Origin: a virus
IMG/VR virus record: IMGVR_UViG_3300046535_000869
Location: 38,083-102,082 of that record
Length of the DNA stretch: 64,000 bases
Reading direction: 5' to 3' (one strand)
A model generated the notes under the pieces. That model saw only the letters and a list, made by a program, of their open reading frames with translations, ran no database searches and was not told the DNA's origin. Below are positions 1-64,000 of the stretch, piece after piece. Both the position numbers and the translations under genes were made by a program. Position 1 is the first letter of the stretch. Each line of letters starts with the position of its first letter.

Positions 1-1211
1 TGGCGAGACCGATGGCGACGCCGACGCCGACGGCGAGACAGACGCGCTGGGGCTAACACTGGGTGACTGTGACGCGGACGGCGAGACGCTCGCGCTCGGA
101 GACTTCGAGGCGCTGGGCGACACGCTCGGCGATTGCGAGGCAGACGGAGAGACCGACGGCGACTGACTCGCCGAGGGACTAACCGACGCCGACGGCGACA
201 CAGAAGCAGACGGACTGACCGACGCCGACGGCGAGACCGACGGACTCGATGAGGCTGACGGGCTAACGCTCGGCGACTGCGAGGCTGAGGGGCTGACCGA
301 CGCGCTGGGCGAGACGCTGGCGCTGGGGCTGACAGACGGCGACGCCGACGCCGAGGGACTGACGCTCGCCGACGGCGAGATGCTGGGCGACTGTGAGGCC
401 GATGGCGACACGCTGGCGGACGGCGACTTCGACGCCGACGGCGAGACAGACGGACTCTGTGACGCTGATGGACTAACGCTGGCCGACGGGCTGACGCTCG
501 GCGACTGACTCGCGCTGGGGCTGACACTCGCGCTGGGCGACACGCTCGGAGAGGCCGACGCCGACGGCGAGACCGACGCAGACGGGCTAACCGATGGAGA
601 GGCGCTCGCGCTTGGCGAGACGCTCGCCGACGGACTGATGCTCGGAGAAGCGCTGGCGCTTGGCGACTTCGACGCTGAAGGCGAGACCGACGGCGACGCG
701 CTCGCTGAGGGAGAGACCGACGCGGACGGGCTGACAGAGGCACTCGCTGACGCCGACGGAGAGACGCTCGGCGACTCGGCCTTGTTGAACGCCGTGACCT
801 CGGTCGTGTTCAGGATCGCGACAGCCGCCTGCACGTCCACCGTCTCGATGGCGTGGCTGAGCGACGCCGACGGACTCACGCTCGCCGACGGTGACTTCGA
901 GGCGCTCGGACTGACGCTCGCGCTGGGCGACTTCGACGGCGACGATGACGCCGACGGCGAGACGCTTGGACTCTGCGAGGCGGACGGTGAGACGGACGCG
1001 CTCGGCGAAACGCTGGCGCTTGGAGACTTCGAGGCCGACGGGCTGACGCTCGCACTCGGAGAGACACTCGGACTTTGTGAGGCCGATGGGCTGACAGATG
1101 GCGACTGGCTGGCGCTGGGGCTGACCGACGCGCTTGGACTGACGCTCGCCGAAGGGCTGACCGACGCTGAAGGCGAGACCGACGCCGACGGCGATAGCGA
1201 CGATGACCCGG
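1..1211 (-). repeat. Degenerate coding repeat (SPSAS units)
   Basis: Consecutive short units encode Ser-Pro-Ser-Ala-Ser followed by Val, Lys or Gln. The DNA copies differ mostly at synonymous sites. A unique island interrupts the tract at about 775-860. On the plus strand the same DNA reads as an Asp/Gly/Leu-rich shadow frame that I do not call. Confidence 0.85.
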
Positions 1212-1914
1212 TACTGCTCTCGACCAGCGCGACGAAGATGTGGTTCGAGTCGCCAGTGATCGCCGTGACCGACGGGTTGCTCGTTTCCCCGGTCGACGTG
1301 TTGATCCTGAACTCCGACCAGCAGCTCACCGCGTTCGCGTTGTTCCTCGACCGCGTCGTCGCGCCAGTCGTGAAGTTGGTCGAGACCGTCAGCGCGGTGC
1401 CGCTGCCGTTGGCTTCCTTGCCCAGCGCCGAGAAGTACAGGCGTGAGAGACTCGCCAAGCTGCTGAAGGCCGTCGAGCCGAAGCCCGCGTTCGCCGCGAT
1501 GTTGTTGAACTGACTGGTCGCGCCATGCACCAGCGAGCTGCCCGCCGCGACCGTGAACTTCCAGCCGACCATGACCTTGTCGGAGCTGGACGGAGCAACC
1601 GTCGCCGTGAAGACCGTGCCGATGGCGTTCGTGCCAGACGAGACGAACCGCCAGAGCGACGTGCAGACGCCGTCCGAGGCCGCGCCGGTCGGGCTGTAGG
1701 TGTACTCCTCCAGCTTCGTCCATGTCCCGGTGCCGCCAGTGATGGACGTGTGGTCGTTCGTCGTGCCGGTCGTGGTCGAGTTGTTGTCGGTGGTGATGAC
1801 GACGAGCGCGATGTCGCCTGACGCCGACAGGGCGTTCGTCGTCGTGGTCAGCGTGATCGCCGTCGCGCCGCTGACGCCGTTGACGCCGAGTGTGCCGACG
1901 GAGGTGATCGCCAT
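1..1914 (-). CDS. Ser/Pro-repeat structural-type protein (3' end outside window)
   Basis: The reading frame opens with ATG at 1914, three bases after the stop of the beta-helix gene, and stays open to the left edge, so the C-terminus is missing. The first ~230 residues form an ordinary Thr/Ala/Gly-rich domain with Trp and Tyr residues, typical of small beta-rich virion domains. After that come hundreds of residues built from [12 protein letters not shown]-like units. The repeats are broken once, near 775-860, by a non-repetitive stretch of about 29 residues. Codons for Ser alternate between AGC, TCG, AGT and TCT, so the repeat is kept as protein rather than as a fresh DNA duplication. The C-terminal part could be an extended, perhaps glycosylated stalk. 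A virion appendage role is inferred from its neighbours. Confidence 0.75.
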
Positions 1915-1917
1915 CGG

Positions 1918-3705
1918 CTAGAACTGCTTGATGGCGATGCCTGACGGGAAGTCGACCTCAACGTCCGCGCCGGTCGTGACCAGCGTGAACGGGAAGAACG
2001 CGACCGGGACCGACTGCGTGTCGTCAGCGCTCACGTCCCGGTAGAGCACCATGCCGCCCAGCGTCTGCGCCGTCGTGACCGCCGGGAAGACCGGCGACGT
2101 GGCCGACAGCGTCGCGAGATCGTTCGTGTCGTCCTCCGCGACGGAACGCCCGGCCATCGTCTGCCGCGTCACGCCTGCCGCCTCCTTGCTCGTCACGTCG
2201 CCCGCGCTGCCGTCGTCGAGCGTCTGAAGATCCGGGTCGAAGACGTACGTCGACAGGACCAGCGTCATCTTGAGTGTCGACGTGTCGAGGTCGAGCGTGC
2301 CGATGAGTAGCTCCTTCTTCGCCCGGTTGTAGAGGTACTGCGCGCTCGCGCCTGCCGGTTGGATCGGCCCAATCCATGCGTAGTTCGTGGCCGCGCCAAG
2401 CGTCGGCGGATTTGCCGCGCCCTTGAGGAGCGTGTTCGTCGGCGTGTAGTCTCCTGTCTCTCCAGTCGCACTCACGTACTGCGGGTCAACGGCGAGATCG
2501 TGTGCTCCGGCGCTGATCGCGCTATATCCGCCAGCCGTGTTGTTGTAGACGTTGTTGAAGTCCATCAAGTGTCCGCCATAGCGGTCATTCGTCGCTGTCG
2601 TTCCACCTGAAAGCAGGAGTCCGTACCCACCATTGTTCGTCAAATTGTTGTTGTTGACGATTGTTCCAGCAGCGGTTTGGACAGACAAAGCTGTATCAGC
2701 ACAACTGTCGATGACGTTCCCTGTGATTATCGAGTTAAGCGCAATATCAGAACCTGACCCGGAGTGATCGTGGATAGCTGGCGAGGCTGCGCGACAACGG
2801 GTGATGACGTTACTGATGAACGCGCACCCTTTTGATGTGTCAAAGACAGGCCCACGATAGTTGTCGATGATGTTGCCGACTAACCGAGTAAAATAGAGAC
2901 CTCCATACAGCGCGTAGTAGGTTCCGGCTGAAGTGCTTCCAGAATTACGGATGATGTTGTCTGTGAAGGAGACGATTCCAGCTACAAACGTCCCATCGAA
3001 CCCGTTCTGGTCATAGATGCAGCTATCAACGGAAGCGCCGCCGTTCCCTTGGATGAAGCCGTTGTCGGTAAGAAAATTCGTCCCGGTCGGGACCATCTTG
3101 AGTTCGCGGAAGATCCAGCCATTGGCCTGATAGAACATCAACCCATTACAGGTCAGGTAAGGACGCCCGTTGTAGCCGAGTACGGTAATCGGTGCCTCTA
3201 ATGTTGACCCCAGTAGTTGGTTGTACCCCGTCTGTGCGACATCAGGCGTACTACCGAGGGCAGGATCGGTACTGCCTCCTGCCGCTCGGACGTTGACGAT
3301 GTTACCAGCGATGAGAGGAGAGGCGAGCAGGGGAGCCGTGATCGTTCCGCCGATGGACACATTTCTGAAGTCGGCCCACGCGCCGCCGATGCGCGCCGAC
3401 TGGCCGGTTCCGGTCCCGGTGTTTCGGTCGACGCCGATGGTGTTCGTGTTCGTGCGGCTGGTGATGACGTAGTAGCCGTCGCCAGCGATCCGAATCACGT
3501 TCCCGATCATCTGCGACGTGAAGCCGCCAGTGACGGACGTGACCGCGCCGGTCCCGACCGTGACGACGTCCGTCAGGCTGAGTTGTGGACTCGCCTGATC
3601 GGAGTAGTTCGTCCCGGCCCCGCTGATCGTGGAGTCGAAGCCTCCACCGTTCAGCTCGTCACCGTCGACGCGAATCCACCACTGTTGTGAGGCGAGGATC
3701 GACAT
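1918..3705 (-). CDS. Right-handed parallel beta-helix protein
   Basis: The 595-residue protein starts MSILASQQWW and is rich in Asn, Gly, Thr and Ser. Short rungs such as NVITRC, NSIITGNVIDSC and NIIDNYRGP recur between about residues 150 and 390, the pattern of a pectate-lyase-like right-handed beta-helix. The C-terminal ~170 residues look like a separate beta-rich domain. There is no signal peptide. Phages use such folds in tail spikes and other carbohydrate-binding or cleaving appendages. No catalytic residues can be assigned by eye. The helix-coding part (about 2500-3330) is visibly richer in A and T than its neighbours, which suggests separate ancestry of this domain. Confidence 0.7.
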   Translation of the reverse strand: MSILASQQWWIRVDGDELNGGGFDSTISGAGTNYSDQASPQLSLTDVVTVGTGAVTSVTGGFTSQMIGNVIRIAGDGYYVITSRTNTNTIGVDRNTGTGTGQSARIGGAWADFRNVSIGGTITAPLLASPLIAGNIVNVRAAGGSTDPALGSTPDVAQTGYNQLLGSTLEAPITVLGYNGRPYLTCNGLMFYQANGWIFRELKMVPTGTNFLTDNGFIQGNGGASVDSCIYDQNGFDGTFVAGIVSFTDNIIRNSGSTSAGTYYALYGGLYFTRLVGNIIDNYRGPVFDTSKGCAFISNVITRCRAASPAIHDHSGSGSDIALNSIITGNVIDSCADTALSVQTAAGTIVNNNNLTNNGGYGLLLSGGTTATNDRYGGHLMDFNNVYNNTAGGYSAISAGAHDLAVDPQYVSATGETGDYTPTNTLLKGAANPPTLGAATNYAWIGPIQPAGASAQYLYNRAKKELLIGTLDLDTSTLKMTLVLSTYVFDPDLQTLDDGSAGDVTSKEAAGVTRQTMAGRSVAEDDTNDLATLSATSPVFPAVTTAQTLGGMVLYRDVSADDTQSVPVAFFPFTLVTTGADVEVDFPSGIAIKQF

Positions 3706-3714
3706 GCCCTTCCC

Positions 3715-5820
3715 TTACTGCTTGACGAACGCCTGACAGTTGACGCCGGTCGTGTCTGGGCAGAGTCGGAACAGGTTCTGCGGAACGCCGTCAATCGCCT
3801 CCTGCTGAAACAGGCCCGGCAGCGTCGTGAAGGTGATGACCGGCGGAGGCGGAGGCGGAGGCGCGGTCCCGCCGTTCAGTGGAGACGTCCCGGTCCCATC
3901 CCAGAGCACGTCATCGTAGAGCTTCATCACGAACCGGCGAGGATGCGACCCGTACGGCAGAAACGTCACGCGAGCGAAAGCGGTGTTCGGAGGGAGCGTG
4001 ATGGTCGGCGTCTCGACGTAGATATCGAAGAACACGCCGACGGCCCCTTGGACGATAGAATCGGAGACGAGATAGTCGCTATTCGGCACGCCCCAGAGCG
4101 CCGTCGTGCAGCCGGACAGGTACGCGCCTGTGATCTTAATCGGATGCACGTAGCCAGTCGTGATGTCGACACAGCGGCTTCCGTAGTACCGGTCGATGTA
4201 GCCCAGCGGCGCGCCATTACCGAGGCTGCTCTGCTGGATCACTACAGGGTTACGGAACCAGCCTTCGTTGACGTCTTCCGCCTGACGTGCGCCGATGCCG
4301 ATGAAGTCGTTGATGCTCCGCACGTTGTCGAGGACCGGGAGGTGGGCCTCGTCGAAGAAGCGGCCCGGATCTTCAATGCCCCACGTCTCGAAGCCGACGA
4401 ATCCGTTGCCGACGCTGAGCGCATGGTCGACCAGTATCGGCGGGTTGTTGTTGGTGTAGGGAGGCGCGAACAGCACGTCCGGCATCGCCCCAGCGACCGA
4501 CGGATACAGCCCGGACTTTCCATGAAAGCCGAACAGGTTCCAGCCGACCGTGTTGTTCCAGCATTCGTTCCCGTCGAAGGTGTTCTGGATGCCGTGAAAC
4601 CAGCCGCACGCGCCCTCGACGCCGGGTTTATTGTTCAGGAAGTTGACGCCCGCCTGAATCTCCGACACGTCGGAGAAGTTCGTGAGGTTGGCGAAGCCGA
4701 TGTTTCTCAGGAAGCTGTTCCTGACTTCGTAGCCGTCCTCTGTGATGAAGCCCGCGCCTTGGAAGCCGGTCGCGATGTTCTCGACGACGAGCGTGTCCGA
4801 GGTGCCGTGCGTGACGTGGCCCCACTTCCCGCGCCCCTGCCCGATGAGGACCATGTCGACCGTCCGACGCTCGACCGCGCAGCCACCGCCGTGAACATGG
4901 TGCGCGTGAAAGGCGTACTTCCCGATCTGGTTCGTCCCGATGTGCGATTGGTCCGCCGATGTCGAGTTGAGGTCGTCGACCGTTGTTCGACCGAGGCCGA
5001 CGAGCGCGCCGCCTTGGATGTCCCAGCAGGCCGTATCGCCGATATTGGCGACGTGACCGGCGGTCCCGTTCGCGTTCTCTGACCGGATGACGACGTTGCG
5101 CGTGACGTTGAGGATCTTCGGCCGGATGGCGAGCCGCCCATCGTGCGCGAAGACCGCCGCGTGCGCGAACGACAAACCGCGCGACAGGCCGATGCTCGTC
5201 CCGTTGACCGACGTGATGAACGTGGCAGGCTCGACGATGGGCGAGTCCGGGAAGACCGCCGGGTTCGTGCTGAGCAGCTTGACCTCGTCGCCGACGCGCC
5301 ATCCGCTCGGCACGCCGCAGAGGGTGATGAACGAGCTGCCGGGCTGCGCGTCGAAGCACAAGTCCGCGCCCGGCGTCCGGTACGGTTCGTTGATCTTGAT
5401 GGTGCCGAAGCTGGCGATGCCGTTGCCCCACTGGAACGGATCTTGCCCAAGGTCAATCGGCACGTTGCGAATCTGGAGGTCGACGCGCACGCCAGCCGGA
5501 ATCGGGTCGGCTGGTGTGCCGAGGTCGAGCGTCCCGCCCGGCAGGATGAGCAGCGTCGTGACCTTCGCTGAGGTATTCGCCGACCGGCTGACCTTCAGCG
5601 TCCCGCCGACCTCGATGTAGTCGAAGACACTGCCGTCCGGGAGCGTGACCGTCTGTCCGGCCGCGACGATGAGCTGCGCCGGGAGGTCGGTGCGCCGCTT
5701 GACGAACTCCGACGCGCCGATGGTGACGCGGTCCGGCTGGACTGTCGCCATGATCATCTGGGCTGAGGCCGTCGAGGCGATGAACAGCGACGCAAGCAGG
5801 AAGCGGAATGTCTTACGCAT
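3715..5820 (-). CDS. Secreted G8-domain protein with signal peptide
   Basis: I place the start at ATG 5820 because AAGGAG lies 7 bases upstream; a longer frame begins at 5847. The protein (about 701 residues) opens with MRKTFRFLLASLFIASTASA, a clear Sec signal peptide with an Ala-x-Ala cleavage site. Residues ~50-110 carry VEVGG/IEVGGTLKVSR and LPGGTLDLGT segments, the hallmark of the G8 domain known from hyaluronan-binding CEMIP and fibrocystin and from bacterial secreted proteins. The remainder resembles a beta-helix with many N-x-S/T and Trp-containing turns, and the C-terminus has a poly-Pro linker (APPPPPPP). It overlaps the preceding glycosyltransferase-like gene by 8 bases. A role in carbohydrate binding or cleavage outside the cytoplasm is inferred. 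Confidence 0.7.
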   Translation of the reverse strand: MRKTFRFLLASLFIASTASAQMIMATVQPDRVTIGASEFVKRRTDLPAQLIVAAGQTVTLPDGSVFDYIEVGGTLKVSRSANTSAKVTTLLILPGGTLDLGTPADPIPAGVRVDLQIRNVPIDLGQDPFQWGNGIASFGTIKINEPYRTPGADLCFDAQPGSSFITLCGVPSGWRVGDEVKLLSTNPAVFPDSPIVEPATFITSVNGTSIGLSRGLSFAHAAVFAHDGRLAIRPKILNVTRNVVIRSENANGTAGHVANIGDTACWDIQGGALVGLGRTTVDDLNSTSADQSHIGTNQIGKYAFHAHHVHGGGCAVERRTVDMVLIGQGRGKWGHVTHGTSDTLVVENIATGFQGAGFITEDGYEVRNSFLRNIGFANLTNFSDVSEIQAGVNFLNNKPGVEGACGWFHGIQNTFDGNECWNNTVGWNLFGFHGKSGLYPSVAGAMPDVLFAPPYTNNNPPILVDHALSVGNGFVGFETWGIEDPGRFFDEAHLPVLDNVRSINDFIGIGARQAEDVNEGWFRNPVVIQQSSLGNGAPLGYIDRYYGSRCVDITTGYVHPIKITGAYLSGCTTALWGVPNSDYLVSDSIVQGAVGVFFDIYVETPTITLPPNTAFARVTFLPYGSHPRRFVMKLYDDVLWDGTGTSPLNGGTAPPPPPPPVITFTTLPGLFQQEAIDGVPQNLFRLCPDTTGVNCQAFVKQ

Positions 5821-6529
5821 AAGTGTTCTCCTTGAGGAACTCGTCAAACCGTCCGGCGGTCTGGCCCCAGCCCGGCACGCTGTCGGACTCGGTCCAGCCG
5901 TCGGTGTACTTCTGGTTGCGAAACTCGTCCTTCGACCAGCGCGAAGGCGTCAGGTTCTTGTCGTGTCGGATGTCGATGTTCGGGAGCGCCGACATGCACG
6001 CGATGACGTCCAGGTCGTCGATGCCGCCGTGTCGGATCTTCCGCGTGCCAGGCTCGTAGCCCATACGCTGGGTGAAGCCCTCGCGCTCGACGCGCAGGCA
6101 GCGCTGGCGGTAGTGCTCAGCCAGGAGCAGCCGGTTCGCAAAGAGGCCGCTGGTCTGGTTGCAGAAGTAGAACAGGGCCTTCCCGGAGGCCGCGTCGACC
6201 TTCCAGACGTTCTGGTTGTAGTAGTAGGCGTCGTGACGCCGGACGGACAGGTCGAAGTGGCTGTCGTGATACAGCACGTCGTGCTCGACGAGGAACGCCA
6301 CGTCGGTGGATATCATCAGCAGCCCGGCCATGATCTGCTGGAACATCGTGAGCTGGCCAGGCCGCGCGTTCAGGACGACGTTCTTCCAGCCGGTCGGCAG
6401 ATCGGTCCGCTCCAGCGTGACCGCGACGATGGGCCGATGGCCGCGCGCCTCGTCGAGCCGACGACGAACCGCCTCCAGGATGGCCGGGTTGCCGCGACCG
6501 TGCGAGTAGTACACCAGGCCGGACGTCAC
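5813..6529 (-). CDS. Glycosyltransferase-like protein (GT-A type)
   Basis: This 238-residue protein begins MTSGLVYYSHGRGNP. Its Asp-containing centre, FLVEHDVLYH, sits after a hydrophobic strand, as a metal-binding DxD-type motif would in a GT-A fold. The order of an N-terminal nucleotide-binding half and a His/Arg-rich acceptor half is consistent with that. It is translationally coupled (ATGA overlap) to the preceding GalNAc-transferase-like gene and lies in a five-enzyme sugar cluster. The sugar donor and acceptor are unknown; the family assignment rests on motif and context. Confidence 0.55.
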   Translation of the reverse strand: MTSGLVYYSHGRGNPAILEAVRRRLDEARGHRPIVAVTLERTDLPTGWKNVVLNARPGQLTMFQQIMAGLLMISTDVAFLVEHDVLYHDSHFDLSVRRHDAYYYNQNVWKVDAASGKALFYFCNQTSGLFANRLLLAEHYRQRCLRVEREGFTQRMGYEPGTRKIRHGGIDDLDVIACMSALPNIDIRHDKNLTPSRWSKDEFRNQKYTDGWTESDSVPGWGQTAGRFDEFLKENTYA

Positions 6530-7515
6530 GCGACACGCTCCTCGGCTGGGTAGATGAACTCACGGCCCGCCGTGAGCACGGTGTCGAGCGCCGCCTGGCC
6601 GACCGGCTCGTGCCAGCCAGGGATGGGTGCGAACTTCGCAATCAGCCAGGCCAGCGGGAGCCGCTGACCGGCCCAGGCGTTCGTCATCCACAGATGGCGC
6701 GAGTAGGCCCGCGCCACGTCCGGCTGGTTGCCTAGCGGGTATGGGAAGCTGAAGCCGTGCTGGGTCCTGAACAGGTGCGAGTACCAGGTCGACCGGTTGA
6801 CGACGTGCCGCCCGCCAGACAGCCAGCTCTTGCAGGCGATCTCGACGCCGTACTGGCCCCAGCTCCCATGCCGGTTGTCCAGACCGCCGAGCGCGTTGAA
6901 CCGCGCGCGCTCCATGAAGAAACACGCCCCTATCGAGGACATCACATCCTGGATCTGGTTGTTATCGCAGCGGGTCTTGTACGCGCCCCAGTACTGGAAG
7001 TGGAGGTCGTGGTCGAACCGCCAGAAGTCCGTCCGCCGGTTGCCCCGCTTCTGCCAGACCATCACCTTGTCGAAGCCGAGCGTCGACAGGCAGCTCGCGC
7101 ACTTGTCCAGCGCCGGACCCTGGTAGGTCCTGGCCTGGCACGACCGGCACTGCCAGTCGAAGACGTGCAGGTTGAACATCCGAGGAATCTGGGTGACATC
7201 CGGGCCGAGCGCCTCCGCCGCCTCGATGAGCTTCACGTCGAAGCCCTCATCGACGCCGCAATGTGCGTCCAGCTTCATCACATACTTGGCCCGCGACAGC
7301 CGAGCGCCCAGGTTGGTCGCCTCCCGCTGGCCGACCGCCGCGCCAGGCTGCACCACGGTCACGCGAGGATGCGTGTCCAGGGCCTCGACCGGCCAGCCGC
7401 CATCGCAGACCGCGATGACCTCCGTGGCCGCGCGCGCGTGCGCGAGGATGTCCTCGACCGTGTTCTTGAGGAACGGCTCGTTCCGCGCCGGGATGATGAC
7501 GCTCAGGTCTAGCAC
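6526..7515 (-). CDS. GalNAc-transferase-like glycosyltransferase with inserted zinc ribbon
   Basis: Translation probably starts at GTG 7515, overlapping the TAG of the upstream gene. The protein (329 residues) begins VLDLSVIIPARNE, a GT2-type nucleotide-sugar fold. It carries KLDAHCG, a DxH metal site like that of polypeptide GalNAc-transferases. Further on it has ALGGLDNRHGSWGQYGVE followed by SWLSGG, matching the acceptor-side LGGxD...WGxENxE...W..GG block of that family. Between the two lies a Cys-x2-Cys...Cys-x2-Cys ribbon (CRSC and CASC), which is not a usual part of the fold. It is a paralogue of the gene at 10042-11259, which lacks the ribbon. Likely role: glycosylation of virion or host surface polymers (inferred). 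Confidence 0.72.
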   Translation of the reverse strand: MLDLSVIIPARNEPFLKNTVEDILAHARAATEVIAVCDGGWPVEALDTHPRVTVVQPGAAVGQREATNLGARLSRAKYVMKLDAHCGVDEGFDVKLIEAAEALGPDVTQIPRMFNLHVFDWQCRSCQARTYQGPALDKCASCLSTLGFDKVMVWQKRGNRRTDFWRFDHDLHFQYWGAYKTRCDNNQIQDVMSSIGACFFMERARFNALGGLDNRHGSWGQYGVEIACKSWLSGGRHVVNRSTWYSHLFRTQHGFSFPYPLGNQPDVARAYSRHLWMTNAWAGQRLPLAWLIAKFAPIPGWHEPVGQAALDTVLTAGREFIYPAEERVA

Positions 7516-7781
7516 GGCCCGGCCCCCCGCCAGCTCGCCGAGCACTTCCAGCCGGTGCTGTGCATCCTGAACGCCTCGACGACCAGCGGGCCGATCTTCA
7601 TCCAGACGAACGTGCGGTCCCGGTAGTACTCGAACCAGCCCCAGTCTTCCGGCCGAATGTAGATCGGGCCGACCCGAACGTCGACGCATAGCCCGCAGGA
7701 GTAGCCCTCGCCGTGGCCTTGTGGGCAGGTTGATGCCTTCGATGGCATCGTATCGCCGGTTTTTGATGCGTCTCGTAGCAT
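7509..7781 (-). CDS. Small Cys/His protein of unknown function
   Basis: The 90-residue protein starts at ATG 7781 within a TGATG overlap with the methyltransferase gene. It contains CPQGHGEGYSCGLC near residues 19-32, a possible metal site. An aromatic stretch, EDWGWFEYYRDRTFVW, follows. No family is recognised. The tight coupling on both sides places it in the glycan-modification operon. Confidence 0.6.
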   Translation of the reverse strand: MLRDASKTGDTMPSKASTCPQGHGEGYSCGLCVDVRVGPIYIRPEDWGWFEYYRDRTFVWMKIGPLVVEAFRMHSTGWKCSASWRGAGPC

Positions 7782-8506
7782 CAGCGTCCCACGTCCAGCG
7801 GTCCCGGAGCGTTGACCCAGAGGAAGGACCGATGCTCGTCCCGCTCGACGCCGACCGCCCCGTCCTTCGCTCCGAGGATGAACCACGGTTTGATGTCGTA
7901 CGCCCGCGTGAAGGCGTCGACGACGAGCTGCACATGCAGCCCCGCGCCAGGCTTGCTGCCGTAGTAGTCGTGGCCCGCGATGATGCCGCCGAACCGGACC
8001 TTCCGCGACCACTCGACGATGTCGTTCGTGACGTTCTGGAAGTTGTGATGCCCGTCGATGTAGACGAAGTCCAGCGACCGGTCCGGCACGCCGCGCACCG
8101 CCTCCATGCTCCGGGAGACCGCCAGCGCCGCGTACTTGTAGGGAGCCAGCCGCTTGGAGGCCAGCCGGTGATAGTTGTCGAAGACCGTCTGGTTCCGCTT
8201 CTGGTCCCGGTAGTCGTCCCGGAGGTTGTACGGATCGACGCCTGTGTAGTGGAGCTGTGGGTTTGCCGCCAGGAGCACCTCGGCGAACTCGCCCTCCATG
8301 ACGCCGATCTCGACGCCCCGGTTGAAGTTGTATCGCCAGAAGAACCTCGCCAGCTCCTTCCGGGTCGATGGGATGACGACCGGGTGCCTGGCGTCCGGCG
8401 GACCGTCGCCGTCTCGGCCCAGCGCCGGGAGGCGGAAGAACTCGGCGAGCTGGTCGAGCGTCTCCGCCTGGGCCGTCGCAGGTCTATTGTCCACTGCTGA
8501 GGTCAT
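7781..8506 (-). CDS. Class I SAM-dependent methyltransferase (Methyltransf_24-like)
   Basis: The 241-residue protein has the class I motif GVEIGVMEGEFA (motif I, about residue 65) and the downstream block FVYIDGHHNF (about residue 145), followed by RFGGIIAGHDY. This arrangement, with the DGxH signature, is typical of the Methyltransf_24 group that often acts on sugars or small molecules in polysaccharide clusters. It overlaps the next gene upstream by four bases (ATGA). Substrate is unknown; methylation of a surface glycan is the natural guess from its neighbours. Confidence 0.75.
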   Translation of the reverse strand: MTSAVDNRPATAQAETLDQLAEFFRLPALGRDGDGPPDARHPVVIPSTRKELARFFWRYNFNRGVEIGVMEGEFAEVLLAANPQLHYTGVDPYNLRDDYRDQKRNQTVFDNYHRLASKRLAPYKYAALAVSRSMEAVRGVPDRSLDFVYIDGHHNFQNVTNDIVEWSRKVRFGGIIAGHDYYGSKPGAGLHVQLVVDAFTRAYDIKPWFILGAKDGAVGVERDEHRSFLWVNAPGPLDVGR

Positions 8507-9360
8507 AGCACCCTTTCCCAGAAGCCTCGGCAGATGCGAGGCCAGTTGAACCGCGCCGCCCCTTCGTCAATCTCTGCCTGGCTGACCGGAACCGGCTTCC
8601 GGCTCAGGGTGTCCTGGAGCCAGTCGGTCACCTCTGGCCGGGACAGCTCCGGGACGAAGATGGCCAGCCCGTCGTACCAGGTGCGGTAGTGTGGCCGGTT
8701 GAACACAATCGGCCTGGCCCCGCAGAGCAGGCCCTCCGCCGCCGGTAGCTCGAAGCCCTCGACCCGACGCAGCCCCGACACGTACTCGGCCGAGCTGTAC
8801 AGCCCAGCTACTACCTCGTCGGAGACATCAGTATGGCAGACTACGCCGCTCCGGCGAAGGTTCGGACCGAGATGTGCTACGGTTTTCCCATTTGCCCAGG
8901 CTGCGCGCGCGCACTCCTTGACACTTTCTGTCAGCCAGGACTGGCCGGTCGTGACGATGCCGAAGGTCCGGTCCGTGCCTCGTGGGTAGAAGACCGCCGG
9001 GTCGACGCCCAGGGCCGAGTGATAGAACGGGAACTCGACCTGGAGCGCGTCTTCGAGGAGCAGCTCCTTGAGGTTGTAGTAGGACCAGACCAGCTTCGCC
9101 CCGGCCCAGAGGCGCAGCCAGGCGTCCGTCCTCGGCTTCTGGGTCGACCTCACGGCATACTGGATGACGGCGTACTTGCCGGTCTTCTTGATGAGGCCCG
9201 CCTGCTCGGTGAACTGCTCGACCCGCCCGTTGACGTGGAGGATGGTCAGCCGGGCCTGCTCAGGCCCGACCCAGGTGACGCAGCTCGGCGCGGAGCGCTT
9301 GAGCGCCTCGCTGACCCGTTTCATCGCCCGGTCGTCTGGTGTGACCATGTGGACCCGCAC
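8503..9360 (-). CDS. GT-B type glycosyltransferase (GT4-like)
   Basis: The 285-residue protein has a GT-B arrangement. An N-terminal half is followed by FYPRGTDRTFGIVTTGQ at the domain boundary. A C-terminal donor-binding segment, GFELPAAEGLLCGARP, matches the E-x7-E/G type motif of family GT4 enzymes. It starts at ATG 9360, overlapping the stop of the upstream glycosyltransferase by one base. The N-terminal domain is shorter than in classical GT4 proteins, so it may be a compact phage version. Donor and acceptor cannot be inferred. Confidence 0.68.
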   Translation of the reverse strand: MRVHMVTPDDRAMKRVSEALKRSAPSCVTWVGPEQARLTILHVNGRVEQFTEQAGLIKKTGKYAVIQYAVRSTQKPRTDAWLRLWAGAKLVWSYYNLKELLLEDALQVEFPFYHSALGVDPAVFYPRGTDRTFGIVTTGQSWLTESVKECARAAWANGKTVAHLGPNLRRSGVVCHTDVSDEVVAGLYSSAEYVSGLRRVEGFELPAAEGLLCGARPIVFNRPHYRTWYDGLAIFVPELSRPEVTDWLQDTLSRKPVPVSQAEIDEGAARFNWPRICRGFWERVL

Positions 9361-9935
9361 TACCCGATCTCCGCGATAATGGCCGGGTTCCAGACCACGT
9401 TGCGCCGAGGCCAGGTCCAGGAATTCATAAAGTCGAAGTCGCCCTCGAACCGATGGCCGAACGTGCTCAGCCGATCCGGGATGTTCGGGACCAGCATCAT
9501 CGGCGTCCCGACGTTGCCGTTCCGTAGGTCCTGGTCGGCCCAGAGGACCCGCCCATCCGCCCGGTAGCGCATGCGGAACAGGACCGGGAACAGCCGCCGC
9601 CGCCCGATGAGGCCCGCGATGGCGTCCGCCTGGTGCGACCGATGGCCCTTGACGTAGGTGTCGTCGTCGTCCATGAACGCCAGCCAGCCGCCCCTCGCCT
9701 GCGGGAGCGCCGCGTTGCGCTCGGTGTGGCCCCAGTCGCCCGCCGGAGGCTTCCCGCGCGCGAGGAGGATCTCATCGCCAGGCCAGAGGTCGATGGACGC
9801 CAGGGTCGCCGCCAGGCTCTCCCGGCCGGTCGTCGCGACGATGAAGCTGATGCTGGTCGACCGGAGCGCCCGGTCGTCGGCCGTGATGCGCTCGACCACC
9901 ACCTCGACGTCCTTGCCCTTCCGTGGCCCCTTCAT
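9360..9935 (-). CDS. GT2-like glycosyltransferase, short
   Basis: This 191-residue protein has SISFIVATTGRESL at its first strand, as in GT2 family enzymes, and LAFMDDDDTY as the metal-binding acidic motif (residues ~84-93). The catalytic C-terminal half is shorter than usual (family members are mostly above 230 residues). It starts at ATG 9935, overlapping the stop of a 37-residue membrane peptide. It belongs to the sugar cluster of at least five enzymes. Confidence 0.7.
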   Translation of the reverse strand: MKGPRKGKDVEVVVERITADDRALRSTSISFIVATTGRESLAATLASIDLWPGDEILLARGKPPAGDWGHTERNAALPQARGGWLAFMDDDDTYVKGHRSHQADAIAGLIGRRRLFPVLFRMRYRADGRVLWADQDLRNGNVGTPMMLVPNIPDRLSTFGHRFEGDFDFMNSWTWPRRNVVWNPAIIAEIG

Positions 9936-10045
9936 CGCGGCCCTCGGTAGACGACAAGGAGCAGGATGGCCGTCGTGACCGCCACGGCAATCGCGCCAGC
10001 CGCCAGCACGTACTTGAGGACGACCAGCCCTGTTGCCAGCGTCAC
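9932..10045 (-). CDS. Single-span membrane peptide (37 residues)
   Basis: GTG at 10045 sits in a GTGA overlap with the upstream gene, and the stop TGA overlaps the ATG of the next gene. The peptide has one hydrophobic segment (AAGAIAVAVTTAILLLVV) followed by a short basic tail YRGPR. Coupling on both sides is the main argument that it is real. It might anchor or assist the neighbouring glycosyltransferases, but this is only context. Confidence 0.6.
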   Translation of the reverse strand: MTLATGLVVLKYVLAAGAIAVAVTTAILLLVVYRGPR

Positions 10046-11259
10046 AGGTAGCCCAACCTCAATGACTTGCGCTCCAGCGTGACCGCGACGCCCGGCTTGC
10101 CGTCGTGGTACGTGACCCAGAGCCGCTTCCGCTGGCCCGGATAGACAGGCCCGACGCCCAGGGCCTCGTTCGTGACCGTCAGGTCCAACCGAGCGCCATC
10201 TTTGACCGCCGCCCGGACCACGTCCGCGACGTCGACCGTCTCCGCCTCCGACACGCCGTACCGCGCCGACAGGATGGTGAGGCCAGTAGGTTCTGGTGCT
10301 GCGCCGCCGGTAGGTTTTGCCGCCGACATCGCCGCCGCCGGAGTGTCGCCCAGGTAGCCGCGCGCGGCCCGGAACGCCTCGTCGAGGTCGGTCGGCCAGG
10401 ATGGCACGCTTCCTGATTGCGCCGAGAACTTCTCAATCAGCCAGCGAAGGTCGTGAACCCGCCCGGCCCACTGGTCGAGCATCCAGTGCCGAACACACCA
10501 CGCCGAGCCGAGCTTCAGCTCCCGCTTGTCGATGAAGTAGCCGCGCCCATGTTGCGGCCCCTTATGGAGATGCGCGTACCAGGTGCGCTTCGTGACCGCG
10601 ACGTGTCCGCCGCCGAGCCACGTCTTGAGGCCCAGCTCCTGGAACTCCTGGATGAACGTCCCGTAGGTCGCCGGGTTGTCGTCCAGCCCGCCCAGCCAGT
10701 CGAAATGCCGCCGGTCCATCACCCAGCACGAACCCTGGCTCGACATCTCGTCGTCGACCTCGTACGCCGGGTTGCCCAGCCGCGCCTTGATGCGCTCGTT
10801 CCAGATGGTGCCGTGCAGCCCGCACTTCGGGTCGTTCGGCCGCGCAAACGGGTAGCTCAGGTAGTGGTAGTCGACGTCCAGCTTGCCGACATCCTGGATG
10901 GCCCAGGCGTCCGCATCGAGCCGCTTGCGCCGAGGAACCAGGATGCTGTGGTCGTCCGGGAGGTCCCGCTGAACCTGCTCGTCGAAGCCAGGCGCGACCA
11001 TACAATGGGCGTCCAGCTTCATCAGCACGTCCGCCGAGGCCATCGCCACGCCGTCGTTAATCCCGGCCCGCATGCCGCCCGCTGTGCCTTTATGGAGGAC
11101 CTTGACGCGCGGGTCGGCCGGGAGGGGCGTCTCCGGCCAGTAGCCGTCGAGGACGGCGATGACCTCGATGTCACCAGTAGCCTTCTCCAGCAGATCCTGG
11201 ACGGTACGGCCGAGGAACTTCTCGCCGCGTGACGGGAGGATAATACTCAGCTTCGCCAT
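10042..11259 (-). CDS. GalNAc-transferase-like glycosyltransferase with C-terminal SARYG domain
   Basis: The 405-residue protein opens MAKLSIILPSRGEKFLG. It carries MKLDAHCMVAPGFDE, a DxH metal motif, and later LGGLDDNPATYGTFIQEFQE, the acceptor-side block of GalNAc-transferase-like enzymes. It is a clear paralogue of the gene at 6526-7515 but lacks the zinc ribbon. Residues ~325-405 form a second domain beginning LTILSARYGVSEAE and ending near RKSLRLGYL. It resembles the beta-sandwich DUF3395-like domain found attached to unrelated bacterial proteins. The linker between the two is Ala/Pro/Gly rich. A role in virion or host surface glycosylation is inferred. Confidence 0.72.
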   Translation of the reverse strand: MAKLSIILPSRGEKFLGRTVQDLLEKATGDIEVIAVLDGYWPETPLPADPRVKVLHKGTAGGMRAGINDGVAMASADVLMKLDAHCMVAPGFDEQVQRDLPDDHSILVPRRKRLDADAWAIQDVGKLDVDYHYLSYPFARPNDPKCGLHGTIWNERIKARLGNPAYEVDDEMSSQGSCWVMDRRHFDWLGGLDDNPATYGTFIQEFQELGLKTWLGGGHVAVTKRTWYAHLHKGPQHGRGYFIDKRELKLGSAWCVRHWMLDQWAGRVHDLRWLIEKFSAQSGSVPSWPTDLDEAFRAARGYLGDTPAAAMSAAKPTGGAAPEPTGLTILSARYGVSEAETVDVADVVRAAVKDGARLDLTVTNEALGVGPVYPGQRKRLWVTYHDGKPGVAVTLERKSLRLGYL

Positions 11260-11286
11260 TGGCCCCGCTGGCGCGCTCCTGACCGG

Positions 11287-11691
11287 TTAGGGTTTGTTCT
11301 CGAAGCTGAAGGTCGGTGTGACCTTGACCTCGTCGTCTGTGTGCGCGATGTTGTACGGCCCATCGTCGAACCGCTCGACCCAGACCAGGTCGCCCGCCGC
11401 CGACGTGACGTAGTAGCCGTAGGCCGGTCCAGCCGCCCCGGTGAACAGGAAGCTCTGCCGCGCGTAGGTCGCCAGGCTCGGCTCGCCGACCGCGACGCCC
11501 CACGCGCCAGCCGGGAGCGTCTTCGCCGCGTAGCCGCCGCCCGCCATCTCGACCAGGTTATCCAGCCGCGTCGCGACCGACGGTGTGTAGTCGTTGGCGT
11601 ACAGGTGCAGCGTGAACGGCGAGAGGCTCGACGTGTTCAAGATGGCGTTGAGGATGTCGGCCGATGCCGCCGACGGAATAACCAGCGTCAT
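11287..11691 (-). CDS. Small virion-type beta protein, unknown
   Basis: The 134-residue product begins MTLVIPSAASADILNAIL and is rich in small, aromatic and Thr residues, with no signal peptide. It starts one codon inside the end of the portal-MuF gene (ATGA overlap). Composition and position directly downstream of the portal gene suggest a head or tail structural protein, but I recognise no family. Confidence 0.55.
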   Translation of the reverse strand: MTLVIPSAASADILNAILNTSSLSPFTLHLYANDYTPSVATRLDNLVEMAGGGYAAKTLPAGAWGVAVGEPSLATYARQSFLFTGAAGPAYGYYVTSAAGDLVWVERFDDGPYNIAHTDDEVKVTPTFSFENKP

Positions 11692-14084
11692 ACGGCCTCG
11701 TCCTTATCTGTGTGAATCTTCGCAATCAGCCCGCGCTCGTCCCGCTCGACGGTCTGGGTTACCCGACCTGCCGTGAGCTGCTTGGGTGCCTTCGGCGCTT
11801 CGACGGTGATGTGAATCTCCGGCAGGCCCTTCGACATCTGCCGCCTCAGCTCCGCCTTGACGGCCCGCTCTTGGGTACGGAAGGCCGATCCCAGCTTGGT
11901 CTTCAGAAGCCGGACGTACGCCATCCGCTCGGCGTCCAGGGCCTTCCAGCGCGACTTCCGAAGCATCCCCGCCAGCTCGCCGCCCGCCTCGTCGCCGCCG
12001 CCGCGCGCGAGAGGCGTGATGACCGTGCAGCGACAGTTACAGTCGTCCTCTGGCCCGCCCATCTCGCCAGGGTACGGCCCGCTGTTCCCGGAGGTCTCAG
12101 ACTCGAAGTCATCGTCGACCGCCTGGACCTGGCCGTCCATCTCGACATGGCTGGCCGACTCGGTATTCCGAACCCTGTCATCTTGAGTGGACAACCACTC
12201 TTTTTCCTCGAATCCTGCTTGCGACATGCCCTCCAGCGCCCCGAAGTTGGAGGACCGGGTGATCTCGGTCGTCGCAATCAGGTCGGCCCGGAACTCGTCC
12301 GCCAGGTCGAAGACCTCGGTGATCCGGTCCGAGATGTCGTCGAAGGTCTCGCCCTCCTCCAGGCCGTCAGCGATAGCGTTGGCGATGTCTTCCTTGGTCG
12401 ACTCGTTGATCATGCCGGTGACGCGGTCCGCGCCCCAGCTCCGCATGTGGTTGATGACGTTCGGGTCGGACAGGTCGAACGGGTTCTCAATGGCCGCGTC
12501 GGTCAGGACTTGCTGCCCGAAGTGGCCGATGACCGACCGGATGACCGGACGCCCGGCCCGGATGATGACCTGCGCGTCGGCCGCGTTGGCGATCTCGTGC
12601 GGGTCCGGCCCATCCGCTTTCTCACGCGCGCGTGAGACTTTCGCGACCCGACCCTTGAGCCGCTTCGGCGGAACTGCGTCGCCACTGGTCGTCGCCGCAG
12701 GCGGGAGCGCGGAGTCCGGCTCAGGCTGAGGCGTGCCAGGGTCCGGCTTCGGGTTGAACGCCTCGGCCGTGAACGACGTGACCGGCGTCAGGTTGAACGG
12801 GACCATGTGAACCTTGCCCCGGTTGTTCGGGAGAGGCTCACGCCCAGCGAAGCCGCGCCACTCGTCCAGGTCGAACGCTTCCGGCTTGGCCTGCCAGACC
12901 TTGAGGATGAACTCGCGGTCCTCCTGGACCGGGTTCACGTAGTCGATGACCAGGCGCTCGTCGAACAACGGCATCAGGGTCTCCTGCATCTGCGCCCGGA
13001 GGAACTCCGCGCGAGGCACAATGACCCTGGACTGGTAGATGAAGTCGGCCGACTCGATGGTCGACCGGTTGCTGTTCTCGATGACGCCCGCGATCTCTGG
13101 CGGGATGCCCAGCGTTTGCAGGATGTTATCCCGCTGTTGCTTGCGAATCTCGCCGAACTGTTGCTGCTCGAAGCTGGGACTGAGCTGGTGGACGTCGACC
13201 TTCGCGCCGAGGAAGGCAGGCATCCAGCCCGCGCCGACCCGCTGGAACTTCGACAGCCACTTCTCCTCGACCCGCTGCAGCTCCGACAAGCCGAGGCCCA
13301 GGCCCGCGATAAGGACCGGCGGAACCGCCCGATTACGGAAGAAATCCTTGATGTACTTGGCCGCGTATTCGTCCGTCTCCAGCTCGTCGGCGAGGACCTG
13401 GGCGATGCCAGTGCCACGGCTGAACGGGTTGGCGGGCGACGGATGGTACGCCCAGAACATGTTCGGTTTCGGCACGTCCCATGTGCCGCCAGGCCCGACG
13501 ATGCGGTAGAAGCCGCCGGTCGAGGCCGGGAGCGCCGTAATCCAGGTCGGCGGAATCGGGAGCGCCTTGACCGGCATCCGGTACTGGTTCAGCTCCAGCA
13601 GCCAGGAGGTCTCGCCAACCAGGTCCAGATGGGTCTGGGCGAGCTGCATCGAGACCAGGCCAGGGAAGTACTCGTTCCCGGCCGTCAGGAGGTCGATGAC
13701 CGGATGGTTGGGTAACTCGCGCAGCTTGCCAGCTTTGATGTACTGGCTCATCAGCTCGGCGCGAACCTTGCTTGATGCGCGCTGCAGCCGCTTGTCGCGG
13801 AACGCCTTGCCAGGCTGGAGCGAGGTACCCGGATCTAGGGTAGGCACGTAAACGTGCCAGGTGAGGCCCGCGACATCCTCAGAGATTTTCTGGAGGAAGG
13901 ACCGGAGCCAGGGCATCGTGTCGTACGCCCGGAGCATGCCGTCCGTGCCGAGGCGCGGAGCCGTCGACCAGGACGGCCAGACGGAGCCGCCGATGCCGCC
14001 TGTCCCAGCGAAGATCTTGGACGCCGCGCTGCTCACCAGCGACGCAGCTCGACCGAGGATGGACGGAGTGTTTCGCCTGGACAA
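11688..14084 (-). CDS. Portal protein fused to MuF-type head morphogenesis domain
   Basis: The 798-residue protein has an N-terminal HK97/SPP1-like portal part (residues ~1-430). Landmarks are TMPWLRSFLQKISEDVAG, GTGIAQVLADELETDEYA and the IPPEIAGVIENSNRST block typical of portal proteins. A Pro-rich linker (about 450-490) follows. Residues ~520-690 form a MuF/SPP1 gp7 domain ending in the signature DDCNCRCTVITPL. The last ~110 residues are a basic tail. Portal forms the dodecameric DNA gate at the head vertex; MuF proteins ride inside the head. Fusion of the two is less common than separate genes. It begins a new translational unit after a 27-base gap. Confidence 0.9.
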   Translation of the reverse strand: MSRRNTPSILGRAASLVSSAASKIFAGTGGIGGSVWPSWSTAPRLGTDGMLRAYDTMPWLRSFLQKISEDVAGLTWHVYVPTLDPGTSLQPGKAFRDKRLQRASSKVRAELMSQYIKAGKLRELPNHPVIDLLTAGNEYFPGLVSMQLAQTHLDLVGETSWLLELNQYRMPVKALPIPPTWITALPASTGGFYRIVGPGGTWDVPKPNMFWAYHPSPANPFSRGTGIAQVLADELETDEYAAKYIKDFFRNRAVPPVLIAGLGLGLSELQRVEEKWLSKFQRVGAGWMPAFLGAKVDVHQLSPSFEQQQFGEIRKQQRDNILQTLGIPPEIAGVIENSNRSTIESADFIYQSRVIVPRAEFLRAQMQETLMPLFDERLVIDYVNPVQEDREFILKVWQAKPEAFDLDEWRGFAGREPLPNNRGKVHMVPFNLTPVTSFTAEAFNPKPDPGTPQPEPDSALPPAATTSGDAVPPKRLKGRVAKVSRAREKADGPDPHEIANAADAQVIIRAGRPVIRSVIGHFGQQVLTDAAIENPFDLSDPNVINHMRSWGADRVTGMINESTKEDIANAIADGLEEGETFDDISDRITEVFDLADEFRADLIATTEITRSSNFGALEGMSQAGFEEKEWLSTQDDRVRNTESASHVEMDGQVQAVDDDFESETSGNSGPYPGEMGGPEDDCNCRCTVITPLARGGGDEAGGELAGMLRKSRWKALDAERMAYVRLLKTKLGSAFRTQERAVKAELRRQMSKGLPEIHITVEAPKAPKQLTAGRVTQTVERDERGLIAKIHTDKDEAV

Positions 14085-14111
14085 TTGGGCCTTGTCCAGT
14101 TTTATGACGAG

Positions 14112-14327
14112 CTACTCTGAATTGCTAGAGGGTCGGGTCCGAGGGACGCGAACTTCCCGAACGTCGCCGCGATACGGGTCGGACGACCACTCCTCAATCG
14201 GCGGACAGGGACACTCGAAGACGTGCATGCGGTGGACGGTACAGAGGAACTCGCCACAGCCTTGAGGACACCGAACCCATGCAGGCATGGTTCTTGCCTT
14301 GGGAACAGTTCTTGCCTGGCGCGTCAC
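14112..14327 (-). CDS. Small Cys/His-rich protein
   Basis: GTG at 14327 lies in a GTGA overlap with the upstream membrane-peptide gene. The 71-residue protein contains VRCPQGCGEFLCTVHRMHVFECPC (split here: CPQGCGEFLC then HRMHVFECPC), so up to five Cys and two His could bind zinc. No family is recognised. Confidence 0.55.
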   Translation of the reverse strand: MTRQARTVPKARTMPAWVRCPQGCGEFLCTVHRMHVFECPCPPIEEWSSDPYRGDVREVRVPRTRPSSNSE

Positions 14328-14482
14328 AGACGCCGGTCCTTCAGGTAGGCCAGGCCGGTCCAGACCGCCAGGCCGAGGAAGATCGCCCGGCCTGGCGTGC
14401 CAGGGATGAAGACAAACGACAGCGCCACGAACGCACCACTCATCAGCCCGCCGAGCATGTTAGGCTCCATTCCAAACGACAT
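14324..14482 (-). CDS. Small two-span membrane protein
   Basis: Start chosen at ATG 14482, which has AGGAG five bases upstream; a second ATG at 14470 is possible. The 52-residue protein has two hydrophobic stretches (LGGLMSGAFVALSFVFI and AIFLGLAVWTGLAYL) and a basic end KDRRL. It overlaps both neighbours. Function unknown; a holin-like role is possible but unsupported. Confidence 0.55.
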   Translation of the reverse strand: MSFGMEPNMLGGLMSGAFVALSFVFIPGTPGRAIFLGLAVWTGLAYLKDRRL

Positions 14483-14711
14483 CGAACTCCTGGCCCTCGA
14501 CGACGACCGGGATGGCTGGCCGAGGCTGGAGGCGCTCGTCTGGGATTTTGTTCCTGGCGATCTGCTCCTCGGCCCGGCGGACCTGGTCGCGCTCACGCTC
14601 GAAGACCGACTGCTCGAACAGGCCCAGCCGCGTCGCGCAGCGCCGACAGTGACCGCGCGTCTGAACCCATCGAACCTGGCATGCCTTACACATCTGCGTC
14701 TTGAAGCTCAT
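14460..14711 (-). CDS. Zinc-ribbon protein
   Basis: The 83-residue protein starts at ATG 14711 (ATGA overlap). It has CKAC at residues 8-11 and CRRC at 22-25, a four-Cys ribbon. A charged helical stretch rich in Arg and Glu follows. Function unknown; nucleic-acid or protein binding is plausible. Confidence 0.6.
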   Translation of the reverse strand: MSFKTQMCKACQVRWVQTRGHCRRCATRLGLFEQSVFERERDQVRRAEEQIARNKIPDERLQPRPAIPVVVEGQEFDVVWNGA

Positions 14712-15076
14712 CGCGACCTCCGCTCGATCTCGCGCTGGCAGTACCAGAGCGCCTTCTTCAGGTCCTCCAGCTCGTGGCCCTTCTCGTCCGCACGCCACAG
14801 GTACTTGATCGCGTTGCCGACGTTGAAGTTGAAATGCTCGACGATGGTGATGCACTCGACGCCGGACGGGTGCGCGTTGTAGTGCTTCGGATGGTTGACC
14901 GTCTCCTTCGGCGGAAGGACGCCAGCTATCGACTTGTCAATCGCGCGCGACTGCCGCCGACGCATGGCCATCAGCACCGACGCCGGGTCGCCCGCGCAGT
15001 TCCCGCAGATGTCGCCGACCATGATCGGCAGCTCGCAGACGATACACACGTTCGGACTCACTGAGGTCTCCGCCAT
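14708..15076 (-). CDS. DUF3310 protein with N-terminal zinc ribbon
   Basis: The 122-residue protein has CIVC and CGNC near the N-terminus, then VNHPKHYNAHPSGVECI and IEH/VEHFNFNVGNAIKYLWR, then EDLKKALWYCQREIE. These are the signature of DUF3310 (PF11753), a small helical domain very common in phages and of unproven function, sometimes annotated as nucleotide-kinase-like. The added N-terminal Cys pairs are not part of the domain core. Confidence 0.82.
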   Translation of the reverse strand: MAETSVSPNVCIVCELPIMVGDICGNCAGDPASVLMAMRRRQSRAIDKSIAGVLPPKETVNHPKHYNAHPSGVECITIVEHFNFNVGNAIKYLWRADEKGHELEDLKKALWYCQREIERRSR

Positions 15077-15085
15077 CGTCGTCTC

Positions 15086-15247
15086 CTAGTGTTTGTAGAG
15101 GAATGTCACCGTGGCCGTGATGCAGAGCGCCGAGGCCCAGTAGCAGGCGTCGGCCAGGGAGCGCGCCCAGGTCCATCGGATGATGTTCGCCGCGTACAGG
15201 ACCATAATTATAAAATTAAACATGCGAGGGTCAGACAGCCAGCGCAT
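15086..15247 (-). CDS. Small membrane protein
   Basis: The frame encodes about 53 residues with hydrophobic segments MFNFIIMVLYAANII and ACYWASALCITATVTFL, so probably two spans. The start at 15247 (MRWLSDP) is uncertain: GGAG directly abuts it, and an in-frame start at 15286 exists. It overlaps the end of the HNH gene by 17 bases. Confidence 0.5.
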   Translation of the reverse strand: MRWLSDPRMFNFIIMVLYAANIIRWTWARSLADACYWASALCITATVTFLYKH

Positions 15248-15674
15248 CTCCGGTCCCCCACGTCCTGACCGCGTGACAATTCGCACAGACTAAATCGCAC
15301 TTGGCGATCTCGGTCATCATCAATCTCACGCTCATAGTGCCGGTCACGGCACGGCCGATCTGAAACTTCTTCTTCGCTGGCTCGCGGTGGTCGAAGTGCA
15401 TGGCTGCTGGAGCAAACGACCCGCCGCAATCGCTACATGCCTCGGCCTTCAGTTGGCGCACGATACGCTTCTTAATCGTGGAGACTCGTAATCGCGCCCT
15501 GCGAACGGAAGCGCGGTATCGTTCTGGATCTTTCCGCCGCCGCTCCTTCATGTCTTCTGCAAGGCACGGCTTACACCATCGGTGGAGGCCGTCTTTCGAT
15601 TTGGCCGATTTGCAGTAGTCGCTGAGAGGTCTATCCGTGCGACACCTGATGCAGTTCTTCGTTCCGGCTCTCAA
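15231..15674 (-). CDS. HNH endonuclease (homing type)
   Basis: The likely start is TTG 15674 in a TTGA overlap with the upstream stop, with GAGG upstream. The 147-residue protein has a Cys4 finger (CIRC...WCKPC) near the N-terminus. An HNH core follows, with CSDCGG, MHFDHREP and CDLVCANCHAVRT. This layout is typical of free-standing phage HNH homing endonucleases, which nick DNA at specific sites and spread with their genes. It is inserted in a coupled operon of small genes. Confidence 0.8.
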   Translation of the reverse strand: MRAGTKNCIRCRTDRPLSDYCKSAKSKDGLHRWCKPCLAEDMKERRRKDPERYRASVRRARLRVSTIKKRIVRQLKAEACSDCGGSFAPAAMHFDHREPAKKKFQIGRAVTGTMSVRLMMTEIAKCDLVCANCHAVRTWGTGDALAV

Positions 15675-15952
15675 TGGTCGCCTCGCAGCCCAGCCAAGAT
15701 CGTCGGTGACGCCGCCTCGATGGAGTACTGGCCGACGGCCCGCTGGACGATGATGCCCTTCCCGGCGAACCACGCGCGCGGTTGCGCCGCGCCCGGCCGG
15801 TAGACGCTGGTGACCGGCACGTTCAGCACAACTTCCGTCGCCGCGATACAGGCGTCCGACAGGTGAATCGTCCAGACCTCGCGCAGCCCGCGCCGCATGT
15901 TGTTCTGGTTGAAGTGGAGCCGGAACTTCCGCGCCTTCATCGACAGCGCCAT
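15671..15952 (-). CDS. Conserved small protein, unknown
   Basis: The 93-residue protein starts at ATG 15952 in a TGATG overlap. It is basic at the N-terminus (MALSMKARKFRLHFNQNN), then beta-rich with Gly and aromatic residues (VYRPGAAQPRAWFAGKG). No motif is recognised. Its stop overlaps the TTG start of the HNH gene, so the HNH depends on its translation. Confidence 0.5.
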   Translation of the reverse strand: MALSMKARKFRLHFNQNNMRRGLREVWTIHLSDACIAATEVVLNVPVTSVYRPGAAQPRAWFAGKGIIVQRAVGQYSIEAASPTILAGLRGDH

Positions 15953-16101
15953 CAGTCGCCCTTCCGCGCGACGATGGTCTGCGTGTGCTCCAGACCGCAG
16001 CCTGAGCAGACCAGGTACAGGTACGAATGTACGTGAGGCGGAGCCGGGCTGATGATCTTGACGATGAACAGCTCGCTGCACTTCGGACACACGATGTCCA
16101 T
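15952..16101 (-). CDS. Zinc-ribbon microprotein (49 residues)
   Basis: Start at ATG 16101 in a TGATG overlap; longer frames exist but this fits the coupling seen throughout the operon. It contains CPKC at residues 5-8 and CSGC at 31-34, a four-Cys ribbon flanking a His/Pro-rich loop. Confidence 0.6.
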   Translation of the reverse strand: MDIVCPKCSELFIVKIISPAPPHVHSYLYLVCSGCGLEHTQTIVARKGD

Positions 16102-16607
16102 CACGAGATGCGTATCTGGCATCGGACGCCGCATGCCTTCCCGGATTCCTTGTCCATCACGATGGCCGACTGCTGCGACATCGCGATGTCCGCCAGGCGA
16201 ACCTCAATCTCGCTCGGCCTCCAGCCCTTCGTCGCGTCATCAGGCTTGACGCCGTACATCAGCTCCTGGGCCGACTCGCCAGGCTTCAGCGTCTTGTCGA
16301 GGCTCTCCCGCATCTGCGCCAGGACGATGTCGAGCCTAGCCGTGATGTCGCCCAGCGTATCAGAGCCGAGGTTGATCGGGACAGGCGTGTAGCCCGCGTC
16401 CTCGACGGCCTGTGCCAGCTCCGCGTCAGCGTCCGCCTCGGCCAGCTTCGTCGCCGCCAGCGCGGTCCGCGCGTCCGAGTAGCCCTCGTCGAATCGCTTC
16501 CTGAACGCCCGCCGGAACGCGCCGACGAAGATCCTGACCCAGAGGACGCCCGCGACCAGCAGCCCGCCGACCACCATCCCGCCGATGAGGAACAGCAGCG
16601 GAATCAT
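16101..16607 (-). CDS. Membrane-anchored helical protein
   Basis: The 168-residue protein begins with a transmembrane segment (PLLFLIGGMVVGGLLVAGVL) followed by basic residues FRRAFRKRF, so the C-terminal part is likely cytoplasmic. The rest is an acidic helical region with possible coiled coil. No family is recognised. It starts in a TGATG overlap with the HTH gene. Confidence 0.55.
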   Translation of the reverse strand: MIPLLFLIGGMVVGGLLVAGVLWVRIFVGAFRRAFRKRFDEGYSDARTALAATKLAEADADAELAQAVEDAGYTPVPINLGSDTLGDITARLDIVLAQMRESLDKTLKPGESAQELMYGVKPDDATKGWRPSEIEVRLADIAMSQQSAIVMDKESGKACGVRCQIRIS

Positions 16608-16822
16608 CAGTTGACCAGAGGAAGAACGCCGCTCTTGAACAGGTACGACCGGAGGTTGCGCCAGGGAATCTTGTAGCAGCGCCCCACATAGACGCCGCGA
16701 ATGTCGCCAGCCTTGATGAGTTCTCGGACGGTCTTCCCGGAGATGCCAATCAGCTCGACCGCGTGCCGCGTGCCGAGCGTTGGACCGTCTTCTTTGTGCT
16801 GCATGTCGTGGAGCGTCGGCAT
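16607..16822 (-). CDS. Excisionase-like helix-turn-helix protein
   Basis: The 71-residue protein has TRHAVELIGISGKTVRELI as the winged-helix recognition region and then GDIRGVYVGRCYKIPWRNL. This matches the MerR/excisionase (DNA-binding helix-turn-helix_17) pattern 'ei..lgvs..tv...i..G.ipa..vgr.yripr..l..yl'. It could be a DNA-binding regulator. There is no integrase in the window, so recombination-directionality is unlikely. The start at 16822 overlaps the stop of a 24-residue peptide gene (TGATG). Confidence 0.7.
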   Translation of the reverse strand: MPTLHDMQHKEDGPTLGTRHAVELIGISGKTVRELIKAGDIRGVYVGRCYKIPWRNLRSYLFKSGVLPLVN

Positions 16823-16896
16823 CAGGTCTTTGTCCCTTTGCCCCGGATCTTGGTTTTCCAGTCCTTCGCCTTGGGAAGCGGAGGGTTCTTGCTCAT
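16822..16896 (-). CDS. Tiny basic peptide (24 residues)
   Basis: ATG 16896 overlaps the upstream stop (ATGA) and its own TGA overlaps the ATG of the HTH gene (TGATG). The peptide, starting MSKNPPLPKAKD and ending KGTKT, has nine Lys/Arg residues. Coupling on both ends is the only evidence that it is made; it may serve simply to pass ribosomes on to the HTH gene. Confidence 0.4.
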   Translation of the reverse strand: MSKNPPLPKAKDWKTKIRGKGTKT

Positions 16897-17000
16897 CGGT
16901 AGCCTCGCGCGAGGTACTCGATGTAGACGAGCGCCCCGAAGATGATGATCGCTTCGACGGTGAAGTAGACGACGTCACGCCGCGAACCGGGCCAGCTCAT
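16893..17000 (-). CDS. Single-span membrane peptide (35 residues)
   Basis: ATG 17000 lies in an ATGA overlap. The peptide has one hydrophobic segment (VVYFTVEAIIIFGALVYI) between short charged ends. Function unknown. Confidence 0.55.
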   Translation of the reverse strand: MSWPGSRRDVVYFTVEAIIIFGALVYIEYLARGYR

Positions 17001-17458
17001 CGACGCCCTTTCCACTCGTTCCGCGTCAGTGCCAGCACGTCCCAGTAGTCGCCGTAGATGTACTCGCCGTCGACCTTCGCCATCGGGTATTTGCCGCCCT
17101 CGATGACGCGGCAGCAATCGTACGTTCCGTAGATGTGGCTCAACTTCTCGGTGACAAGGTTCCGCACCGTGACGCGAATATCAGGCGCGTTGTTGTAGCG
17201 CATGTAACCGAGACCGGAGGCGTGCCAGCCCTCCGGCGCGATCTCCATACTGACGACCCGGCCCTGACAGAGTATTTCGCCGGGCGCGTCGGTTGCCCAC
17301 TCGAAGATGTAGTGCTTGCCGACCTCGCAATCGAGCAGCGTCAACTGGCGCGCGTAGACAGGCTCGACGCGGAAGCTATACACGTCAGGCTTCGCCTCGG
17401 CCAACTTCGGCACGAACGGCAGGCAGGACAGGAGACCGAGGAACCAGCGCCGGGTCAT
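16997..17458 (-). CDS. Exported protein with Tat-type signal peptide
   Basis: The 153-residue protein starts MTRRWFLGLLSCLPFVPKLAEA. TRRWFLG matches the twin-arginine consensus (S/T-R-R-x-F-L), followed by a short hydrophobic run and an Ala-x-Ala site. The mature part is beta-rich with four Cys. If genuine, it would be a folded protein exported to the periplasm by the host Tat pathway, which is unusual for a phage gene. No family is recognised. Confidence 0.6.
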   Translation of the reverse strand: MTRRWFLGLLSCLPFVPKLAEAKPDVYSFRVEPVYARQLTLLDCEVGKHYIFEWATDAPGEILCQGRVVSMEIAPEGWHASGLGYMRYNNAPDIRVTVRNLVTEKLSHIYGTYDCCRVIEGGKYPMAKVDGEYIYGDYWDVLALTRNEWKGRR

Positions 17459-17679
17459 AGCGCGACTCCTGGGATGGCGTTCGGAGCCAGGACCTTCAGC
17501 GTGAACTCCTCGCCGGTCTGCGTGACCTCCAGGATGCTCACATAGTCAGAGCCGTTGCGGACAGCCTGCAGCATCGACTGGATGGCAACCATGTTCAGCA
17601 TCAGCTTCATCCCAGGCCGAATCAGCGCCCGGCCGATGTGCGTGTCCGGTGGAGCATCCACGGTGCCGTCGGCGTTCAT
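17455..17679 (-). CDS. Small conserved-type protein, unknown
   Basis: The 74-residue protein has a Pro/Asp-rich start and a helical middle (MKLMLNMVAIQSMLQAV). No motif is visible. It overlaps the Tat-signal gene downstream and the gene upstream by four bases each. Confidence 0.45.
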   Translation of the reverse strand: MNADGTVDAPPDTHIGRALIRPGMKLMLNMVAIQSMLQAVRNGSDYVSILEVTQTGEEFTLKVLAPNAIPGVAL

Positions 17680-17918
17680 GCCTTCTTCGCCTCAACCGGG
17701 ACGACCGGCTTCTTCTTCGGAGGAACCAGCGCGACCGTCTTCACCAGCGTCGACCGCCCAGGAGGCACGCCATCCGCGATGGGCTTCGCCTCGTAGCCGC
17801 CTTCGACGATGTAGACGCCGACCGGAGCGCCGCCGTTCTCGCGCGAGTACTTCGCCGCCCAGTCGTCAGCCCGCCACTGGAGCGCGGCCCGACAACGGTT
17901 CCGAGGAGGAGCTGGCAT
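17676..17918 (-). CDS. Small protein with Lys/Pro tail, unknown
   Basis: The 80-residue product ends in PPKKKPVVPVEAKKA, a flexible basic tail. The central part (ADDWAAKYSRENGG) is helical. It abuts the upstream membrane-protein gene with no gap. Confidence 0.45.
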   Translation of the reverse strand: MPAPPRNRCRAALQWRADDWAAKYSRENGGAPVGVYIVEGGYEAKPIADGVPPGRSTLVKTVALVPPKKKPVVPVEAKKA

Positions 17919-18272
17919 CTAGTGTGCGACTTCCTTCCGACTTGTCCGCTGGGTGAACCGGGAGACTTGCTGGTCCGGGAGCCAGGGATTGCCCTGGTCC
18001 GGCCGGGCCATGCGCTTCAGCGCCGCCTGGCGCTTCTCCGCCTCGGCGACCTCAAGCCGCCGCTTCTCGCCAGCCGCCTCCAGGAGGAGGTCGTCACGCC
18101 TGGCGTGAATGACCCTGACCGGCTTGATGAGGGTGTCGATGGCCTTGTCCTGTGCTGAACTGAACAGCCCGACCAGGAGGCGCTGCGCTAGGCTAAGCGC
18201 CGGAGAGTACGCGAACGCCAGCAGACAGAGGCCAGCCAGCGCGGACCATAGCTCGAAGGGTGTGACCCTCAC
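17919..18272 (-). CDS. Membrane-anchored coiled-coil protein
   Basis: The 117-residue protein has an N-terminal transmembrane segment (WSALAGLCLLAFAYSPAL), a second amphipathic stretch, and then a charged Arg/Glu/Ala-rich helix likely to form a coiled coil. The topology would suit an inner-membrane spanin or an anchored assembly factor, but no lysis partner gene is recognised, so this is only a possibility. Confidence 0.5.
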   Translation of the reverse strand: MRVTPFELWSALAGLCLLAFAYSPALSLAQRLLVGLFSSAQDKAIDTLIKPVRVIHARRDDLLLEAAGEKRRLEVAEAEKRQAALKRMARPDQGNPWLPDQQVSRFTQRTSRKEVAH

Positions 18273-18520
18273 GATGGAACCTGGTCATGGTTGAGCGCCT
18301 CAACCTCAGCGTCCGACAGCCGAACGCCCTTATGGTCCGGGTGCGAACCCAGCCGCTGGAGCCAGCTTCCCTTGGACGGTGCGCGGAGGAGCGCCGCGTG
18401 CATCTCCGCCGTCACGCCGTCGAACTTGTAGAACCGTCCGTCTTTATACTTCACGACCAGGCCAGCGGGCCGTAGCCCGACCGCCTCAACGTGCGAACTC
18501 GTCACCGTCGTCATCAGCAT
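18269..18520 (-). CDS. KTSC-domain protein
   Basis: The 83-residue protein reads SSHVEAVGLRPAGLVVKYKD, then GRFYKFDGVTAEMHAALL, then APSKGSW. This is the pattern of the KTSC domain (PF13619), a small beta-rich domain named for its Lys-Thr-Ser-Cys signature; here the Cys is replaced by Trp in a Ser-Lys-Gly turn. Function in phages is unknown; association with nucleic-acid metabolism has been proposed for the family. AAGGAC precedes the ATG. Confidence 0.7.
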   Translation of the reverse strand: MLMTTVTSSHVEAVGLRPAGLVVKYKDGRFYKFDGVTAEMHAALLRAPSKGSWLQRLGSHPDHKGVRLSDAEVEALNHDQVPS

Positions 18521-18593
18521 ACCAGTCCTTGTGGGTTGGGCCAGGATGAGGCACAGGATAGCACCCTACCGGCCCAGCCGTAAAGATCTTCTG

Positions 18594-18842
18594 TTAACTT
18601 GCCGCCTCGCCCAGCCCGCCGGTCTTCCGCTCCAGGTGGGTCAAGGTCTCCAGGCAGAGCGCCTGCCAGCGGGTCGTGATGGCCGTCTGCCGCTTCGCCA
18701 GCTCGACCAGGTCGAGGACCGTCCCGGTCAGCCGAGCCATGTGTAGCTCGGCCCGCATCTGGGTAATCGCTTCCTGCATCTGCCTGTCCGGGTCCGGCAG
18801 GACGCCCTCCCGGCTTTCGATCCGTACGCTGACAGGTATCAT
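18594..18842 (-). CDS. Helical small protein, unknown
   Basis: The 82-residue protein is helical and charged (QEAITQMRAELHMARL). It is the last gene of a subunit: a 73-base gap separates its TAA from the next gene downstream. AGGAG lies upstream of its ATG. Confidence 0.45.
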   Translation of the reverse strand: MIPVSVRIESREGVLPDPDRQMQEAITQMRAELHMARLTGTVLDLVELAKRQTAITTRWQALCLETLTHLERKTGGLGEAAS

Positions 18843-18851
18843 CCTCGTCTC

Positions 18852-19103
18852 CTATTCGTAAACCACCGTGATGCCGTCCATCCCGGCTGCGTTGAGCTGC
18901 TTCGTCATCGCCTCCGCCGTGGCTTGCCCGGTCGCCTGAATGTACTGGTAGTACGCGTCGGCCTCGGCCTTCATCAGACGACGCCGCCAGCGGAGGTAGC
19001 GGTTGATCCGCCGCCGCGTCGGCGACCTGACCTTGACGAGGAACAGCGCCAGCCCGATGTTCGACAGATCCTTCTTCGTCTTCCGAGGAAGCCGGGTCTT
19101 CAT
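18852..19103 (-). CDS. Basic helical protein, unknown
   Basis: The 83-residue protein starts MKTRLPRKTKKDLSNIG and is strongly basic in its first half, with helical character throughout. PRKTKK at the N-terminus resembles PRKMKK inside the upstream gene's product (19100-19429), where KRAFALRMRR follows, so the two may be distant duplicates. Confidence 0.45.
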   Translation of the reverse strand: MKTRLPRKTKKDLSNIGLALFLVKVRSPTRRRINRYLRWRRRLMKAEADAYYQYIQATGQATAEAMTKQLNAAGMDGITVVYE

Positions 19104-19429
19104 GCTGGCCGACTTGTCCCGGCGATGATGCCGATGTCAGGGCCAGCCCAGACGAGGCCGGTCTTCCGCTCCCAGCGGAGCAACCGGCTGACCAGCTTGT
19201 AGTCGCCTCTCCGCATGCGGAGCGCGAACGCACGCTTCGCCAGCGCCTTCTTCATCTTCCGAGGAAGCCGAGGCCCATGTTGACCGAGCACGGCAAGCTG
19301 TCCCAGCGGCTTACGCAGCCCGACGATGGCGTCCGTCGCCAGCCTGCCGTGCTCGGCCAAGTCCTTCATCGACGCCGTCATCTGGTCGACAGCCGCGATG
19401 ATGAGCGCGGTGGCCTCGTCTCCGATCAT
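19100..19429 (-). CDS. Helical protein, unknown
   Basis: The 109-residue protein starts MIGDEATALIIAAVDQ at ATG 19429, in an ATGA overlap with a membrane peptide. The N-terminal half is helical. The C-terminal half (LPRKMKKALAKRAFALRM) is basic and shares the PRKxKK element with the next gene. Confidence 0.5.
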   Translation of the reverse strand: MIGDEATALIIAAVDQMTASMKDLAEHGRLATDAIVGLRKPLGQLAVLGQHGPRLPRKMKKALAKRAFALRMRRGDYKLVSRLLRWERKTGLVWAGPDIGIIAGTSRPA

Positions 19430-19548
19430 CGAATAACTAGCCAGCGCGCGATGCTCGCACCGATGAGCAGCGCCAGTGTGACGACCCAGATCGGCGCGTC
19501 CAGCTCGACGTTCAGTCGGCCGTGCCTGACGCTCACGTCGAACGTCAC
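19426..19548 (-). CDS. Single-span membrane peptide (40 residues)
   Basis: GTG 19548 overlaps the upstream stop (GTGA) and the TGA overlaps the next ATG. A hydrophobic segment (PIWVVTLALLIGASIA) follows a polar N-terminal part. Evidence is coupling plus a plausible membrane segment. Confidence 0.55.
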   Translation of the reverse strand: MTFDVSVRHGRLNVELDAPIWVVTLALLIGASIARWLVIR

Positions 19549-19796
19549 AGGATGACCCAGTCGTCCGCCGCGAGGTCGCCTTCGCTGACGAGTAGCTTGT
19601 GACCGCCAGCGATCCTGTCGCCGATGCTGTCCGCGATGTAGATGTGCAGGAAGCCGCCCTGCATGAAGATCTGGTCACCGTCCGGCCAGCTCAGTCGACG
19701 GGCGGACTGCCCGGCGAGGAGCGCGGTGATGAGGACGTCGCCGAATCGGCGCTGTGTCTTGGAAGCTGTCGGTGTAGCTGTCGGTGAACCTGCCAT
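19545..19796 (-). CDS. DUF2829/Tad2-like protein (candidate anti-Thoeris sponge)
   Basis: The 83-residue protein has RRFGDVLITALLAGQSARR, then SWPDGDQIFM, then SEGDLAADDWVIL. This follows the DUF2829 pattern: F..aL..ll.G..v.R..W.g near the start and dl.a.DW at the end. Tad2, an anti-Thoeris protein that sequesters cyclic ADP-ribose signals, belongs to this family; many members are uncharacterised. The product is shorter than Tad2 from Bacillus phages in the middle loop. It follows a strong terminator, so it may have its own expression. Anti-defence function is inference. Confidence 0.55.
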   Translation of the reverse strand: MAGSPTATPTASKTQRRFGDVLITALLAGQSARRLSWPDGDQIFMQGGFLHIYIADSIGDRIAGGHKLLVSEGDLAADDWVIL

Positions 19797-19805
19797 CGTC
19801 GTCTC

Positions 19806-19840
19806 CTGAAGAAAAGCAGGCCAGCGCGGTGCTGGCCTGC
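19806..19840 (-). terminator. Rho-independent terminator
   Basis: On the minus strand, GCAGGCCAGC and GCTGGCCTGC form a perfect 10-bp stem around the loop ACCGC, followed by TTTTCTT. It lies 10 bases past the stop of the Ig-like gene (19851-20162). Confidence 0.88.
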
Positions 19841-19850
19841 CGGTGAACGC

Positions 19851-20162
19851 TTACTGTTTGAACGGCGTGCCTGCCGCGAACGCGAACGCCGCCTCGTCGC
19901 CGACCTTGATCTCGACCGCGATGTTGTCGGTCAGGACGCCGTCGGTGACGCTCACGATGGCCGCGCTCGACAGCGGGCCGACCGCGCTCAGGAGCTTCGA
20001 GTTCGGGTCGCCCGCCGGGTCATCCAGCACCTTGACGATGGACTCGTCAGCCGACGTGAAGACGAGCGTGCCGCCCAGGGGCTGCGGGTTGCCCTTGCTG
20101 TCGACTGCACCGCCGATGGTGACGAGAACATTCTCGTCGGCTTCGATTGAGACATTGAACAT
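19851..20162 (-). CDS. Ig-like (Big-type) beta-domain protein
   Basis: The 103-residue protein begins MFNVSIEADENVLVTIGGAV and includes GTLVFTSADESIVKVLD and SVTDGVLTDNIAVEIKVGD. This is the strand pattern of a bacterial Ig-like fold, found in phage head-decoration and tail proteins. CAAGGAG precedes the ATG and a perfect terminator follows, which suggests strong, discrete expression as for a structural protein. It ends in PFKQ, like the next gene upstream (PFKQAI). Confidence 0.6.
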   Translation of the reverse strand: MFNVSIEADENVLVTIGGAVDSKGNPQPLGGTLVFTSADESIVKVLDDPAGDPNSKLLSAVGPLSSAAIVSVTDGVLTDNIAVEIKVGDEAAFAFAAGTPFKQ

Positions 20163-20183
20163 GGTGACTCTCCTTGGTGGTTG

Positions 20184-20432
20184 TTAGATAGCCTGCTTGA
20201 ATGGTTTACCGAACGTGACCTTGAACCCGACCGCGACACCAGCCGACACGGCGTCGAAGACGTCCTGATACGGCGCGCGAACATCGAACGATACGCCGCT
20301 TCGGAGCGTGACCTCTGTGCCATCCCGGCCCTCGTCGCCCAGTGCGTCTACTTCGGCTGCGAGGAACATCGCCCTGTTCTGTCCGTGATGGTCGACCATG
20401 ACGACGTACGGCCCGACGCGCTTCGCTGTCAT
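20184..20432 (-). CDS. Small protein, possibly structural
   Basis: The 82-residue protein begins MTAKRVGPYVVMVDHHGQN and ends VTFGKPFKQAI. The ending resembles that of the Ig-like gene downstream. ATGA overlap couples it to the peptide gene before it. No family is recognised. Confidence 0.5.
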   Translation of the reverse strand: MTAKRVGPYVVMVDHHGQNRAMFLAAEVDALGDEGRDGTEVTLRSGVSFDVRAPYQDVFDAVSAGVAVGFKVTFGKPFKQAI

Positions 20433-20548
20433 TGGCTGCTCCTTACTGCTCTGGCCCGAACCTTGAGACGCTGCACAGATCGGGCCAGCGATGCGACACG
20501 CCGCTTCAGGCCGAGAATAGACGGGTCGCGTCCCTTCGTCTTCGTCAT
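20429..20548 (-). CDS. Basic helical peptide (39 residues)
   Basis: The peptide MTKTKGRDPSILGLK... is rich in Arg and Ala (RVASLARSVQRLKVR). GAAGGCGG lies upstream of ATG 20548 and the stop overlaps the next ATG. It is the first gene after the promoter at 20637-20666. Confidence 0.5.
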   Translation of the reverse strand: MTKTKGRDPSILGLKRRVASLARSVQRLKVRARAVRSSQ

Positions 20549-20636
20549 CGTACCGCCTTCGTGTAACTTCGATTGCGAGGTTGTCGTCGACCGGGTTGTC
20601 ACGCCGGTCACATCATCGCCGTCTTCACGCGGGAGG

Positions 20637-20666
20637 ATGATAAGACCAAGCCGCCGCCGTTGTCAA
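20637..20666 (-). promoter_or_regulatory. Sigma-70-type promoter
   Basis: Minus strand TTGACA, 18-bp spacer, TATCAT. It lies between the end of the large terminase gene and the peptide gene at 20429-20548, leaving a leader of about 80 bases. It is the only clear member of the TATCAT promoter family in the late region. Confidence 0.75.
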
Positions 20667-20670
20667 GTGA

Positions 20671-21885
20671 TTAGTAGAAGATCGGGAATGGCGCGCCGAA
20701 CTCCAGGCTCGCCCGCGACCCAGACGTGAACGCCGAGCGCGCCAGCGCCAGCGCGCAGACCGCGTCATCGTGCAGCCCGGACGGAGCCGAGTATCGCACG
20801 CCGGTCCGCGTCGACTCGAACTCGAATGCCTCCAGCTCGTCGACGATGACGCCCTCCGGGAATCGAATGGCCCGCTGCTGAATCGCGAGCGCCAGGCCCT
20901 CCATGATCTGCTGCTTCGACGATGCGCTGAACTTGAAGCCCTCGTATTTGCCAGACGGGTTGCGCCGCTGGATGGCCTCGACTACCGGGTCGCCGACGCC
21001 GGTCGAATCAATCAGCGCGCGCGCGGTCCCAGTCGCCTCCAAGATCGCCGCGACGGTTTCTCCCCACGGCTTCTGGAACCGCACGAACCGACACGCGCGC
21101 CCGTCCTCGTCGAGCGCGATGCCGACCGTCCAGTCGAAGGACTTCGCCAAGTCCCAGCCCCAGACAACCGGAGGCTCGTCCGTCAGATTCCCGACGCAGG
21201 CGCGAATGGCCGAGAGGCCGAACGGGTTGCCCGCGTCGTCCGACGGCTCCGCCAGGTACAGCTCCCGGAAGACTGCCTCTGGAAGCTGCTGCCGCGCGTC
21301 CTCCACTTCCTCGGCCGACAGGAAGCCCGCCAGGACCGCGTCGTGGCAGACGATCTTCGCGTATGACATGTTCGGCGCGTGACTCTGCGCCTTGCGCGCG
21401 ATGTGGTACGCCCAGTTCCGCCGCCCCTTCACGTTGCCGATGATCCGAACGGGACCTTCCGTCGCCGTCAGCGTCGACCGGACCGCGTGCCAGGCTTCCT
21501 CCTTGACGCGCGTCGCCTCGTCGATGACCGCCGCGTAGACGTCGTCGCCGTACAGGGAGTCGGGATGGTCCGCGCCCTTGCACCAGATGATCGCGCCGTT
21601 CTTGAGGGTCAGCGTCAGCTCGGTCTCGTTGGCATGGTAGACGCGCCGAGGGAGCGCATGCTTCAGCCGCCGGAAGACCATCTTGGCCTGGTCGCGAATC
21701 GGCGAGACCCACCAGAAGTTCTGGTGCGCCTGCCCCATCATCGCTTGCTCGGTCAGCCAGACCATGCAGCCGGTCGTCTTCCCGACCTTGGTCGAGGCTT
21801 CGACGATGCCGTAGCGGGCATCGCCGAACAGGGCCGTCAGTTGGTAGTCGGCGAGTTTAGGACGTGTGTACGTCCACGCCGTCAT
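20671..21885 (-). CDS. terL: Terminase large subunit
   Basis: The 404-residue protein has a Walker A-type segment ASTKVGKTTG (residues ~30-39) and Walker B VYAAVIDEA (117-124). A coupling region follows, then a C-terminal RNase H-like nuclease domain opening VVWGWDLAKSFDWTVG, with further acidic residues (LIDSTGVGD, near the middle, and HDDAVCALALA near the end). It drives ATP-powered packaging of DNA through the portal and cuts concatemers. It starts in an ATGA overlap with the small subunit gene and is followed by a promoter. Confidence 0.92.
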   Translation of the reverse strand: MTAWTYTRPKLADYQLTALFGDARYGIVEASTKVGKTTGCMVWLTEQAMMGQAHQNFWWVSPIRDQAKMVFRRLKHALPRRVYHANETELTLTLKNGAIIWCKGADHPDSLYGDDVYAAVIDEATRVKEEAWHAVRSTLTATEGPVRIIGNVKGRRNWAYHIARKAQSHAPNMSYAKIVCHDAVLAGFLSAEEVEDARQQLPEAVFRELYLAEPSDDAGNPFGLSAIRACVGNLTDEPPVVWGWDLAKSFDWTVGIALDEDGRACRFVRFQKPWGETVAAILEATGTARALIDSTGVGDPVVEAIQRRNPSGKYEGFKFSASSKQQIMEGLALAIQQRAIRFPEGVIVDELEAFEFESTRTGVRYSAPSGLHDDAVCALALARSAFTSGSRASLEFGAPFPIFY

Positions 21886-22280
21886 TGTGGAGAGGACAGA
21901 TTGAGCGTGAAGGCCAGCGGTTCGCCGTCAGCTCCCGCGTGCTCCAGCTTCGTCGGCGCGTCCAGGCCCAGGAGCTTCGCCCGCCGGTCCATCACCGCGA
22001 CGACCGCGCGAACGGCCTTCTCGTCGCCAGCCTTGACCTTGGGCCAGAGCGCCAGCACCAGCTTGTCGCACCGCTCCAGCTCCAGCTCGCGTAGCTTCTC
22101 GGCCTTCTTCGCCGACAGCGCCGCCAGCTCGCCGAGCGCGGCCTGGACATCCCGATACGCCGTCTGATGGTTGACGCCGAGCTGCGCGCCGATCTGCCGG
22201 TAGCGTACGCCCGCGATCCTTAGCTCCAGGGCCTTCCCGCGCCGCTCTATCGCCGCTTCCGATTGGCCAGTCTTAGGCAT
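21882..22280 (-). CDS. terS: Terminase small subunit
   Basis: Start chosen at ATG 22280 (MPKTGQSEAAIERR), 8 bases inside the end of the ParB-methylase gene. The 132-residue protein has a helix-turn-helix (GVRYRQIGAQLGVNHQTAY) followed by a long helical region (ELAALSAKKAEKLRELELER), the usual small terminase layout for binding pac or cos DNA and oligomerising. Its position immediately upstream of terL supports the call. Confidence 0.82.
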   Translation of the reverse strand: MPKTGQSEAAIERRGKALELRIAGVRYRQIGAQLGVNHQTAYRDVQAALGELAALSAKKAEKLRELELERCDKLVLALWPKVKAGDEKAVRAVVAVMDRRAKLLGLDAPTKLEHAGADGEPLAFTLNLSSPQ

Positions 22281-23679
22281 CGATCTTCTTCGCCTTCTTC
22301 CCCGTGAACGCTTCCCAGCGGTCGATGGCAACCTGCACGTACGTCGGGTCCAGCTCGATGGCGAAGACCTTCCGGGAGGTCATCTCGCCCGCGATGATCG
22401 TCGACCCGGAGCCTGAGAACGGCTCGAAGACCTCCAGGATGGCATGGTTCCGCATCGGCCGGGCCATGCACTCGACCGGCTTCTGGGTACTGTGAATCGT
22501 GTCGCCCGTCTTATCGCGCGTCTCGATATCCCAGACCGTCGAGTCCATCCCTTCAGGGAGCGCGTCGACCTCGGTGGAGCCGCACGTCTGACAGGTGTGG
22601 ACGGTCGGAACAATCGGCCAGACCGTCGACTGGTTCCGCTTCCCGCCCCAGTGACCGGTCCGGTTGTCCTTGACCGCGTAGAAGCAGGTTTCGTGCTGCC
22701 AGTGGTAGTGACCGCGCGAGAGGACGATCCGTGGCTTACGCCAGATGATCTGGCTCCTGACGCCGAACGCCGCCTTCGTCAACGAGTCCTGGACCTCCGA
22801 GCAGGCGACCGAGGCGTGCCAGACGTACGCGACATCGCCAGGGAACAGCTTCCAGACCTCGGTCCAGTCCGCCCGGTCGTCGTTCATCACCTTGCCCATG
22901 CGGTCGGACTTGTTCACGCCCGCGCGCGTCCGCCACTCCGGGTCGTACTCGACGCCGTACGGCGGGTCCGTGACCATCAGGAGAGGCTTGGCCCCAGCCA
23001 GCAGCCGGTCGACCGCCTCAGCCGACGTGGAGTCGCCGCAGAGCAGCCGGTGCGGCCCCAGCTCGAACAGGTCGCCAAGCTGGATCTCGGTGTGCTGCTT
23101 GGCCGGGACGGAGTCCGGGTCGGTTAACCCACCGTTAGGTTTCGCGTCCGCTTCGTACAGCGCCGCCAGCTCGTCCTCGTTCCAGAAGGTGCTCAGGTCG
23201 ACGCCGTCCGCCGCCAGGGCCTTCAGGACCTCGGTGTCCCAGCCGTCCGCCAGCTCAGCCGCCCGGTTGTCGAAGATGGCCAGGCGCGCCTTCTGCTCAG
23301 GCGTCAGCCCGCGCCGCCGGACCGCGATGATCGTGTTGCCGTCCGCCTCGACCACCTGGACCTTCGTCAGCCCGGCTTCGCCAGCCGCCTCGATGGTCGC
23401 GTTCCCGGCCAGGACGACGTTGTCCTCGTCGATGACGATGCTCCTGGCTGCGCCGACCTCGTTCAGGGCATCCACGATGGTGCCGACGTTGCGAGGCGTG
23501 TGCTTCCGGGCGTTCTTCGGGTCGGGAACCAGGTCGGAGATGTGGGTCGTCGGGCCGTCGCCAGCCGAGGGAGCGACCGGAGGAGGCTGCTCGGTGACGA
23601 GCTGTGTCGCGCGCGGCTTGGTCTTCTTTGGCGGAACTTCAGCCTGCAGAGCGAGATGCGCGCCGTCTGACTCGGCCAT
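22273..23679 (-). CDS. ParB-like domain fused to DNA methyltransferase
   Basis: The 468-residue protein has an N-terminal ParB/sulfiredoxin-type domain (VPDPKNARKHTPRNV, then VVLAGNATIEAA, residues ~47-130). A beta-class N4/N6 methyltransferase follows, with TDPPYGVEYD at residues 237-246 and FEPFSGSGSTIIAGE near the C-terminus. The target-recognition region carries an inserted Cys pair (CQTC). This fusion is widespread in phages and protects DNA or competes with host marking. GC-rich neighbours and coupling to terS place it in the packaging unit. Confidence 0.88.
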   Translation of the reverse strand: MAESDGAHLALQAEVPPKKTKPRATQLVTEQPPPVAPSAGDGPTTHISDLVPDPKNARKHTPRNVGTIVDALNEVGAARSIVIDEDNVVLAGNATIEAAGEAGLTKVQVVEADGNTIIAVRRRGLTPEQKARLAIFDNRAAELADGWDTEVLKALAADGVDLSTFWNEDELAALYEADAKPNGGLTDPDSVPAKQHTEIQLGDLFELGPHRLLCGDSTSAEAVDRLLAGAKPLLMVTDPPYGVEYDPEWRTRAGVNKSDRMGKVMNDDRADWTEVWKLFPGDVAYVWHASVACSEVQDSLTKAAFGVRSQIIWRKPRIVLSRGHYHWQHETCFYAVKDNRTGHWGGKRNQSTVWPIVPTVHTCQTCGSTEVDALPEGMDSTVWDIETRDKTGDTIHSTQKPVECMARPMRNHAILEVFEPFSGSGSTIIAGEMTSRKVFAIELDPTYVQVAIDRWEAFTGKKAKKIDA

Positions 23680-23712
23680 TCTCGCCTAGAGTAGCACAGA
23701 CCAGCCAGGTCG

Positions 23713-23841
23713 TCAGAATCTCCGCCTCCAGGCGTACGCCCAGAGCATCAGCGGGAGAGGCCAGGGCGACCCGGCCATCCAGAGGACCGAGCCGGTCAGG
23801 AGCGTCAGGACGAACCGGTCGCGCGGACCGAGCCGCCTCAT
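23713..23841 (-). CDS. Small membrane protein (42 residues)
   Basis: ATG 23841 overlaps the stop of the helicase gene (ATGA). The peptide has hydrophobic segments FVLTLLTGSVLWMAG and PLPLMLWAYAW and basic ends MRRLGPRDR and RRRF. Function unknown. Confidence 0.58.
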   Translation of the reverse strand: MRRLGPRDRFVLTLLTGSVLWMAGSPWPLPLMLWAYAWRRRF

Positions 23842-25043
23842 CTCCGCCTCCGTGATGTCCTCGGCGCGCCGAGGTAGGTGTTCGTCAACTGCGTGTCGCC
23901 TGACCAGACGGCCCACTGCTCGCCGCCCTTGCCGCCCGCCACCAGCTTCAGGTCCTCGATCTTCCCGAACTGGTCGACGTTGCCGACCATGTCGACAATC
24001 ATACCGTGAGACTTGCCAGGCGACGGCCGAACCGCCCGGCCGACCTGTTGGTAGTACTTGGTCAGGCTGAGCGTCGGGTGCGCCAGGACGACCGTGTCCA
24101 GCTCCGGGAAGTCGAAGCCGAGGCCCAGGACGCCGACGTTGGCGATGACCTTCAGCTTCCCGGCCTTGAAGTCGGTAATAAGAGCCGCGCGTTCCCATCG
24201 GCCGGTTTCCCCGGTGACGACCTCGGCCTGTCCAGAGAACGCCGTCGCCAGCTCCTCGGCCTCGTCAACGTAGCGCGTGAAGACCAGAACGTGCTGCCGC
24301 CCGATGGTCAGCAGCCGCCGGACGACCCGCTCCAGCCGAGCACTAAAGGCCGTCGCTTTCAGGTGCGCCTTGAGGGACTCGTCGTCGAAGTCCGAGCCGG
24401 TCGTGTTCCGCTTGACCGCGCCCGCGTAGAAGCCCGGAACCCGGTGGTACTCCAGCGGAGCCAGGAAGCCCTGCCGGAACAGGTCGCCGGTCTGGGTCAC
24501 ATGCAGGACATCAGTGAAGACGCGCGGACGGGTCCGGGTCAGAAACTTCAGGATGGCCCCGCCGTAGCCGTCGACCGTCAGCCGGTACGGCGTCGCCGTC
24601 AAGCCGAGGATCTTCGCGCCCTGTAGCTTCTCGAAGAATTGCCGGTACATGGTCCCGGCGACCGCGCCGACCAGATGGGCCTCGTCGACGATGACGTACT
24701 TGGTCCCGGCGAACGGCGCGACATCGTTGACGACGCTGCCGATGGTCGCGAGGGTGATCTGCCCGGTCGTCTTCTCGCCCATTGATGCCGACCATACGCT
24801 CGGAGCGTAGCCGTAGCTCAGGAGCTTCTCGGCGTTCTGTTCGAGGATCTCCTTGGTCGGCTGGAAGACGATGGTCCGCCCGCCGAGCTGCGTCGCCAGG
24901 TTCGCGATGATGAGCGCCTTCCCAGACCCGGTCGGTGCGACGATGAGGCCGTGCCTTGGCTTCGTCGGCGACTGCGGCTGGGACAGGAACGTCACGCCCG
25001 CGTGAACGGCCGCTGCCTGGTAGCCCCGGAGCGCGTAGCTCAC
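23838..25043 (-). CDS. SF2 DEAD/DEAH-type helicase
   Basis: The 401-residue protein has LRGYQAAAVHAG (Q-motif-like), APTGSGKALI (motif I), VIVDEAHL (motif II, DEAH), GLTATP (motif III), VLVFTRYVDEAEEL (motif IV) and QQVGRAVRPSPGK (motif VI). It belongs to the UvsW/RadD/XPB-like branch that phages use for branch migration, replication restart or recombination. The length is compact for the family and no extra nuclease domain is seen. Confidence 0.88.
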   Translation of the reverse strand: MSYALRGYQAAAVHAGVTFLSQPQSPTKPRHGLIVAPTGSGKALIIANLATQLGGRTIVFQPTKEILEQNAEKLLSYGYAPSVWSASMGEKTTGQITLATIGSVVNDVAPFAGTKYVIVDEAHLVGAVAGTMYRQFFEKLQGAKILGLTATPYRLTVDGYGGAILKFLTRTRPRVFTDVLHVTQTGDLFRQGFLAPLEYHRVPGFYAGAVKRNTTGSDFDDESLKAHLKATAFSARLERVVRRLLTIGRQHVLVFTRYVDEAEELATAFSGQAEVVTGETGRWERAALITDFKAGKLKVIANVGVLGLGFDFPELDTVVLAHPTLSLTKYYQQVGRAVRPSPGKSHGMIVDMVGNVDQFGKIEDLKLVAGGKGGEQWAVWSGDTQLTNTYLGAPRTSRRRR

Positions 25044-25237
25044 GCCGAGAACTCCTCGATGAAGCAGCCCGCCGGAAGGCCGCGACTGAGCGTGACGCCG
25101 ATGCCGCCGGTATCAACTCGACACAGCCGACAGTCCGCCGGGACAGGTTCGAGGAAGGCCCGCGACTCCCGCTTGCCGTCGTCGACCGATGCGCCGACGA
25201 CAACGTCGTTTTTGTTCAGGAGCACCCAGACCTTCAT
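25040..25237 (-). CDS. Small protein, unknown
   Basis: The 65-residue protein MKVWVLLNKNDVVVGASVDD... has a beta-strand start and a Cys pair (CRLC). ATGA overlap with the cysteine-peptidase-like gene and with the helicase gene. No family is recognised, although the beginning resembles short phage proteins that report an 'expected' value field. Confidence 0.5.
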   Translation of the reverse strand: MKVWVLLNKNDVVVGASVDDGKRESRAFLEPVPADCRLCRVDTGGIGVTLSRGLPAGCFIEEFSA

Positions 25238-25677
25238 GCCTTGCTCCAGTAGCCGTAGACGCAGCGCGTCCCGCCGCGCGACGGGTTGTAGATGTCGTGG
25301 ATGACGCCGTCGATGACCGCGACGATGTGCTTGGAGCAGTTGACGACCAGCCGCCCCTTCGGCAGCTCGCTCGCCTTGAGATGTACCGTGCAGCCGGTCC
25401 CGATGCCCATCGTTGGCGTCCACTTCCAGCCGATCCGGGCCATGTACTTCCGCGTCGTCGGCTTATAGACGCCGGACTGCGAGGTCGACCGGCCCGCGCT
25501 TTTGCGTCCGCGCGTCACACGCTCGACCCGGCCGAGCGCGTCGATCCCATCCGCGACGACCTGATACGGGAGGCTGGTCGCGATGGCGATGGCCCGCGTG
25601 ACGCAGTCGTTTTGCCGCTTGACCGACGGGTAGCCCGCCGCCTTCCGCCCGCCGTCGTTGTAGGTCCAGGTGATCAT
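25234..25677 (-). CDS. Papain-fold cysteine peptidase-like protein
   Basis: Start chosen at ATG 25677 (MITWTYNDGG), 6 bases after AAGGAG; ATGs at 25683 and 25686 are alternatives. The 147-residue protein has QNDCVTRAIAIAT, a Cys at the head of a helix, then HIVAVIDGVIHDIYNPS with a His on a strand and Asn/Asp after it. This Cys-His-Asn/Asp order is that of C39/papain-like folds, seen in several conserved phage proteins. Catalysis has not been shown for these. A second, unrelated protein with a similar layout lies at 53101-53601. Confidence 0.55.
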   Translation of the reverse strand: MITWTYNDGGRKAAGYPSVKRQNDCVTRAIAIATSLPYQVVADGIDALGRVERVTRGRKSAGRSTSQSGVYKPTTRKYMARIGWKWTPTMGIGTGCTVHLKASELPKGRLVVNCSKHIVAVIDGVIHDIYNPSRGGTRCVYGYWSKA

Positions 25678-25703
25678 CGTCATCATCTCCTTAGCTGCAG
25701 GGT

Positions 25704-25934
25704 TTAGGCTCGTTCCGCCCAGTACTGATAGAAGGCCGTTCGGTAGATATCGCTCGGCTTCGGAGCCATCAATTCCTCGGCGACCGCCTTGGCCTCGGTC
25801 TCGGTCTCGAAGTATTGAACCGCGCCGTCGCGCTTCAATGGAGCCTGGCGCGTCCCAGCCGCTCCGCCAGAGACGCGACACATTACGATAAAGTCGCCCG
25901 CCACCGTCGCCGTCCGCGTCGTCATCGTCATCAT
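25704..25934 (-). CDS. Small protein, unknown
   Basis: The 76-residue protein opens MMTMTTRTATVAGDFIV and has a helical acidic middle (YFETETEAKAVAEEL). Repeated ATG/ACG codons at the start resemble other genes that follow TATCAT promoters. It is the first gene downstream of the weak promoter at 25942-25970. Confidence 0.5.
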   Translation of the reverse strand: MMTMTTRTATVAGDFIVMCRVSGGAAGTRQAPLKRDGAVQYFETETEAKAVAEELMAPKPSDIYRTAFYQYWAERA

Positions 25935-25941
25935 GTAGAGG

Positions 25942-25970
25942 AGTTTATATGCTCAAAGGACCGATGTCAA
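25942..25970 (-). promoter_or_regulatory. Candidate promoter (imperfect)
   Basis: Minus strand TTGACA followed by the TTGAGCATATAAAC element. The TTGAGCA box next to the -10 matches the early promoters, but the spacer to TATAAA is only 15; a 17-bp spacer gives TAAACT. It lies between the dUTPase gene end and the gene at 25704-25934. Confidence 0.45.
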
Positions 25971-25995
25971 CAGGAGATTCGACCCTGGCGAAGAT

Positions 25996-26460
25996 TTATT
26001 TTCCGGTGCTGCCGAACCCGCCCCGGTCGACCACGCCCGGCGAGAACATCCCGAAGATGGCCCGGATGTGGGGCAGAATCACGACCTGCGCCAGCCGTTC
26101 GCCTCGCTTGACAGTAATTGTCACCTCGTCGAAGTTGTGCAGCGGGAGGAAGACTTGGTCCGTCGGCCCGCAGTAGTCCGGGTCGACGATGCCGACGCCG
26201 TTCGCCAGCATCAGCCCGCGCTTCTGGAGGCTGGACCGCGCGACGACCATCGCGAAGTAGCCAGGCGACGGCTTGAGGATGACGCCGGTCGCGACCTTGG
26301 CAACCCGGCCCGGCCGGATGAAGGCATCCTCGTTCGCCGTCAGGTCGAAGCCGACCGCCCGCTCGCTGTGGTACAGCGGAGGCCCGGCCCCGTCCAGGAG
26401 CGCAACCTGGCAACCGACGTCGACGATCCCGGTGTCGTAGAAGAACCCGCCATCGCTCAT
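25996..26460 (-). CDS. dut: dUTPase (trimeric dUTP diphosphatase)
   Basis: Start at ATG 26460 (ATGA overlap). The 154-residue protein shows all five trimeric dUTPase motifs: AVGFDLTA, ARSSLQKRG, GIVDPDYCG, ERLAQVV and RGGFGSTGK. It hydrolyses dUTP to dUMP and pyrophosphate, which keeps uracil out of phage DNA and feeds dTMP synthesis. The C-terminal Gly-rich arm that closes over the active site is present. Confidence 0.92.
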   Translation of the reverse strand: MSDGGFFYDTGIVDVGCQVALLDGAGPPLYHSERAVGFDLTANEDAFIRPGRVAKVATGVILKPSPGYFAMVVARSSLQKRGLMLANGVGIVDPDYCGPTDQVFLPLHNFDEVTITVKRGERLAQVVILPHIRAIFGMFSPGVVDRGGFGSTGK

Positions 26461-27104
26461 CTGCATCCCTCCATGAAGTCCATCCGGTCCCGCCCGGTCC
26501 AGGCCCGCTCTGACGGCCGACAGGCCGCGCACCAGCAGCCGAGCGCGTGCTGTTGGACGAGCGTCCCGTCGACGATGACCGGCATCCGAGGAGCCAGCGT
26601 GTACAGCTCCTCGACCGGCCGAAGGTCCGCGCGCGAGACGCCCAGCGGCTTCTCGTCACCGTGCTTGTCCCAGCCGCTGACCGGCCGCGCCAGGATGAGG
26701 AACTCGTCCCAGGGCAGGTAGCCCGCCGCGACCGCGTACGTCTGGTCCGGCGCGACAACCGACAGCGCGATGAAGTCCGGCTCGATCTCGCCCTCCCGGT
26801 AGAGGAGCTGGAACGGGTAGTTCATCCGGCTCTCGACCTGGACGCCGCGCACTGCAAGCTGCCGTCCATCCGGGAATCGCAGATCGCCGGAGTCGGCCCC
26901 AGCGAAGACCCGCATATCGACCGCCAGCGACAGCAGCGACCCGTAGACGACCTCGCTCAGCTTCCCGCCGAGCTGATACGCCGTCTCGACGGTCTCGTGC
27001 GCCTTGCTGATGGGCAGCGGCTTGAGCCGCCGGAACTCCTCACAGAAGGCGTTGACAGCCGCCAGGTCCTCGCCGCGAATCGGCACGATGACCTCGCTCA
27101 CCAT
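26457..27104 (-). CDS. Conserved-type phage protein, unknown
   Basis: ATG 27104 overlaps the end of the upstream methylase gene by seven bases. The 215-residue protein includes SGDLRFPDGRQLAVRGVQVE, then YREGEIEPDFIALSVV and GYLPWDEFLI, then a C-terminal region with CWCAACRPSER. The order of acidic strands (D...PD..V..E) could fit a PD-(D/E)xK nuclease fold, but I cannot assign catalytic residues. It is coupled to the dUTPase gene. Confidence 0.5.
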   Translation of the reverse strand: MVSEVIVPIRGEDLAAVNAFCEEFRRLKPLPISKAHETVETAYQLGGKLSEVVYGSLLSLAVDMRVFAGADSGDLRFPDGRQLAVRGVQVESRMNYPFQLLYREGEIEPDFIALSVVAPDQTYAVAAGYLPWDEFLILARPVSGWDKHGDEKPLGVSRADLRPVEELYTLAPRMPVIVDGTLVQQHALGCWCAACRPSERAWTGRDRMDFMEGCR

Positions 27105-27766
27105 AGCCCCGGCTGAATCTCTTGGCGGCTGATGCCGGACATCAGCGCGTCCATGTTCTCGCGGTAGCTCTTGGTCTCGGCGTCCAGCTCGTCGAGGACG
27201 CGCTCGTCGGCGTACTTGATGAACTGCTCGCCGCTGTGATCCCAGACAACCCAACAGCAGCACATCGAATCCGTGGCCCAGTCGCCGGTCGTCGGCGAGC
27301 GCTGGAACGCGAAGCGCTGGAGCCAGAGGATGCCGTTCGGCGGACGGTTCGATAGCCACGTCCGGCGGACGCCGGTCTTGAGGACTTCGTGAATGCTCGC
27401 CCGGAGCAGCATCGCGACGCCGACGCGCGAGATCTCCAGCATGTTCTCGATGATGTCGACGGCTGGCTCGAACGGCGGGTTGCTCACCGACCAGTCGACC
27501 GAGCCGAGTGTTGACTGGTTCAGTAGTGGCTTCGCTGCATCGAAGTTGTAGTCGGCCGTCCAGCGCGGGTCGAGGTCGTTCGTGACCCACGTCCGGCCAG
27601 ACGGCGAGCCGATAGACCAGTGTGGCCCATCAGCCGCGCGAGGGATGGCCCCGCTCCCGACGCACGGCTCGAAGCACCGCCCGCGTATGTCGACGTTCCT
27701 GAACAGGAACCTGACGAAGGCGCTGGGCGTCTCGTAGAACTCGAACGGGTTCGCCTCGTGGCTCAT
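27098..27766 (-). CDS. DNA adenine-type methyltransferase
   Basis: Start ATG 27766 (ATGA overlap). The 222-residue protein has YETPSAFVRFL near the start, FEPCVGSGAI at residues 32-41 (SAM-binding motif I) and SNPPFEP at 95-101 (catalytic NPPF motif IV). The gamma-like order (motif I before IV) and compact size are typical of phage N6-adenine methylases. Target sequence is unknown. Confidence 0.8.
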   Translation of the reverse strand: MSHEANPFEFYETPSAFVRFLFRNVDIRGRCFEPCVGSGAIPRAADGPHWSIGSPSGRTWVTNDLDPRWTADYNFDAAKPLLNQSTLGSVDWSVSNPPFEPAVDIIENMLEISRVGVAMLLRASIHEVLKTGVRRTWLSNRPPNGILWLQRFAFQRSPTTGDWATDSMCCCWVVWDHSGEQFIKYADERVLDELDAETKSYRENMDALMSGISRQEIQPGLW

Positions 27767-28059
27767 GCGCGGGTCCATTCCTCGGCCAACCCGGCGAGAT
27801 GTTCGAAGCGCGCGTCCTGCTTCGCCAGCCGGTTCAGCGCCTCCTGATGGTCGGCTTGTAGGCGGGCGTTCTCCTGCTGGAGACGGGAGACGTCGGCCCA
27901 TAGGAAACAGATATTGCAGTCGCAAGGCTGCTGATGGTCTCCACCCGGAGGATCAAGCCGCATCTGCTGGAGTCGCACGTCTTTATCCATCATCTTCGTG
28001 GTCTCACGAACTTGATGGAGGCGTGTGTGGGTGTCGTCAGGGGCGACGGGCTTGGTCAT
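27763..28059 (-). CDS. VAPDDT-tagged coiled-coil protein A
   Basis: The 98-residue protein starts MTKPVAPDDTHTRL, sharing its first residues with the next two genes upstream. A Cys pair (CDCNIC) precedes a coiled coil (LQQENARLQADHQEALNRL). The common phrase DVSRLQQE resembles ADVSRLREE in the neighbouring gene, so the two are related by duplication. Function unknown. Confidence 0.6.
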   Translation of the reverse strand: MTKPVAPDDTHTRLHQVRETTKMMDKDVRLQQMRLDPPGGDHQQPCDCNICFLWADVSRLQQENARLQADHQEALNRLAKQDARFEHLAGLAEEWTRA

Positions 28060-29055
28060 GATCTGGTTCGCTTTCGCGCCATATCTTCAGCCGACGCAAG
28101 CTGCTTCTCATAGACCTCGATGATGCGTTCTCTGGCTGCAAGTTCATCGCGGAGACGGGAGACTTCGGCCTCGGCTTTGGTCAGTTCTCCACGCAGGTAG
28201 CGCACGGTTTCCGCATGGCTGTCTCGTTCCTCGCGGAGACGGGAGACGTCGGCCGTTTGCTGCGAATCATGTTCACAAATGGCATCCACAAGGTCAGCCA
28301 CGTTGTCAGGCGTGGTGCGCTGAAAGTGTAAGGCCCGCGTATGCTTCTCCAGCCGGTCAATTACGTCAGCAACCACGGCTTCAGACAAGCGTGTGGGGGT
28401 GTCGTCAGGGGCGACGGGCTCAGTCATGAAATCCTCTCTCGGATGGCTCTGGCAACATCCTTAGCGAAGTTCAACCCATCTGCACAGTTCGGACACCATT
28501 GACTAAATTGCTTCTGGTCGTCCCTATGGTGCGTCTTGTGCTCCTTGTCCCCGTAGTCCTCGCACCACCTGTAAGCCAACCCTCGGAGCAGTTCCCTCAT
28601 ACAGTCCTGCGGCGGGGTGTCGTCAGGGGCGATGGGCTTGGCCGCGCCCGCACGAATCTCATCAAGCGGCCGGATGCGTCCCGCCTTCACATCATCAAGG
28701 GCGGTCACAAGTGCTTCCGCTTCTGCCTGATCGAACTGCGGCGGGGTGTCGTCAGGGGCGACGCAACTAGGGCTAGGCGCGTGTGGCAATCGACCGCCAC
28801 AACGACAAATAATGTCATCAGGGTCGGGGGTGTCGTCAGGGGCGACGGGCGGCTGACAGGTGCAGGGCCGTGTTCGATCAACGCTGATGGAATGTTCTCC
28901 CTCAACGAAGACATTGCAGCCTTCATAATGGCCGAAGGCTTCAAAGACACTCGCTGGCATCTTCGGCGCTTCGGCGTTTTCAGCATCGCACGCCGGACAG
29001 CCCCATGTCTGATACGGCTGGTCATGGTTATGTTGCGGCGGGGTGTCGTCAGGGG
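28031..29055 (-). repeat. Six dispersed in-frame copies of a VAPDDTP-coding element
   Basis: The plus-strand core gtgtcgtcaggggcgacg occurs near 28031, 28399, 28617, 28746 and 28830, with a diverged copy near 29043. Every copy reads VAPDDTP-like on the minus strand. Two copies lie at gene starts; the diverged third copy also does. Confidence 0.85.
28056..28427 (-). CDS. VAPDDT-tagged coiled-coil protein B
   Basis: The 123-residue protein starts MTEPVAPDDTPTRLSE and then has a long heptad-like region with ADVSRLREERDSH and AEVSRLRDELAAR. It overlaps the next gene by four bases. It is probably a duplicate of gene A with a longer coiled coil. Function unknown; oligomerisation is likely. Confidence 0.6.
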   Translation of the reverse strand: MTEPVAPDDTPTRLSEAVVADVIDRLEKHTRALHFQRTTPDNVADLVDAICEHDSQQTADVSRLREERDSHAETVRYLRGELTKAEAEVSRLRDELAARERIIEVYEKQLASAEDMARKRTRS

Positions 29056-29071
29056 GGCGGGCGTCAGACAT
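28424..29071 (-). CDS. Multi-VAPDDTP protein with zinc-binding Cys clusters
   Basis: The 215-residue protein begins MSDARPPDDTPPQHN and contains three further copies of the element (PPVAPDDTPDP, CVAPDDTPPQF, KPIAPDDTPPQD). Between copies lie Cys clusters: CPAC, then CTC, then CRC, and near the end CPNC. The modules look like small domains joined by a repeated linker. AKDVARAIRERI closes the protein as a helix. Function unknown. Confidence 0.6.
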   Translation of the reverse strand: MSDARPPDDTPPQHNHDQPYQTWGCPACDAENAEAPKMPASVFEAFGHYEGCNVFVEGEHSISVDRTRPCTCQPPVAPDDTPDPDDIICRCGGRLPHAPSPSCVAPDDTPPQFDQAEAEALVTALDDVKAGRIRPLDEIRAGAAKPIAPDDTPPQDCMRELLRGLAYRWCEDYGDKEHKTHHRDDQKQFSQWCPNCADGLNFAKDVARAIRERIS

Positions 29072-29240
29072 CGGCCCGCCCGCCCGTCGCCGAGAACTGC
29101 GCCAGCGCCCGCTGGAACTCCGGCCGCTTGCCGAACTTACGGATCATGCGCGCCCGGACCAGATCGCCCGCTACGCCGCTCGGCAGTCGCTTGAACGCGA
29201 TGGCCCTCATCGCCCAGGTCAATCGCTTAGCCCTTCCCAT
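29064..29240 (-). CDS. Basic small protein, unknown
   Basis: The 58-residue protein MGRAKRLTWAMRAIAFK... is strongly basic. GGAGG lies upstream of ATG 29240, within the end of the preceding gene. Low-complexity Arg/Ala content; no family is recognised. Confidence 0.45.
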   Translation of the reverse strand: MGRAKRLTWAMRAIAFKRLPSGVAGDLVRARMIRKFGKRPEFQRALAQFSATGGRADV

Positions 29241-29475
29241 GCTTCGCCTCCTCCTCCAGTGCTGCCCAGGTCTCGCTGTTTTCGCTGACCATCTGGTTAT
29301 AGAACGCCTGGACCTCTGGCTTCTCGAACTGGTCCGCGTACGCCTCGCGCACGCCGTCCGGGAGCAGGTCGCTGTCACCGCCGTCGGCCGCGTCGGCGAC
29401 GGCCAGGAAGATCTCGACCAGCGCGCGGACGACGACCGGCTTCAGCGGCTCGCCCATCTTCGGTTTGAACATCAT
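29227..29475 (-). CDS. Acidic helical protein, unknown
   Basis: The 82-residue protein MMFKPKMGEPLKPVV... is acidic and helical in its C-terminal half (AYADQFEKPEVQAFYNQM). Alternative starts lie at Met2 and Met7. No family is recognised. Confidence 0.5.
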   Translation of the reverse strand: MMFKPKMGEPLKPVVVRALVEIFLAVADAADGGDSDLLPDGVREAYADQFEKPEVQAFYNQMVSENSETWAALEEEAKHGKG

Positions 29476-29487
29476 GCCCTCATGCCA

Positions 29488-29625
29488 TCATGCCGCGACG
29501 TACCACTTCCCCAGGTAGCGGAACAGGACGCCGGTCGTCTGCCCCGGAGGCAGCGCGACGAAGCGCTGGATGTCCTCGTGGAAGACGACCAGCAGCGACC
29601 CGTCCGGTTGTCGTTCGACGCCCAT
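29488..29625 (-). CDS. Small beta protein starting at the end of the pentamer array
   Basis: The 45-residue protein MGVERQPDGSLLVVFHED... is beta-rich. Its ATG at 29625 is the base next to the last GCCTGCC anchor of the 5-base array (29626-30755), and an AGGAG upstream falls inside the array. It therefore uses array sequence as its leader. Confidence 0.5.
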   Translation of the reverse strand: MGVERQPDGSLLVVFHEDIQRFVALPPGQTTGVLFRYLGKWYVAA

Positions 29626-30755
29626 GCCTGCCACTCCTCGCCGGGCCGCGCCACGCCTGCCCATCCGAACCCAGACTTGCCTTGCCCCGCCTTGCCTGCC
29701 GGACACCGCCTCGCTCTTCCTGACCTCTCCCTGCCATGCCTGCCAGACCGGACGAAGCCGGGCCTAGCCTCACCACGCCTGCCGAGCCGCTCCGCGCGCC
29801 GCCTAGCCTTACCTGTCCAGGCCCTGCTTCGCCTGGCCTGCCGAACCGCGCCTAGCCCAGCGCAACCGGACCTCGCCTGGCCTGCCGCTCCGTTCTTAGC
29901 CCAGCCAAGCCAGGCCGGGTCCAGCCCAACCTCGCCTGCCGCTCCACGCCACGCGATGCCGAACCCGTCAGCGCCGCGCACCGCCACGCCTGCCGAACCG
30001 TGCCGAACCGTGCCGAACCGTGCCAGGCCCAGCCTCGCCTCGCCAGGCCCATCCTGCCGAGCCGAGCCATGCCATTCCCGGCCTCGCCTTTCCTTACCTG
30101 CCTCGCCGAACACCGACTCGCCCTGCCTGGCTTCGCCCTGCCATGCCTGCCGAACCAGACCCAGCCAGTCCTCGCCTTACCTAACCAAGCCTGCCAAGCC
30201 CGACCGCGCCATTCCCGGCCGCGCCAGGACACGCCTAGCCTGCCGAGCCGCGCGCAACCTTACCCCGCCTGTCGTTACCCAACCACTCCATACCTGGCCT
30301 GCCGAGCCTAACCTATCCACGCATGACCACGCCTTGCCCAGCATTACCGAGCCTGCCGCTCCGAACTAAACCCAGCCGCGCCCGGCCGCGCAGCGCCTAA
30401 CCAGTCCTGCCGAACCGCGCCAGACCTAGCCGACCTGACCTAGCCGAACCTGCCGAACCGCTCCATGCCCGTCCCGACTACGCCCCGCTGGGCCAGTCAT
30501 GACCACGCCTGCCGATCCGACCTCACCAGTCCAGGCCCGGCCGAGCCTCGCCCCGCCTGCCAGACCTCGCTGGACCTTGCCCTACCAGACGCCGCCTTGC
30601 CGCGCCTGCCGTTCCTTGCCTCTCCAAGCCCGAACACGCCAGACCAGGCCAGTCCTAGCCCTACCACGCCTGCCTCGCCGTGACCCGCCATGCACCGCTG
30701 TGCCACGCCTGCCGAACCAGGCCGCGCCAGTCCTAGCCCTGCCTTGCCTGCCGAG
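29626..30755 (-). repeat. Quasi-periodic 5-base array (CCNNN with 4-base anchors)
   Basis: For about 1.13 kb, plus-strand CC dinucleotides recur every 5 bases with free trinucleotides between them (minus strand GGNNN). At anchors reading CCTGCC the spacing drops to 4. GCCTGCC-type anchors start at 29626, 29655, 29694, 29738, 29777, 29836, 29880, 29934, 29988 and so on to 30746. Nearly every interval equals 5n+4 (29, 39, 44, 59, 54, 64, 49). No gene is called in this stretch: frames are open on both strands only because stop codons are rare in it. Confidence 0.9.
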
Positions 30756-30757
30756 AC

Positions 30758-31387
30758 TTAGACGCGCTCGAACCGGCCCCAGCCCAGCGCGCTCGACCGC
30801 TCCGGCCGTCCCTCGCAGATCCCGACGCCCCAACCCGCCTGGTCAATCAGCGCCAGAAGCTGGGCCTGGCTGATGAGCCGAGGGTTGAATTCGATGCGGA
30901 CCCTGAGCTGCCAGTGCGGGTAGATCGGCCGGTAGACGAGGCCGCGCGTGTTGATCCCGATGGTGACCGCGTCCTCCCGCATCGCGCCGATGGCTGGCCC
31001 GCCGTTCGGCGTCTCGATGGGAACATACGCCGCGCCAGGCGACGCCACGCTGTCGACGAAGATCGCCTGCCGGAGCGCAACCTTGGTCAGATCGTCGAAC
31101 GCCGTCGCCGCCGAGATGAGGGACTTCTTGAGCGCCGTGATCGGCGCGCACTCCCGGCCCTGCTCGTCGACGTACCGCGCCGCCAGGAACTCCGTCTCCG
31201 GCACGCGCTCCGCCTTCGCCTTCTTCGCCTTCTTCTGCTGCTTGTCCCGGATCTCCTGCTTGGCCTTCTCGGCGAACGCATGGATGACCAGAGGCGATCC
31301 GTTGCGCCCGCGCAGCGTGACCTCGATGCTCTGGATGCCGGTCGTTGCCGTGTTCTCGGTTGGTGCTGCCAGTACTGCCGTCGTCAT
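30758..31387 (-). CDS. Conserved phage protein, replication-region, unknown
   Basis: The 209-residue protein starts MTTAVLAAPTENTATTG. It includes a basic KQEIRDKQQKKAKKAKAER stretch and REDAVTIGINTRGLVYRPIY, and ends with AGWGVGICEGRPERSS...GWGRFERV. I recall this C-terminal layout from proteins in many phage replication or recombination regions with no assigned function. Its TAA is two bases from the start of the pentamer array, which therefore forms its 3' untranslated region. Confidence 0.55.
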   Translation of the reverse strand: MTTAVLAAPTENTATTGIQSIEVTLRGRNGSPLVIHAFAEKAKQEIRDKQQKKAKKAKAERVPETEFLAARYVDEQGRECAPITALKKSLISAATAFDDLTKVALRQAIFVDSVASPGAAYVPIETPNGGPAIGAMREDAVTIGINTRGLVYRPIYPHWQLRVRIEFNPRLISQAQLLALIDQAGWGVGICEGRPERSSALGWGRFERV

Positions 31388-31408
31388 CTTCGTCTCCTTG
31401 GTGAGTTG

Positions 31409-31963
31409 TTATTTGAGCTTCACGTTTCGGCCTTCGAGTTTGAGGCGGTCGGCCAGGGCCTGCTGGTCCGCCGCGTCGACGCAGGACACGGACAACCAGC
31501 ACGCGGTCGTCTCGCCCTTCGCGATCTTCTTGGTTTCCTTGATCTGCGCGCGCACCTGGTCGCGCGTGAGATGTTCCGCCTCGGCCTTGTCGAGCCAGGC
31601 GTCCTGCTGGTCCGGTTCCAGCGGCGCGACCTCCTGATGAATCGCGAACGGGAGCGACTCGCGCCGACGGCTCGGAGGAATCGCGCGCGCGACCCAGGCC
31701 AGGTTGTCCGCCGTCCCAGACTCGTAGTCGACCGCGTCGAGGAACTGGCTGTACGTCTCCGGGAAGGTGACCTCGCCGAACGCCAGCAGATCGCCGACCC
31801 AGAACGGACTCGCCCGGTGCGCGTGCTTGGCCCAGGCCAGCGTCTCGCCCCACTCCTCGACGGTCATGTCCTCGGTCGCGACGACACGGTTGCCCTCGAA
31901 CTCGAACTTCCCAATCGTGAACGGAGCGACCTCTAGGGCCTCAGCGACAGCTTCCATCGTCAT
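31409..31963 (-). CDS. Conserved phage protein, unknown
   Basis: The 184-residue protein includes VVATEDMTVEEWGETLAWA, SPFWVGDLLAFGEVTFPE, and ARAIPPSRRRESLPFAIHQE followed by DKAEAEHLTRDQVRAQI. The latter resembles the helix-turn-helix-rich central part of ParB/KorB-like plasmid proteins, which phages also carry near replication genes. This is a weak comparison. It is coupled to the upstream endonuclease gene. Confidence 0.5.
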   Translation of the reverse strand: MTMEAVAEALEVAPFTIGKFEFEGNRVVATEDMTVEEWGETLAWAKHAHRASPFWVGDLLAFGEVTFPETYSQFLDAVDYESGTADNLAWVARAIPPSRRRESLPFAIHQEVAPLEPDQQDAWLDKAEAEHLTRDQVRAQIKETKKIAKGETTACWLSVSCVDAADQQALADRLKLEGRNVKLK

Positions 31964-32418
31964 CTCCTAGCGCCGAACACTTCGCCCAGCACTTGAATCG
32001 CCCGGCCACTATATATCATATCAGTAGTGAAACGCAAGAGCCGATATCCAGCCAGCGTGAGCGCATTATACTTCTCGATGTCGTTCACGTACCCCTGCCC
32101 GAAGTTGTGCCGAGACTTCTGCCATGTCCCGCCCTCGACCTCGACGACCAGGCGACGGACAGCCCAGTAGAAGTCCACCTGCCACTTGCGCCCAGGAATC
32201 AGACGGACCTCGCGCTCTGGAGCCGGGATGCCATCCGAGTTGAGCTGGAGCAGGAGCGCCTCCTCGCCAGGACTCGGCGCGCGCTTCGCCTTGCGCCGCT
32301 CGACCGGCGTTTCCTCCGGCCAGTCGCGGACGACCTCGGCCCGCTTCAGATCGGCGCGCGGTTTCGGGAGCCGCCGCTTGAGTCGCATCACGTCGGCCTC
32401 GGTCCAGCGTTGCGTCAT
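31960..32418 (-). CDS. DUF559/Vsr-like endonuclease
   Basis: Start ATG 32418 (ATGA overlap). The 152-residue protein has SPGEEALLLQLNSDG (conserved Glu), then WQVDFYWAVRRLVVEVEGG (Asp, then Glu-x-Glu), then DIEKYNALTLAGYRLLRFT. This is the PD-(D/E)xK layout of the DUF559/very-short-patch-repair group. It probably nicks or cuts DNA; repair, recombination or host takeover are possible roles. Confidence 0.72.
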   Translation of the reverse strand: MTQRWTEADVMRLKRRLPKPRADLKRAEVVRDWPEETPVERRKAKRAPSPGEEALLLQLNSDGIPAPEREVRLIPGRKWQVDFYWAVRRLVVEVEGGTWQKSRHNFGQGYVNDIEKYNALTLAGYRLLRFTTDMIYSGRAIQVLGEVFGARR

Positions 32419-32609
32419 GCAGGACTCCACGTCGTCGAGCACCACGTACAGAAGAACTCGCCAGACGGTTTCGCGATGGCCCCGGTCTGTTGACAGCTCG
32501 GACATCTCGCCGACGTGAGGCGCGAGCGCTCGGCCTTGTCCTTCGGCAGCTTCATCATCGGCCGCGCGCCGGGCCGACGGAGGCCCAACTTCTCGTTGAT
32601 CTTGCTCAT
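32415..32609 (-). CDS. Zinc-ribbon protein (64 residues)
   Basis: The protein MSKINEKLGLRRPGARP... has CPSC at residues ~36-39 and CTWC at ~54-57, a C-terminal zinc ribbon after a basic N-terminal tail. It is coupled to neighbours on both sides. Confidence 0.6.
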   Translation of the reverse strand: MSKINEKLGLRRPGARPMMKLPKDKAERSRLTSARCPSCQQTGAIAKPSGEFFCTWCSTTWSPA

Positions 32610-32854
32610 CGCCAGCCCGCGTCGTAGAGGTCAACCTGCATCTGGAGGTTCAACCAGAACTCCGGCGTCGTCTTCGTGTACTGCGCGAAGATGAGCGCCA
32701 CGCGCGTCGACACATTCCGCCGACCGTGGATGATGTCGCCGAGGTACGTCGCCGCGATGCCCATCTTCCGCGCGGCGTCCTGCTGGGTCTCGGATAGAAA
32801 CTGCTCAATGAAGACCTGACCGGGAGGCGTCGGCTCGCGCTGCTTCGGCGTCAT
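32606..32854 (-). CDS. HigA-like antitoxin/regulator (HTH_XRE)
   Basis: The 82-residue protein has PGQVFIEQFLSETQQDAARK, then MGIAATYLGDIIHGRRNVS and TRVALIFAQYTKTTPEFWLNLQ. This matches the HigA addiction-module antidote family, including the PEFWLNLQ(x)xYDL ending. No HigB-type toxin lies beside it: the neighbours are a zinc ribbon and an HNH-like gene. It may act as a repressor or as an antitoxin against a host toxin. Confidence 0.8.
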   Translation of the reverse strand: MTPKQREPTPPGQVFIEQFLSETQQDAARKMGIAATYLGDIIHGRRNVSTRVALIFAQYTKTTPEFWLNLQMQVDLYDAGWR

Positions 32855-33258
32855 GCGACCTCTGTGCTCTGGACGATGCCCATGAACCTGCGCGCGTCCC
32901 TGAAGCGCAGCTTGATCCGCCGCTCAGTCACGTCGCGATGGCAAACGTGGCAGAGTCTTCCGCAAACTAAAATATTGAAGCGGAGGTATGGAGCCATCCC
33001 GCGTGTCGCCGAACGTGGCGGATCTTCGTGCATTTCATCCGGCCTTCCATCGCACTCGCCGCGCCTGAGACCAGCGCAGACCTGACAGCGCTCGTGCAGG
33101 AGGAAGACGATCTCATGGGTCTGCTGGATGATAGCCGCTTCGAGCGCGTCGGCTTGGTCCTTCTTCTCGGCGCGCGTCTGGCCGATGCCGAACGCCGCCG
33201 TCTGCTTGTACTGCTGGAGCGCCGAGCGTGCGCGCGTCAGCTTCTTCTTCGGCCTCAC
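32851..33258 (-). CDS. HNH-like protein with Cys/His clusters
   Basis: Start GTG 33258 in a GTGA overlap. The 135-residue protein has a basic helical N-terminal half. Then come CQVCAGLRRGECDGRPDEMH and ILVCGRLCHVCHRDV. The spacing of Cys pairs with a central H-E-D resembles phage HNH/NinG-like nucleases, but a canonical HNH triad is not clear. Confidence 0.5.
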   Translation of the reverse strand: MRPKKKLTRARSALQQYKQTAAFGIGQTRAEKKDQADALEAAIIQQTHEIVFLLHERCQVCAGLRRGECDGRPDEMHEDPPRSATRGMAPYLRFNILVCGRLCHVCHRDVTERRIKLRFRDARRFMGIVQSTEVA

Positions 33259-33491
33259 ATGACCCGCCTTCCGTCGGTCGCTTGGTCGTTCCGTTTGATG
33301 TGTAGCACAGCTCCGCTGAAGTCTGCATCGAGCGCGACCAGCGGACAGCCTGTCGAGCCGTCGAGCCGGTAGGTTGTCCCGCAGGACCGGCAGACGAAGT
33401 CGCCGACGCGCAGCACCATCCGATTGTCTTGGTCGAGGCCGAGGCTCCAGCCTAACTTCAGGTCTGGCGCAGCGCAGCACAGCTCAGTCAT
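33255..33491 (-). CDS. Zinc-binding small protein
   Basis: The 78-residue protein contains CC near the start, CRSC at ~34-37, and another Cys at ~49. The gene shares TGATG/GTGA overlaps with its neighbours. Function unknown. Confidence 0.5.
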   Translation of the reverse strand: MTELCCAAPDLKLGWSLGLDQDNRMVLRVGDFVCRSCGTTYRLDGSTGCPLVALDADFSGAVLHIKRNDQATDGRRVM

Positions 33492-33673
33492 ACGTCATGC
33501 TTCAATCTGCCGAGGATCATGTGCTCCACGGCCTGCTGTTGTTTCGGCGTGACGACGCCGGACGCGACCATCGTCGCCCGGATGCCCGTCATCGTCTCGC
33601 GACACCAGTCGTACTTGCCGGTCGCTAGATGCCGGTCGATGACGTCGATGTAGTACTCGGCTGACGGCTTCAT
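33488..33673 (-). CDS. Small helical protein, unknown
   Basis: The 61-residue protein MKPSAEYYIDVIDRHLATG... is helical throughout. No family is recognised. It is coupled to neighbours on both sides. Confidence 0.5.
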   Translation of the reverse strand: MKPSAEYYIDVIDRHLATGKYDWCRETMTGIRATMVASGVVTPKQQQAVEHMILGRLKHDV

Positions 33674-34143
33674 TCGAGGTCGATCTTTCTGGTCTTCCCG
33701 TCCGGGAGGACCGGGTCCACGTAGGGTTCAGGCTTCGGCTTTTTGACCGGCGGGAACTTCGGCACGCGCCCGCCGCCGTCGAACTCGTACTCCTCGTCTG
33801 GCGCTTCGTGCGAGACCGACACGCTCGGCGACGGCGAGTACGAGAAGTCCGAATGCGAACCTGACTCCGACTCCGAGTACTCCGGGTCCAGCGTGACACC
33901 GGCCGGGATATGCTTCGCCGCCGACAGGACGCCGTAGACTTGCTGCTTCGCCAGCATCACTGCCTCGTCGCTCGCGTCGCCAACGCCGACGGCCTTCGCG
34001 CTCCAATCGCTCGGATGGCCGTAGGTCTGCTGGCAGTGGTCGCAGAAGACGAACCGCCCGCCGCTGTAGAGCGCCCACTCCGGTTGATGGAACAGGATAC
34101 ACCGCAAGCGCGACGCCGCCGTGATTAGCTTGCCGGGCTTCAT
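33670..34143 (-). CDS. Protein with acidic Ser-rich middle and shared C-terminal tail
   Basis: The 157-residue protein has a Cys pair (CDHC, residues ~34-37). A Ser/Glu-rich middle follows (SESESGSHSDFSYSPSPS). The C-terminal tail KPKPEPYVDPVLPDGKTRKI ends in DLE. The same tail, with small changes, ends the next gene upstream. Function unknown. Confidence 0.55.
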   Translation of the reverse strand: MKPGKLITAASRLRCILFHQPEWALYSGGRFVFCDHCQQTYGHPSDWSAKAVGVGDASDEAVMLAKQQVYGVLSAAKHIPAGVTLDPEYSESESGSHSDFSYSPSPSVSVSHEAPDEEYEFDGGGRVPKFPPVKKPKPEPYVDPVLPDGKTRKIDLE

Positions 34144-34727
34144 TCGAGGTCAATCAGCCGCGTCTTGCCGTCGGCGAGGACCGGCTCAGGCTCCGGCTTC
34201 TTCGGCTCGATGACCTGGCGCGTCGCCCTTGGAGCAGGAACCAGTACCGCCTCGTTATTCCACGCCGGGTCGTAGGCGCTGTAGCCTGACGCGACCAGCG
34301 GGTAGACCTTCGGCTTCTGGAGACCAGAGACCCACTTCTTGACCGAGTCACTTAACGTTGTCACGTCTATCGGCGCGTCGAGGATGACCGTCGCCGTCCC
34401 GTCGTCTGGATGGTTCTCGTGGTTCCGAAGCGCCAGGCCAAGGTGCCACGGTGAGCACGCGACGATGGTCTTCCCGGTCTGCTTACTGACCTCAGAGCAG
34501 CGCGCCTGGAAGCCGTCGACGTCGACGCCGCAGACCGGACACGCGATGTCCTGGTGCTCGATGCCCGCCTGCTCGCGCGCCGCCTTGACCGCCTCCTTGA
34601 TGTGGTCGTTCGAGCATGCCTCCAGCTTGACGCCGTTGACCTGGGCCTCCCAGACGCCGCCCGTCAGGAAGCCGTGGCAGTACGAGCAGCGCCGAGCCGG
34701 AGGAGCCTTCGGAGACTCCAGGCCCAT
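34140..34727 (-). CDS. Zinc-binding protein with shared C-terminal tail
   Basis: Start ATG 34727 in a TAATG overlap with the cold-shock gene. The 195-residue protein has CSYC at ~14-17, a nearby Cys, and CPVCGVDVDGF at ~63-73. It ends KKPEPEPVLADGKTRLIDLE, nearly the same tail as the neighbouring gene. Nucleic-acid binding is plausible. Confidence 0.6.
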   Translation of the reverse strand: MGLESPKAPPARRCSYCHGFLTGGVWEAQVNGVKLEACSNDHIKEAVKAAREQAGIEHQDIACPVCGVDVDGFQARCSEVSKQTGKTIVACSPWHLGLALRNHENHPDDGTATVILDAPIDVTTLSDSVKKWVSGLQKPKVYPLVASGYSAYDPAWNNEAVLVPAPRATRQVIEPKKPEPEPVLADGKTRLIDLE

Positions 34728-35002
34728 TACTCGAAGATCCAGACCCTGGACGCGCGGTAGCCGTTCCCGTTGCCCTTTGTGTCCTTCGGCTTGCCGTCGT
34801 CGTCGAGGACCGGGACGAACTTGCAGTCCATGTCGTTGACGACGTCCTCCCACGGAACCGGCGAGCCGGTCATCATCGACCGATGGAAGAAGAAGTCCAT
34901 CCCGGTCTCCGTGTGACTGATGAAGCCGAACCCCTCGACTTGCTTCACGGCCTTGACCACACCGTTCAGCGTCGCCTTCTCCATCTCCTCCGTCAGATTC
35001 AT
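34727..35002 (-). CDS. Cold-shock domain protein
   Basis: The 91-residue protein has NGVVKAVKQVEGFGFISH and FFFHRSM, the RNP1-like (GFGFI) and RNP2-like (FFFH) strands of a cold-shock OB fold. It ends NGYRASRVWIFE. Such proteins bind single-stranded RNA or DNA and could act as RNA chaperones during infection. The loop after RNP2 is longer than in bacterial CspA. Confidence 0.78.
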   Translation of the reverse strand: MNLTEEMEKATLNGVVKAVKQVEGFGFISHTETGMDFFFHRSMMTGSPVPWEDVVNDMDCKFVPVLDDDGKPKDTKGNGNGYRASRVWIFE

Positions 35003-35003
35003 C

Positions 35004-35450
35004 TCACGCCTCCGTATGCCAGTGTTTTCGCGGTCGCCCCACTTTGTTGTAGGGCGGGTTGTGTTCGACGATGAGCGCCTTCTCGAACTTCAGATCCTGG
35101 CGTTCCCCGGTTGACCAGTCCGTCGGCGGACGCCTCACGCTGACCGTCCAGTCGCTCCAGTTCACACAGGTCCAGCCCTTCCCGTTCGCCAGCGCGCTCC
35201 GCAATCGCAGCGCGATTGGCATCTCCGTCAGGCCGACGTACTGAACCGTGCCGTCAGGCGACCGCAGGATGTATGCCCCCGTCGCCAGGTCCGTCCGGTC
35301 CTCCCTGCCGAAGACCGCCTTCCTCGATACGATGTCAATAATCAGGACGCGCTCACTCTCAGCGCCGCTGTCAGGAACCGCGACATAACGCGCACGAAAC
35401 CGACGACAGTACCGCTCCTCGATGTCCCAAAGATCCTTAGAAGTAGCCAT
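35004..35450 (-). CDS. GIY-YIG endonuclease
   Basis: The 148-residue protein has GAYILRSPDGTVQYVGLTE, the GIY-YIG pair, then a conserved Arg region and KALIVEHNPPYNK, the Glu and Asn parts of the fold. GGGAGGAG precedes the ATG. A distinctly AT-rich leader (35451-35568) precedes it, unlike the rest of the phage, which suggests a homing endonuclease gene acquired from elsewhere. Confidence 0.75.
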   Translation of the reverse strand: MATSKDLWDIEERYCRRFRARYVAVPDSGAESERVLIIDIVSRKAVFGREDRTDLATGAYILRSPDGTVQYVGLTEMPIALRLRSALANGKGWTCVNWSDWTVSVRRPPTDWSTGERQDLKFEKALIVEHNPPYNKVGRPRKHWHTEA

Positions 35451-35568
35451 AATCTCCTCCCTCTAATACTGAGAATAAAGTAAGAATACCCTACTTTAAG
35501 AAAGTTCCTTTAGAGAGAGAAGTAGAAAAGTTTCTAAAAATGGTCGTTCTTTGTTTACTCTCACTTCG
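35451..35568. other. AT-rich intergenic region
   Basis: This 118-base gap is far richer in A and T than the flanks. On the plus strand AAAGTAAGAATACCCTACTT forms a near-palindrome, and CTTTAAGAAAG is another. No TTGACA-type promoter is found. It could hold a promoter for the GIY-YIG gene, an end of a mobile segment, or an origin element. Confidence 0.4.
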
Positions 35569-37767
35569 TCAGCCTTCAAAAAGATCTTCCTTGGTTAGCT
35601 CGAAGCCCTTGTAGGCGACTGTGTTATGGACCTTCACGCGCTCGAACGGTCGACGCGCCATCAGGTTACTGAACGACTTCGACGTCATCATCTCGCGCTC
35701 CCGAATGCCCTGGGCTTCAGCCCATTTACGATAAGCGTTGTAGAGCGCTGGTAGAGAGACCACCGACGTCACCGTCGCCGCGTCGCACCTGGTCCGCGCC
35801 TCGAAGAACTCGGCGACCGGATCTTCCCCTTGCTGGTAGACCTCCGTCGCCTCCTGGACGACCGGCGGAATCGGCAGGCCGTGTGCCTGCCATTCGAGAC
35901 AGCCTCGCACAGCCCATGCCAAGATGCCTGGCGCTTCCGCCTTCAGCGTCTGCCGTAGCGTTCGATCTTCGGCCGAGCCTTGGAACGTTCGCAGGAACGG
36001 AACCAGGCGGACCCGCCGCCAGAACCCGAAGCTGTCATCGGCGACCTTCGGCCGATGGTTCACGCCCAGCCAGATCTTCCCTTGCGGGCGAATCGTGAAC
36101 GACCGGCCGTACTTGTGCTCAGCCCGGAGACTTTCGCCGCCGGTAAAGTTTTTCAGCGTGTGCTCGTTCATCCGGCTGTTCGGCTTGATCTCGGCCGCGA
36201 AGACCAGACGCTTACCCCGGAAGTCCGCGTTGTGGAACGTGTTCTGGTCCGCGCCGTTCCCGGCGAAGATCCGCATGTCGGCCCGATGGCCGTAGGTTCC
36301 CCAGACGGTCTCCAATGTATCAAGGAATATACTTTTGCCGTTGCTCCCGGCCCCGTAGGCGACGAAGAAACACTGCTCGCGCATGTCGGCCGTTAGGCTG
36401 TAGCCGAGCGCCCGATGGATGTACGTGACAATCTCCAGGTTCTCCTCGAACACTTCCTCGACGAAGCGCTCCCACCTGGGACACGTCGCGTCCTTGTCGT
36501 AGGGTGTGCCAGTCTGCTGGGTGATGCAGTCGTCGAACTGCCCAGGCCGTAGCTCGCCCGTCTTCAGATCGAGCACGCCGTTCGGACAGCCCATCAGCCA
36601 GCCGTTCGAGTCCCAGGCTTCGCCGTCGCTCGCGATGGGCGTCAGCGCCCGCGCCTGGCCCATCATCGCCACGATCTTCCCGCGCTGTTCCCGGCCCAGG
36701 GCGAACTCCGTGATGGCCTTGCGCCGGGAGTAGTCGGTCAGCTCGGTCGACGCTGCCGCCTCGGCCTGCCACTTCCTGACGTGTTCGTGCGCCAGGCGGT
36801 AGGCGTGCTCGTCCGCGTCCGGTCGCCAGTGATGCCCTTGCCAGATCAACCACTGCTCGCGCTGGTGGTCGAACCGGACGACGTCGCCGAACCGGTCACG
36901 GAACGCCTCCGCCGCGCCCAGGTCGGTCAGGTTGTACGCGCCTGGGTCGATGACGCCCTTCGCCAGCGGGACCGGCCCCTCGACGACAATCGGCGCGAGG
37001 CCCGCCGCCGGGACGACGTAGAGCGCCGCCGCCAGCCGGGCCTTCAGATCGTCGGCCGTGTTCCCGGCGTTCAGCCAGTCGCTGACATCGCCATGCGCGC
37101 CCAGGCCAGGGAGATCGACGACGTTCACGCCGAGGCCCGCCGCCTTCGACTTCTGCGCGACGACGTCGGCATGGTTTTTGCCAGCTTCGTCGTTGTCTGG
37201 CAGGATGATGATCCGCGCCGCGCCCGCCGCCTTGAGCGCCTGGGACTCGCCCGCGCCCCACTTCTTCGCGCCCGCCGTCGATGTCGTGGCCGGGATGCCG
37301 ACGGACCAGAGGCGATCCGCGTCCTTCTCGCCCTCGACGACGACGACGACCTCCTTGTCCTTCAGCTCGTTCAGCCGGTACGGGAGGCGCTTGACGCCGG
37401 TCATATTCCAGACCCAGCCGCCGACGCCGTCCGGCCGACGCTGGCGGAACTGCTTCCCAGGGTAGCGGCAGACCTGGTAGACGAGCGCCCCGAAGGCGTC
37501 CTTGTAGTCGTAGGTCGCGATGGGGAGCTGCTCGACCGGGTCGGTCTTCGTGAACAGGTCCGCCATGCTCAGGCCCATCGCCGACAGAATCGAGGACGGC
37601 GCGCAGCCCGCGTGACAGAAGATCAGCGCCCGGCCGTCGTCGCCCTCGTCAATCTTGAGACTTTGGACCTGGTCTTCGTGCGCCGGACAGCGACCTAACC
37701 AGCCGCCGTTGCCAGGTTTGACTCCGCCGATCTTTGTGAGTAGAGCCTCGACTGCACTTGATGGCAC
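35569..37767 (-). CDS. D5-like primase-helicase
   Basis: Start GTG 37767 with GGAGGC upstream. The 732-residue protein has a CHC2-type zinc site (CPAH near 27, CHAGC at 51-55), a TOPRIM domain (EGEKD 145-149, DNDEAG 191-196) and a D5_N region. An SF3-type helicase follows, with GAGSNGKS at 474-481. It would unwind DNA and prime replication. This is the main replication enzyme visible; no polymerase is seen in the window. Confidence 0.9.
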   Translation of the reverse strand: MPSSAVEALLTKIGGVKPGNGGWLGRCPAHEDQVQSLKIDEGDDGRALIFCHAGCAPSSILSAMGLSMADLFTKTDPVEQLPIATYDYKDAFGALVYQVCRYPGKQFRQRRPDGVGGWVWNMTGVKRLPYRLNELKDKEVVVVVEGEKDADRLWSVGIPATTSTAGAKKWGAGESQALKAAGAARIIILPDNDEAGKNHADVVAQKSKAAGLGVNVVDLPGLGAHGDVSDWLNAGNTADDLKARLAAALYVVPAAGLAPIVVEGPVPLAKGVIDPGAYNLTDLGAAEAFRDRFGDVVRFDHQREQWLIWQGHHWRPDADEHAYRLAHEHVRKWQAEAAASTELTDYSRRKAITEFALGREQRGKIVAMMGQARALTPIASDGEAWDSNGWLMGCPNGVLDLKTGELRPGQFDDCITQQTGTPYDKDATCPRWERFVEEVFEENLEIVTYIHRALGYSLTADMREQCFFVAYGAGSNGKSIFLDTLETVWGTYGHRADMRIFAGNGADQNTFHNADFRGKRLVFAAEIKPNSRMNEHTLKNFTGGESLRAEHKYGRSFTIRPQGKIWLGVNHRPKVADDSFGFWRRVRLVPFLRTFQGSAEDRTLRQTLKAEAPGILAWAVRGCLEWQAHGLPIPPVVQEATEVYQQGEDPVAEFFEARTRCDAATVTSVVSLPALYNAYRKWAEAQGIREREMMTSKSFSNLMARRPFERVKVHNTVAYKGFELTKEDLFEG

Positions 37768-37855
37768 GCCTCCGCCTCCAGCCCCAGGTTCGTAGTGTCA
37801 CAGATGAAGACCGCGAGCCGGAGGGAAGCCGGGACGCCAGGGAAGAATAAAGTCA

Positions 37856-38704
37856 TCATCGTCGTCGTCTCACGCCCGCGTGGACAGGCACAGCCCGCAC
37901 GCCAGGATAGGCTTTCTCGACTTGCTCCTTGAGCGCCGTGGCCTGCTTGTTGAGCTGAGGCCCCAGCGCGTCCATCAGAGGCTCGATGTCAAGATGGCAG
38001 CGCCCGGCGAGCCAGGCTTCCATCAGCAGCTTGAAGTCGAAGACCTCGGCGGACCAGGTCGTCCGCACGCTCGCGCCTGCTATCGGTGCGGGCCGACGCT
38101 CGATCTCCACAGGTGCGGCCTTAACCTGGACGGCCGCGACGGCCGCGCTCTCCTGGCGGAAGGCTTCCGCGAGCGCCGGGTTCGGCTCGGCCTCCGCGAT
38201 CCGCTCGTAGGTTGCCGCCTTCGCCGCCTGGGCCGCGCGTGCCGCCGCGTCAGCGGCCTCCTGGTCGCGTCGCTGCTTCTCCCTGGCCAGTCTGTCCTGC
38301 TCGACCTTGAACGCGCCCAGGCGTCGCGACAGGGCCTGCTTGACCGGCTCCAGCGGCTTGGCGACCTCGCCCTCCAGCGCCCGGACGGTGTTGACCAGGG
38401 TGTTCAGCGGCCCCTTGAACCTGGCGTAGTGCTCGACGATCTTGAGCTGAAGGTCTCCCAGTTCCTGGATGACCTCGAAGCCCCGCTTGTTCGCGTCCTC
38501 GTCGACGACCAGTAGCTCGGTCGCCGTCGCGATGAGGATCTCGTCGTCGATGGACAGCTCGAAGGCGTTCGCCTTGAGCGCCGCGACCAGGCCGTCGAGC
38601 GCCGCCTGGCTGGTCAGCTTGTTGTTGAGGATCGTCAGCGCGTCCGGGTCGCGCGCCACTTCGATGTCAGGTAATGCTCGGCCGTGGTCTTCCATCTTCG
38701 TCAT
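37856..38704 (-). CDS. Coiled-coil protein of recombination module
   Basis: The 282-residue protein is helical, with an Ala/Glu/Arg coiled coil (residues ~125-175). The C-terminal segment runs FDFKLLMEAWLAGRCHLDIE to AYPGVRAV. I recall similar endings in proteins sitting beside annealases and exonucleases in phages. It overlaps the exonuclease gene by 38 bases. Function unproven. Confidence 0.55.
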   Translation of the reverse strand: MTKMEDHGRALPDIEVARDPDALTILNNKLTSQAALDGLVAALKANAFELSIDDEILIATATELLVVDEDANKRGFEVIQELGDLQLKIVEHYARFKGPLNTLVNTVRALEGEVAKPLEPVKQALSRRLGAFKVEQDRLAREKQRRDQEAADAAARAAQAAKAATYERIAEAEPNPALAEAFRQESAAVAAVQVKAAPVEIERRPAPIAGASVRTTWSAEVFDFKLLMEAWLAGRCHLDIEPLMDALGPQLNKQATALKEQVEKAYPGVRAVPVHAGVRRRR

Positions 38705-39227
38705 CTCCTCCGTGTGTCCGTGGTATCCAGTAGTCGCCGTCGTTCGTGACCATGTCTATCGCCGACGCCCGATCATACTCGAAGCGCCGATGGTCGGCCG
38801 GGTCCTCGTATAACTGCAAGCCGTACTTGCCGTTAGCGCCCAGGTAGCAGGCCCAGCGCGCGCCGGTCGGGTGCAGCGCGTTGTACGCCGCGAGCTGCTG
38901 TCCGTGCCAGGCCGACCTCCCGCCCGTCTTGAAGTCGAGGATGGCCCGCGTCCCGAACAGGTTCGAGCAGACCCGGTCGATCCGTCCCGCCAGGCAGTCC
39001 GCCTGCACCTCCAGCTCCGTCGCCTCGTAGGTCGGCCGGACGATAGCGAGGAACATCTGGTACGCCTCGACATAACCCCAGAGGCCCTCCGGCACGTTCA
39101 GCGACTCGCCCCGGTCCATCGCCTCCGTCAAGCTGTGAACCGCCTGGCCCCGCGCCGCCGCCTCCGGCGAGAACCAGGTCTTGTCAATCCGACCGGCGAG
39201 CGTCAGGACTTGCGTGACCGATATCAA
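38667..39227 (-). CDS. Cas4/RecB-like PD-(D/E)xK exonuclease
   Basis: The 186-residue protein has RGQAVHSLTEAMDRG (motif His and helix), then LAGRIDRVCSN (Asp), then ILDFKTGG (Asp-x-Lys) and QLAAYN. This is the RecB nuclease motif order, without the Cys cluster of Cas4. It would resect DNA ends to feed the adjacent annealing protein. Confidence 0.8.
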   Translation of the reverse strand: MISVTQVLTLAGRIDKTWFSPEAAARGQAVHSLTEAMDRGESLNVPEGLWGYVEAYQMFLAIVRPTYEATELEVQADCLAGRIDRVCSNLFGTRAILDFKTGGRSAWHGQQLAAYNALHPTGARWACYLGANGKYGLQLYEDPADHRRFEYDRASAIDMVTNDGDYWIPRTHGGDDEDGRPRPSIT

Positions 39228-39267
39228 CGGTCGTCCGTCAGCCCGCCGGTAGCGGACAGGTAAGCGC

Positions 39268-39357
39268 TCAGTCAGGACCGAACCTCTGCGCCAGGACCCA
39301 GAGCAGGACCAGCGACAGCACCGCCGTCAGGACGCCGCCCGCGATGTAGGCCAGCAT
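39268..39357 (-). CDS. Single-span membrane peptide (29 residues)
   Basis: ATG 39357 overlaps the upstream stop (TGATG). The peptide MLAYIAGGVLTAVLSLVLL... is almost entirely one hydrophobic helix with a short polar end. Coupling is the main support. Confidence 0.55.
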   Translation of the reverse strand: MLAYIAGGVLTAVLSLVLLWVLAQRFGPD

Positions 39358-39533
39358 CACATCCTCGCCCTGATGACGTCCTCGACGACCCGCTGCTCAA
39401 TGCCAGGGAATAAGGCCCGGATCTGCTCAGTCGACCAGCCGTCACGGAACAGGTCGACCATCGCCAGCTTGCACAACTCGACCCAGGCGTCTAGATCAAC
39501 CCGCCGCCGCCGCTGCTTCGGCTTGCCCTTCAC
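39357..39533 (-). CDS. Basic helical protein (58 residues)
   Basis: GTG 39533 lies in a GTGA overlap with the annealase-like gene. The sequence has a basic start (KGKPKQRRRRVDL) and a helix-turn-helix-like part (FRDGWSTEQIRALFPGIEQR). It might bind DNA. Confidence 0.55.
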   Translation of the reverse strand: MKGKPKQRRRRVDLDAWVELCKLAMVDLFRDGWSTEQIRALFPGIEQRVVEDVIRARM

Positions 39534-40684
39534 CGGCTCACCGGCAGGTCGAACTTCGTCACGTTGTAGCTGCCCCGCTTGTTGCCCGGCTCCAGGACCG
39601 GCAGGACGAGCGCGCCGCTCGACCGGTAATCCTCCGCCTGGGCCGCGACCTTCTCGTCCAGGGTCGTCGCGCTGTTGGCGTTCTGCCCGTCGCTCGCCTT
39701 CACCGCGCCGCCGAACTTGACGACGTAGAGGTTCCAGCCGCCGCGCGAGTTGGTCCCGGACTTCAGCTTGTCGACCGCCGTGACCTTCACGCCCGCGTGA
39801 CTCGCGACGACCTCCGGCCCAGGCTCCGGCCCTGGCCCAGTCTGCGCGACCGATGGCTCGACCTTCGGCTCGACCGCCGCGACGATAGCTGGCCCGATGG
39901 TCTGCTCGACCGCCTGCTTGAGCGTCGGCCCATCGAGGACGACCGCCTTGACGTCGATGATCGGCTGATGGCTCAGGTCTTCCATGTCCTGGGTGAACAT
40001 CCCGGCCGACCGCGTGACGCCGATGACCGCGTCGATCTTCGCCCGCTTCTTCGCCATCTTCAGGACGGTGTTCTTCGCGTCCGCGATGTCCGGGTTCTCG
40101 ACGCGCCCGACTTCCTGGCTGATGATGTTCGGGTCGTTGTCGTTGAACTTCGCCCCACAGCCGCCCTTGTTCTTGAAGCACAGCCAGCCGCCGCCGTACT
40201 CCTGCTTGCCCTTGATGATCGCCGCCTGGCGACACTGCGGACAGAGACGCTGGGCCTGCCGCCAACGGTAGCGCGACTCGAACGTCGAGCACGATCCGAG
40301 GCCAGTGCCGAGGAAGCTGTCGTCCCGGCGAGATCGGAGCGTGCATTCGAGCATGTAGTCGAACAGCCCGCTGTCCCAGTCTTCGGTCTTGCTCAGGATT
40401 TTGTACTCGTCCGCCAGGCCGTAGATCTCGCACAGCTTGTCGGCCCCGGACTTCAGGAGCGTCATCTTGTTCCGCGTGCCTGGGATGACGCCGTAGTCGC
40501 CGCCGTCGTCGCCGCCGTCCTTGCTCTCCGTCAGGTAGTGCTGGCAGAACTCCTGGAACTTCTCCAGGTTCGTCTTCGCGACCGCGACCTCCAGGACTGG
40601 CATCAGGACGACCGCGCTCCGCTCGCGAATCATCATCCCGGTCCCGACCGTGTGCTCGATTGCTTCGTCCACTGCTGTCGTCAT
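39530..40684 (-). CDS. Putative recombination protein with zinc ribbon
   Basis: Start chosen at ATG 40684 after GAGGGAG. The 384-residue protein has DYGVIPGTRNKMTLLKSGAD and KLCEIYGLADEY, like RecT/Erf-type annealing proteins ('tLlKpGaekl...fgL'). Then come ESRYRWR, a Cys4 ribbon (CPQC...CGAKF), and NTVLKMAKKRAKIDAVIG, a block conserved in many phage replication-recombination proteins. The last ~150 residues are Ala/Pro-rich then beta-rich. It neighbours a RecB-like exonuclease, as annealases do. Confidence 0.6.
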   Translation of the reverse strand: MTTAVDEAIEHTVGTGMMIRERSAVVLMPVLEVAVAKTNLEKFQEFCQHYLTESKDGGDDGGDYGVIPGTRNKMTLLKSGADKLCEIYGLADEYKILSKTEDWDSGLFDYMLECTLRSRRDDSFLGTGLGSCSTFESRYRWRQAQRLCPQCRQAAIIKGKQEYGGGWLCFKNKGGCGAKFNDNDPNIISQEVGRVENPDIADAKNTVLKMAKKRAKIDAVIGVTRSAGMFTQDMEDLSHQPIIDVKAVVLDGPTLKQAVEQTIGPAIVAAVEPKVEPSVAQTGPGPEPGPEVVASHAGVKVTAVDKLKSGTNSRGGWNLYVVKFGGAVKASDGQNANSATTLDEKVAAQAEDYRSSGALVLPVLEPGNKRGSYNVTKFDLPVSR

Positions 40685-40746
40685 CGTCTCCCTCGTTTCT
40701 GTTGGTTGCATCTGCCGAGTATGTCACGCCCCTCTGACAGGGGAGG

Positions 40747-40935
40747 TCACGCCGCGCGGTTGATTTTTCTGGACGTCTCGGAGATCCGCCGCTTGTGGCG
40801 GGCCTTTATCTTCGACGCCCAGAAGACGGTCTTGTTCTGCCAGCGGCCCTTGCCTTCGCCGCTCGGCCGATGCTTCAGCGCGGTCTTCCTGAACCGCCGC
40901 TGCTTGCCGCCGACCTTCCGTATCGCGACGGTCAT
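40747..40935 (-). CDS. Very basic small protein
   Basis: The 62-residue protein MTVAIRKVGGKQRRFRKTAL... has about one third Lys/Arg. It is coupled to the upstream gene (TGATG). Likely nucleic-acid binding by charge alone. Confidence 0.5.
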   Translation of the reverse strand: MTVAIRKVGGKQRRFRKTALKHRPSGEGKGRWQNKTVFWASKIKARHKRRISETSRKINRAA

Positions 40936-41174
40936 CAGCTCGCCTTCGCGACGGTCGCGCCGTCCGGGAGCTGCACGTTGTCGGCGTGCTTGTCGACCAG
41001 GAGGCCGAGCACGTCCGCGCGCGTCACGCCCAGCCGCGACTCCGCCTGTCGGAGTTTTCGCAAGTGGAGCGCCGTGAAGGTGATCGTGACCGGGTGCTCG
41101 CGCACCTTGCCCCGGAACAGAGATCGCCGCCCTGGTCGAATCTTCGCTGCCTTCGTTTTTGCTGCCTTCGCCAT
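40935..41174 (-). CDS. Ribbon-helix-helix-like small regulator
   Basis: Start ATG 41174. The 79-residue protein has HPVTITFTALHLRKLRQAES followed by RLGVTRADVLGLLVDKH, the strand-helix-helix order of ribbon-helix-helix DNA-binding proteins. A basic tail precedes it. The Shine-Dalgarno site is weak. Confidence 0.55.
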   Translation of the reverse strand: MAKAAKTKAAKIRPGRRSLFRGKVREHPVTITFTALHLRKLRQAESRLGVTRADVLGLLVDKHADNVQLPDGATVAKAS

Positions 41175-41242
41175 GTCGTCCGTGGTGTCCTTTGTGCAGG
41201 ATGTGGCCGGACCCGTTGCCAGGTCCGGCCGGGTGTCTACGC

Positions 41243-42202
41243 TCACTCGTCGCCGTCCGTGAAGGAGATGGCGCGGTCGGCCTTGTCGACCACCAGCGGG
41301 TCGAGCGCCGCCGCCAGCTCCGAGATTTCGTTCAGGACCTTCGTCCGCACCAGGTCGTCCTTCAGCGTCTGCGGGTCGACGCCTTCCATCACGCTCCTGG
41401 CCTTCGCGATAATCGGCGCGAAGTCCGCGTCGCCAGTGATGTCCTCGAACGACTTCAGCCACTCCTGGATGTTGCCGGTTGCCGACTTCATCAGGCGCTT
41501 CGGCTTCCCGTCCGCGCCCGGCGTCAGCCGGTCGGCCAGGTGGTCGAACATGTCGCTGAGCTGCTTCCGAATCGCCTGCTGGACGTTGTCCGCGACCATC
41601 GTGAGCTGGATGACGGCCTTCTGCTTCTCCTGCTCGAAGATGTCCGCGTTGATGGCCTTCAGCTTCGTCGGCGTCTCGAACGCGACCCAGTTCCACTCGA
41701 AGCCGAACTTCGACCGGAAGACCTCGACCGACGGATAGTCGCCGCTCGCCGCGACCACATTCAGCCGTGCCGCCGTCTCCTCGCAGCGCTGCGCGTACAT
41801 CTCGCAGGCCCGGTTGACCAGGACCTCGCGCTCCGCTTGCCAGGTCTTCAGATTCTCGTTCGTCTCCGTGACGCGCGTCACGCTCACCAGGTAGACGCCC
41901 GCCTTGAAGTTGGACGGGAAGCTGACCTTCTCGATGGCGTTCGCGACCTTGCTGTCGTGCTTGCCGATGGCGACCAGCTCCGGCGAATCGAGCAGGGTCT
42001 TCGTCAGCCGGAGGAGCGCCTTGTCGGCCTCGACCGTGACGACGGACATGCTGGCCTTGCGGCTGTTGCCGAAGCTGCGCTTCTGAATCGACAGGCAGAT
42101 GGTCTTCGCCGCGATGTTCGCGGCTGGTGCTGGAAGGATTTCAATCCCGTCAATCGGTTCCGGTTCGGTCATCGCGGCGTCCTCTATCGTCATCTGAGTC
42201 AT
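41243..42202 (-). CDS. Large helical early protein, unknown
   Basis: The 319-residue protein begins MTQMTIEDAAMTEPEPIDG. It has MSVVTVEADKALLRLTKTLL, FKAGVYLVSVTRVTETNEN and a long helical region including WNWVAFETPTKLKAINADIF. I recall related phage proteins of unknown function. It is the first gene after the strong promoter at 42245-42274, so is probably made early and well. Confidence 0.6.
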   Translation of the reverse strand: MTQMTIEDAAMTEPEPIDGIEILPAPAANIAAKTICLSIQKRSFGNSRKASMSVVTVEADKALLRLTKTLLDSPELVAIGKHDSKVANAIEKVSFPSNFKAGVYLVSVTRVTETNENLKTWQAEREVLVNRACEMYAQRCEETAARLNVVAASGDYPSVEVFRSKFGFEWNWVAFETPTKLKAINADIFEQEKQKAVIQLTMVADNVQQAIRKQLSDMFDHLADRLTPGADGKPKRLMKSATGNIQEWLKSFEDITGDADFAPIIAKARSVMEGVDPQTLKDDLVRTKVLNEISELAAALDPLVVDKADRAISFTDGDE

Positions 42203-42244
42203 CGTCGTCGTCTCCTGCTGTCGGCGGAATTGCCTGACCAGGGA

Positions 42245-42274
42245 ATGATACGCTCAACGGGTTGAGCATGTCAA
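42245..42274 (-). promoter_or_regulatory. Strong promoter with palindromic spacer
   Basis: Minus strand TTGACA, 18-bp spacer, TATCAT. The spacer contains the inverted repeat GCTCAACCCGTTGAGC, a likely operator. The TGA inside TTGACA is the stop codon of the upstream gene (42271-42495). Confidence 0.85.
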
Positions 42275-42495
42275 CAAGTATTTTTCGGAGGCGACAGCGG
42301 GTCGCCGACCGCGTGCCGCCGCCGCCACTCCTCGCGCCCGATCTTCTGGGCGTAGGCCCCGGAGCGCTCCATGTGCGGGACGGATGTGCGCTTGCCGTTC
42401 GGTTGCCGACACGGCCGCTCTGGAGCCGCCTCGCACTTCGGGCAGGCCATCTCGCGGACGACCTGGATGTTCGCCCAGCGGCTGATGCTGCTCAT
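42271..42495 (-). CDS. Zinc-finger phage protein
   Basis: The 74-residue protein has CPKCEAAPERPCRQPNG and then HMERSGAYA, a C-x2-C...C...H pattern common in short phage zinc-finger proteins. Its TGA overlaps the -35 box of the promoter at 42245-42274. Confidence 0.6.
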   Translation of the reverse strand: MSSISRWANIQVVREMACPKCEAAPERPCRQPNGKRTSVPHMERSGAYAQKIGREEWRRRHAVGDPLSPPKNTC

Positions 42496-42809
42496 CGTCG
42501 ACTCTGCGCCAGACGCTGCGCCTTCTGCGCCAGGACCGACTGGTAGATCGCGGACAGCTCCCGCGCGACGCAGCCCAGGAGATCGAGCCGCTCGACATGC
42601 TCCTGACGTGCGATGGCGAAGGCGTTGTCGCTCTGGACGTAGTAGTCCCGCGCGTTCGGGCTGGCGTCTTGTAGCGCCCGGATGGCCTCGTGGACCTTCG
42701 TCGTCGCCGTCTCGTACTGCGCCTCCAGGTCAAGCCCTGACGTGCCGTTCAGGTGAACGGTCGGCGCGATGACCGTGTGCTCGCCGATAGCGATCAGGTT
42801 GTTCTTCAT
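42492..42809 (-). CDS. Helical protein, unknown
   Basis: The 105-residue protein MKNNLIAIGEHTVIAP... has a short beta start and then helices (YETATTKVHEAIRALQDA). It is coupled on both sides. No family is recognised. Confidence 0.5.
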   Translation of the reverse strand: MKNNLIAIGEHTVIAPTVHLNGTSGLDLEAQYETATTKVHEAIRALQDASPNARDYYVQSDNAFAIARQEHVERLDLLGCVARELSAIYQSVLAQKAQRLAQSRR

Positions 42810-43015
42810 CGGTTGTACGGCTGGAGCGCCTCCTCCATCTCGACCTCGGCGCGGTCGAGCGCTTCGAGGGACTTGTTGAACCGCTCGCTGGCCCGCCGGA
42901 ATGTCGGCGAGTTGGTCTTGAACTGGACCCAGTAGTAGTAGCGCTCCTGGGCCTTGAGCGCCGCGCGGCCCGCGCGCATCAGGGAGATCGCCGCCCGTTC
43001 GACGCGGTTCTTCAT
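42806..43015 (-). CDS. Helical protein, unknown
   Basis: Start ATG 43015 (ATGA overlap). The 69-residue protein MKNRVERAAISLMRAG... is helical and charged. No family is recognised. Confidence 0.5.
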   Translation of the reverse strand: MKNRVERAAISLMRAGRAALKAQERYYYWVQFKTNSPTFRRASERFNKSLEALDRAEVEMEEALQPYNR

Positions 43016-43167
43016 GGCTTCCTCCGCCGCTGTTGGCGCAGGAAGTAGATCACGGTGTCGCAGACCAGAATCCAGAAGGCTGGCCGCGCGAACGGCGCGA
43101 TGGCGTCCGGGACGGAACCTGCGCTCAGCGCCTGCCAGCGCTCGATGAGCTTCGCGTTCTCGGTCAT
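43012..43167 (-). CDS. Membrane protein (51 residues)
   Basis: ATG 43167 overlaps the upstream stop (ATGA). The protein has a polar N-terminal half and a hydrophobic segment FWILVCDTVIYFL followed by QQRRRKP, placing the C-terminus inside. Function unknown. Confidence 0.55.
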   Translation of the reverse strand: MTENAKLIERWQALSAGSVPDAIAPFARPAFWILVCDTVIYFLRQQRRRKP

Positions 43168-43355
43168 CGCTGCGCCTCCACCAGCCGGTCGACGGCCCGC
43201 CGCGCCGCCTCGATCTCGGTCGCGCGGTGCGCTCCCAACCAGTCAAGTCGAGCCGTGGTTCCGATCACGTCGTCGCCCAGCGCCAGCCTGCCCATCGAGA
43301 CCAGCATCTTAAGCTGGGCCTCCGTGAGTCGCACGTCGTAGTACCTTCCCATCAT
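43164..43355 (-). CDS. Small protein, unknown
   Basis: The 63-residue protein MMGRYYDVRLTEAQLKM... resembles short phage proteins with an 'LTeaQl..Ll' start. Met2 is an alternative start. It is coupled on both sides. Confidence 0.5.
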   Translation of the reverse strand: MMGRYYDVRLTEAQLKMLVSMGRLALGDDVIGTTARLDWLGAHRATEIEAARRAVDRLVEAQR

Positions 43356-43435
43356 CGCCTCCGTAGCGCCAGAAAGAAGTTATAGAGGCTCAGCCCCAGC
43401 GCGACGCCGAGCATGAACTGTTGCGTCTCGGTCAT
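43352..43435 (-). CDS. Membrane peptide (27 residues)
   Basis: ATG 43435 and the TGA both overlap neighbours (ATGA on each side). MTETQQFMLGVALGLSLYNF is followed by FLALRRR, one span with a basic end. Confidence 0.55.
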   Translation of the reverse strand: MTETQQFMLGVALGLSLYNFFLALRRR

Positions 43436-43536
43436 CGGTCGAACCACTTCCCCGGATGCTGGCCCCGGAGCGACAGCCACATGAGCGCCGCCGCCGCCAG
43501 GACGATGAGCGCCGCGCCGATCTGTTGGAGTGTCAT
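43432..43536 (-). CDS. Membrane peptide (34 residues)
   Basis: ATG 43536 (TGATG overlap with the upstream stop) begins MTLQQIGAALIVLAAAALM, one hydrophobic span, followed by a basic segment ending KWFDR. It directly precedes another membrane peptide gene. Confidence 0.55.
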   Translation of the reverse strand: MTLQQIGAALIVLAAAALMWLSLRGQHPGKWFDR

Positions 43537-43775
43537 CACAGCCCCTTGTGCTCGCGCAACCATGCCAGCTCCGCGTCGAGCGCGTCCTGCCGGAGCACGA
43601 ACGGCCCCAGCTTCGGGCCGAGGACCGGACCCATGTCCGCGAACCAGCCCTTCCCGTTGTCGGCAGGCTCGACGTGGCTCACGCGCCGAACCGTCGCCGG
43701 ACCCATCGCCAGCAGCCCGGCCATCTCGTCCGAGTAGATGAACTGCGCGACGCCGTTCCTGATGTTCACTCTCAC
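43536..43775 (-). CDS. Conserved phage protein, unknown
   Basis: The 79-residue protein has RRVSHVEPADNGKGWFADM and GPKLGPFVLRQDALDAELAWL. I recall this RxSHVEP...GP.LGPF...A...E..WL layout from small proteins in many phages of high-GC hosts. Function unknown. Confidence 0.6.
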   Translation of the reverse strand: MRVNIRNGVAQFIYSDEMAGLLAMGPATVRRVSHVEPADNGKGWFADMGPVLGPKLGPFVLRQDALDAELAWLREHKGL

Positions 43776-43963
43776 TGGCCTGCTCCTGCTCGGAGGCCGA
43801 GCGTGTTCGGTTTGTTCATCTCCTCAGTCGCCGTGTCGCTGGTCGTCGCGCCGAGCGCCCGCTCCAGCATCTTCGTCGCGTCCTTGCAGGCGACGCCGCT
43901 GAAGCCCTTCGTCGTGATGACGGCCTTGCCGTTCTCGATGACGACCGTGATGGTCTGCGCCAT
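43772..43963 (-). CDS. DUF2997 protein
   Basis: The 63-residue protein has ITVVIENGKAVITTKGFSG and ACKDATKMLERALGA, the strand-turn-strand-helix with conserved GF.G..C..a...le.alG of DUF2997. It is followed four bases away by a DUF1257 gene; the two families commonly travel together, often near a Ycf46-like AAA+ protein, as here (50706-52286). Confidence 0.75.
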   Translation of the reverse strand: MAQTITVVIENGKAVITTKGFSGVACKDATKMLERALGATTSDTATEEMNKPNTLGLRAGAGQ

Positions 43964-43966
43964 GTT

Positions 43967-44428
43967 CTACCCCTTCACCATGTCAAGCTGCAACCCGGTC
44001 GGCGTGACCGTCCGCGTAATCCGGTAGCCCTGGCGCGCCATAATCCGCATCGTGACTTCCGCCGCCAGTTCGTTCTTCAGCGTCTCCAGGTTCTTCCCGG
44101 CCCGCTCCTCGATGGCTCGCCCGCCGCTCGACCAGTTGTCGTACAGCAGCTCGAAGCCTGGCTGGCCGTCGACGCGGTTGACCAGGCCGACCTCGTACAT
44201 GCCGTCCTTGTGGTCCTTGCGACGCAGCTTCCAGCCGTCGCACTTGCCGAAGTTTTTCGGGTCGTGGCCGTTCGAGACCGCCGCGACGCCGCCCCGGAAG
44301 TCGTTGACCCAGGTGCCGTACCACTTGTAGGTCGTGGCCTGCACCAGGTCGAAGCCGAGGCGATCCGCTGCCGACTTCAGCGCGTCCAGGTCCGTGACGA
44401 AACACTCGACCGATGCTACGTGACTCAT
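43967..44428 (-). CDS. DUF1257 (Ycf35-like) protein
   Basis: The 153-residue protein starts MSHVASVECFVTDLDALKSA, then has ADRLGFDLVQ and YEVGLVNRVDGQPGFELLYD, matching the DUF1257/Ycf35 family first known from chloroplasts and cyanobacteria. The family function is unknown; regulation of transcription or an AAA+-linked assembly role has been suggested. Its neighbour is DUF2997. Confidence 0.8.
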   Translation of the reverse strand: MSHVASVECFVTDLDALKSAADRLGFDLVQATTYKWYGTWVNDFRGGVAAVSNGHDPKNFGKCDGWKLRRKDHKDGMYEVGLVNRVDGQPGFELLYDNWSSGGRAIEERAGKNLETLKNELAAEVTMRIMARQGYRITRTVTPTGLQLDMVKG

Positions 44429-44676
44429 TTCACCGCCGCCTTCTGCTTGTTGGTCAGCGCCCAGAATGGAACCAGGTGCCGACGGTTAATCGGGTAGACG
44501 TGGCCGCGCTTCGGGTCGCGGACGTACAGGTGCTTCGTCCCCAGCTCCGAGTAGAGCAGCTCGACGACGACCGGCTGCGCGAAGTAGGCCCGGTCGGTCT
44601 CCAGGACGAACTGCTTGAGGAGCGCCGTCGGTGTCACCAGGTAGCCGGTCGTGTTCGTCATCGTCATCGTCTCCAT
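44425..44676 (-). CDS. Small early protein, unknown
   Basis: Frames begin at ATG 44676 (one base after the predicted transcript start), 44667 or 44661. The product (about 83 residues from the first ATG) starts METMTMTNTTGYLVTP and is beta-rich (LYSELGTKHLYVRDP). The start ATGGAGACG recurs in several genes after TATCAT promoters. Confidence 0.55.
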   Translation of the reverse strand: METMTMTNTTGYLVTPTALLKQFVLETDRAYFAQPVVVELLYSELGTKHLYVRDPKRGHVYPINRRHLVPFWALTNKQKAAVK

Positions 44677-44683
44677 GAACCGA

Positions 44684-44713
44684 ATGATAGGATAAAGCCC
44701 TGACCGAAGTCAA
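44684..44713 (-). promoter_or_regulatory. Early promoter (TTATCC class)
   Basis: Minus strand TTGACT, 18-bp spacer ending TTTATCC, TATCAT. Predicted start near 44677, one base before the first ATG of the gene at 44425-44676. Confidence 0.8.
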
Positions 44714-44723
44714 GGCTTTTCTT

Positions 44724-45068
44724 TTAGCGCGCCGTCGGAATCTTCGAGTCGGCCTCACGGTCGTGGTCGCCCTCAAACCAGCCACGGCCCGCGCTGATGT
44801 TGACCAGGCCCGCGTGATACGCCTCGAACGCCGCCACGGCCTCGCGCTTCGTCCGGTAGAGCATCCGGGAGCCGAGGCCCCGGAAGGACCAGAGCCAGCG
44901 CTTGCTGGTGCTGTGTGCCTTGCGGACAGGGTAGCCAGCCGAGCCGAAGCGGCTGACATGAACCAGCAGCGCTCGGTGGTCTTCGTTGTTGAACTGGGCC
45001 TCGAAGTAGGCAACCTCGCCCGCCGTCAGTTCCCGCTTCGTCGTCGCCGTCGTCATCATGTTGTCCAT
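44724..45068 (-). CDS. Small early protein, unknown
   Basis: ATG 45068 is one base past the predicted transcript start; ATG 45059 is an alternative. The product (about 114 residues) includes ELTAGEVAYFEAQFNNEDHR and a C-terminal part rich in aromatic residues (RTKREAVAAFEAYHAG). No family is recognised. Confidence 0.55.
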   Translation of the reverse strand: MDNMMTTATTKRELTAGEVAYFEAQFNNEDHRALLVHVSRFGSAGYPVRKAHSTSKRWLWSFRGLGSRMLYRTKREAVAAFEAYHAGLVNISAGRGWFEGDHDREADSKIPTAR

Positions 45069-45075
45069 GTAAGCG

Positions 45076-45104
45076 ATGATATGCTCAATGGAGTCGCCTG
45101 TCAA
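45076..45104 (-). promoter_or_regulatory. Early promoter (TTGAGCA class)
   Basis: Minus strand TTGACA, 17-bp spacer ending ATTGAGCA, TATCAT, with the upstream A-rich AAAATAGTTG element. Confidence 0.85.
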
Positions 45105-45148
45105 CAACTATTTTCAGCCGCCGCGATCTTTTTTTCGCGCGGCCGATC

Positions 45149-45448
45149 TCAGGCCGCGTCGACCCAGCGGCCCAGGCGTATCGCCTCGGCGAGCTGCTCC
45201 TCCGCGATGTGGATGGTCATCGCCTTCGCCAGCTTCTTGTAGTCGTCCGCGACCGTGCAGCGATAGCGCCGGGCCTCCCGGTCCAGCTCCTCGACGTGGA
45301 CGACGACCGACTCGCCGTACACTTCCAGGACGTAGGTCGCGCCGATAATCGGCTCCTCCGTCGGTGGCATTGATCTTGTCATGCGGCCAGTCTGCACTGG
45401 TTCGTCCGCGACCGCAAGTCCTTCGTCTTCCCTTCGCCTCGATCTCAT
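45149..45448 (-). CDS. Small protein, unknown
   Basis: ATG 45448 directly follows the upstream TAA, and GGGAGGA lies nine bases before it. The 99-residue protein has a basic start, then a beta-rich core (GATYVLEVYGESVVVHVEEL) and a helical end. An in-frame Met at residue 23 is a possible alternative start. Confidence 0.5.
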   Translation of the reverse strand: MRSRRREDEGLAVADEPVQTGRMTRSMPPTEEPIIGATYVLEVYGESVVVHVEELDREARRYRCTVADDYKKLAKAMTIHIAEEQLAEAIRLGRWVDAA

Positions 45449-46261
45449 TTAGAACAGTCCTCCCTGAATGGCGATCTTCGTCGCCGGTTCACGCTCTAGC
45501 GCGAACGGAACCTCGGCGACCGCCGGAGGCTCCGCGTTGACCTGGTCGGCGATCTCCGTCAGCACGTCCCGCGCCGACGCGCCTGGCCAGCCGTAGCTCG
45601 TCAGGAAGTCACAGCTCGCCGCCGTGACCGCCCACTCTCCGCCGCGCCCGGCCTGCCGGTCGAGCGTGTTCCCACAGCGCGCGATGCCGCGACATCCGGC
45701 CAGCGACATCTGGACGAACGTCATCTTGAAGCACAGGTCGGCCAGATCGGTCGCGTCGAACCAGACCCGGTTCGCGTCGACGCCGCGCGCCTTCAGGACC
45801 GCCGCCGTCGCGAGGATCATGCCGCCCGCGCCGCTCGCCGGTTCCGCAATCGTGATGTACGGTTGCCCGTCCAGGTCAGGCGTCAGGTCGCCCATCGTCA
45901 TCTCGGCCATCAGCCGGGAGACTTCTGGAGGCGTGAAGTACTGGCCGATGTGTCCGTTGACGGCCGCGATCCGCTCGTCCTGGGCGATAGCTCCCAGGCT
46001 GTCGCCTTGGCCCTCCAGGAGATCGAGCGTCAGCTCGCCGAGCAGCTCACCGAACTGCTGGGTCCTAGCCGCGCCGATGGCGTCCGCGACCCGCTGGTAG
46101 CGCGCCTCCAGGTTCGTCGCGCGCGGTTCTCCGGCCAGCGCCTTCGCCAGCGCGCAGTAGGCCATCTCGATGAAGCGCTCGAACTCGCGGTAGGGTGCCT
46201 CGCCCGCCCGCCCGTCGGCCAGCGCCTTGATGATGGTGGTCTGCCTGGTGCGGTCTCTCAC
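45449..46261 (-). CDS. HsdM-like N6-methyltransferase, catalytic motif not seen
   Basis: The 270-residue protein has GQYFTPPEVSRLMAEM (residues 106-121) and IAEPASGAGGMIL (138-150). These are the FTP and motif I blocks of type I HsdM-like N6-adenine methylases. The catalytic NPPF/NPPY motif expected ~60 residues later is absent; the corresponding segment reads GNTLDRQAGRG. It may therefore bind SAM or DNA without methylating, or act on another substrate. Confidence 0.72.
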   Translation of the reverse strand: MRDRTRQTTIIKALADGRAGEAPYREFERFIEMAYCALAKALAGEPRATNLEARYQRVADAIGAARTQQFGELLGELTLDLLEGQGDSLGAIAQDERIAAVNGHIGQYFTPPEVSRLMAEMTMGDLTPDLDGQPYITIAEPASGAGGMILATAAVLKARGVDANRVWFDATDLADLCFKMTFVQMSLAGCRGIARCGNTLDRQAGRGGEWAVTAASCDFLTSYGWPGASARDVLTEIADQVNAEPPAVAEVPFALEREPATKIAIQGGLF

Positions 46262-46491
46262 CGTCGTCTCCTCCGTATATCCGGGTCCGTCGTCGTGATC
46301 TCCGCCGGGTAGCCCAGCTCCATGTACGCCTGGTAGTTCGCCAGGTCATCGCGACCGAGCGCCGTGACGAAGCCCGTCCAGACGCCCTGCCAGACGAACG
46401 CCTGGCCCGGATCGACCTGTTGCCAGCGCCGACAGACGCGCTCGGCCCAGAGCCGGACCACGTCCTTCGTCGCCATCTTCTTCTTCGTCAT
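46258..46491 (-). CDS. Small protein, unknown
   Basis: ATG 46491 (ATGA overlap) begins MTKKKMATKDVVRLWAERV. The 77-residue protein is aromatic-rich in the middle (FVWQGVWTGFVTALG). No family is recognised. Confidence 0.5.
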   Translation of the reverse strand: MTKKKMATKDVVRLWAERVCRRWQQVDPGQAFVWQGVWTGFVTALGRDDLANYQAYMELGYPAEITTTDPDIRRRRR

Positions 46492-46766
46492 CCTCGCCTC
46501 CCGGCCTCGCGGCCGATCTCGGCCACGGTCCCGCGCTCGCGGACCCGCTCCTGGAGGAACGCTCGATCTTCCGGTCGCAGGCCGACGCCCGCGAAGTCGT
46601 AGTTCCCATGCCGGACCTCGGCCTCCTCGCGCGCCCGCGCGTAGCTGAAGTTGGGGGCCTGCTTCTCGTCCTGGCTGCACGGTAGACAGATGTCGTCCCG
46701 GTTGAAGTAGCTGGTCGTCCAGCTTCGCAGCTCGCCCTGACAGCGCGGGCAGATCTTCTCGCTCAT
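46488..46766 (-). CDS. Zinc-ribbon protein of common phage type
   Basis: Start chosen at ATG 46766 (AAGGAG six bases upstream). The 92-residue protein has CPRCQGELRSW, then FNRDDICLPCSQDEKQAPN, then VRHGNYDFAGVGL. This layout is familiar to me from many phage proteins of unknown function. Confidence 0.65.
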   Translation of the reverse strand: MSEKICPRCQGELRSWTTSYFNRDDICLPCSQDEKQAPNFSYARAREEAEVRHGNYDFAGVGLRPEDRAFLQERVRERGTVAEIGREAGRRG

Positions 46767-46884
46767 CGTCATCTCCTTGAATGTGGAAGGGCCGACGTGT
46801 TAGGAACAGCGCGCGCTCGCGGAATTGCGCCGCCTCTCGCTGCCCAGCGCCTGCACGGAACTGGCACGTCGACCCCTCAACCTC

Positions 46885-47070
46885 CTACGCCGGGCGGTAC
46901 TCCTCGGCGTGCTCGCACTCGTAGCAGAACCAGACCGCGACCAGGACGCGCCGCGTCGGGAGCGCCTGACCGGCGACATGATAACCGGGATGATAGACCT
47001 CCTCGGTTTGCGCCTGGCGGTCCAGGTGCATCGTCCCGCCGCACTCGCCGCACCGCTTCGTGGCGTCCAT
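46885..47070 (-). CDS. Zinc-ribbon microprotein (61 residues)
   Basis: ATG 47070 overlaps the upstream TAA (TAATG). The protein has CGECGGTMHL and WFCYECEH, a four-Cys ribbon with a beta-hairpin core. Function unknown. Confidence 0.6.
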   Translation of the reverse strand: MDATKRCGECGGTMHLDRQAQTEEVYHPGYHVAGQALPTRRVLVAVWFCYECEHAEEYRPA

Positions 47071-47309
47071 TACTTCACCTCGTAGACCCGACGCTCGCTG
47101 GCGTCGTAGACGAACCCGGTCGTCCGCCGCGCGTTGCACTCGGCCGAGCCACGGTTCGCGAAGGCCCAGCGGCTCGCCTTCCCGAAGTCGTTGCGGTCGT
47201 AGATGCCGCCGTCGGCCGTGACGACGATGAACTTCATCCCGCCGTCGCGCGACCCGCTCACCAGCCGCTCTAGGAACTCCGCGTTCGCCTTCGTCATCGT
47301 CGTCTCCAT
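47070..47309 (-). CDS. Small early protein, unknown
   Basis: The 79-residue protein starts METTMTKANAEFLERLVSG and is beta-rich (FIVVTADGGIYDRND). ATG 47309 lies two bases past the predicted transcript start; the in-frame second ATG with GGAG upstream is the alternative. Confidence 0.6.
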   Translation of the reverse strand: METTMTKANAEFLERLVSGSRDGGMKFIVVTADGGIYDRNDFGKASRWAFANRGSAECNARRTTGFVYDASERRVYEVK

Positions 47310-47317
47310 GTCCAGGG

Positions 47318-47346
47318 ATGATAGGATAAACCAGAACCGAAGTCAA
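47318..47346 (-). promoter_or_regulatory. Early promoter (TTATCC class)
   Basis: Minus strand TTGACT, 17-bp spacer ending TTTATCC, TATCAT. The -35 overlaps the end of the upstream gene (47343). Confidence 0.8.
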
Positions 47347-47603
47347 GCGGTTTGTTCCGCGCCCTCGCGGTAGTCGCCCAGCTCCAGCACGCCGTACTTG
47401 AGGCTGATCCTGGCCGGGCGCTCGTTGACGATGTCGCGCGGCGTCCCGACAATCATCTCCTCCTGGCGCTCGCCGTCCGCCGAGTAGACCCGGTAGAAGA
47501 CCAGGCGATCCGTCCGCTTGACCAGGAGGCCCCAGAAGGACCGGCGCTTGCCCTCGGCCAGCTTGACCGTCGCGCGCACGTAGGCCGTCGGTTCGTAGGT
47601 CAT
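47343..47603 (-). CDS. Small protein, unknown
   Basis: ATG 47603 overlaps the upstream TAA (TAATG). The 86-residue protein MTYEPTAYVRATVKLAEGK... is beta-rich (LVFYRVYSADGERQ, then RISLKYGVLEL). No family is recognised. Confidence 0.55.
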   Translation of the reverse strand: MTYEPTAYVRATVKLAEGKRRSFWGLLVKRTDRLVFYRVYSADGERQEEMIVGTPRDIVNERPARISLKYGVLELGDYREGAEQTA

Positions 47604-47827
47604 TAGCGTGCCTGACGGACGATGACCAAGTCGCCGTCCAAGGTGTCGACCGATGGCGCGCCGAACAGCGCGTCGATTCTGGCGTCGTCGGCGTTCTGTG
47701 ACCGCGCCGCTGCGTGCATCTCGGCCTCGGTGCCGACCGCGACGACCGCGCCGCTCACCGCGTAAACCGCCTCGAACACCACCACCACCACCGTCGCCGC
47801 GTTTGCCTTTGTCATCACCGCCTCCAT
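47603..47827 (-). CDS. Small early protein, paralogue of 54116-54514
   Basis: Frames start at ATG 47827 (one base after the predicted transcript start) or ATG 47815 (GGAGG upstream). The core VVFEAVYAVSGAVVAVGTE, then NADDARIDALFG and LVIVR, matches the gene at 54116-54514 (MFEAVYNLGGVVIAAGTLDE, NADDKAFEDFHG, FVIVR). Function unknown. Confidence 0.6.
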   Translation of the reverse strand: MEAVMTKANAATVVVVVFEAVYAVSGAVVAVGTEAEMHAAARSQNADDARIDALFGAPSVDTLDGDLVIVRQAR

Positions 47828-47834
47828 GTCCAGA

Positions 47835-47863
47835 ATGATAGGATAAAAGGCCGGGCCTGTCAA
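47835..47863 (-). promoter_or_regulatory. Early promoter (TTATCC class)
   Basis: Minus strand TTGACA, 17-bp spacer ending TTTTATCC, TATCAT, preceded by AAAATAGTTG. Diverges from the plus-strand promoter at 47894. Confidence 0.88.
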
Positions 47864-47893
47864 CAACTATTTTCAGGATCGGTGCGATTTTTT

Positions 47894-47921
47894 TTGAGGC
47901 CCTGGCCAGCTCGGCTAGAAT
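47894..47921 (+). promoter_or_regulatory. Plus-strand promoter candidate
   Basis: TTGAGG, 16-bp spacer, TAGAAT. The last -10 base is 8 bases before ATG 47929, so the lipoprotein transcript would be nearly leaderless. Confidence 0.55.
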
Positions 47922-47928
47922 AGGTGCC

Positions 47929-49599
47929 ATGAAAATGACGCTTCGATCTGCCTTCGCCCCGATCTTCCTGGCGCTGGCCGCGATCTCCGCCTGTCGCCCG
48001 GCCGTGACGCCGCTCCCGCCGCGCGCGTTCGCCGTGGACGTGGCCGCGACCTCCGGGACCATCACCCTGGACGGCTGGGCCTGCCCCGGCTCGAACCCGG
48101 ACTGGTGCGGTATCCCGCAGACCATCCAGAACAAAGGCACGTACGGACACGCCGACTTCCCGGCACTGGCCGGGAACGCGCCCGCGATGAACTTCCACAT
48201 CCGGGCGAACGGGTACGAGCCGATGGATTGCGTCGGGAGCGTCCCGCCAGGGAACGCGACAGCGGCCTGGGACGTACCACCGAACCCTCAGCGCTACACG
48301 CCGACCGGCTGTCCCGACCACCTGACGCCGAGCTTCCCGCCCGCCAGGACCGGCGTCGTCATCCCGGACGGGAAGGCGATCCGAGACGGCCAGGGGAACT
48401 TCCATGCTGAAGGGCTGACGTTCTTCTGGGCCATGCAGGGCATGAGAGGCGACTACGACCGGTTCCTCGCGAATGTGAAGTTTATCGCGACCCATGACCG
48501 GCCGGACTACGTGCGTATCCTGGCCCAGGTCGACTGGCAGGGCTGGGAGATCGACCCGAACTGGCCAGACTACGAAGCCGTCCTCGGCCGGGTCATCGAC
48601 CTGTTCTACCAGTACGGCATGCGGGTCGAGATCACGGTCCTCGGTAGCCCGTACAGTAACCCGGTCGAGCTGGCCCATCGCGTCGCCCGCGTGACGTCGA
48701 CGCGCCCGGAGAAGGTCATCGCCATCGAGACCTGGAACGAATGGTCCCAGAACGGCGGCTCGATCTCCGCGATGTCCGACATGGCGCGCGTGTTCCTCGC
48801 CGAGTCCGGCGTGAAGCTGGTCGCCCTGTCGTCCGACCCGTTCGATCCGAACATCGCCGCCGCGACCGCTGCCGTCGGCGCGACGATGGGCACGATTCAT
48901 CCTGACCGCGATGCCGGAGACGGCGACTGGCGAGCCGTCCGGCAGTGCTTCGACGCCAAGGACTTCCGCATGATTATCGACCTCAACGAACCGCCGGGAC
49001 CGAACAGCTCGGTCGAGGTCATGTCAGACCCGACCCATCTCGGCATGTTCCGGGCCTGCACCCATCAGTCGGGCGGAGCCATGTGGGTGTTCCACGTCGG
49101 AGACATGGTCATGGGCCAGCGCGATCCGGGCCATCACCGGATGCCGAACATCTGGCAGGTCGGCTGCGAGTCGGACAACCCGGTCGCGAACACGCCGGAG
49201 AACCCCTGCCCCTACATCGTCCAGGCGCTGCACGCCGTCAGATCGGTCGACGGGTACATCCCGGACTCGGTCGAGAACTGGCAGAAGACGGCGGGGAACC
49301 CGAACTTCGCGCCCCAGGCGCTGAAGCCAGATCAAGCTGGCTGGGACGTGCAGGGTCCGACCGTCAACCGGGCGTACGCCGCGCTCGGCGGGACGATCTT
49401 CATGCAGACGCTCCTGGGCCTCAAGGGTCCGCTCCACTTCACGCTGACGATGCCGGGCGTCTCCAGGTGTCACATCCAGGGCCTGAACCCAGGAACGGGC
49501 GAGCTGCTGTCGCTCGATCTCAACGTCGGCGACGGGACGGTCATCACCGGACGCGACGACGGGAACACTGGGTATGTCCTGACCGGGTTGTGCCAGTGA
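47929..49599 (+). CDS. Lipoprotein with glycoside hydrolase-like TIM-barrel
   Basis: The 556-residue protein starts MKMTLRSAFAPIFLALAAIS, then AC: a signal peptide with lipobox ISAC, so it is probably lipid-anchored after export. A Cys-rich N-terminal part precedes a barrel-like region with AIETWNEWSQ, the Asn-Glu catalytic pair of clan GH-A hydrolases. RMIIDLNEPPGPN lies further on. A beta-sandwich-like C-terminus ends at GLCQ. It stands on the plus strand between minus-strand genes. Possible roles: changing the host cell surface (superinfection exclusion) or degrading a glycan. Confidence 0.68.
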   Translation: MKMTLRSAFAPIFLALAAISACRPAVTPLPPRAFAVDVAATSGTITLDGWACPGSNPDWCGIPQTIQNKGTYGHADFPALAGNAPAMNFHIRANGYEPMDCVGSVPPGNATAAWDVPPNPQRYTPTGCPDHLTPSFPPARTGVVIPDGKAIRDGQGNFHAEGLTFFWAMQGMRGDYDRFLANVKFIATHDRPDYVRILAQVDWQGWEIDPNWPDYEAVLGRVIDLFYQYGMRVEITVLGSPYSNPVELAHRVARVTSTRPEKVIAIETWNEWSQNGGSISAMSDMARVFLAESGVKLVALSSDPFDPNIAAATAAVGATMGTIHPDRDAGDGDWRAVRQCFDAKDFRMIIDLNEPPGPNSSVEVMSDPTHLGMFRACTHQSGGAMWVFHVGDMVMGQRDPGHHRMPNIWQVGCESDNPVANTPENPCPYIVQALHAVRSVDGYIPDSVENWQKTAGNPNFAPQALKPDQAGWDVQGPTVNRAYAALGGTIFMQTLLGLKGPLHFTLTMPGVSRCHIQGLNPGTGELLSLDLNVGDGTVITGRDDGNTGYVLTGLCQ

Positions 49600-49796
49600 C
49601 GCCTCCCTGGACGGACCAGGAGCCGATCACCGCCGAGACCTCGCCAGCTCGCCTCCGCGAGAACCTGGCCGAGGCCCGCGCCCAGCTCTTGTGGATTCGG
49701 GAGATGATCGACGGGAAGGAACCAGCGCCGGAGGTCTTCGACTTCGCGCTGTCCTTCCCGCTCGTCAGGGACGTCTGGGTCCAGCTCGACGCCTAG
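49596..49796 (+). CDS. Small acidic protein, unknown
   Basis: GTG 49596 lies in a GTGA overlap with the lipoprotein gene. The 66-residue protein VTPPWTDQEPITAETSPARL... is acidic and helical. It ends tail-to-tail with the minus-strand gene at 49793, overlapping by four bases. Confidence 0.5.
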   Translation: MTPPWTDQEPITAETSPARLRENLAEARAQLLWIREMIDGKEPAPEVFDFALSFPLVRDVWVQLDA

Positions 49797-50308
49797 TCGT
49801 CGAACGTGATCAGCCTGACGCCGATGACCACCGGCTCGCCGACCGTCGCGCTGATGGACGGAGCCTGGCCGCTCGGCTTGAACGCCCGCAGGCGCTGAGT
49901 CATCTTGTCGACCATGCGCTGGCGCTCGCGCTGGCCCAGCGTCTCCCAGATCGCGCCGTCGGCGACGCCGAGCACGTCCCGCAAGATCGCCGCCGCCTCC
50001 TCCTCCTGGTGCATCCAGATCGGCTTCGGTGGAGGAACCGTCACGCCCGCGTGAGACTTCGGCCCGAACGTCGCCAGGCTTCCGCTCGACAGGCCGGGCT
50101 GGGTGTTCAGGCTTGCCGTCTCCGCGTAGTACTGGTGGATGTGTTTACAGGTCTTCGGGCTGGCCTTGTTGAACTGCCAGGCCGAGCACAACTTCTGGCT
50201 GGTCACGTCGTAGCAGTAGACCTTCCCGTCGGCGTCGCGCCGCACGGAGTAGATCCGGCCGCTGGTCTTCGACGGCCCCTCGGCCAGGACGACGAACTGC
50301 TTCGCCAT
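49793..50308 (-). CDS. Protein with SWIM-like Cys/His site
   Basis: ATG 50308 overlaps the upstream stop (TGATG). The 171-residue protein has YSVRRDADGKVYCYDVTSQ, then LCSAWQFNKASPKTCKHIH. The Cys-x(n)-Cys-x-His order resembles a SWIM zinc finger ('pCKHi'). Helices follow (AAAILRDVLGVADGAIWE). SWIM domains bind DNA or proteins; the first Cys pair is atypical. Confidence 0.5.
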   Translation of the reverse strand: MAKQFVVLAEGPSKTSGRIYSVRRDADGKVYCYDVTSQKLCSAWQFNKASPKTCKHIHQYYAETASLNTQPGLSSGSLATFGPKSHAGVTVPPPKPIWMHQEEEAAAILRDVLGVADGAIWETLGQRERQRMVDKMTQRLRAFKPSGQAPSISATVGEPVVIGVRLITFDD

Positions 50309-50622
50309 CAGTCGACCACCGGGCCGAGGATGATGTTCGCGTAGTGCGCCGCCTTGCGGACGTGCATCACGAGGTCGAGCGTCGCCGTCGTGACCGCGAA
50401 CTGGCTGACCGATCCGGTCGCCAGGTTGCCGCCCTTGCGCTGGCTGGCCGCGACCAGCGCGTTCCGCCGCGCCGTGTTCAGGCGCTTGAAGGTCTTCGCC
50501 GCCTTGACCAGGCCGAAGGTCCAGACGTTCAGGTTCCACGTCGCCAGCTCCAGATCGGAGCCGAGGCGGAAGGACGCGGTCATGCTGTTCAGGTGTTCGT
50601 CGTTGGTCATCATCGTCTCCAT
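50308..50622 (-). CDS. Helical early protein, unknown
   Basis: The 104-residue product (from ATG 50622) starts METMMTNDEHLNSMTASFR and is helical (GLVKAAKTFKRLNTARRN). ATG 50622 coincides with the predicted transcript start; ATG 50610 is the alternative. No family is recognised. Confidence 0.55.
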   Translation of the reverse strand: METMMTNDEHLNSMTASFRLGSDLELATWNLNVWTFGLVKAAKTFKRLNTARRNALVAASQRKGGNLATGSVSQFAVTTATLDLVMHVRKAAHYANIILGPVVD

Positions 50623-50628
50623 GTAGCG

Positions 50629-50657
50629 ATGATATGTTCAATGATTGTGCTTGTCAA
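50629..50657 (-). promoter_or_regulatory. Early promoter (TTGAACA class)
   Basis: Minus strand TTGACA, 17-bp spacer ending ATTGAACA, TATCAT, preceded by the A-rich element AAAATAGTTG. Confidence 0.85.
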
Positions 50658-50668
50658 CAACTATTTTT

Positions 50669-50699
50669 GAGGCCGGGCGGATTATTTTCGCCCGGCCTC
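50669..50699 (-). terminator. Hairpin after the AAA+ gene
   Basis: GAGGCCGGGCG and CGCCCGGCCTC form a perfect 11-bp stem around an AT-rich loop, 7 bases after the AAA+ gene stop. No U-tract follows on the minus strand (AAAAATAG follows instead), so termination may be imperfect or the loop may have another role. Confidence 0.6.
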
Positions 50700-50705
50700 C
50701 TGGCC

Positions 50706-52286
50706 CTACTCGCCGACCTCGATGGTCCGCTCGGTGGGCAGCGGAGCCTCGTCCGGCCGCTCGTCCTCCGGCGACTTGTACCAGCCCGGCTTGCTGGCGC
50801 TCAGGAACCGCCCGGAGGCGCTCGACCGGAGGTCCTTAATGACCTGGCGCGCGCTGACCGCCGACGGGATGATGTAGCGTGCCGCCTCGACGACCGTGGT
50901 CTCGAACTCGGCCGCGCGCTCGCAGGCCCGCTCAATCTCCGCCCCGGTCCAGCCGTCGTCGAACCCTTCCGGGAACGTCGCTTGCTCCGCCGTCAGGCCC
51001 AGCTTGCTGACGTAGACGTCCCAGACCGCCCGGCGACCGGCCTTGTCAAGCAGGTCATGGAAGAACTGGTCCGGGAAGCGCCGGTTCATCTCCGGCGAGA
51101 AGGTCGTCGTCTTGTTGGCTGTCGCGATGAACAGGACGCGCCCGCCCTCGCCCGCCATCGCTGTGACCATCTTCAGGCCGACCCGGATGGTCGCCTCGGA
51201 CTGGCCGACGACGCCGCCCTTCATGCCGCCCAGGTCGAACACCAGGACCGGCTTGCCGCTGGCCTTGCCGACCGCCTTGGCGAGCTGGGACTTGCCGCAA
51301 CCGGCGACGCCGCCGAGCAGGACGCCCAGGTGTGCCTTCCGGCCCTTCGGCGTCATCACGCCGTCCTGGATGTAGCTGAGGACCTGGCCGACCTGGTCCT
51401 TGCCGACGCCGCTGTCGCCAACGTGCTCGGCCATGCCGCCCGCGAATGCCTTCTCCGCCTCGTCGATGAAGACGATGACCTTGAAGGCGTTCTTCGCGAT
51501 GTAGCGCGTGAAGAACTCGACGACGTTGTCGAGGCCCTTCAGGTCTTCCAGCTTCTCCTGCCCGCGCCAGACGCGCAGCCCGGCCGTGTTCTCGATGGCC
51601 TGAATCTTCCGCTCCCACAGCTTGGCGACGTCGATGCCCTTCGGCGTCAGGCTGATGGCCGTCGCCTCCTCCGCCGTGTAGGCCGACAGACCGATGACCG
51701 CGTCGAGCGCCGCCTCGCGCACCGCGCCGACCGGGAGCGCCAGGTTCGCGTTTTTGTGCTGCTGGTCGACGATGGCCTCCAGCTCCGCGCGGGTCGGGAG
51801 AGGTTCGCTCAGAAGGTGGATGTCGCCGGTCAGCTCGACCGGCAGCTTGAACGTCGGGCCGAGCAGGACGAGCTGTCGACGGTTCATCTTGAACTTGTCG
51901 CGCAGGTTCCAGACGGCCTGGACGTTGCCGGTCTCCGCGAGCTGTCGATGCGCGTTCAGGATGAAGACGACCGTCTTCTCCGAGAACTTCTCCGCCATCT
52001 CCATCGCCGTGACGAAGTTGACGCTCTGGAACAGGTTCGGGAACTTGGTCAGCTCAGCCTGGCCGGTCTCGTTCAGACCGATGAGGCCGCGTACGGCGTC
52101 CCACTGGCACGTCGGGACGACGCCGTTTAGGCTGACCCGGATGGCCTTGATGGTCGCCGCCGGGTCGGGCGTCTCGATGGCAATCAACGGCGAGGATACG
52201 CGCCGCGCTGCCTTGAAGGACTTGACCAGCTCACTGTCCGCTGGCGCTACCGTCTGGTCGATTGTCGCTACTGCCTTGGGTGTCAT
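50706..52286 (-). CDS. Ycf46-like AAA+ ATPase with permuted Walker motifs
   Basis: The 526-residue protein has an N-terminal Ycf46-type domain: VVFILNAHRQL, LRDKFKMNRRQLVLLGPTFK, and LPVELTGDIHLLSEPLPTR. LKGLDNVVEFF follows at 249-259. The Walker B segment VFIDEAEKAFAGG (272-284) and its follow-on helix VLSYIQDG (302-309) come before Walker A GGVAGCGKS (325-333). VFDLGGMKGGVVGQSEATIR (349-368) and sensor-1 FIATANK (386-392) come after it. In standard Ycf46, Walker A precedes Walker B. ATPase activity with an altered core topology is expected; the substrate is unknown. A promoter lies 36 bases upstream. Confidence 0.85.
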   Translation of the reverse strand: MTPKAVATIDQTVAPADSELVKSFKAARRVSSPLIAIETPDPAATIKAIRVSLNGVVPTCQWDAVRGLIGLNETGQAELTKFPNLFQSVNFVTAMEMAEKFSEKTVVFILNAHRQLAETGNVQAVWNLRDKFKMNRRQLVLLGPTFKLPVELTGDIHLLSEPLPTRAELEAIVDQQHKNANLALPVGAVREAALDAVIGLSAYTAEEATAISLTPKGIDVAKLWERKIQAIENTAGLRVWRGQEKLEDLKGLDNVVEFFTRYIAKNAFKVIVFIDEAEKAFAGGMAEHVGDSGVGKDQVGQVLSYIQDGVMTPKGRKAHLGVLLGGVAGCGKSQLAKAVGKASGKPVLVFDLGGMKGGVVGQSEATIRVGLKMVTAMAGEGGRVLFIATANKTTTFSPEMNRRFPDQFFHDLLDKAGRRAVWDVYVSKLGLTAEQATFPEGFDDGWTGAEIERACERAAEFETTVVEAARYIIPSAVSARQVIKDLRSSASGRFLSASKPGWYKSPEDERPDEAPLPTERTIEVGE

Positions 52287-52321
52287 CGTCGTCTCCTCCG
52301 TCGGTTCATTCCGACCCGCTG

Positions 52322-52350
52322 ATGATAGGATAAAGCCTGACTGAAGTCAA
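52322..52350 (-). promoter_or_regulatory. Early promoter (TTATCC class)
   Basis: Minus strand TTGACT, 17-bp spacer ending TTTATCC, TATCAT. Drives the AAA+ gene with a leader of about 30 bases. Confidence 0.85.
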
Positions 52351-52359
52351 GCTCTATCT

Positions 52360-52665
52360 TCAGCCCTGGTTGTCGCCGCACCATTCGCAGCTCTCGATGT
52401 CGCAGGCGATGACCCGCTCGTCGATGAGCGCTTCCATCGCTCGACGCCAGAGACCGTCGCTGACCGGCCCGGCGTTCGCGATGACCTGCTCGTGCAGGTC
52501 GCAGCCGTAGAACTTGTGACCGTCCGGTGCCGTCAGGATTAGCTCGAACCAGCCGCCGCTCTCGTCGACCGCGATGGTCGCGCCCAGCTCCTTCGCCCGC
52601 GCCCGCGCAATCTTCCGCGCCGCCGTAGCGACGCTCCGTTCCTTCGCGCTCGTGTAGTATGCCAT
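52360..52665 (-). CDS. Small protein with C-terminal Cys pair
   Basis: The 101-residue protein MAYYTSAKERSVATAARKI... is helical at the start, then beta-rich, and ends CDIESCEWCGDNQG with three Cys. No family is recognised. Confidence 0.55.
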   Translation of the reverse strand: MAYYTSAKERSVATAARKIARARAKELGATIAVDESGGWFELILTAPDGHKFYGCDLHEQVIANAGPVSDGLWRRAMEALIDERVIACDIESCEWCGDNQG

Positions 52666-52675
52666 CGTCGTCTCC

Positions 52676-52915
52676 TTAGAACTGCTGCCCAGACGCCGCC
52701 TGCGCCGCCTGCGCCGAGGCGACCGACAGCCGAACCGCCGCCTTGCGCGCGGCCGTCTCGGACTTGTAGACGTTGCCGACCGGCTGGTCGCCGTCGACCG
52801 GGAACACGCGGTAGCGGACGTTGTCGCGCTGCCAGCCGAACTCCGCGCCGCAGCGGCTGTAGTCCGTCCGAACCTCGTAGTCCTGATACTCGACGCCGTA
52901 GAAGGTGGTGGCCAT
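52676..52915 (-). CDS. Small protein, unknown
   Basis: The 79-residue protein MATTFYGVEYQDYEVRTDYS... has an aromatic start and an Ala-rich helical end (AARKAAVRLSVASAQAAQA). GGAGACGACGACA precedes the ATG. Confidence 0.55.
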   Translation of the reverse strand: MATTFYGVEYQDYEVRTDYSRCGAEFGWQRDNVRYRVFPVDGDQPVGNVYKSETAARKAAVRLSVASAQAAQAASGQQF

Positions 52916-52930
52916 TGTCGTCGTCTCCTC

Positions 52931-53047
52931 TTAGTGTCGGGTCGCGTGAACCGCGACTCGGTGCGCCTTGTGACTCGATGCGCTCATGTCAATCATGCAG
53001 ACCAGCGCCGCCAGGAACATCGCCGCCCGCAACATCGTCATCACCAT
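52931..53047 (-). CDS. Small exported or membrane peptide (38 residues)
   Basis: ATG 53047 lies one base past the predicted start of the promoter at 53055-53084; no Shine-Dalgarno site is visible, so leaderless translation is likely. MVMTMLRAAMFLAALVCMID has a hydrophobic core, then a His-rich polar end (SSHKAHRVAVHATRH). Confidence 0.5.
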   Translation of the reverse strand: MVMTMLRAAMFLAALVCMIDMSASSHKAHRVAVHATRH

Positions 53048-53054
53048 GAAGGAG

Positions 53055-53084
53055 ATGATATGCTCAATGTGTTGAGCTTGTCAA
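53055..53084 (-). promoter_or_regulatory. Early promoter with palindromic spacer
   Basis: Minus strand TTGACA, 18-bp spacer, TATCAT. The spacer contains GCTCAACACATTGAGC, an imperfect inverted repeat like that at 42245. Confidence 0.85.
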
Positions 53085-53100
53085 CAACTATTTTCAGCCC

Positions 53101-53601
53101 TCACGCATTTTCTTTGAAGCGCTGCCGGTAGATCGCGTGCCGGTGCGGCCCGGCCCAGTTGTCCAGGATGCTGACGCTCTGGGCGTTCCTGACCGCGAAG
53201 ATCTCGGCCTGGCGGAAGACGACGCCGAAGTAGCTGGTCCCTGGCGTGTCCCAGGTCTGGTCGATGACCCGGCCCAGCTCGTCGACGATCCAGGCATGGT
53301 GGACCGGGAAGAACTGGGACAGCGCGATGCCCTCGACGTACCGCAGATCGCGCCGCTTGTGGCGGGCGTCCGTCAGGGTCCGGTAGGCGTTGTCGAAGCA
53401 GTACTTCGCGGTCATCTGCCGGAAGCCGCGCGGCCGATCTTGGGGCGTCCAGAACCGCCCATGCTGCTGGAGGAAGTCGCACATCCCGGCGTACACGAAG
53501 CCGTCCGGTCGCGGCCGATCTTTACCGGTCGCCAGGTCGAACTTCTCCAGCGCTGCGCGGGCCTTGATGTAGTCGTCGACGACCCGATCCTCGGCCGTCA
53601 T
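53101..53601 (-). CDS. Papain-fold-like conserved phage protein
   Basis: The 166-residue protein has TAKYCFDNAYRTL (Cys at a helix start), YVEGIALSQFFPVHHAWIVD (His on a strand) and GRVIDQTWDTPGTSYFGVVF (Asp). I recall this C..NA...YvEG......HAW..D..G.v.D.TW arrangement from many phage proteins. It is consistent with a Cys-His-Asp papain-like fold (NlpC/P60 or transglutaminase type), but activity is unproven. Confidence 0.6.
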   Translation of the reverse strand: MTAEDRVVDDYIKARAALEKFDLATGKDRPRPDGFVYAGMCDFLQQHGRFWTPQDRPRGFRQMTAKYCFDNAYRTLTDARHKRRDLRYVEGIALSQFFPVHHAWIVDELGRVIDQTWDTPGTSYFGVVFRQAEIFAVRNAQSVSILDNWAGPHRHAIYRQRFKENA

Positions 53602-53708
53602 GGGAGCAGCGCCGCCAGGTGTCCGGCCTGGGCCAGGACGCTCAGCATCCCGGCCGTGAGCAGCCCGCCGAGCACTAGCACGCCGAGCGCCCGTTCTGTC
53701 ATCGTCAT
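53598..53708 (-). CDS. Membrane peptide (36 residues)
   Basis: Start chosen at ATG 53708 (GAGGAG six bases upstream); ATGs at 53714 and 53702 are in frame. MTMTERALGVLVLGGLLTAG continues to a single hydrophobic helix. Its TGA overlaps the next ATG. Confidence 0.55.
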   Translation of the reverse strand: MTMTERALGVLVLGGLLTAGMLSVLAQAGHLAALLP

Positions 53709-53962
53709 CGTCATCTCCTCGAAAGTGCGCCGGGTGATCGTCCCGGCCTTGGTGGATTCATCACGACCGGGTGATCAATCCCGGTCGCCCTCTCGCTTGT
53801 GACCTGATGCCTGACGCCCGAGAAGGGTCCACGTCAGGTTGTCGGTCGCTCTATCGCCCCATCTGCCCTCCTGAGTTGCGCGACGTTTCGACCTTTATCT
53901 GGTCGAGCGTGCGAGCCTGCTGCTCGCCCCTACGGTGACAGCCCCTCCGGCCGTCGCGCTGG
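53709..53962 (-). other. Structured non-coding leader
   Basis: No convincing gene. On the minus strand two similar hairpins occur near 53723-53790: CGACCGGG with CCCGGTCG, and GCCGGG with CCCGGC, both with GATCA-containing loops. Upstream in the same RNA, AGGAGGGCAG precedes a three-codon frame ATG GGG CGA TAG. Confidence 0.45.
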
Positions 53963-54100
53963 TTAATCTTCGAGAACCCGTCGACCCTTCGCCCCGTCCT
54001 GATAATACGACTTGAAGACCTTCACTAGTCCCTGATGTCGAGCCTGACGCCGCCGACGTGCCTTCAGGTACCGCTTCGTGACTGCTCGATGATGTGACAT
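53963..54100 (-). CDS. Basic small protein (45 residues)
   Basis: ATG 54100 has GGAG ten bases upstream. The protein MSHHRAVTKRYLKARRRRQA... is strongly basic, then has KVFKSYYQDGAKG. Nucleic-acid binding is likely from charge; no family is recognised. Confidence 0.6.
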   Translation of the reverse strand: MSHHRAVTKRYLKARRRRQARHQGLVKVFKSYYQDGAKGRRVLED

Positions 54101-54115
54101 CGCTATCTCCTCCGG

Positions 54116-54514
54116 TTACTCGGTGCCGAGCGCCAGGTCCGTCTCGTCGAACTCGTGGCCGAACTCGTGACCCTCGGCTTCCATCTCCGCGAGCGCCGCG
54201 CGCGTCAGCTCCCACTCGTCGGCCTCGTCGAAGGCCGACGAGTGGAGGAGCGCGTCAACCGTGGCCTCGTCGCGGGTCGGGAACATCAGGTCCAGGCCCG
54301 CCGCAGTCAGCCCGCGCACGATGACGAAGTCGTCGGAGGTAAAGCCGTGGAAGTCCTCGAACGCCTTGTCGTCGGCGTTCTGCATCTGTGCCGCTTCGAG
54401 CATCTCGTCGAGCGTGCCAGCCGCGATGACCACTCCGCCCAGGTTGTAGACCGCCTCGAACATCAGCACCAGGTCCGTCGCCACTTCGTTGTTGTTGTTC
54501 ATCATCGTCTCCAT
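54116..54514 (-). CDS. Acidic early protein, paralogue of 47603-47827
   Basis: ATG 54514 sits one base past the predicted transcript start; ATGs at 54505 and 54502 are alternatives. The product (~132 residues) has the MFEAVYNLGGVVIAAGTLDE core shared with the gene at 47603. A strongly acidic C-terminal extension follows (EMEAEGHEFGHEFDETDLAL). Such charge could mimic nucleic acid, which is speculation. Confidence 0.6.
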   Translation of the reverse strand: METMMNNNNEVATDLVLMFEAVYNLGGVVIAAGTLDEMLEAAQMQNADDKAFEDFHGFTSDDFVIVRGLTAAGLDLMFPTRDEATVDALLHSSAFDEADEWELTRAALAEMEAEGHEFGHEFDETDLALGTE

Positions 54515-54521
54515 GTAGTGA

Positions 54522-54550
54522 ATGATATGCTCAATGTTTCTGGATGTCAA
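54522..54550 (-). promoter_or_regulatory. Early promoter (TTGAGCA class)
   Basis: Minus strand TTGACA, 17-bp spacer ending ATTGAGCA, TATCAT, preceded by GAAAATAGTTG. Confidence 0.88.
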
Positions 54551-54570
54551 CAACTATTTTCAAAAATCTT

Positions 54571-54807
54571 TCAGAGGAACCGAACCTCGACCCGGTAGCC
54601 GCGCGCCGTCAGGTTGAACCGGATGACCTCGGCCCATTCCGCCGTCAGCGGGAGCGCCTGCGCGCGCGAGCCGACGATGGGTTCGTTGAACTTGTGACCG
54701 GTGTGCTTGAAGTAGCGCAGCCGGGTCGACTGGAAGTGTCCGCCGCCGACGGCCAGGATACGGTCCTTCGGGCTGTCCATTGTCACGTTCGCGAGTGGGG
54801 TGTCCAT
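54571..54807 (-). CDS. Small protein, unknown
   Basis: The 78-residue protein MDTPLANVTMDSPKDRILAV... ends VIRFNLTARGYRVEVRFL. GGAGACGACG precedes the ATG. No family is recognised. Confidence 0.55.
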   Translation of the reverse strand: MDTPLANVTMDSPKDRILAVGGGHFQSTRLRYFKHTGHKFNEPIVGSRAQALPLTAEWAEVIRFNLTARGYRVEVRFL

Positions 54808-54831
54808 CGTCGTCTCCTCAGTTGGCTGCTG

Positions 54832-55032
54832 TTAGTTGGCGAGCGCCGCGTTCATCTTGGCCTTGTGCGCGTGCGCCTGGGTCTTGTTCGCGAACTCGGC
54901 CTTGTAGCTGCCGGTGACTTCCTTGCCGTCGACCAGGACCACCGACAGGACGTACCAGCCGCGAACCGTGGGCTTCGGGCTGACGTAGTACCGAACCGCC
55001 GCCGCCGTCTTCGTTGTCGTCATCGTCATCAT
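54832..55032 (-). CDS. Small early protein, unknown
   Basis: ATG 55032 lies one base past the predicted transcript start. The 66-residue protein MMTMTTTKTAAAVRYYVSPK... has a strand-rich core (WYVLSVVLVDGKEVTGSY) and an Ala/Lys helix. No family is recognised. Confidence 0.55.
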   Translation of the reverse strand: MMTMTTTKTAAAVRYYVSPKPTVRGWYVLSVVLVDGKEVTGSYKAEFANKTQAHAHKAKMNAALAN

Positions 55033-55039
55033 GGAGAGA

Positions 55040-55068
55040 ATGATATGCTCAATAGAATCGGTTGTCAA
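55040..55068 (-). promoter_or_regulatory. Early promoter (TTGAGCA class)
   Basis: Minus strand TTGACA, 17-bp spacer ending ATTGAGCA, TATCAT, preceded by GAAAATAGTTG. Confidence 0.88.
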
Positions 55069-55143
55069 CAACTATTTTCAGTCCAGGCGAATTATTTTTG
55101 AGGTCCGTGTAAGTCCTTGAGCTGGCTCCTGCCAGGACAGGAC

Positions 55144-55197
55144 AAGATCGGACAGATGTGAAATTAAGTCACTAGCCCTAGTGGTCGCTCCGATCTT
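55144..55197. other. Nested inverted repeat in divergent region
   Basis: AAGATCGGA (55144) and TCCGATCTT (55189) are an exact 9-bp inverted repeat. They enclose CACTAGCCCTAGTG, itself an inverted repeat. It sits between the minus-strand promoter at 55040 and the plus-strand metallophosphoesterase gene. It could be an operator, a transcript hairpin or an origin-type element. Confidence 0.6.
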
Positions 55198-55309
55198 ACA
55201 TACTAGGCCCCATAATGACCAGGTTGACTCCTGAGCTACGGCCCGCCGTCGACATCCACAGGTCCCGATCCTGAGCGTCTACCGCCCAGGAACGGAGCCG
55301 CCCTGCCCC

Positions 55310-56443
55310 TTGCAGCTTCCTGGCTGTCAGGGCTACGTCAAATCCCGCGACGCCAAGAGCTGCTATCCCTGCTCCCAGGTCGCCTCCCGGCGGAGGCCCT
55401 CAACCAGGGAGCTGCCCAGTGAGCGACCGATCTCCCAGACGGCCGGACCTGCCTGGCCCTCGGCGATGATGCACGCTGGGCCAGCCTCGCCAGCCCAGGC
55501 CCCGATCTCCGCGCTAGTCGAGCCGCCCTTCGAGCCGGTCCTCCATGTCCCTGATCGGCCCTTCGAGGAACACTGGGCGGTCTTCATGCGCGAGATCGGC
55601 ATGGCCAAGGACCGGTACGCCGGGCCTGCGAAGCTCCGGGCGAAGGTCGGACGCCGGAAGATCCTCGTCGTCCCGGACCTCCATGCGCCGTTCCAGGACC
55701 ACCAGGCCGTCGCGATGATGCTGGAGCGCGAGAAGGACGCCGACCTCTGCGTCATCATGGGCGACATCGGCGACAGCTACTCCCTGTCCCGGTTCCTGAA
55801 GTACGACAGCGTGCCGTACGAACAGGAGATCGCGGCCGTGACGCTCCTGCTTCAGACGTTCTCGGAGCGCTTCCCAGAGGTCCGAATCATCGTCGGGAAC
55901 CATGACGGACCCAGGCTTGAGAAGCAGCTCCTCGAACGCCTGTCCGGCGACATGGTGGTCGCGATCCGGTCGATGACCGGAGGCACGCTCGACCCGGTCG
56001 AGGTCCTCTGCCGCCAGTTCGGGAACATCGAGCGCGTCATGCCGTTCGCCGATGGCATCGGCCTCCGCTGGATGACCCAGGTCGGCGACGCGATCTTCAC
56101 CCATGCCGAAAAGTACAGCCGGGTCCCAGGGAGCGCGCTCCGCTCCATCGATGAATGGATGACCGACTTCGAGGACGTCATCGGGCTGAAGGACTGGCGT
56201 GTCCTCGTCCAGGCTCACACCCATGCGATGTCCTGGATTCCCTGGAAGGCGAACCGGCTGCTGATCGAATGCGGCTGTCTCGCCAGGAACATGGGCTACC
56301 AGTTCACGGCCCGCATCGGCGGACGGCCCCAGCGCCGTGGCTACGTGGTCCTCGAACAGGTCGACGGTCGAACCGACATCAACGCCTCGCGCGTCGTCTG
56401 GCTCGATCCTGAGCTGGCCGACATCAAGGCACAGAATCAGTAG
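55310..56443 (+). CDS. Calcineurin-like metallophosphoesterase
   Basis: The start is uncertain: TTG 55310 or CTG 55271 (which adds another Cys). The N-terminus has a Cys cluster (CQGYVKSRDAKSCYPC). The enzyme core reads VVPDLHAPFQD (DxH), MGDIGDSYS (GDxxD), VGNHDGPR (GNHD) and QAHTHAMSW (HxH), all motifs of a two-metal phosphoesterase. Such phage enzymes act on nucleic acids or nucleotides. It is in a plus-strand island of four genes. Confidence 0.85.
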   Translation: MQLPGCQGYVKSRDAKSCYPCSQVASRRRPSTRELPSERPISQTAGPAWPSAMMHAGPASPAQAPISALVEPPFEPVLHVPDRPFEEHWAVFMREIGMAKDRYAGPAKLRAKVGRRKILVVPDLHAPFQDHQAVAMMLEREKDADLCVIMGDIGDSYSLSRFLKYDSVPYEQEIAAVTLLLQTFSERFPEVRIIVGNHDGPRLEKQLLERLSGDMVVAIRSMTGGTLDPVEVLCRQFGNIERVMPFADGIGLRWMTQVGDAIFTHAEKYSRVPGSALRSIDEWMTDFEDVIGLKDWRVLVQAHTHAMSWIPWKANRLLIECGCLARNMGYQFTARIGGRPQRRGYVVLEQVDGRTDINASRVVWLDPELADIKAQNQ

Positions 56444-56513
56444 GACGGATGGGCTGGCATGGACTACACTGCTCGCGACGTTCGCCTCACCGAACCTTCG
56501 CTGGACGGAGCCG

Positions 56514-56876
56514 ATGCCACAGACACGTCGCCAGACCCCTCGACCGAAGACACCTTCGCGCGACAGCGCCGCCTTCATCGCACGCATGCTGCACGCGCTC
56601 GGCGGGAAGGCCGCGACCAAGGGTTACAACCAGACCGGACCAGACAGTGCTAACCCGCTGTACGAATTCGTCCTGGAGACGAACGGCGACCACGGTCACG
56701 CCGTCGGCGAGGTCATCTACAAGATCCGCCGCTGGACCCGAACCAGGAATGACGAGGACCTGGAGAAAGCAGCCGCATGGCTGTTCCTGATCTGGAAGCA
56801 TACGCCGCCGTCGTCCGGCTCGCCCGCGCCGCGTGCGCGTGCGGCTTCGCGACGCGCCTCGTCGTCGCGCCGATAG
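56514..56876 (+). CDS. Conserved-type phage protein, unknown
   Basis: ATG 56514 follows GGAG. The 120-residue protein has a basic N-terminus, then NPLYEFVLETNGDHGHAVGE and DEDLEKAAAWLFLIWKH, a pattern I recall from phage proteins of unknown function, then a low-complexity Arg/Ala/Ser tail. The tail region is shared in another frame with the next gene. Confidence 0.55.
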   Translation: MPQTRRQTPRPKTPSRDSAAFIARMLHALGGKAATKGYNQTGPDSANPLYEFVLETNGDHGHAVGEVIYKIRRWTRTRNDEDLEKAAAWLFLIWKHTPPSSGSPAPRARAASRRASSSRR

Positions 56877-56956
56877 ACCTCGCCTCGATTCCCTGTCCAC
56901 GCTGCGACGCGCCAGTCGCCCTGACTCCTCCGCCGGAGGTCCGCCCCGATGTCTAA
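56777..56956 (+). CDS. Zinc-ribbon microprotein (59 residues)
   Basis: ATG 56777 overlaps 100 bases of the preceding gene in another frame. The protein has CACGFATRLVVAPIDL and SIPCPRCDAPVAL. It closely matches the minus-strand gene at 60430-60570 (CQCGFATRLVVVPADL, SIPCPRCAEPVAV), which shows this frame is real. Confidence 0.75.
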   Translation: MAVPDLEAYAAVVRLARAACACGFATRLVVAPIDLASIPCPRCDAPVALTPPPEVRPDV

Positions 56957-57251
56957 GACCCTGCTCGTCCTCGCCGTCCTCCTCGCCTCCCAGCTCGGCC
57001 TACCAGGTCGAGGCCCGGCGATGCTGTGCATGGGTGCGGTCCACGCTGCCGCCGCCCAGGAGCGCTCGACGCCTCCAGGCGAATGGTGCCAGCGCCCGCC
57101 GGTCAGATCGACGAAGGCGCACGCCTGCGCCTGCCATCAGCACGATTGCACGGACCCGGACCCGAACCACGTCAGCGCGCACGTCGACGCCGCCTGCCTG
57201 AACTTTTGTACGACGAAAAATTGTCAGTGCGTACACAACGACTGCCCCTAG
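56949..57251 (+). CDS. Exported Cys-rich peptide
   Basis: ATG 56949 overlaps the upstream stop region. The 100-residue protein begins MSKTLLVLAVLLASQLGLPG with a signal-peptide-like core and a later AVHAAAAQ site. The mature part has about ten Cys and several His (CACHQHDCTD, NFCTTKNCQCVHNDC), spaced as in disulfide-rich or metal-binding peptides. Unusual for a phage; function unknown. Confidence 0.6.
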   Translation: MSKTLLVLAVLLASQLGLPGRGPAMLCMGAVHAAAAQERSTPPGEWCQRPPVRSTKAHACACHQHDCTDPDPNHVSAHVDAACLNFCTTKNCQCVHNDCP

Positions 57252-57256
57252 TCGAG

Positions 57257-57451
57257 CTAACCGGCCTTCGCGCTGGGCTTCGGGATGTCGACCGGCTTGA
57301 AGTCTGGAAGGTGGACCGTGACGATCTGCCCGTCGGTCCACTTGACCGTGATGTCGCCCGCCTTGGTTCTCAGCGTGAAGCCGCCCGCGTCGAGGTTGAA
57401 CTTCTCCAGCTCGACGCCGATGACCTGATTCTCGAAGTACTGCCTAATCAC
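57257..57451 (-). CDS. Small beta protein (64 residues)
   Basis: GTG 57451 overlaps the upstream TGA (GTGA) with GAGGAGG before it; ATG 57469 is a less likely start. The protein VIRQYFENQVIGVELEKFNL... is beta-rich and ends in a Pro/Lys tail. Tail-to-tail with the Cys-rich gene, six bases apart. Confidence 0.55.
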   Translation of the reverse strand: MIRQYFENQVIGVELEKFNLDAGGFTLRTKAGDITVKWTDGQIVTVHLPDFKPVDIPKPSAKAG

Positions 57452-57543
57452 ACATCCTCCTCTTGGCATGGCCCGACCTTCGTCACCACGTACTCGCCAG
57501 CGTCGGTCAGATAGTCCCACTCGCGCATCGTCCAGCGCCTCAC
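57448..57543 (-). CDS. Tiny peptide (31 residues)
   Basis: GTG 57543 overlaps the upstream stop (GTGA) and its TGA overlaps the next GTG. VRRWTMREWDYLTDAGEYVV... may be a beta hairpin. Coupling is the main support. Confidence 0.5.
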   Translation of the reverse strand: MRRWTMREWDYLTDAGEYVVTKVGPCQEEDV

Positions 57544-57821
57544 GGCCAGTCCGTCGCGACGATGAACGGGTTGCCGTCGACGACCCGCACGAAGATGTGC
57601 TCGGTCGGCCAGCGGGCGATGAGCTTCGCGACCTCGTCCCAGGTCCGGCGACGGAGCGTCGGCTTCGTCAGAATCTCGAACTTGATGACGATGTCGTCCG
57701 CGCCCGCGCAGTCCTCGCAGATGTAGCGCCCGTCGACCTGGCACTGATCGCTCACCGAGGTCTCGCCGTGGCACTCGCTGCAGGTGAAGGTTGAGAGGCC
57801 GTCGTCGTCGTGCATCATCAT
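57540..57821 (-). CDS. Zinc-ribbon protein
   Basis: The 93-residue protein starts MMMHDDDGLSTFTCSECHGE and has CSEC and CEDC pairs around CQVDGRYI, a treble-clef-like ribbon. A basic part follows and ends VVDGNPFIVATDWP. CGGAG lies before the ATG cluster. Confidence 0.6.
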   Translation of the reverse strand: MMMHDDDGLSTFTCSECHGETSVSDQCQVDGRYICEDCAGADDIVIKFEILTKPTLRRRTWDEVAKLIARWPTEHIFVRVVDGNPFIVATDWP

Positions 57822-57864
57822 CGTCGTCTCCGTTCGTGTCAGCCGACCATCGACTGACTTGCAG

Positions 57865-57893
57865 ATGATAGGATAAAGGCCAGGCAGAGTCAA
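57865..57893 (-). promoter_or_regulatory. Early promoter (TTATCC class)
   Basis: Minus strand TTGACT, 17-bp spacer ending TTTATCC, TATCAT. Leader of about 36 bases to the gene at 57540-57821. Confidence 0.85.
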
Positions 57894-57894
57894 G

Positions 57895-57930
57895 AGAAAA
57901 GTGAGGACCGGGAGTTTTATCTCCCGGCCC
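57895..57930 (-). terminator. Rho-independent-type terminator
   Basis: Minus strand GGCCGGGAG and CTCCCGGTC form a stem around ATAAAA, followed by TCACTTTTCTC. It lies 10 bases after the stop of the DUF6011-like gene and just before the promoter at 57865. Confidence 0.75.
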
Positions 57931-57939
57931 CTGCCCCGA

Positions 57940-58716
57940 CTAGAACCTCCAGGCCCCGTTGACCGCCTCCCGCTCGGCTCGGTCGATGTCCATGTTCTCC
58001 GCCGCGCGCTCGGCCGCGATCTCGGCCAGGTAGTCCGCGCGCTCGTTGGCGATCTCGGCGTCCAGGATGCGCTGTTCCATCTCGTCCTCTTCGGCGATCC
58101 GGCCCTCGACCGGGACCGCCGTCAGGGCCTTCGTTCCCTTCGGGTGATGCGGGAGGCCCCAGTGCTTCGCGCAGATGGGACCGTAGCCGACTTCGATGCT
58201 GCCCTCGTCCGTGAGCTTCAGCCCGCAGAAGCTGCAGGAGCAGGTCAGCGCGCCGTACGCCTTGGCCGCTGCGACCGGGTCCGCCGCGATGGCCGTCAGC
58301 GTCGCGATGACCGAACCGTCGCTGTAGGTCATCGGCCCGGCCGTCTTGCCGTCGACGCCGATGCGGCCGACCCAGAAGCCGTCAATCTTGACCTGGACGG
58401 AGCCAGGGAACTTCGAGCCGCTGCCCGCGATGCTGAGAACCAGCTCGCCGCCCTTGGGTGCGAGGAAGCGCGCCTTCGGGAACTTGAGACCGCGCTCGCG
58501 CGCCGCCATCAGGAACGCTGCGATGCCGGTCGACTCGACCACCGGAGCTGCCGCGACCGCCGCAACCTTCGACGCCGTCGCCTTCGCGCAGGCTTCCAGG
58601 CTGATGTGCTTCGCGCCCGCTTCGCGCGTCCAGGTGATTACCTCGCCCGCCTTGATGTAGCCGCCGCAGGCTTTGCAGGAACCGTTGAACTTGGAGGTCA
58701 TCGTCATCGTCGTCAT
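57940..58716 (-). CDS. Protein with two zinc sites, DUF6011-like
   Basis: Start chosen near ATG 58716 (AAGGAG upstream); ATG 58707 is possible. The ~258-residue protein has CKACGGYIKAGE near the N-terminus. A beta-rich middle follows, then CSCSFCGLKLTDEGSIEVG with GPICAKHWG, the DUF6011 zinc-binding pattern. A long acidic helix closes it. Common in phages of high-GC bacteria; function unknown. Confidence 0.7.
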   Translation of the reverse strand: MTTMTMTSKFNGSCKACGGYIKAGEVITWTREAGAKHISLEACAKATASKVAAVAAAPVVESTGIAAFLMAARERGLKFPKARFLAPKGGELVLSIAGSGSKFPGSVQVKIDGFWVGRIGVDGKTAGPMTYSDGSVIATLTAIAADPVAAAKAYGALTCSCSFCGLKLTDEGSIEVGYGPICAKHWGLPHHPKGTKALTAVPVEGRIAEEDEMEQRILDAEIANERADYLAEIAAERAAENMDIDRAEREAVNGAWRF

Positions 58717-58747
58717 CTCCTTGCGCCTTGATTGGCCCGACCAGAGA

Positions 58748-58776
58748 ATGATAAGACAAACGAATGAGCATGTCAA
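58748..58776 (-). promoter_or_regulatory. Early promoter (TTGTCT class)
   Basis: Minus strand TTGACA, 17-bp spacer ending TTTGTCT, TATCAT. Confidence 0.85.
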
Positions 58777-58825
58777 CGATTATCTTGGGCCTCGGTCGAT
58801 TTATTTACAGGCCCAGAAAACCGGG

Positions 58826-59041
58826 CTATTTCGGCCTGATTCGGTCTCCTTTCGCTTTCTCCGCCGCCTTCTCGCAGGCCCGGTGGACGGCCCGGTCCGC
58901 GATGACGACCGCCTCCTCGATGACGTTCGACGTTGGGTCCGCCGAGGCCGACGCCTCTCGGAGCAGCTCCGCGACCTCTTCACGCGCGCGTGAACGCCAG
59001 AGCACGCCGACCGTGAACCGAACCCAGACATGCTGGCTCAT
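58826..59041 (-). CDS. Helical small protein, unknown
   Basis: ATG 59041 (ATGA overlap). The 71-residue protein MSQHVWVRFTVGVLWRSRAR... has a strand then helices. Downstream lies a hairpin with TGGGCCT and AGGCCCA arms before the next promoter. Confidence 0.5.
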   Translation of the reverse strand: MSQHVWVRFTVGVLWRSRAREEVAELLREASASADPTSNVIEEAVVIADRAVHRACEKAAEKAKGDRIRPK

Positions 59042-59385
59042 CGGAGCAGCTCCTGAATGGCCCTGAGCTTCTCGGCGCTGTGACACTGACGGACCGCGTC
59101 GACGATCTTGCCGATCTCGTCGTGGACGAAGACCGCCGAGTCGACCTGCTCAGCCGACGTGTAGATCTCCCGATTCTTGCCGTACAAGTTCGCGCCTCGC
59201 AGGAGCAGCGTCTTCTTGTCGACCTTCAGCGCGTCCGAGTATTCGCCGTCCAGGAGCCAGCTCGCCTTCGTCTCGGCCGTGATGACGTGCGCGACGAAGG
59301 ACGACCGGAAGTCCGGCCCGCCGCCCTTGTCCTTATAGACCCGGACGTTTCCGTCCCAGACCCAGACCGTGTCGCCGATCTTCAT
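59038..59385 (-). CDS. Small protein, unknown
   Basis: The 115-residue protein MKIGDTVWVWDGNVRVYKDK... is beta-rich (SWLLDGEYSDALKVDKKTL), with a C-terminal helix. ATGA overlap with the upstream gene. No family is recognised. Confidence 0.55.
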   Translation of the reverse strand: MKIGDTVWVWDGNVRVYKDKGGGPDFRSSFVAHVITAETKASWLLDGEYSDALKVDKKTLLLRGANLYGKNREIYTSAEQVDSAVFVHDEIGKIVDAVRQCHSAEKLRAIQELLR

Positions 59386-59747
59386 TTGCCGCCTCCCGTC
59401 TCCAGGCCGACCATCCCGCCCGCGACCGCCTCAGCCAGCTTGACCATCAGCGCGCCGACCTCGTCGCCGCTGCCGGTCGTCAGGACGAACCCAGGCTGCG
59501 GCTTGCCCATCGAGTCCTTCGCAGCCAGGACGCGCAGCCGGAAGAACCGCGCCGGGAGCCTGCACTCGTCAATCTCGACCGCCTGGCCGTCGCCGTCCTC
59601 GCGGTCCTTCTCGAACCGCGCCACGGTCTGCCAGTCGCCGTGCGAGAACTTGCCGACCTTGAGGTAGCGCTTCCCGAACAGCGCGCGGTCGCGCGGGTCG
59701 GGTTCGTACAGGCCAGCCATCGGACCATCGTGAAGATGGCGGCTCAT
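59382..59747 (-). CDS. Small protein, unknown
   Basis: ATG 59747 (ATGA overlap). The 121-residue protein has GDWQTVARFEKDREDGDGQA and ARFFRLRVLAAKD, a mixed strand-helix pattern, and ends GLETGGGK. No family is recognised. Confidence 0.5.
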   Translation of the reverse strand: MSRHLHDGPMAGLYEPDPRDRALFGKRYLKVGKFSHGDWQTVARFEKDREDGDGQAVEIDECRLPARFFRLRVLAAKDSMGKPQPGFVLTTGSGDEVGALMVKLAEAVAGGMVGLETGGGK

Positions 59748-60124
59748 CGCGTCACCGTCCGACGTCCGGTCAGGACGTTCACGACTTCGACGCCCTTGCC
59801 GAACGCTGCCGACATCTCGAACATCTCTTCCTCGGACGGCTCGACCGCCTCGCGCTGCCGGAGGTCGGCGACGATGGCCGCAGTGTAGACGCGCCGGGCC
59901 TGGTCCTGGACCGCCGGGCGGAAGATCGCTACCCCGTCTGCGGTCGAGCGCTCCGCGCCGTGAACCTTGGCGTCGAAGATGACCAGGCCGTCGGCCTCGG
60001 CGTGCGCGCGCGCGTCCTCGGCGAATAGCGGCGCGTCGTTTGACTTCCATCGGTAGACACCCTCGGCGTCGTAGTAGCTCTCGAACTGGAGGCTGCGATT
60101 CGCGTGCAGGTCTTGGTTTTTCAT
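59744..60124 (-). CDS. Small early protein, unknown
   Basis: Start chosen at ATG 60124 (GGAG nine bases upstream); ATG 60133 is also in frame. The ~126-residue product has LQFESYYDAEGVYRWKSND and a C-terminal segment including LTGRRTVTR. No family is recognised. Confidence 0.55.
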   Translation of the reverse strand: MKNQDLHANRSLQFESYYDAEGVYRWKSNDAPLFAEDARAHAEADGLVIFDAKVHGAERSTADGVAIFRPAVQDQARRVYTAAIVADLRQREAVEPSEEEMFEMSAAFGKGVEVVNVLTGRRTVTR

Positions 60125-60170
60125 CGTCGTCATCTCCGTGAACCTTGTCAGCGTTCGTGCTGACCAGGGA

Positions 60171-60199
60171 ATGATAAGACAAAAGGAATCCGCTGTCAA
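60171..60199 (-). promoter_or_regulatory. Early promoter (TTGTCT class)
   Basis: Minus strand TTGACA, 17-bp spacer ending TTTTGTCT, TATCAT. Confidence 0.85.
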
Positions 60200-60430
60200 C
60201 TACTTTCTTCGGCCCAGGTGCTCTTCGAGGAACCGGACCCGCGCGACCGCCTCCCGCTTCAGGTCGTAGTCGCCGTCGACGACGCCGTCGATGAGGACGA
60301 CCCAGCGCCAGCGCCCGGCCGAGACGTAGGTCCGGTTGCCGCGCTCGGTCACGGCCTCGTTCCCGTCCCACTCCTTCGCGACGGTGAACTTCGCGCCGGT
60401 TCGCATTTCCTTCACCAGCCCAGTCGCCAT
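60200..60430 (-). CDS. Small protein, unknown
   Basis: ATG 60430 overlaps the upstream stop (TGATG). The 76-residue protein MATGLVKEMRTGAKFTVAKE... is beta-rich in the middle (RWRWVVLIDGVVDGDYD) and ends in basic residues GRRK. Its stop is at the -35 of the next promoter. Confidence 0.5.
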   Translation of the reverse strand: MATGLVKEMRTGAKFTVAKEWDGNEAVTERGNRTYVSAGRWRWVVLIDGVVDGDYDLKREAVARVRFLEEHLGRRK

Positions 60431-60570
60431 CAGCGTGCCTCCGGCTGAACCGCGACCGGCTCCGCGCATCGAGGACATGGAATCGAGACCAGGTCGGCCG
60501 GGACGACGACCAGCCGGGTCGCGAACCCGCACTGGCAGACGACCCGGCCCAGACGCAGGACGGAGGCCAT
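60430..60570 (-). CDS. Zinc-ribbon microprotein, paralogue of 56777-56956
   Basis: ATG 60570 overlaps the upstream stop (TGATG). The 46-residue protein MASVLRLGRVVCQCGFATRL... with SIPCPRCAEPVAV matches the plus-strand gene at 56777. Two Cys-x-Cys / Cys-x2-Cys pairs could bind zinc. Confidence 0.75.
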   Translation of the reverse strand: MASVLRLGRVVCQCGFATRLVVVPADLVSIPCPRCAEPVAVQPEAR

Positions 60571-60905
60571 CAGGCCCTCCCGTCCAGGACCGCCGCCGCG
60601 CGCTCCAACTGCTTCGCCGCCGAGTGGCGGACTTCCCAGGACTCCTGCCGGGCCTGGTCGACCAGCCGGACGGCTTCCTGCCGACCCTTCGAGACGATCT
60701 CCGCCGCCTCGGCCTTCGCCGCCGCGAGCAGGTCGAACGCCTCCCGCCGGGCCTGCGCTGGCATCGTCGGGTCGGGCGTCACGTCGTTCGTGATGTCCGC
60801 GACGAAGCTCGCCCGGTTCTCGGCCAGCCAGGGTCCCAGGTAGGACTCGGTCCCGAACGCCCGGATGGTCTTGTCCAGCAGCTTGATCTCGTCGGCTTTC
60901 ATCAT
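60570..60905 (-). CDS. Helical early protein, unknown
   Basis: ATG 60905 (AGGAGG seven bases upstream; second ATG at 60902). The ~111-residue protein MMKADEIKLLDKTIRAFGTE... is helical with an Ala/Glu/Gln-rich coiled-coil-like C-terminal half (AKAEAAEIVSKGRQEAVRL). Confidence 0.55.
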   Translation of the reverse strand: MMKADEIKLLDKTIRAFGTESYLGPWLAENRASFVADITNDVTPDPTMPAQARREAFDLLAAAKAEAAEIVSKGRQEAVRLVDQARQESWEVRHSAAKQLERAAAVLDGRA

Positions 60906-60948
60906 CGTCGTCGCCTCCTGGTGTCCGCCGGAATTGGCTGACCAGAGA

Positions 60949-60977
60949 ATGATATGTTCAATGGAACCTGATGTCAA
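60949..60977 (-). promoter_or_regulatory. Early promoter (TTGAACA class)
   Basis: Minus strand TTGACA, 17-bp spacer ending ATTGAACA, TATCAT. Confidence 0.85.
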
Positions 60978-61023
60978 CAGGAAAATGAGACCCGGCGAAA
61001 ATAATTCGCTCGGGCCTCCGGGC

Positions 61024-61470
61024 CTACCGCGCACCGTGCCTGCCGCCTCCCTTCCTGATGGGCCGACCTGGCAACCAGTCGCCTTCAGCGCCGACCTTCG
61101 GTTCAGCCTCTGGGTTCGCCCGCTCAGCCGCCAGCTTGTCCGCTTGGTACCTGGCCTTCGCCGAACGACTGCGGATCTTGGTCGTCAGGGCCTCCCGCTG
61201 CCGCGCGATGATCGTCGACACGCTCGGCGGAAGGTGAACCCGCTGCAGGCCCTCCGGCCCGGTGATGGTCACGAACACAATGTCGCCGACCTCCGGGACC
61301 CGGAACGTCTCGACGATGTAGGACCGGACGCCGCCGATGCCCATCAGGTTGGCCTCGGTCTTGGTCGACGGCCCAGCGTGCGCGAAGCCCTGCGCCTGGC
61401 CGTACGCGCGGTCGAAGGCGTCCGGCTGGTGCTCGGTGAAGTGTCGCTCGGTCTCGTTCTTGGTCGTCAT
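61024..61470 (-). CDS. Conserved-type phage protein, unknown
   Basis: The 148-residue protein MTTKNETERHFTEHQPDAFD... includes FRVPEVGDIVFVTITGPEG and a basic helical segment (LTTKIRSRSAKARYQADKL). GGAGGAGACG precedes the ATG. No family is recognised. Confidence 0.55.
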   Translation of the reverse strand: MTTKNETERHFTEHQPDAFDRAYGQAQGFAHAGPSTKTEANLMGIGGVRSYIVETFRVPEVGDIVFVTITGPEGLQRVHLPPSVSTIIARQREALTTKIRSRSAKARYQADKLAAERANPEAEPKVGAEGDWLPGRPIRKGGGRHGAR

Positions 61471-61494
61471 CGTCTCCTCCGGTCTCTGGTGAAT

Positions 61495-61521
61495 CCCGCC
61501 GGACGGTTGTCGCCCGGCGGG
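61495..61521 (-). terminator. Strong hairpin
   Basis: CCCGCCGG and CCGGCGGG arms form an 8-9-bp GC stem between the genes at 61576-61896 and 61024-61470. No clear U-tract follows, so it may attenuate rather than terminate. Confidence 0.5.
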
Positions 61522-61575
61522 CCTAGCCTACCATCGCTTCATCCTGCCCTCCTTCCTGGAGCCGAGCCTCCCGGC

Positions 61576-61896
61576 TCAGGCCCCGATTGCCACGTAGTAG
61601 CCTGCCGCCTGCACGCGGTAGGTGACCCGTCCACCGCGCGCGCGCATCGGTGTCATCGTCGGCACGGACCCGGTGAAGAAAATCACCGCCTCGCGCACGC
61701 CGAGCAGGTCGCGGTCGTTGTCGAGGACCACGTCCGCGTCGATGGCGAGCTTCCAGTTCTCCCGGTTCTCGACCTGCTTGAAGTAGGACGCCAGCTCCTT
61801 GCGCGTCCATTCCATCGACCCGTTCTTGGCCGCGACCAGGTTGTCGAACTCGGCCATCTCGGCGTTCAGGGCTTCGATTTGCGTCATCTGGGTCAT
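61576..61896 (-). CDS. Small early protein, unknown
   Basis: ATG 61896 begins MTQMTQIEALNAEMAEFDNL; the protein (about 106 residues) has RKELASYFKQVENRENWKLA and ends VTYRVQAAGYYVAIGA. GGAGACG precedes the ATG. No family is recognised. Confidence 0.55.
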   Translation of the reverse strand: MTQMTQIEALNAEMAEFDNLVAAKNGSMEWTRKELASYFKQVENRENWKLAIDADVVLDNDRDLLGVREAVIFFTGSVPTMTPMRARGGRVTYRVQAAGYYVAIGA

Positions 61897-61941
61897 CGTC
61901 GTCTCCGGGTCTGTTGGGCCAGCGTTCGTGCTGACCAGTGA

Positions 61942-61970
61942 ATGATAAGATAAAGCGTTGAGCATGTCAA
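61942..61970 (-). promoter_or_regulatory. Early promoter (TTATCT class)
   Basis: Minus strand TTGACA, 17-bp spacer ending TTTATCT, TATCAT, preceded by AAGATAGTTG. Confidence 0.88.
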
Positions 61971-61983
61971 CAACTATCTTCAA

Positions 61984-62433
61984 CTAAATCACGAACCCGC
62001 CGCGCGCCGCCAGCTCCCGGACCGCCCGCTCGTACCGTGGCTTCAGGCTCAGCGGGAGGCCCGGCGTCTCCAGGTGGTCCGCCAGGTCGGCACGCTTGAC
62101 CTCGATGGCCAGCTCGTCGCCGCTCGTCGCCAGGACGCTGATGTACATCCCGTAGGTCGTGAAGCCCTCCGGCCTGGTCAGCTTACGGACCGCCGCGACG
62201 ACCTCGGCGCTGATGCCGACGCTCGCCAGGTACTCCAGGGTGATGTCGGTGTCCTCGACGACGTCGTGGAGCCAGGCCGCTGCCTTGGCCTTGTCGCCGC
62301 TCACGCGGGCGACGACGCGCTCGACGTGCAGGATGTAGTCGTGGCCGGTCGCGTCGACCTGGTTCGTGTGGGCGTCGCGCGCGATCTCTTCGGCCAGCGC
62401 CAGCTCGTTCTTCGTTGTCATCATCATCTCCAT
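61984..62433 (-). CDS. Small HD hydrolase, SpoT/MESH1-like
   Basis: ATG 62433 lies one base past the predicted transcript start (alternatives at the next Met codons). The ~149-residue protein has ARDAHTNQV (His 22), YILHVERVV (His 36), AAAWLHDVVEDTDI (HD 56-57, ED 60-61) and VAAVRKLTRPEG. These are the motifs of the small alarmone (ppGpp) hydrolase group, including the ED diad. It could remove alarmones made by the host in response to infection, but other nucleotides are possible substrates. Confidence 0.78.
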   Translation of the reverse strand: MEMMMTTKNELALAEEIARDAHTNQVDATGHDYILHVERVVARVSGDKAKAAAWLHDVVEDTDITLEYLASVGISAEVVAAVRKLTRPEGFTTYGMYISVLATSGDELAIEVKRADLADHLETPGLPLSLKPRYERAVRELAARGGFVI

Positions 62434-62440
62434 ATCCAGA

Positions 62441-62469
62441 ATGATATGCTCAACGGCCGGGAGAGTCAA
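62441..62469 (-). promoter_or_regulatory. Early promoter (TTGAGCA class)
   Basis: Minus strand TTGACT, 17-bp spacer ending GTTGAGCA, TATCAT. The promoter overlaps the 3' end of the upstream gene (62450-62725). Confidence 0.85.
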
Positions 62470-62725
62470 GCCCTTTCTTGGCCAGGGCAAAAATAATCTC
62501 CTGGTGCCGGGCCTCGGCCCAGGCGAGCGCCTTCGCCTTTGAGGCGAAGTGGACGCTGCTCGCGAAGGTCCCGTCGGTGTTGCAGCGTGAGCCGTTTCGA
62601 TACACCCAGTAGATGCCGACCTTCCGGCCGGACTCGACCCGGAGGCCGATGGGACCTCGGACCAGCCAGCGCCCGGACTCGGCCAGCGCCACGTACCCGT
62701 AGGGAGATTTGAGCCAGGTCATCAT
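62450..62725 (-). CDS. Small protein, unknown
   Basis: The 91-residue protein MMTWLKSPYGYVALAESGRW... has GIYWVYRNGSRCNTDGTFAS and a helical C-terminus (ASKAKALAWAEARHQ), like a small beta-beta-helix domain. Its 3' end carries the next promoter. Confidence 0.55.
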   Translation of the reverse strand: MMTWLKSPYGYVALAESGRWLVRGPIGLRVESGRKVGIYWVYRNGSRCNTDGTFASSVHFASKAKALAWAEARHQEIIFALAKKGLDSPGR

Positions 62726-62731
62726 CGCCTC

Positions 62732-63088
62732 CTAGTCGTGATCCATCTCGTCGCGCCGGACCTCGGCCGCGACCCGCGCGTCCATCTCCTCGAACGTCTC
62801 GCCAGGCCAGGTGCCGCCATCCTGGCAGGACTCGACGCTGACGAGCGCGCCGCAGGCCAGGCAGGACGTGACGTGCTCGCTGCCGTCGCAGTTCGTGACG
62901 GCGTCCTCATGCCCGCAGGCCAGCGGTGACCCGCCCTGCTGTGTGGGCTTGTGGCCCGCGACGAACAGCTCGATGTAGTCCAGGTCGCCCTCGATGTCGA
63001 ACACGAACTGGTCCTCCAGGGGCATCTGGGCCTTGTCGCCGACCATAACCACCGTCCCGCAGCCGCATGAGCAGGTTGTCGTATCCAT
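62732..63088 (-). CDS. Cys-rich zinc-binding protein
   Basis: ATG 63088 begins MDTTTCSCGCGTVVMVGDKA. The 118-residue protein has CSCGC, then CGHED, CDGSEH and SCLACG, enough ligands for two zinc sites, and ends in an acidic helix. GGGAG precedes the ATG region. Confidence 0.6.
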   Translation of the reverse strand: MDTTTCSCGCGTVVMVGDKAQMPLEDQFVFDIEGDLDYIELFVAGHKPTQQGGSPLACGHEDAVTNCDGSEHVTSCLACGALVSVESCQDGGTWPGETFEEMDARVAAEVRRDEMDHD

Positions 63089-63102
63089 CGTCGTCATCTC
63101 CC

Positions 63103-63288
63103 TTATTTGCGCCCGGTGTTGAACATTTCCAGGTCCTTGACGTCCTCGCGCTGACGGAGGATCTGGTGGAGCTGCCGAGCCGCCATGAAGCCCCTCGGCC
63201 CGGTGAACGCCTGGCGGACATCGTCGTCGTTCTCGTCGAGGAACCGGACGACCCAACCGCGCTCGCCGCTCTGTGTTCGCGTGTCCAT
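63103..63288 (-). CDS. Small early protein, unknown
   Basis: ATG 63288 is one base past the predicted transcript start and no Shine-Dalgarno site is visible, so translation may be leaderless. The 61-residue protein MDTRTQSGERGWVVRFLDEN... is mixed strand-helix. Confidence 0.55.
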   Translation of the reverse strand: MDTRTQSGERGWVVRFLDENDDDVRQAFTGPRGFMAARQLHQILRQREDVKDLEMFNTGRK

Positions 63289-63295
63289 GTGTGAG

Positions 63296-63324
63296 ATGAT
63301 AGGATAAACGCAGGAGTGAGTCAA
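63296..63324 (-). promoter_or_regulatory. Early promoter (TTATCC class)
   Basis: Minus strand TTGACT, 17-bp spacer ending TTTATCC, TATCAT. Confidence 0.85.
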
Positions 63325-63469
63325 GCACTATCTTGGGGTCAGCCAAAAATAAATGACGCGGACGGGAAGGCGGTCGACAACGACCGTGGTCCGGGGCGAA
63401 CCACGTTCCCAGCGCTGCTCCGCCTCGCCCGCCCGCGCCAACTTGCGCCCGACTTTCGCCGGGCAAGCT

Positions 63470-63706
63470 TTACCAGGTCTTCTGGATGGTCACGCCGTAG
63501 TCCAAGCCGCCAGCCCAGGGATGGTCGATGTAGGGAGCCAGGACCCAGGCGTCCGGGTCATCCGTCATCCGCATGGCCGCGACGACCCGTACGCCGTCCT
63601 GGTTGACCACCGTGACGAACGCGCCACGGTGACCCGCCGGGATGCTCGTGTCGAGCGCCAGGGCCTCCTGGACCGCCTTGGTGACGTCCTCCGGGCCGAA
63701 CGCCAC
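63470..63706 (-). CDS. Small protein, unknown
   Basis: GTG 63706 overlaps the upstream TAG (TAGTG). The 78-residue protein MAFGPEDVTKAVQEALALDT... has a beta part (GAFVTVVNQDGVRVVAAMRM). Downstream (63325-63469) is a 145-base gap containing a hairpin with CTTGCCCG and CGGGCGCAAG arms. Confidence 0.5.
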   Translation of the reverse strand: MAFGPEDVTKAVQEALALDTSIPAGHRGAFVTVVNQDGVRVVAAMRMTDDPDAWVLAPYIDHPWAGGLDYGVTIQKTW

Positions 63707-64000
63707 TAGGCTCCGACCGTCGCGAGGCCGACCTCCAGCGCCGCGAACACGTACCAGTACTGCGTCAGCACGCTCTCCGGGAGCAGGCTGTACAGCTTCT
63801 CCAGGCAGGTCCGCACGATCTGCCCGTAGTTCTGCCCGGCGATATCCGCCGCCAGCGCGGCCTGGGCCTCACTGATGGCGACCAGGACAGCCGGGTTGAC
63901 GTTCGACTGGTGCGACAGGATGCCAGCCAGCGCCGCCAGCCCGTTCGTCAGCGACTGCGCGACCTGGGGCGAGACGACCGGCGGACGGTTGCCCGCGCAG
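63706..64000 (-). CDS. Helical protein, 5' end outside window
   Basis: The frame is open from the right edge to TAG at 63706. The visible 97 residues read CAGNRPPVVSPQVAQSLTNG, then LAALAGILSHQSNVNPAVLV, and end VFAALEVGLATVGA. The leading Cys-Ala-Gly-Asn could be the lipidated end of a lipoprotein whose signal lies outside, but this cannot be checked here. Confidence 0.6.
   Translation of the reverse strand, partial: CAGNRPPVVSPQVAQSLTNGLAALAGILSHQSNVNPAVLVAISEAQAALAADIAGQNYGQIVRTCLEKLYSLLPESVLTQYWYVFAALEVGLATVGA

Follow-up and report, generated by a model that had tools for sequence, protein, structure and literature searches.

Why should a phage set the same few bases against the -10 box of promoter after promoter along its early region? 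The question is raised by a stretch of 64,000 nucleotides (here, the window; positions 38,083 to 102,082 of IMG/VR record IMGVR_UViG_3300046535_000869) from a phage of about 100 kb, whose host is probably a soil member of the Acidobacteriota. The initial annotation had described a family of near-identical minus-strand promoters at 42-63 kb, with a few exchangeable types of the 7-8 bases before TATCAT, and had proposed that the types define separately controlled regulons. Here, we report that the family is real and that the word before the -10 box is specific to each phage genome, and we weigh what might read it.

Early promoter family

The window was searched with the exact pattern TTGACW-N15-20-TATMAT, using dinucleotide shuffles as background. 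Of 18 matches, 17 lay on the minus strand within 42245-63324, against a shuffle expectation of 0.01 (mean; maximum, 1 match), so the family claimed for exactly this span stands. In the whole 102-kb virus record, the 22-kb early region holds 17 sites and 2 lie elsewhere, at window 20637-20666 and, beyond the window, at G000:35708-35736. The former (minus strand, TTGACA-18-TATCAT, word TTGGTCT) lacks a start codon or Shine-Dalgarno sequence nearby and is probably not a family member.

All 17 sites have TATCAT as the -10 box, with TTGACT as the -35 box at those starting at 63296, 62441, 57865, 52322, 47318, and 44684 and TTGACA at the rest. The boxes are separated by 17 nt except at 42245, 44684, and 53055, where (as at 20637) the spacer is 18 nt. 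An A-rich tract lies upstream of most -35 boxes, in the exact form AAAATAGTTG ahead of six sites and in a degenerate A-rich form at most others (e.g., AAGATAG, AAGAAAG); GAAAATAGTTG is found upstream at 55040, 54522, and 53055. The 10-mers over-represented in the virus record include TTGAGCATAT (7 observed, 0.003 expected), TTTATCCTAT (6 observed, 0.004 expected), and ATAGTTGTTG (8 observed, 0.002 expected). All 16 sites of the scanned stretch match the -35/-10 consensus at 10-11 of 12 bases, and the family, well above chance, fits the TTGACA-like and TATAAT-like hexamers 16-18 bp apart that characterize sigma70-type phage early promoters; an extended -10 was ruled out, as TGn is not at the right position. 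We read the sites as strong early promoters of the host sigma70 type, one ahead of nearly every early gene, inferring their use by RNA polymerase and their timing.

A constrained word before the -10 box

The 7 nt before TATCAT read TTGAGCA at five sites (62441..62469, 55040..55068, 54522..54550, 53055..53084, and 45076..45104), TTGAGCG at one (42245..42274, the promoter of a 319-aa gene), TTGAACA at two (60949..60977 and 50629..50657), TTTATCC at six (63296..63324, 57865..57893, 52322..52350 [the promoter of an AAA ATPase gene], 47835..47863, 47318..47346, and 44684..44713), TTTGTCT at two (60171..60199 and 58748..58776), and TTTATCT at one (61942..61970). The constrained types of the initial annotation are thus confirmed at 17 sites as TTGARCA, TTTATCC, or TTTRTCT, which form two clear classes, TTG-type and TTT-type. 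The word and the -10 box have a high information content and the left spacer a low one, with almost none in its first 8-10 nt; the constancy of the word is therefore not the product of recent bulk duplication. At spacers of 17 and of 18 nt alike, the word stays joined to the -10 box, and few copies occur away from promoters. The types were also rightly called exchangeable: the sites at G000:35708 and window 58748 share TTGACATGCTCATTCG exactly, the first 16 nt of promoter 58748..58776 being those of the other site, and it is followed by TTGAGCA in the former and TTTGTCT in the latter.

Some window sites carry a TGCTCAA/TTGAGCA inverted repeat, and at 42245..42274 the word TTGAGCG is accompanied by the left half TGCTCAA. 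A TGCTCA/TGAGCA dyad was rejected as a universal operator, with both halves present at only a minority of window sites; the left half TGCTCA also occurs with the words TTTATCT and TTTGTCT.

Leaderless starts and leaders

Over the 52 sites of the phages compared, an ATG begins 6-8 nt past the -10 box at 27 (4% expected; P about 2e-24). The reading frames that follow are open for at least 35 codons in 26 of 27 cases, which is weak evidence alone, as 57-70% of all early-strand ATGs are too. About half of the sites would thus be leaderless by the spacing of their start codons, including 10 of 19 in the window phage and 11 of 13 in G004. Within the window, these are 63296 (ATG 7 nt past the -10 box), 62441 (149-aa open reading frame [ORF]), 55040 (66 aa), 54522 (132 aa), 53055 (38 aa), 50629 (104 aa), 47835 (74 aa), 47318 (ATG 8 nt past the -10 box, 79 aa), 45076 (114 aa), and 44684 (83 aa).

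Most other window sites precede a leader that combines a Shine-Dalgarno sequence with a hairpin at its 5' end, and leaders of this second class fold as 5' hairpins. This layout is found at 61942, 60171, 57865, 52322, and 42245, with a 5' structure and a Shine-Dalgarno sequence at 58748 and a weak hairpin in the Shine-Dalgarno leader at 60949. A terminator-like hairpin (57904-57931) lies directly upstream of promoter 57865..57893.

Cluster O mycobacteriophages have leaderless SigA-like promoters (PMC4351075), and in bacteria TANNNT lies about 12 bp upstream of leaderless genes, with Acidobacteria among the phyla predicted to contain such genes (PMC3160421). The present sites resemble both in having the -10 box directly ahead of the start codon, so that the transcript would begin at the first codon, and differ in that leaderless promoters make up a large share of the early set.

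The word in related phages

Relatives were found via the AAA ATPase gene (50706..52286, minus strand), and TATCAT promoter families among them are limited to a close clade, with ATPases 58-61% identical. The word is TTGATAT at 9 of 9 TATCAT sites in G003/G004/G006 and TTGATAG at 6 of 8 in G005 (the other two, ATGATAG and TTGATAT); G002/G001/G008 have a looser TTGG/ATGG-type word with TATCAT or TACCAT. A second class, TTTTGG/TTTTGT-TAATAT with 16 nt between the boxes, is present in G004 as well. In two dialects, an inverted repeat that overlaps the -10 box, TGATA-N-TATCA, is made up of this box and the word together. Five genomes have an orthologous ATPase promoter, and each of the five bears its own genome's word. 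Pairs of sites from different dialects differ far more than pairs within a dialect over the final four word bases (1.34 of 4 positions; p=0.0002), and the difference in the left spacer is only 0.43 of 8 positions. By its sequence, the word is genome-specific, and it changes in concert between related phages as stoperators would, a genome-wide pattern visible only with relatives at hand. Scans for TTGARCA, TTTATCC, and TTGATAN returned no multi-site TATCAT families beyond the known phages and one short TTGATAN contig; among the matches listed for AAAATAGTTGTTGACA, such families occurred only in phages already known, and megablast against named phages gave no match.

The most durable alternative, though an unlikely one, is that the word is a contact for RNA polymerase (host sigma would read it as part of the spacer or as an extended -10 element), the dialects reflecting different hosts with no dedicated regulator. 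T at -18 and G or T at -17 do recur in most dialect words, and in six Bryobacterales-type metagenome-assembled genomes (MAGs) the sole recurrent TTGACA-TATCAT promoter, ahead of an HU-like gene, keeps AATC(C/T)-TATCAT, which resembles the TTTATCC/TTTATCT class of the window. Bacteria strongly conserve their sigma contacts, however, and here the four bases before the -10 box vary between dialects while the -35 and -10 boxes are constant. More distant relatives (Tunturi_3 among them) lack such words in their TTGACA promoters, and TTGARCA is essentially absent from host genomes (1 match). We also set aside the words as general host promoter elements, as ATC(C/T) before TANNNT in eight host-type genomes is found mainly at one HU-like promoter and ARCA is essentially absent.

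Slightly less probable is that the words are hitch-hikers, spread with their promoters by recombination within a genome, so that a common word records family history without function. The identical left halves with different words at G000:35708 and window 58748 do show recombination between promoters, and upstream, downstream, and, weakly, left-spacer segments cluster by genome; because upstream and leader segments are genome-structured too, promoter descent shared within a genome contributes. Without selection, however, one would not expect the 8-10 nt after the -35 box to be nearly random in each genome while the word is fixed (9/9 identical in G004).

That the word types mark separate regulons, as first proposed, has little to recommend it: there are TTG-type and TTT-type words in the window and a second class in G004, and the TTG class is weakly tied to an AAAATA tract (p=0.05), but the types alternate along the early region, follow neither leader class (Fisher p=0.64) nor the last -35 base (p=0.13), are reduced to essentially one word in G005, and have no reader protein found for them.

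Candidate readers

No sigma factor was detected above cut-off in six records, and a phage-encoded one was set aside, as the only matches, to Sigma70_r4, were weak and below threshold, one of them lying within an open frame of 1537 aa. Pfam scans found no DNA-binding family common to the window, G005, and G004 and no helix-turn-helix (HTH) protein common to the clade, HTH_3 being confined to the window phage. The regulators named earlier fit poorly: the HigA-like HTH_3 protein (32606..32854, minus strand) was not found in five related records, the HTH protein at 16607 has only a sub-threshold HTH_17 match, and the ORF at 40935-41696 has no Pfam match and overlaps, in another frame, the conserved 319-aa gene (41243..42202, minus strand) present in all four long clade phages and Tunturi_3. 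The region at 43967-44428, suspected of encoding Ycf35/DUF1257, had no Pfam match. As no tyrosine integrase was found in the six records, which may be fragments, there is no direct sign of lysogeny or immunity.

An LmbU-like protein with a putative ParB/Noc-type DNA-binding fold (31409..31963, minus strand) is the only recognizable regulator common to all four long clade phages. It scores 94 bits against NCBIfam NF038070 (curated cut-off, 125; E 9.6e-27), a model that all four members match, none over cut-off; its structural model has a pLDDT of 85, with Spo0J/Noc as the best PDB matches (probability, 0.9-0.99, but E about 0.4). The gene is present in all four long phages of the clade and, among 28 other relatives, clearly in one (plus one marginal match with a stop; Fisher p=0.00014), but the four carriers are one clade. 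We did not adopt it as the reader of the word because in G005 the published LmbU site CGCCGGCG, held in four copies of a 14-bp palindrome, lies elsewhere, and because G026 has the gene without such promoters. Its targets are probably separate palindromes.

Proposed explanation and known systems

The explanation that we propose takes architecture, constraint, genome-specificity, and leaderless layout as read from the sequences. The early promoters, each with an A-rich UP-like tract, TTGAC(A/T), 17-18 bp, and TATCAT, would suit the host housekeeping (sigma70-type) polymerase, and one promoter per short unit would allow many small genes to be transcribed independently. About half would give leaderless mRNAs, with the ATG at or adjoining the transcription start, and most other window units a short hairpin followed by a Shine-Dalgarno sequence. 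The 7-nt word against the -10 box would be a cis-element under selection, and a trans-acting factor would read the two together. A shift in the specificity of that factor between related phages would leave every promoter of a genome with that genome's word. We give this combination about an even chance. We infer that there is a reader, along with its identity and the sign of its control; its most likely role would be to occlude the -10 region as a repressor or modulator encoded by the phage, in shut-off or superinfection exclusion. Counting against the proposal, the words of the window phage fall into two or three classes, not one. Only tentatively would we extend the idea to a transcription factor, encoded by each clade phage, that recognizes a private word of 4-7 bp fused to the -10 box in every early promoter of that phage. 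Factor and word would then co-evolve over 10-20 promoters at once and give otherwise ordinary host-polymerase promoters a phage-specific transcriptional identity, e.g., for mutual exclusion between related phages.

If a phage factor does read the word, TTGARCA, TTGATAT, TTGATAG, and the TTGG type would be a clean natural series of changes in binding specificity, each reaching all promoters of a genome, and a direct route into phage regulon rewiring and the mutual exclusion of related phages. For phages of the Acidobacteriota, a phylum that is abundant in soil and has yielded few phage isolates, the sites would also supply candidates for early promoters and leaderless start signals.

Coliphage T4 has dozens of strong, near-identical host sigma70 early promoters with A-rich upstream tracts and short early units, and the present family is alike in all of these. 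T4 early promoters have one consensus, and we know of no genome-by-genome switching of a spacer word among them.

The stoperators and operators of Cluster A mycobacteriophages are asymmetric sites of about 13 bp spread over the phage genome (PMC6550527, PMC9283540). They too are numerous, and their sequence varies between related phages along with the repressor; here, in contrast, the word is found as a signal only against a promoter -10 box, with few copies elsewhere, and neither repressor nor tyrosine integrase was found. In Cluster K mycobacteriophages, the extended start-associated sequences (SAS/ESAS) pair 17-bp inverted repeats with a 13-bp box and have a proposed role in translation (PMC3203893). 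The repeated elements recovered here differ from the 13-bp GGGATAGGAGCCC and its 17-bp inverted repeats. The two systems share many near-identical elements, mostly in one orientation and just upstream of the start codons of genes of different families, and a consensus that shifts at fixed positions (between subclusters, in Cluster K); unlike ESAS, the elements described here are full -35/-10 promoters with an internal 7-nt word, in phages that probably infect Acidobacteriota.

The family of near-identical minus-strand promoters described in the initial annotation stands as claimed: TTGACW-N15-20-TATMAT gave 18 matches in the window, against a mean of 0.01 in shuffled sequence, and 17 are minus-strand sites within 42245-63324. 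The match at 20637, with neither start codon nor SD close by, looks like a chance occurrence. Over the whole virus record (102,082 bases, IMG/VR; the window is its positions 38083-102082), TATCAT with a 17- or 18-nt spacer occurs at 19 sites, 17 of them inside the putative early region, and one additional good site lies beyond the window at record position 35708. On the transcribed strand, the elements run 5' to 3' as an A-rich tract (GAAAATAGTTG or AAGATAG/AAGAAAG) upstream of the -35, TTGAC(A/T), 10 to 11 variable bases, a 7-nt word, and TATCAT, with the word adjoining the -10 box at either spacer length (17 or 18). Per-position information at the window sites is near maximal in the hexamers, high in the word, and 0.2 to 0.5 bits in the left spacer; this conserved-variable-conserved pattern over 29 bp, its variable part close to random, requires selection on the word. 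Strong hairpins stop just short of the A-rich tract of several promoters, one at 57904-57931 and others 5' of the promoters at 50657, 45104, and 60977; they may act as terminators or processing sites for the unit before.

At ten sites, an ATG 6 to 8 nt past TATCAT opens the frame of the downstream gene (e.g., TATCAT-TCACTAC-ATG GAG ACG ATG ATG). The remaining sites (20637 excepted) have a 5' structure, then a GGAG-type SD, and then the ATG; folding of eight such leaders gave z-scores that were all negative (-0.1 to -3.0), singly weak and collectively consistent. In five related records, 27 of 52 sites have an ATG 6 to 8 nt past the -10 box (background, 4%). This geometry agrees with TANNNT, the published signature of bacterial leaderless genes, from a survey that covers Acidobacteria (PMC3160421).

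The window phage uses the words TTGARCA, TTTATCC, and TTTRTCT. The earlier proposal that these types mark separately controlled regulons is unsupported, though conceivable, since TTG- and TTT-class promoters are interleaved on the map and class is associated with neither leader type (P = 0.64) nor -35 type (P = 0.13); the association with the AAAATA tract is weak (P = 0.05).

Relatives were reached via the AAA ATPase gene that the 52322 promoter precedes. They comprise Tunturi_3 (35 to 37% identity), a cultured podovirus that infects the acidobacteriotal genus Tunturiibacter (PMC11924767), 69 IMG/VR loci, and loci in many Bryobacterales metagenome-assembled genomes (MAGs), which points to a host that is probably an Acidobacteriota bacterium. 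Among these relatives, TATCAT promoter families are confined to a close clade (58 to 61% identity); relatives outside it have few or zero such promoters and mixed -10 boxes, and in Tunturi_3 the TTGACA promoters vary in their -10 boxes and lack a common word.

Within the close clade, every phage has its own word. Records G003, G004, and G006, one phage in three metagenomes, have TTGATAT at 9/9 TATCAT sites; G005 has TTGATAG at 6/8, plus one ATGATAG and one TTGATAT; and G002 and G001/G008 have looser TTGG/ATGG/GTGC-type words before TATCAT or TACCAT. G004 carries a second class, TTGACW-16-TAATAT with TTTGG/TTTTGG or TTTTGT before the -10, at 30037, 39905, and 53099 (loci L230/L231), two of the three leaderless. 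The ATPase promoter itself reads TTTATCC in the window phage, TTGATAT in G004, TTGATAG in G005, and GTGCGAT in G002 and G001. Mean distance between minus within genome-specific word sets was 1.34 of the last 4 word positions (P = 0.0002), versus 0.43 of 8 for left-spacer positions and 0.07 of 6 for the -35 box. The ten-base segments upstream and downstream are likewise genome dependent, so shared ancestry among the promoters of each genome contributes.

Elsewhere in the window phage, a long minus-strand array of short codon repeats (TCGCCGTCGG and GTCAGCCCGT units; window 1-1500 and adjoining record positions 36500-38000) forms a repetitive low-complexity coding region. A single predicted tRNA-Ala (GGC; 30140-30233) lies antisense to a long open frame (29005-30369). 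Weak-to-good Pfam matches include Tad2-like (Thoeris anti-defence), dUTPase, DUF3310, KTSC, GIY-YIG, N6-methylase, and HD domain proteins.

The promoters are presumably used by host RNA polymerase, and the TTT-class word could possibly be a sigma contact or be read by a host factor, because a host promoter shares its form: in six Bryobacterales or related MAGs, a recurrent, strongly conserved TTGACA-18-TATCAT promoter upstream of an HU-like gene (identified by eye from sequence; L301-L307) has AATC(C/T) before TATCAT, resembling the TTT class, and mostly GGTTTGC after. These matches rest on one orthologous host promoter and could be coincidental. TTGARCA was essentially absent from the host-type genomes searched.

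Symmetry hints at a possible protein reader. Word and -10 box together form an inverted repeat, TGATA-N-TATCA, in G004 and G005, and at a few window sites TGCTCAA right after the -35 mirrors TTGAGCA before the -10; such repeats suggest a dimeric protein that would compete with RNA polymerase, possibly as a repressor. Among small proteins, Pfam scans detected no DNA-binding family that the window phage, G005, and G004 all encode, and sigma-factor, integrase, and HTH_3 searches of six records were negative or gave matches not common to the phages. The one regulator-like protein common to the clade's long members is LmbU-like (window 31409-31963; NF038070, 94 bits, under the 125 cut-off), present in all four and clearly in 1/28 other relatives; its predicted fold is nearest to ParB/Noc DNA-binding domains, with weak E values. 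LmbU-family regulators have been described from actinomycetes. Genome-private palindromes would be more natural targets for this protein than the words. In G005, TACCGCCGGCGGTA (23974, 52600, 73649, and 79775; L225-L227) immediately precedes ATG at three of four copies and contains the published LmbU site, CGCCGGCG (PMC6510168). G002 has nine exact copies over 122 kb of TCACGGTACCGTGA, a perfect 14-bp palindrome (19961, 32409, 51322, 84043, 90479, 99058, 104783, 111803, and 120942; L217-L223), and zero with 1 to 2 mismatches; some overlap gene ends, and the pattern resembles a dispersed operator or partition site with strict sequence requirements. The window phage has three copies of TCACGCGCGCGTGA (window 58980 and 12622, and outside the window) and near copies, TCACGCGGGCGTGA. 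The LmbU-like protein was thus set aside as the putative word reader.

A limited literature search found no description of this word-in-promoter arrangement. Among known mycobacteriophage systems, Cluster K has repeated start-associated elements (ESAS) with subcluster-specific consensus (PMC3203893), Cluster A has co-varying repressor/operator sets (PMC6550527), and Cluster O has leaderless SigA promoters (PMC4351075). Unlike in these, the private word here sits within a complete promoter, fixed to the -10 box.
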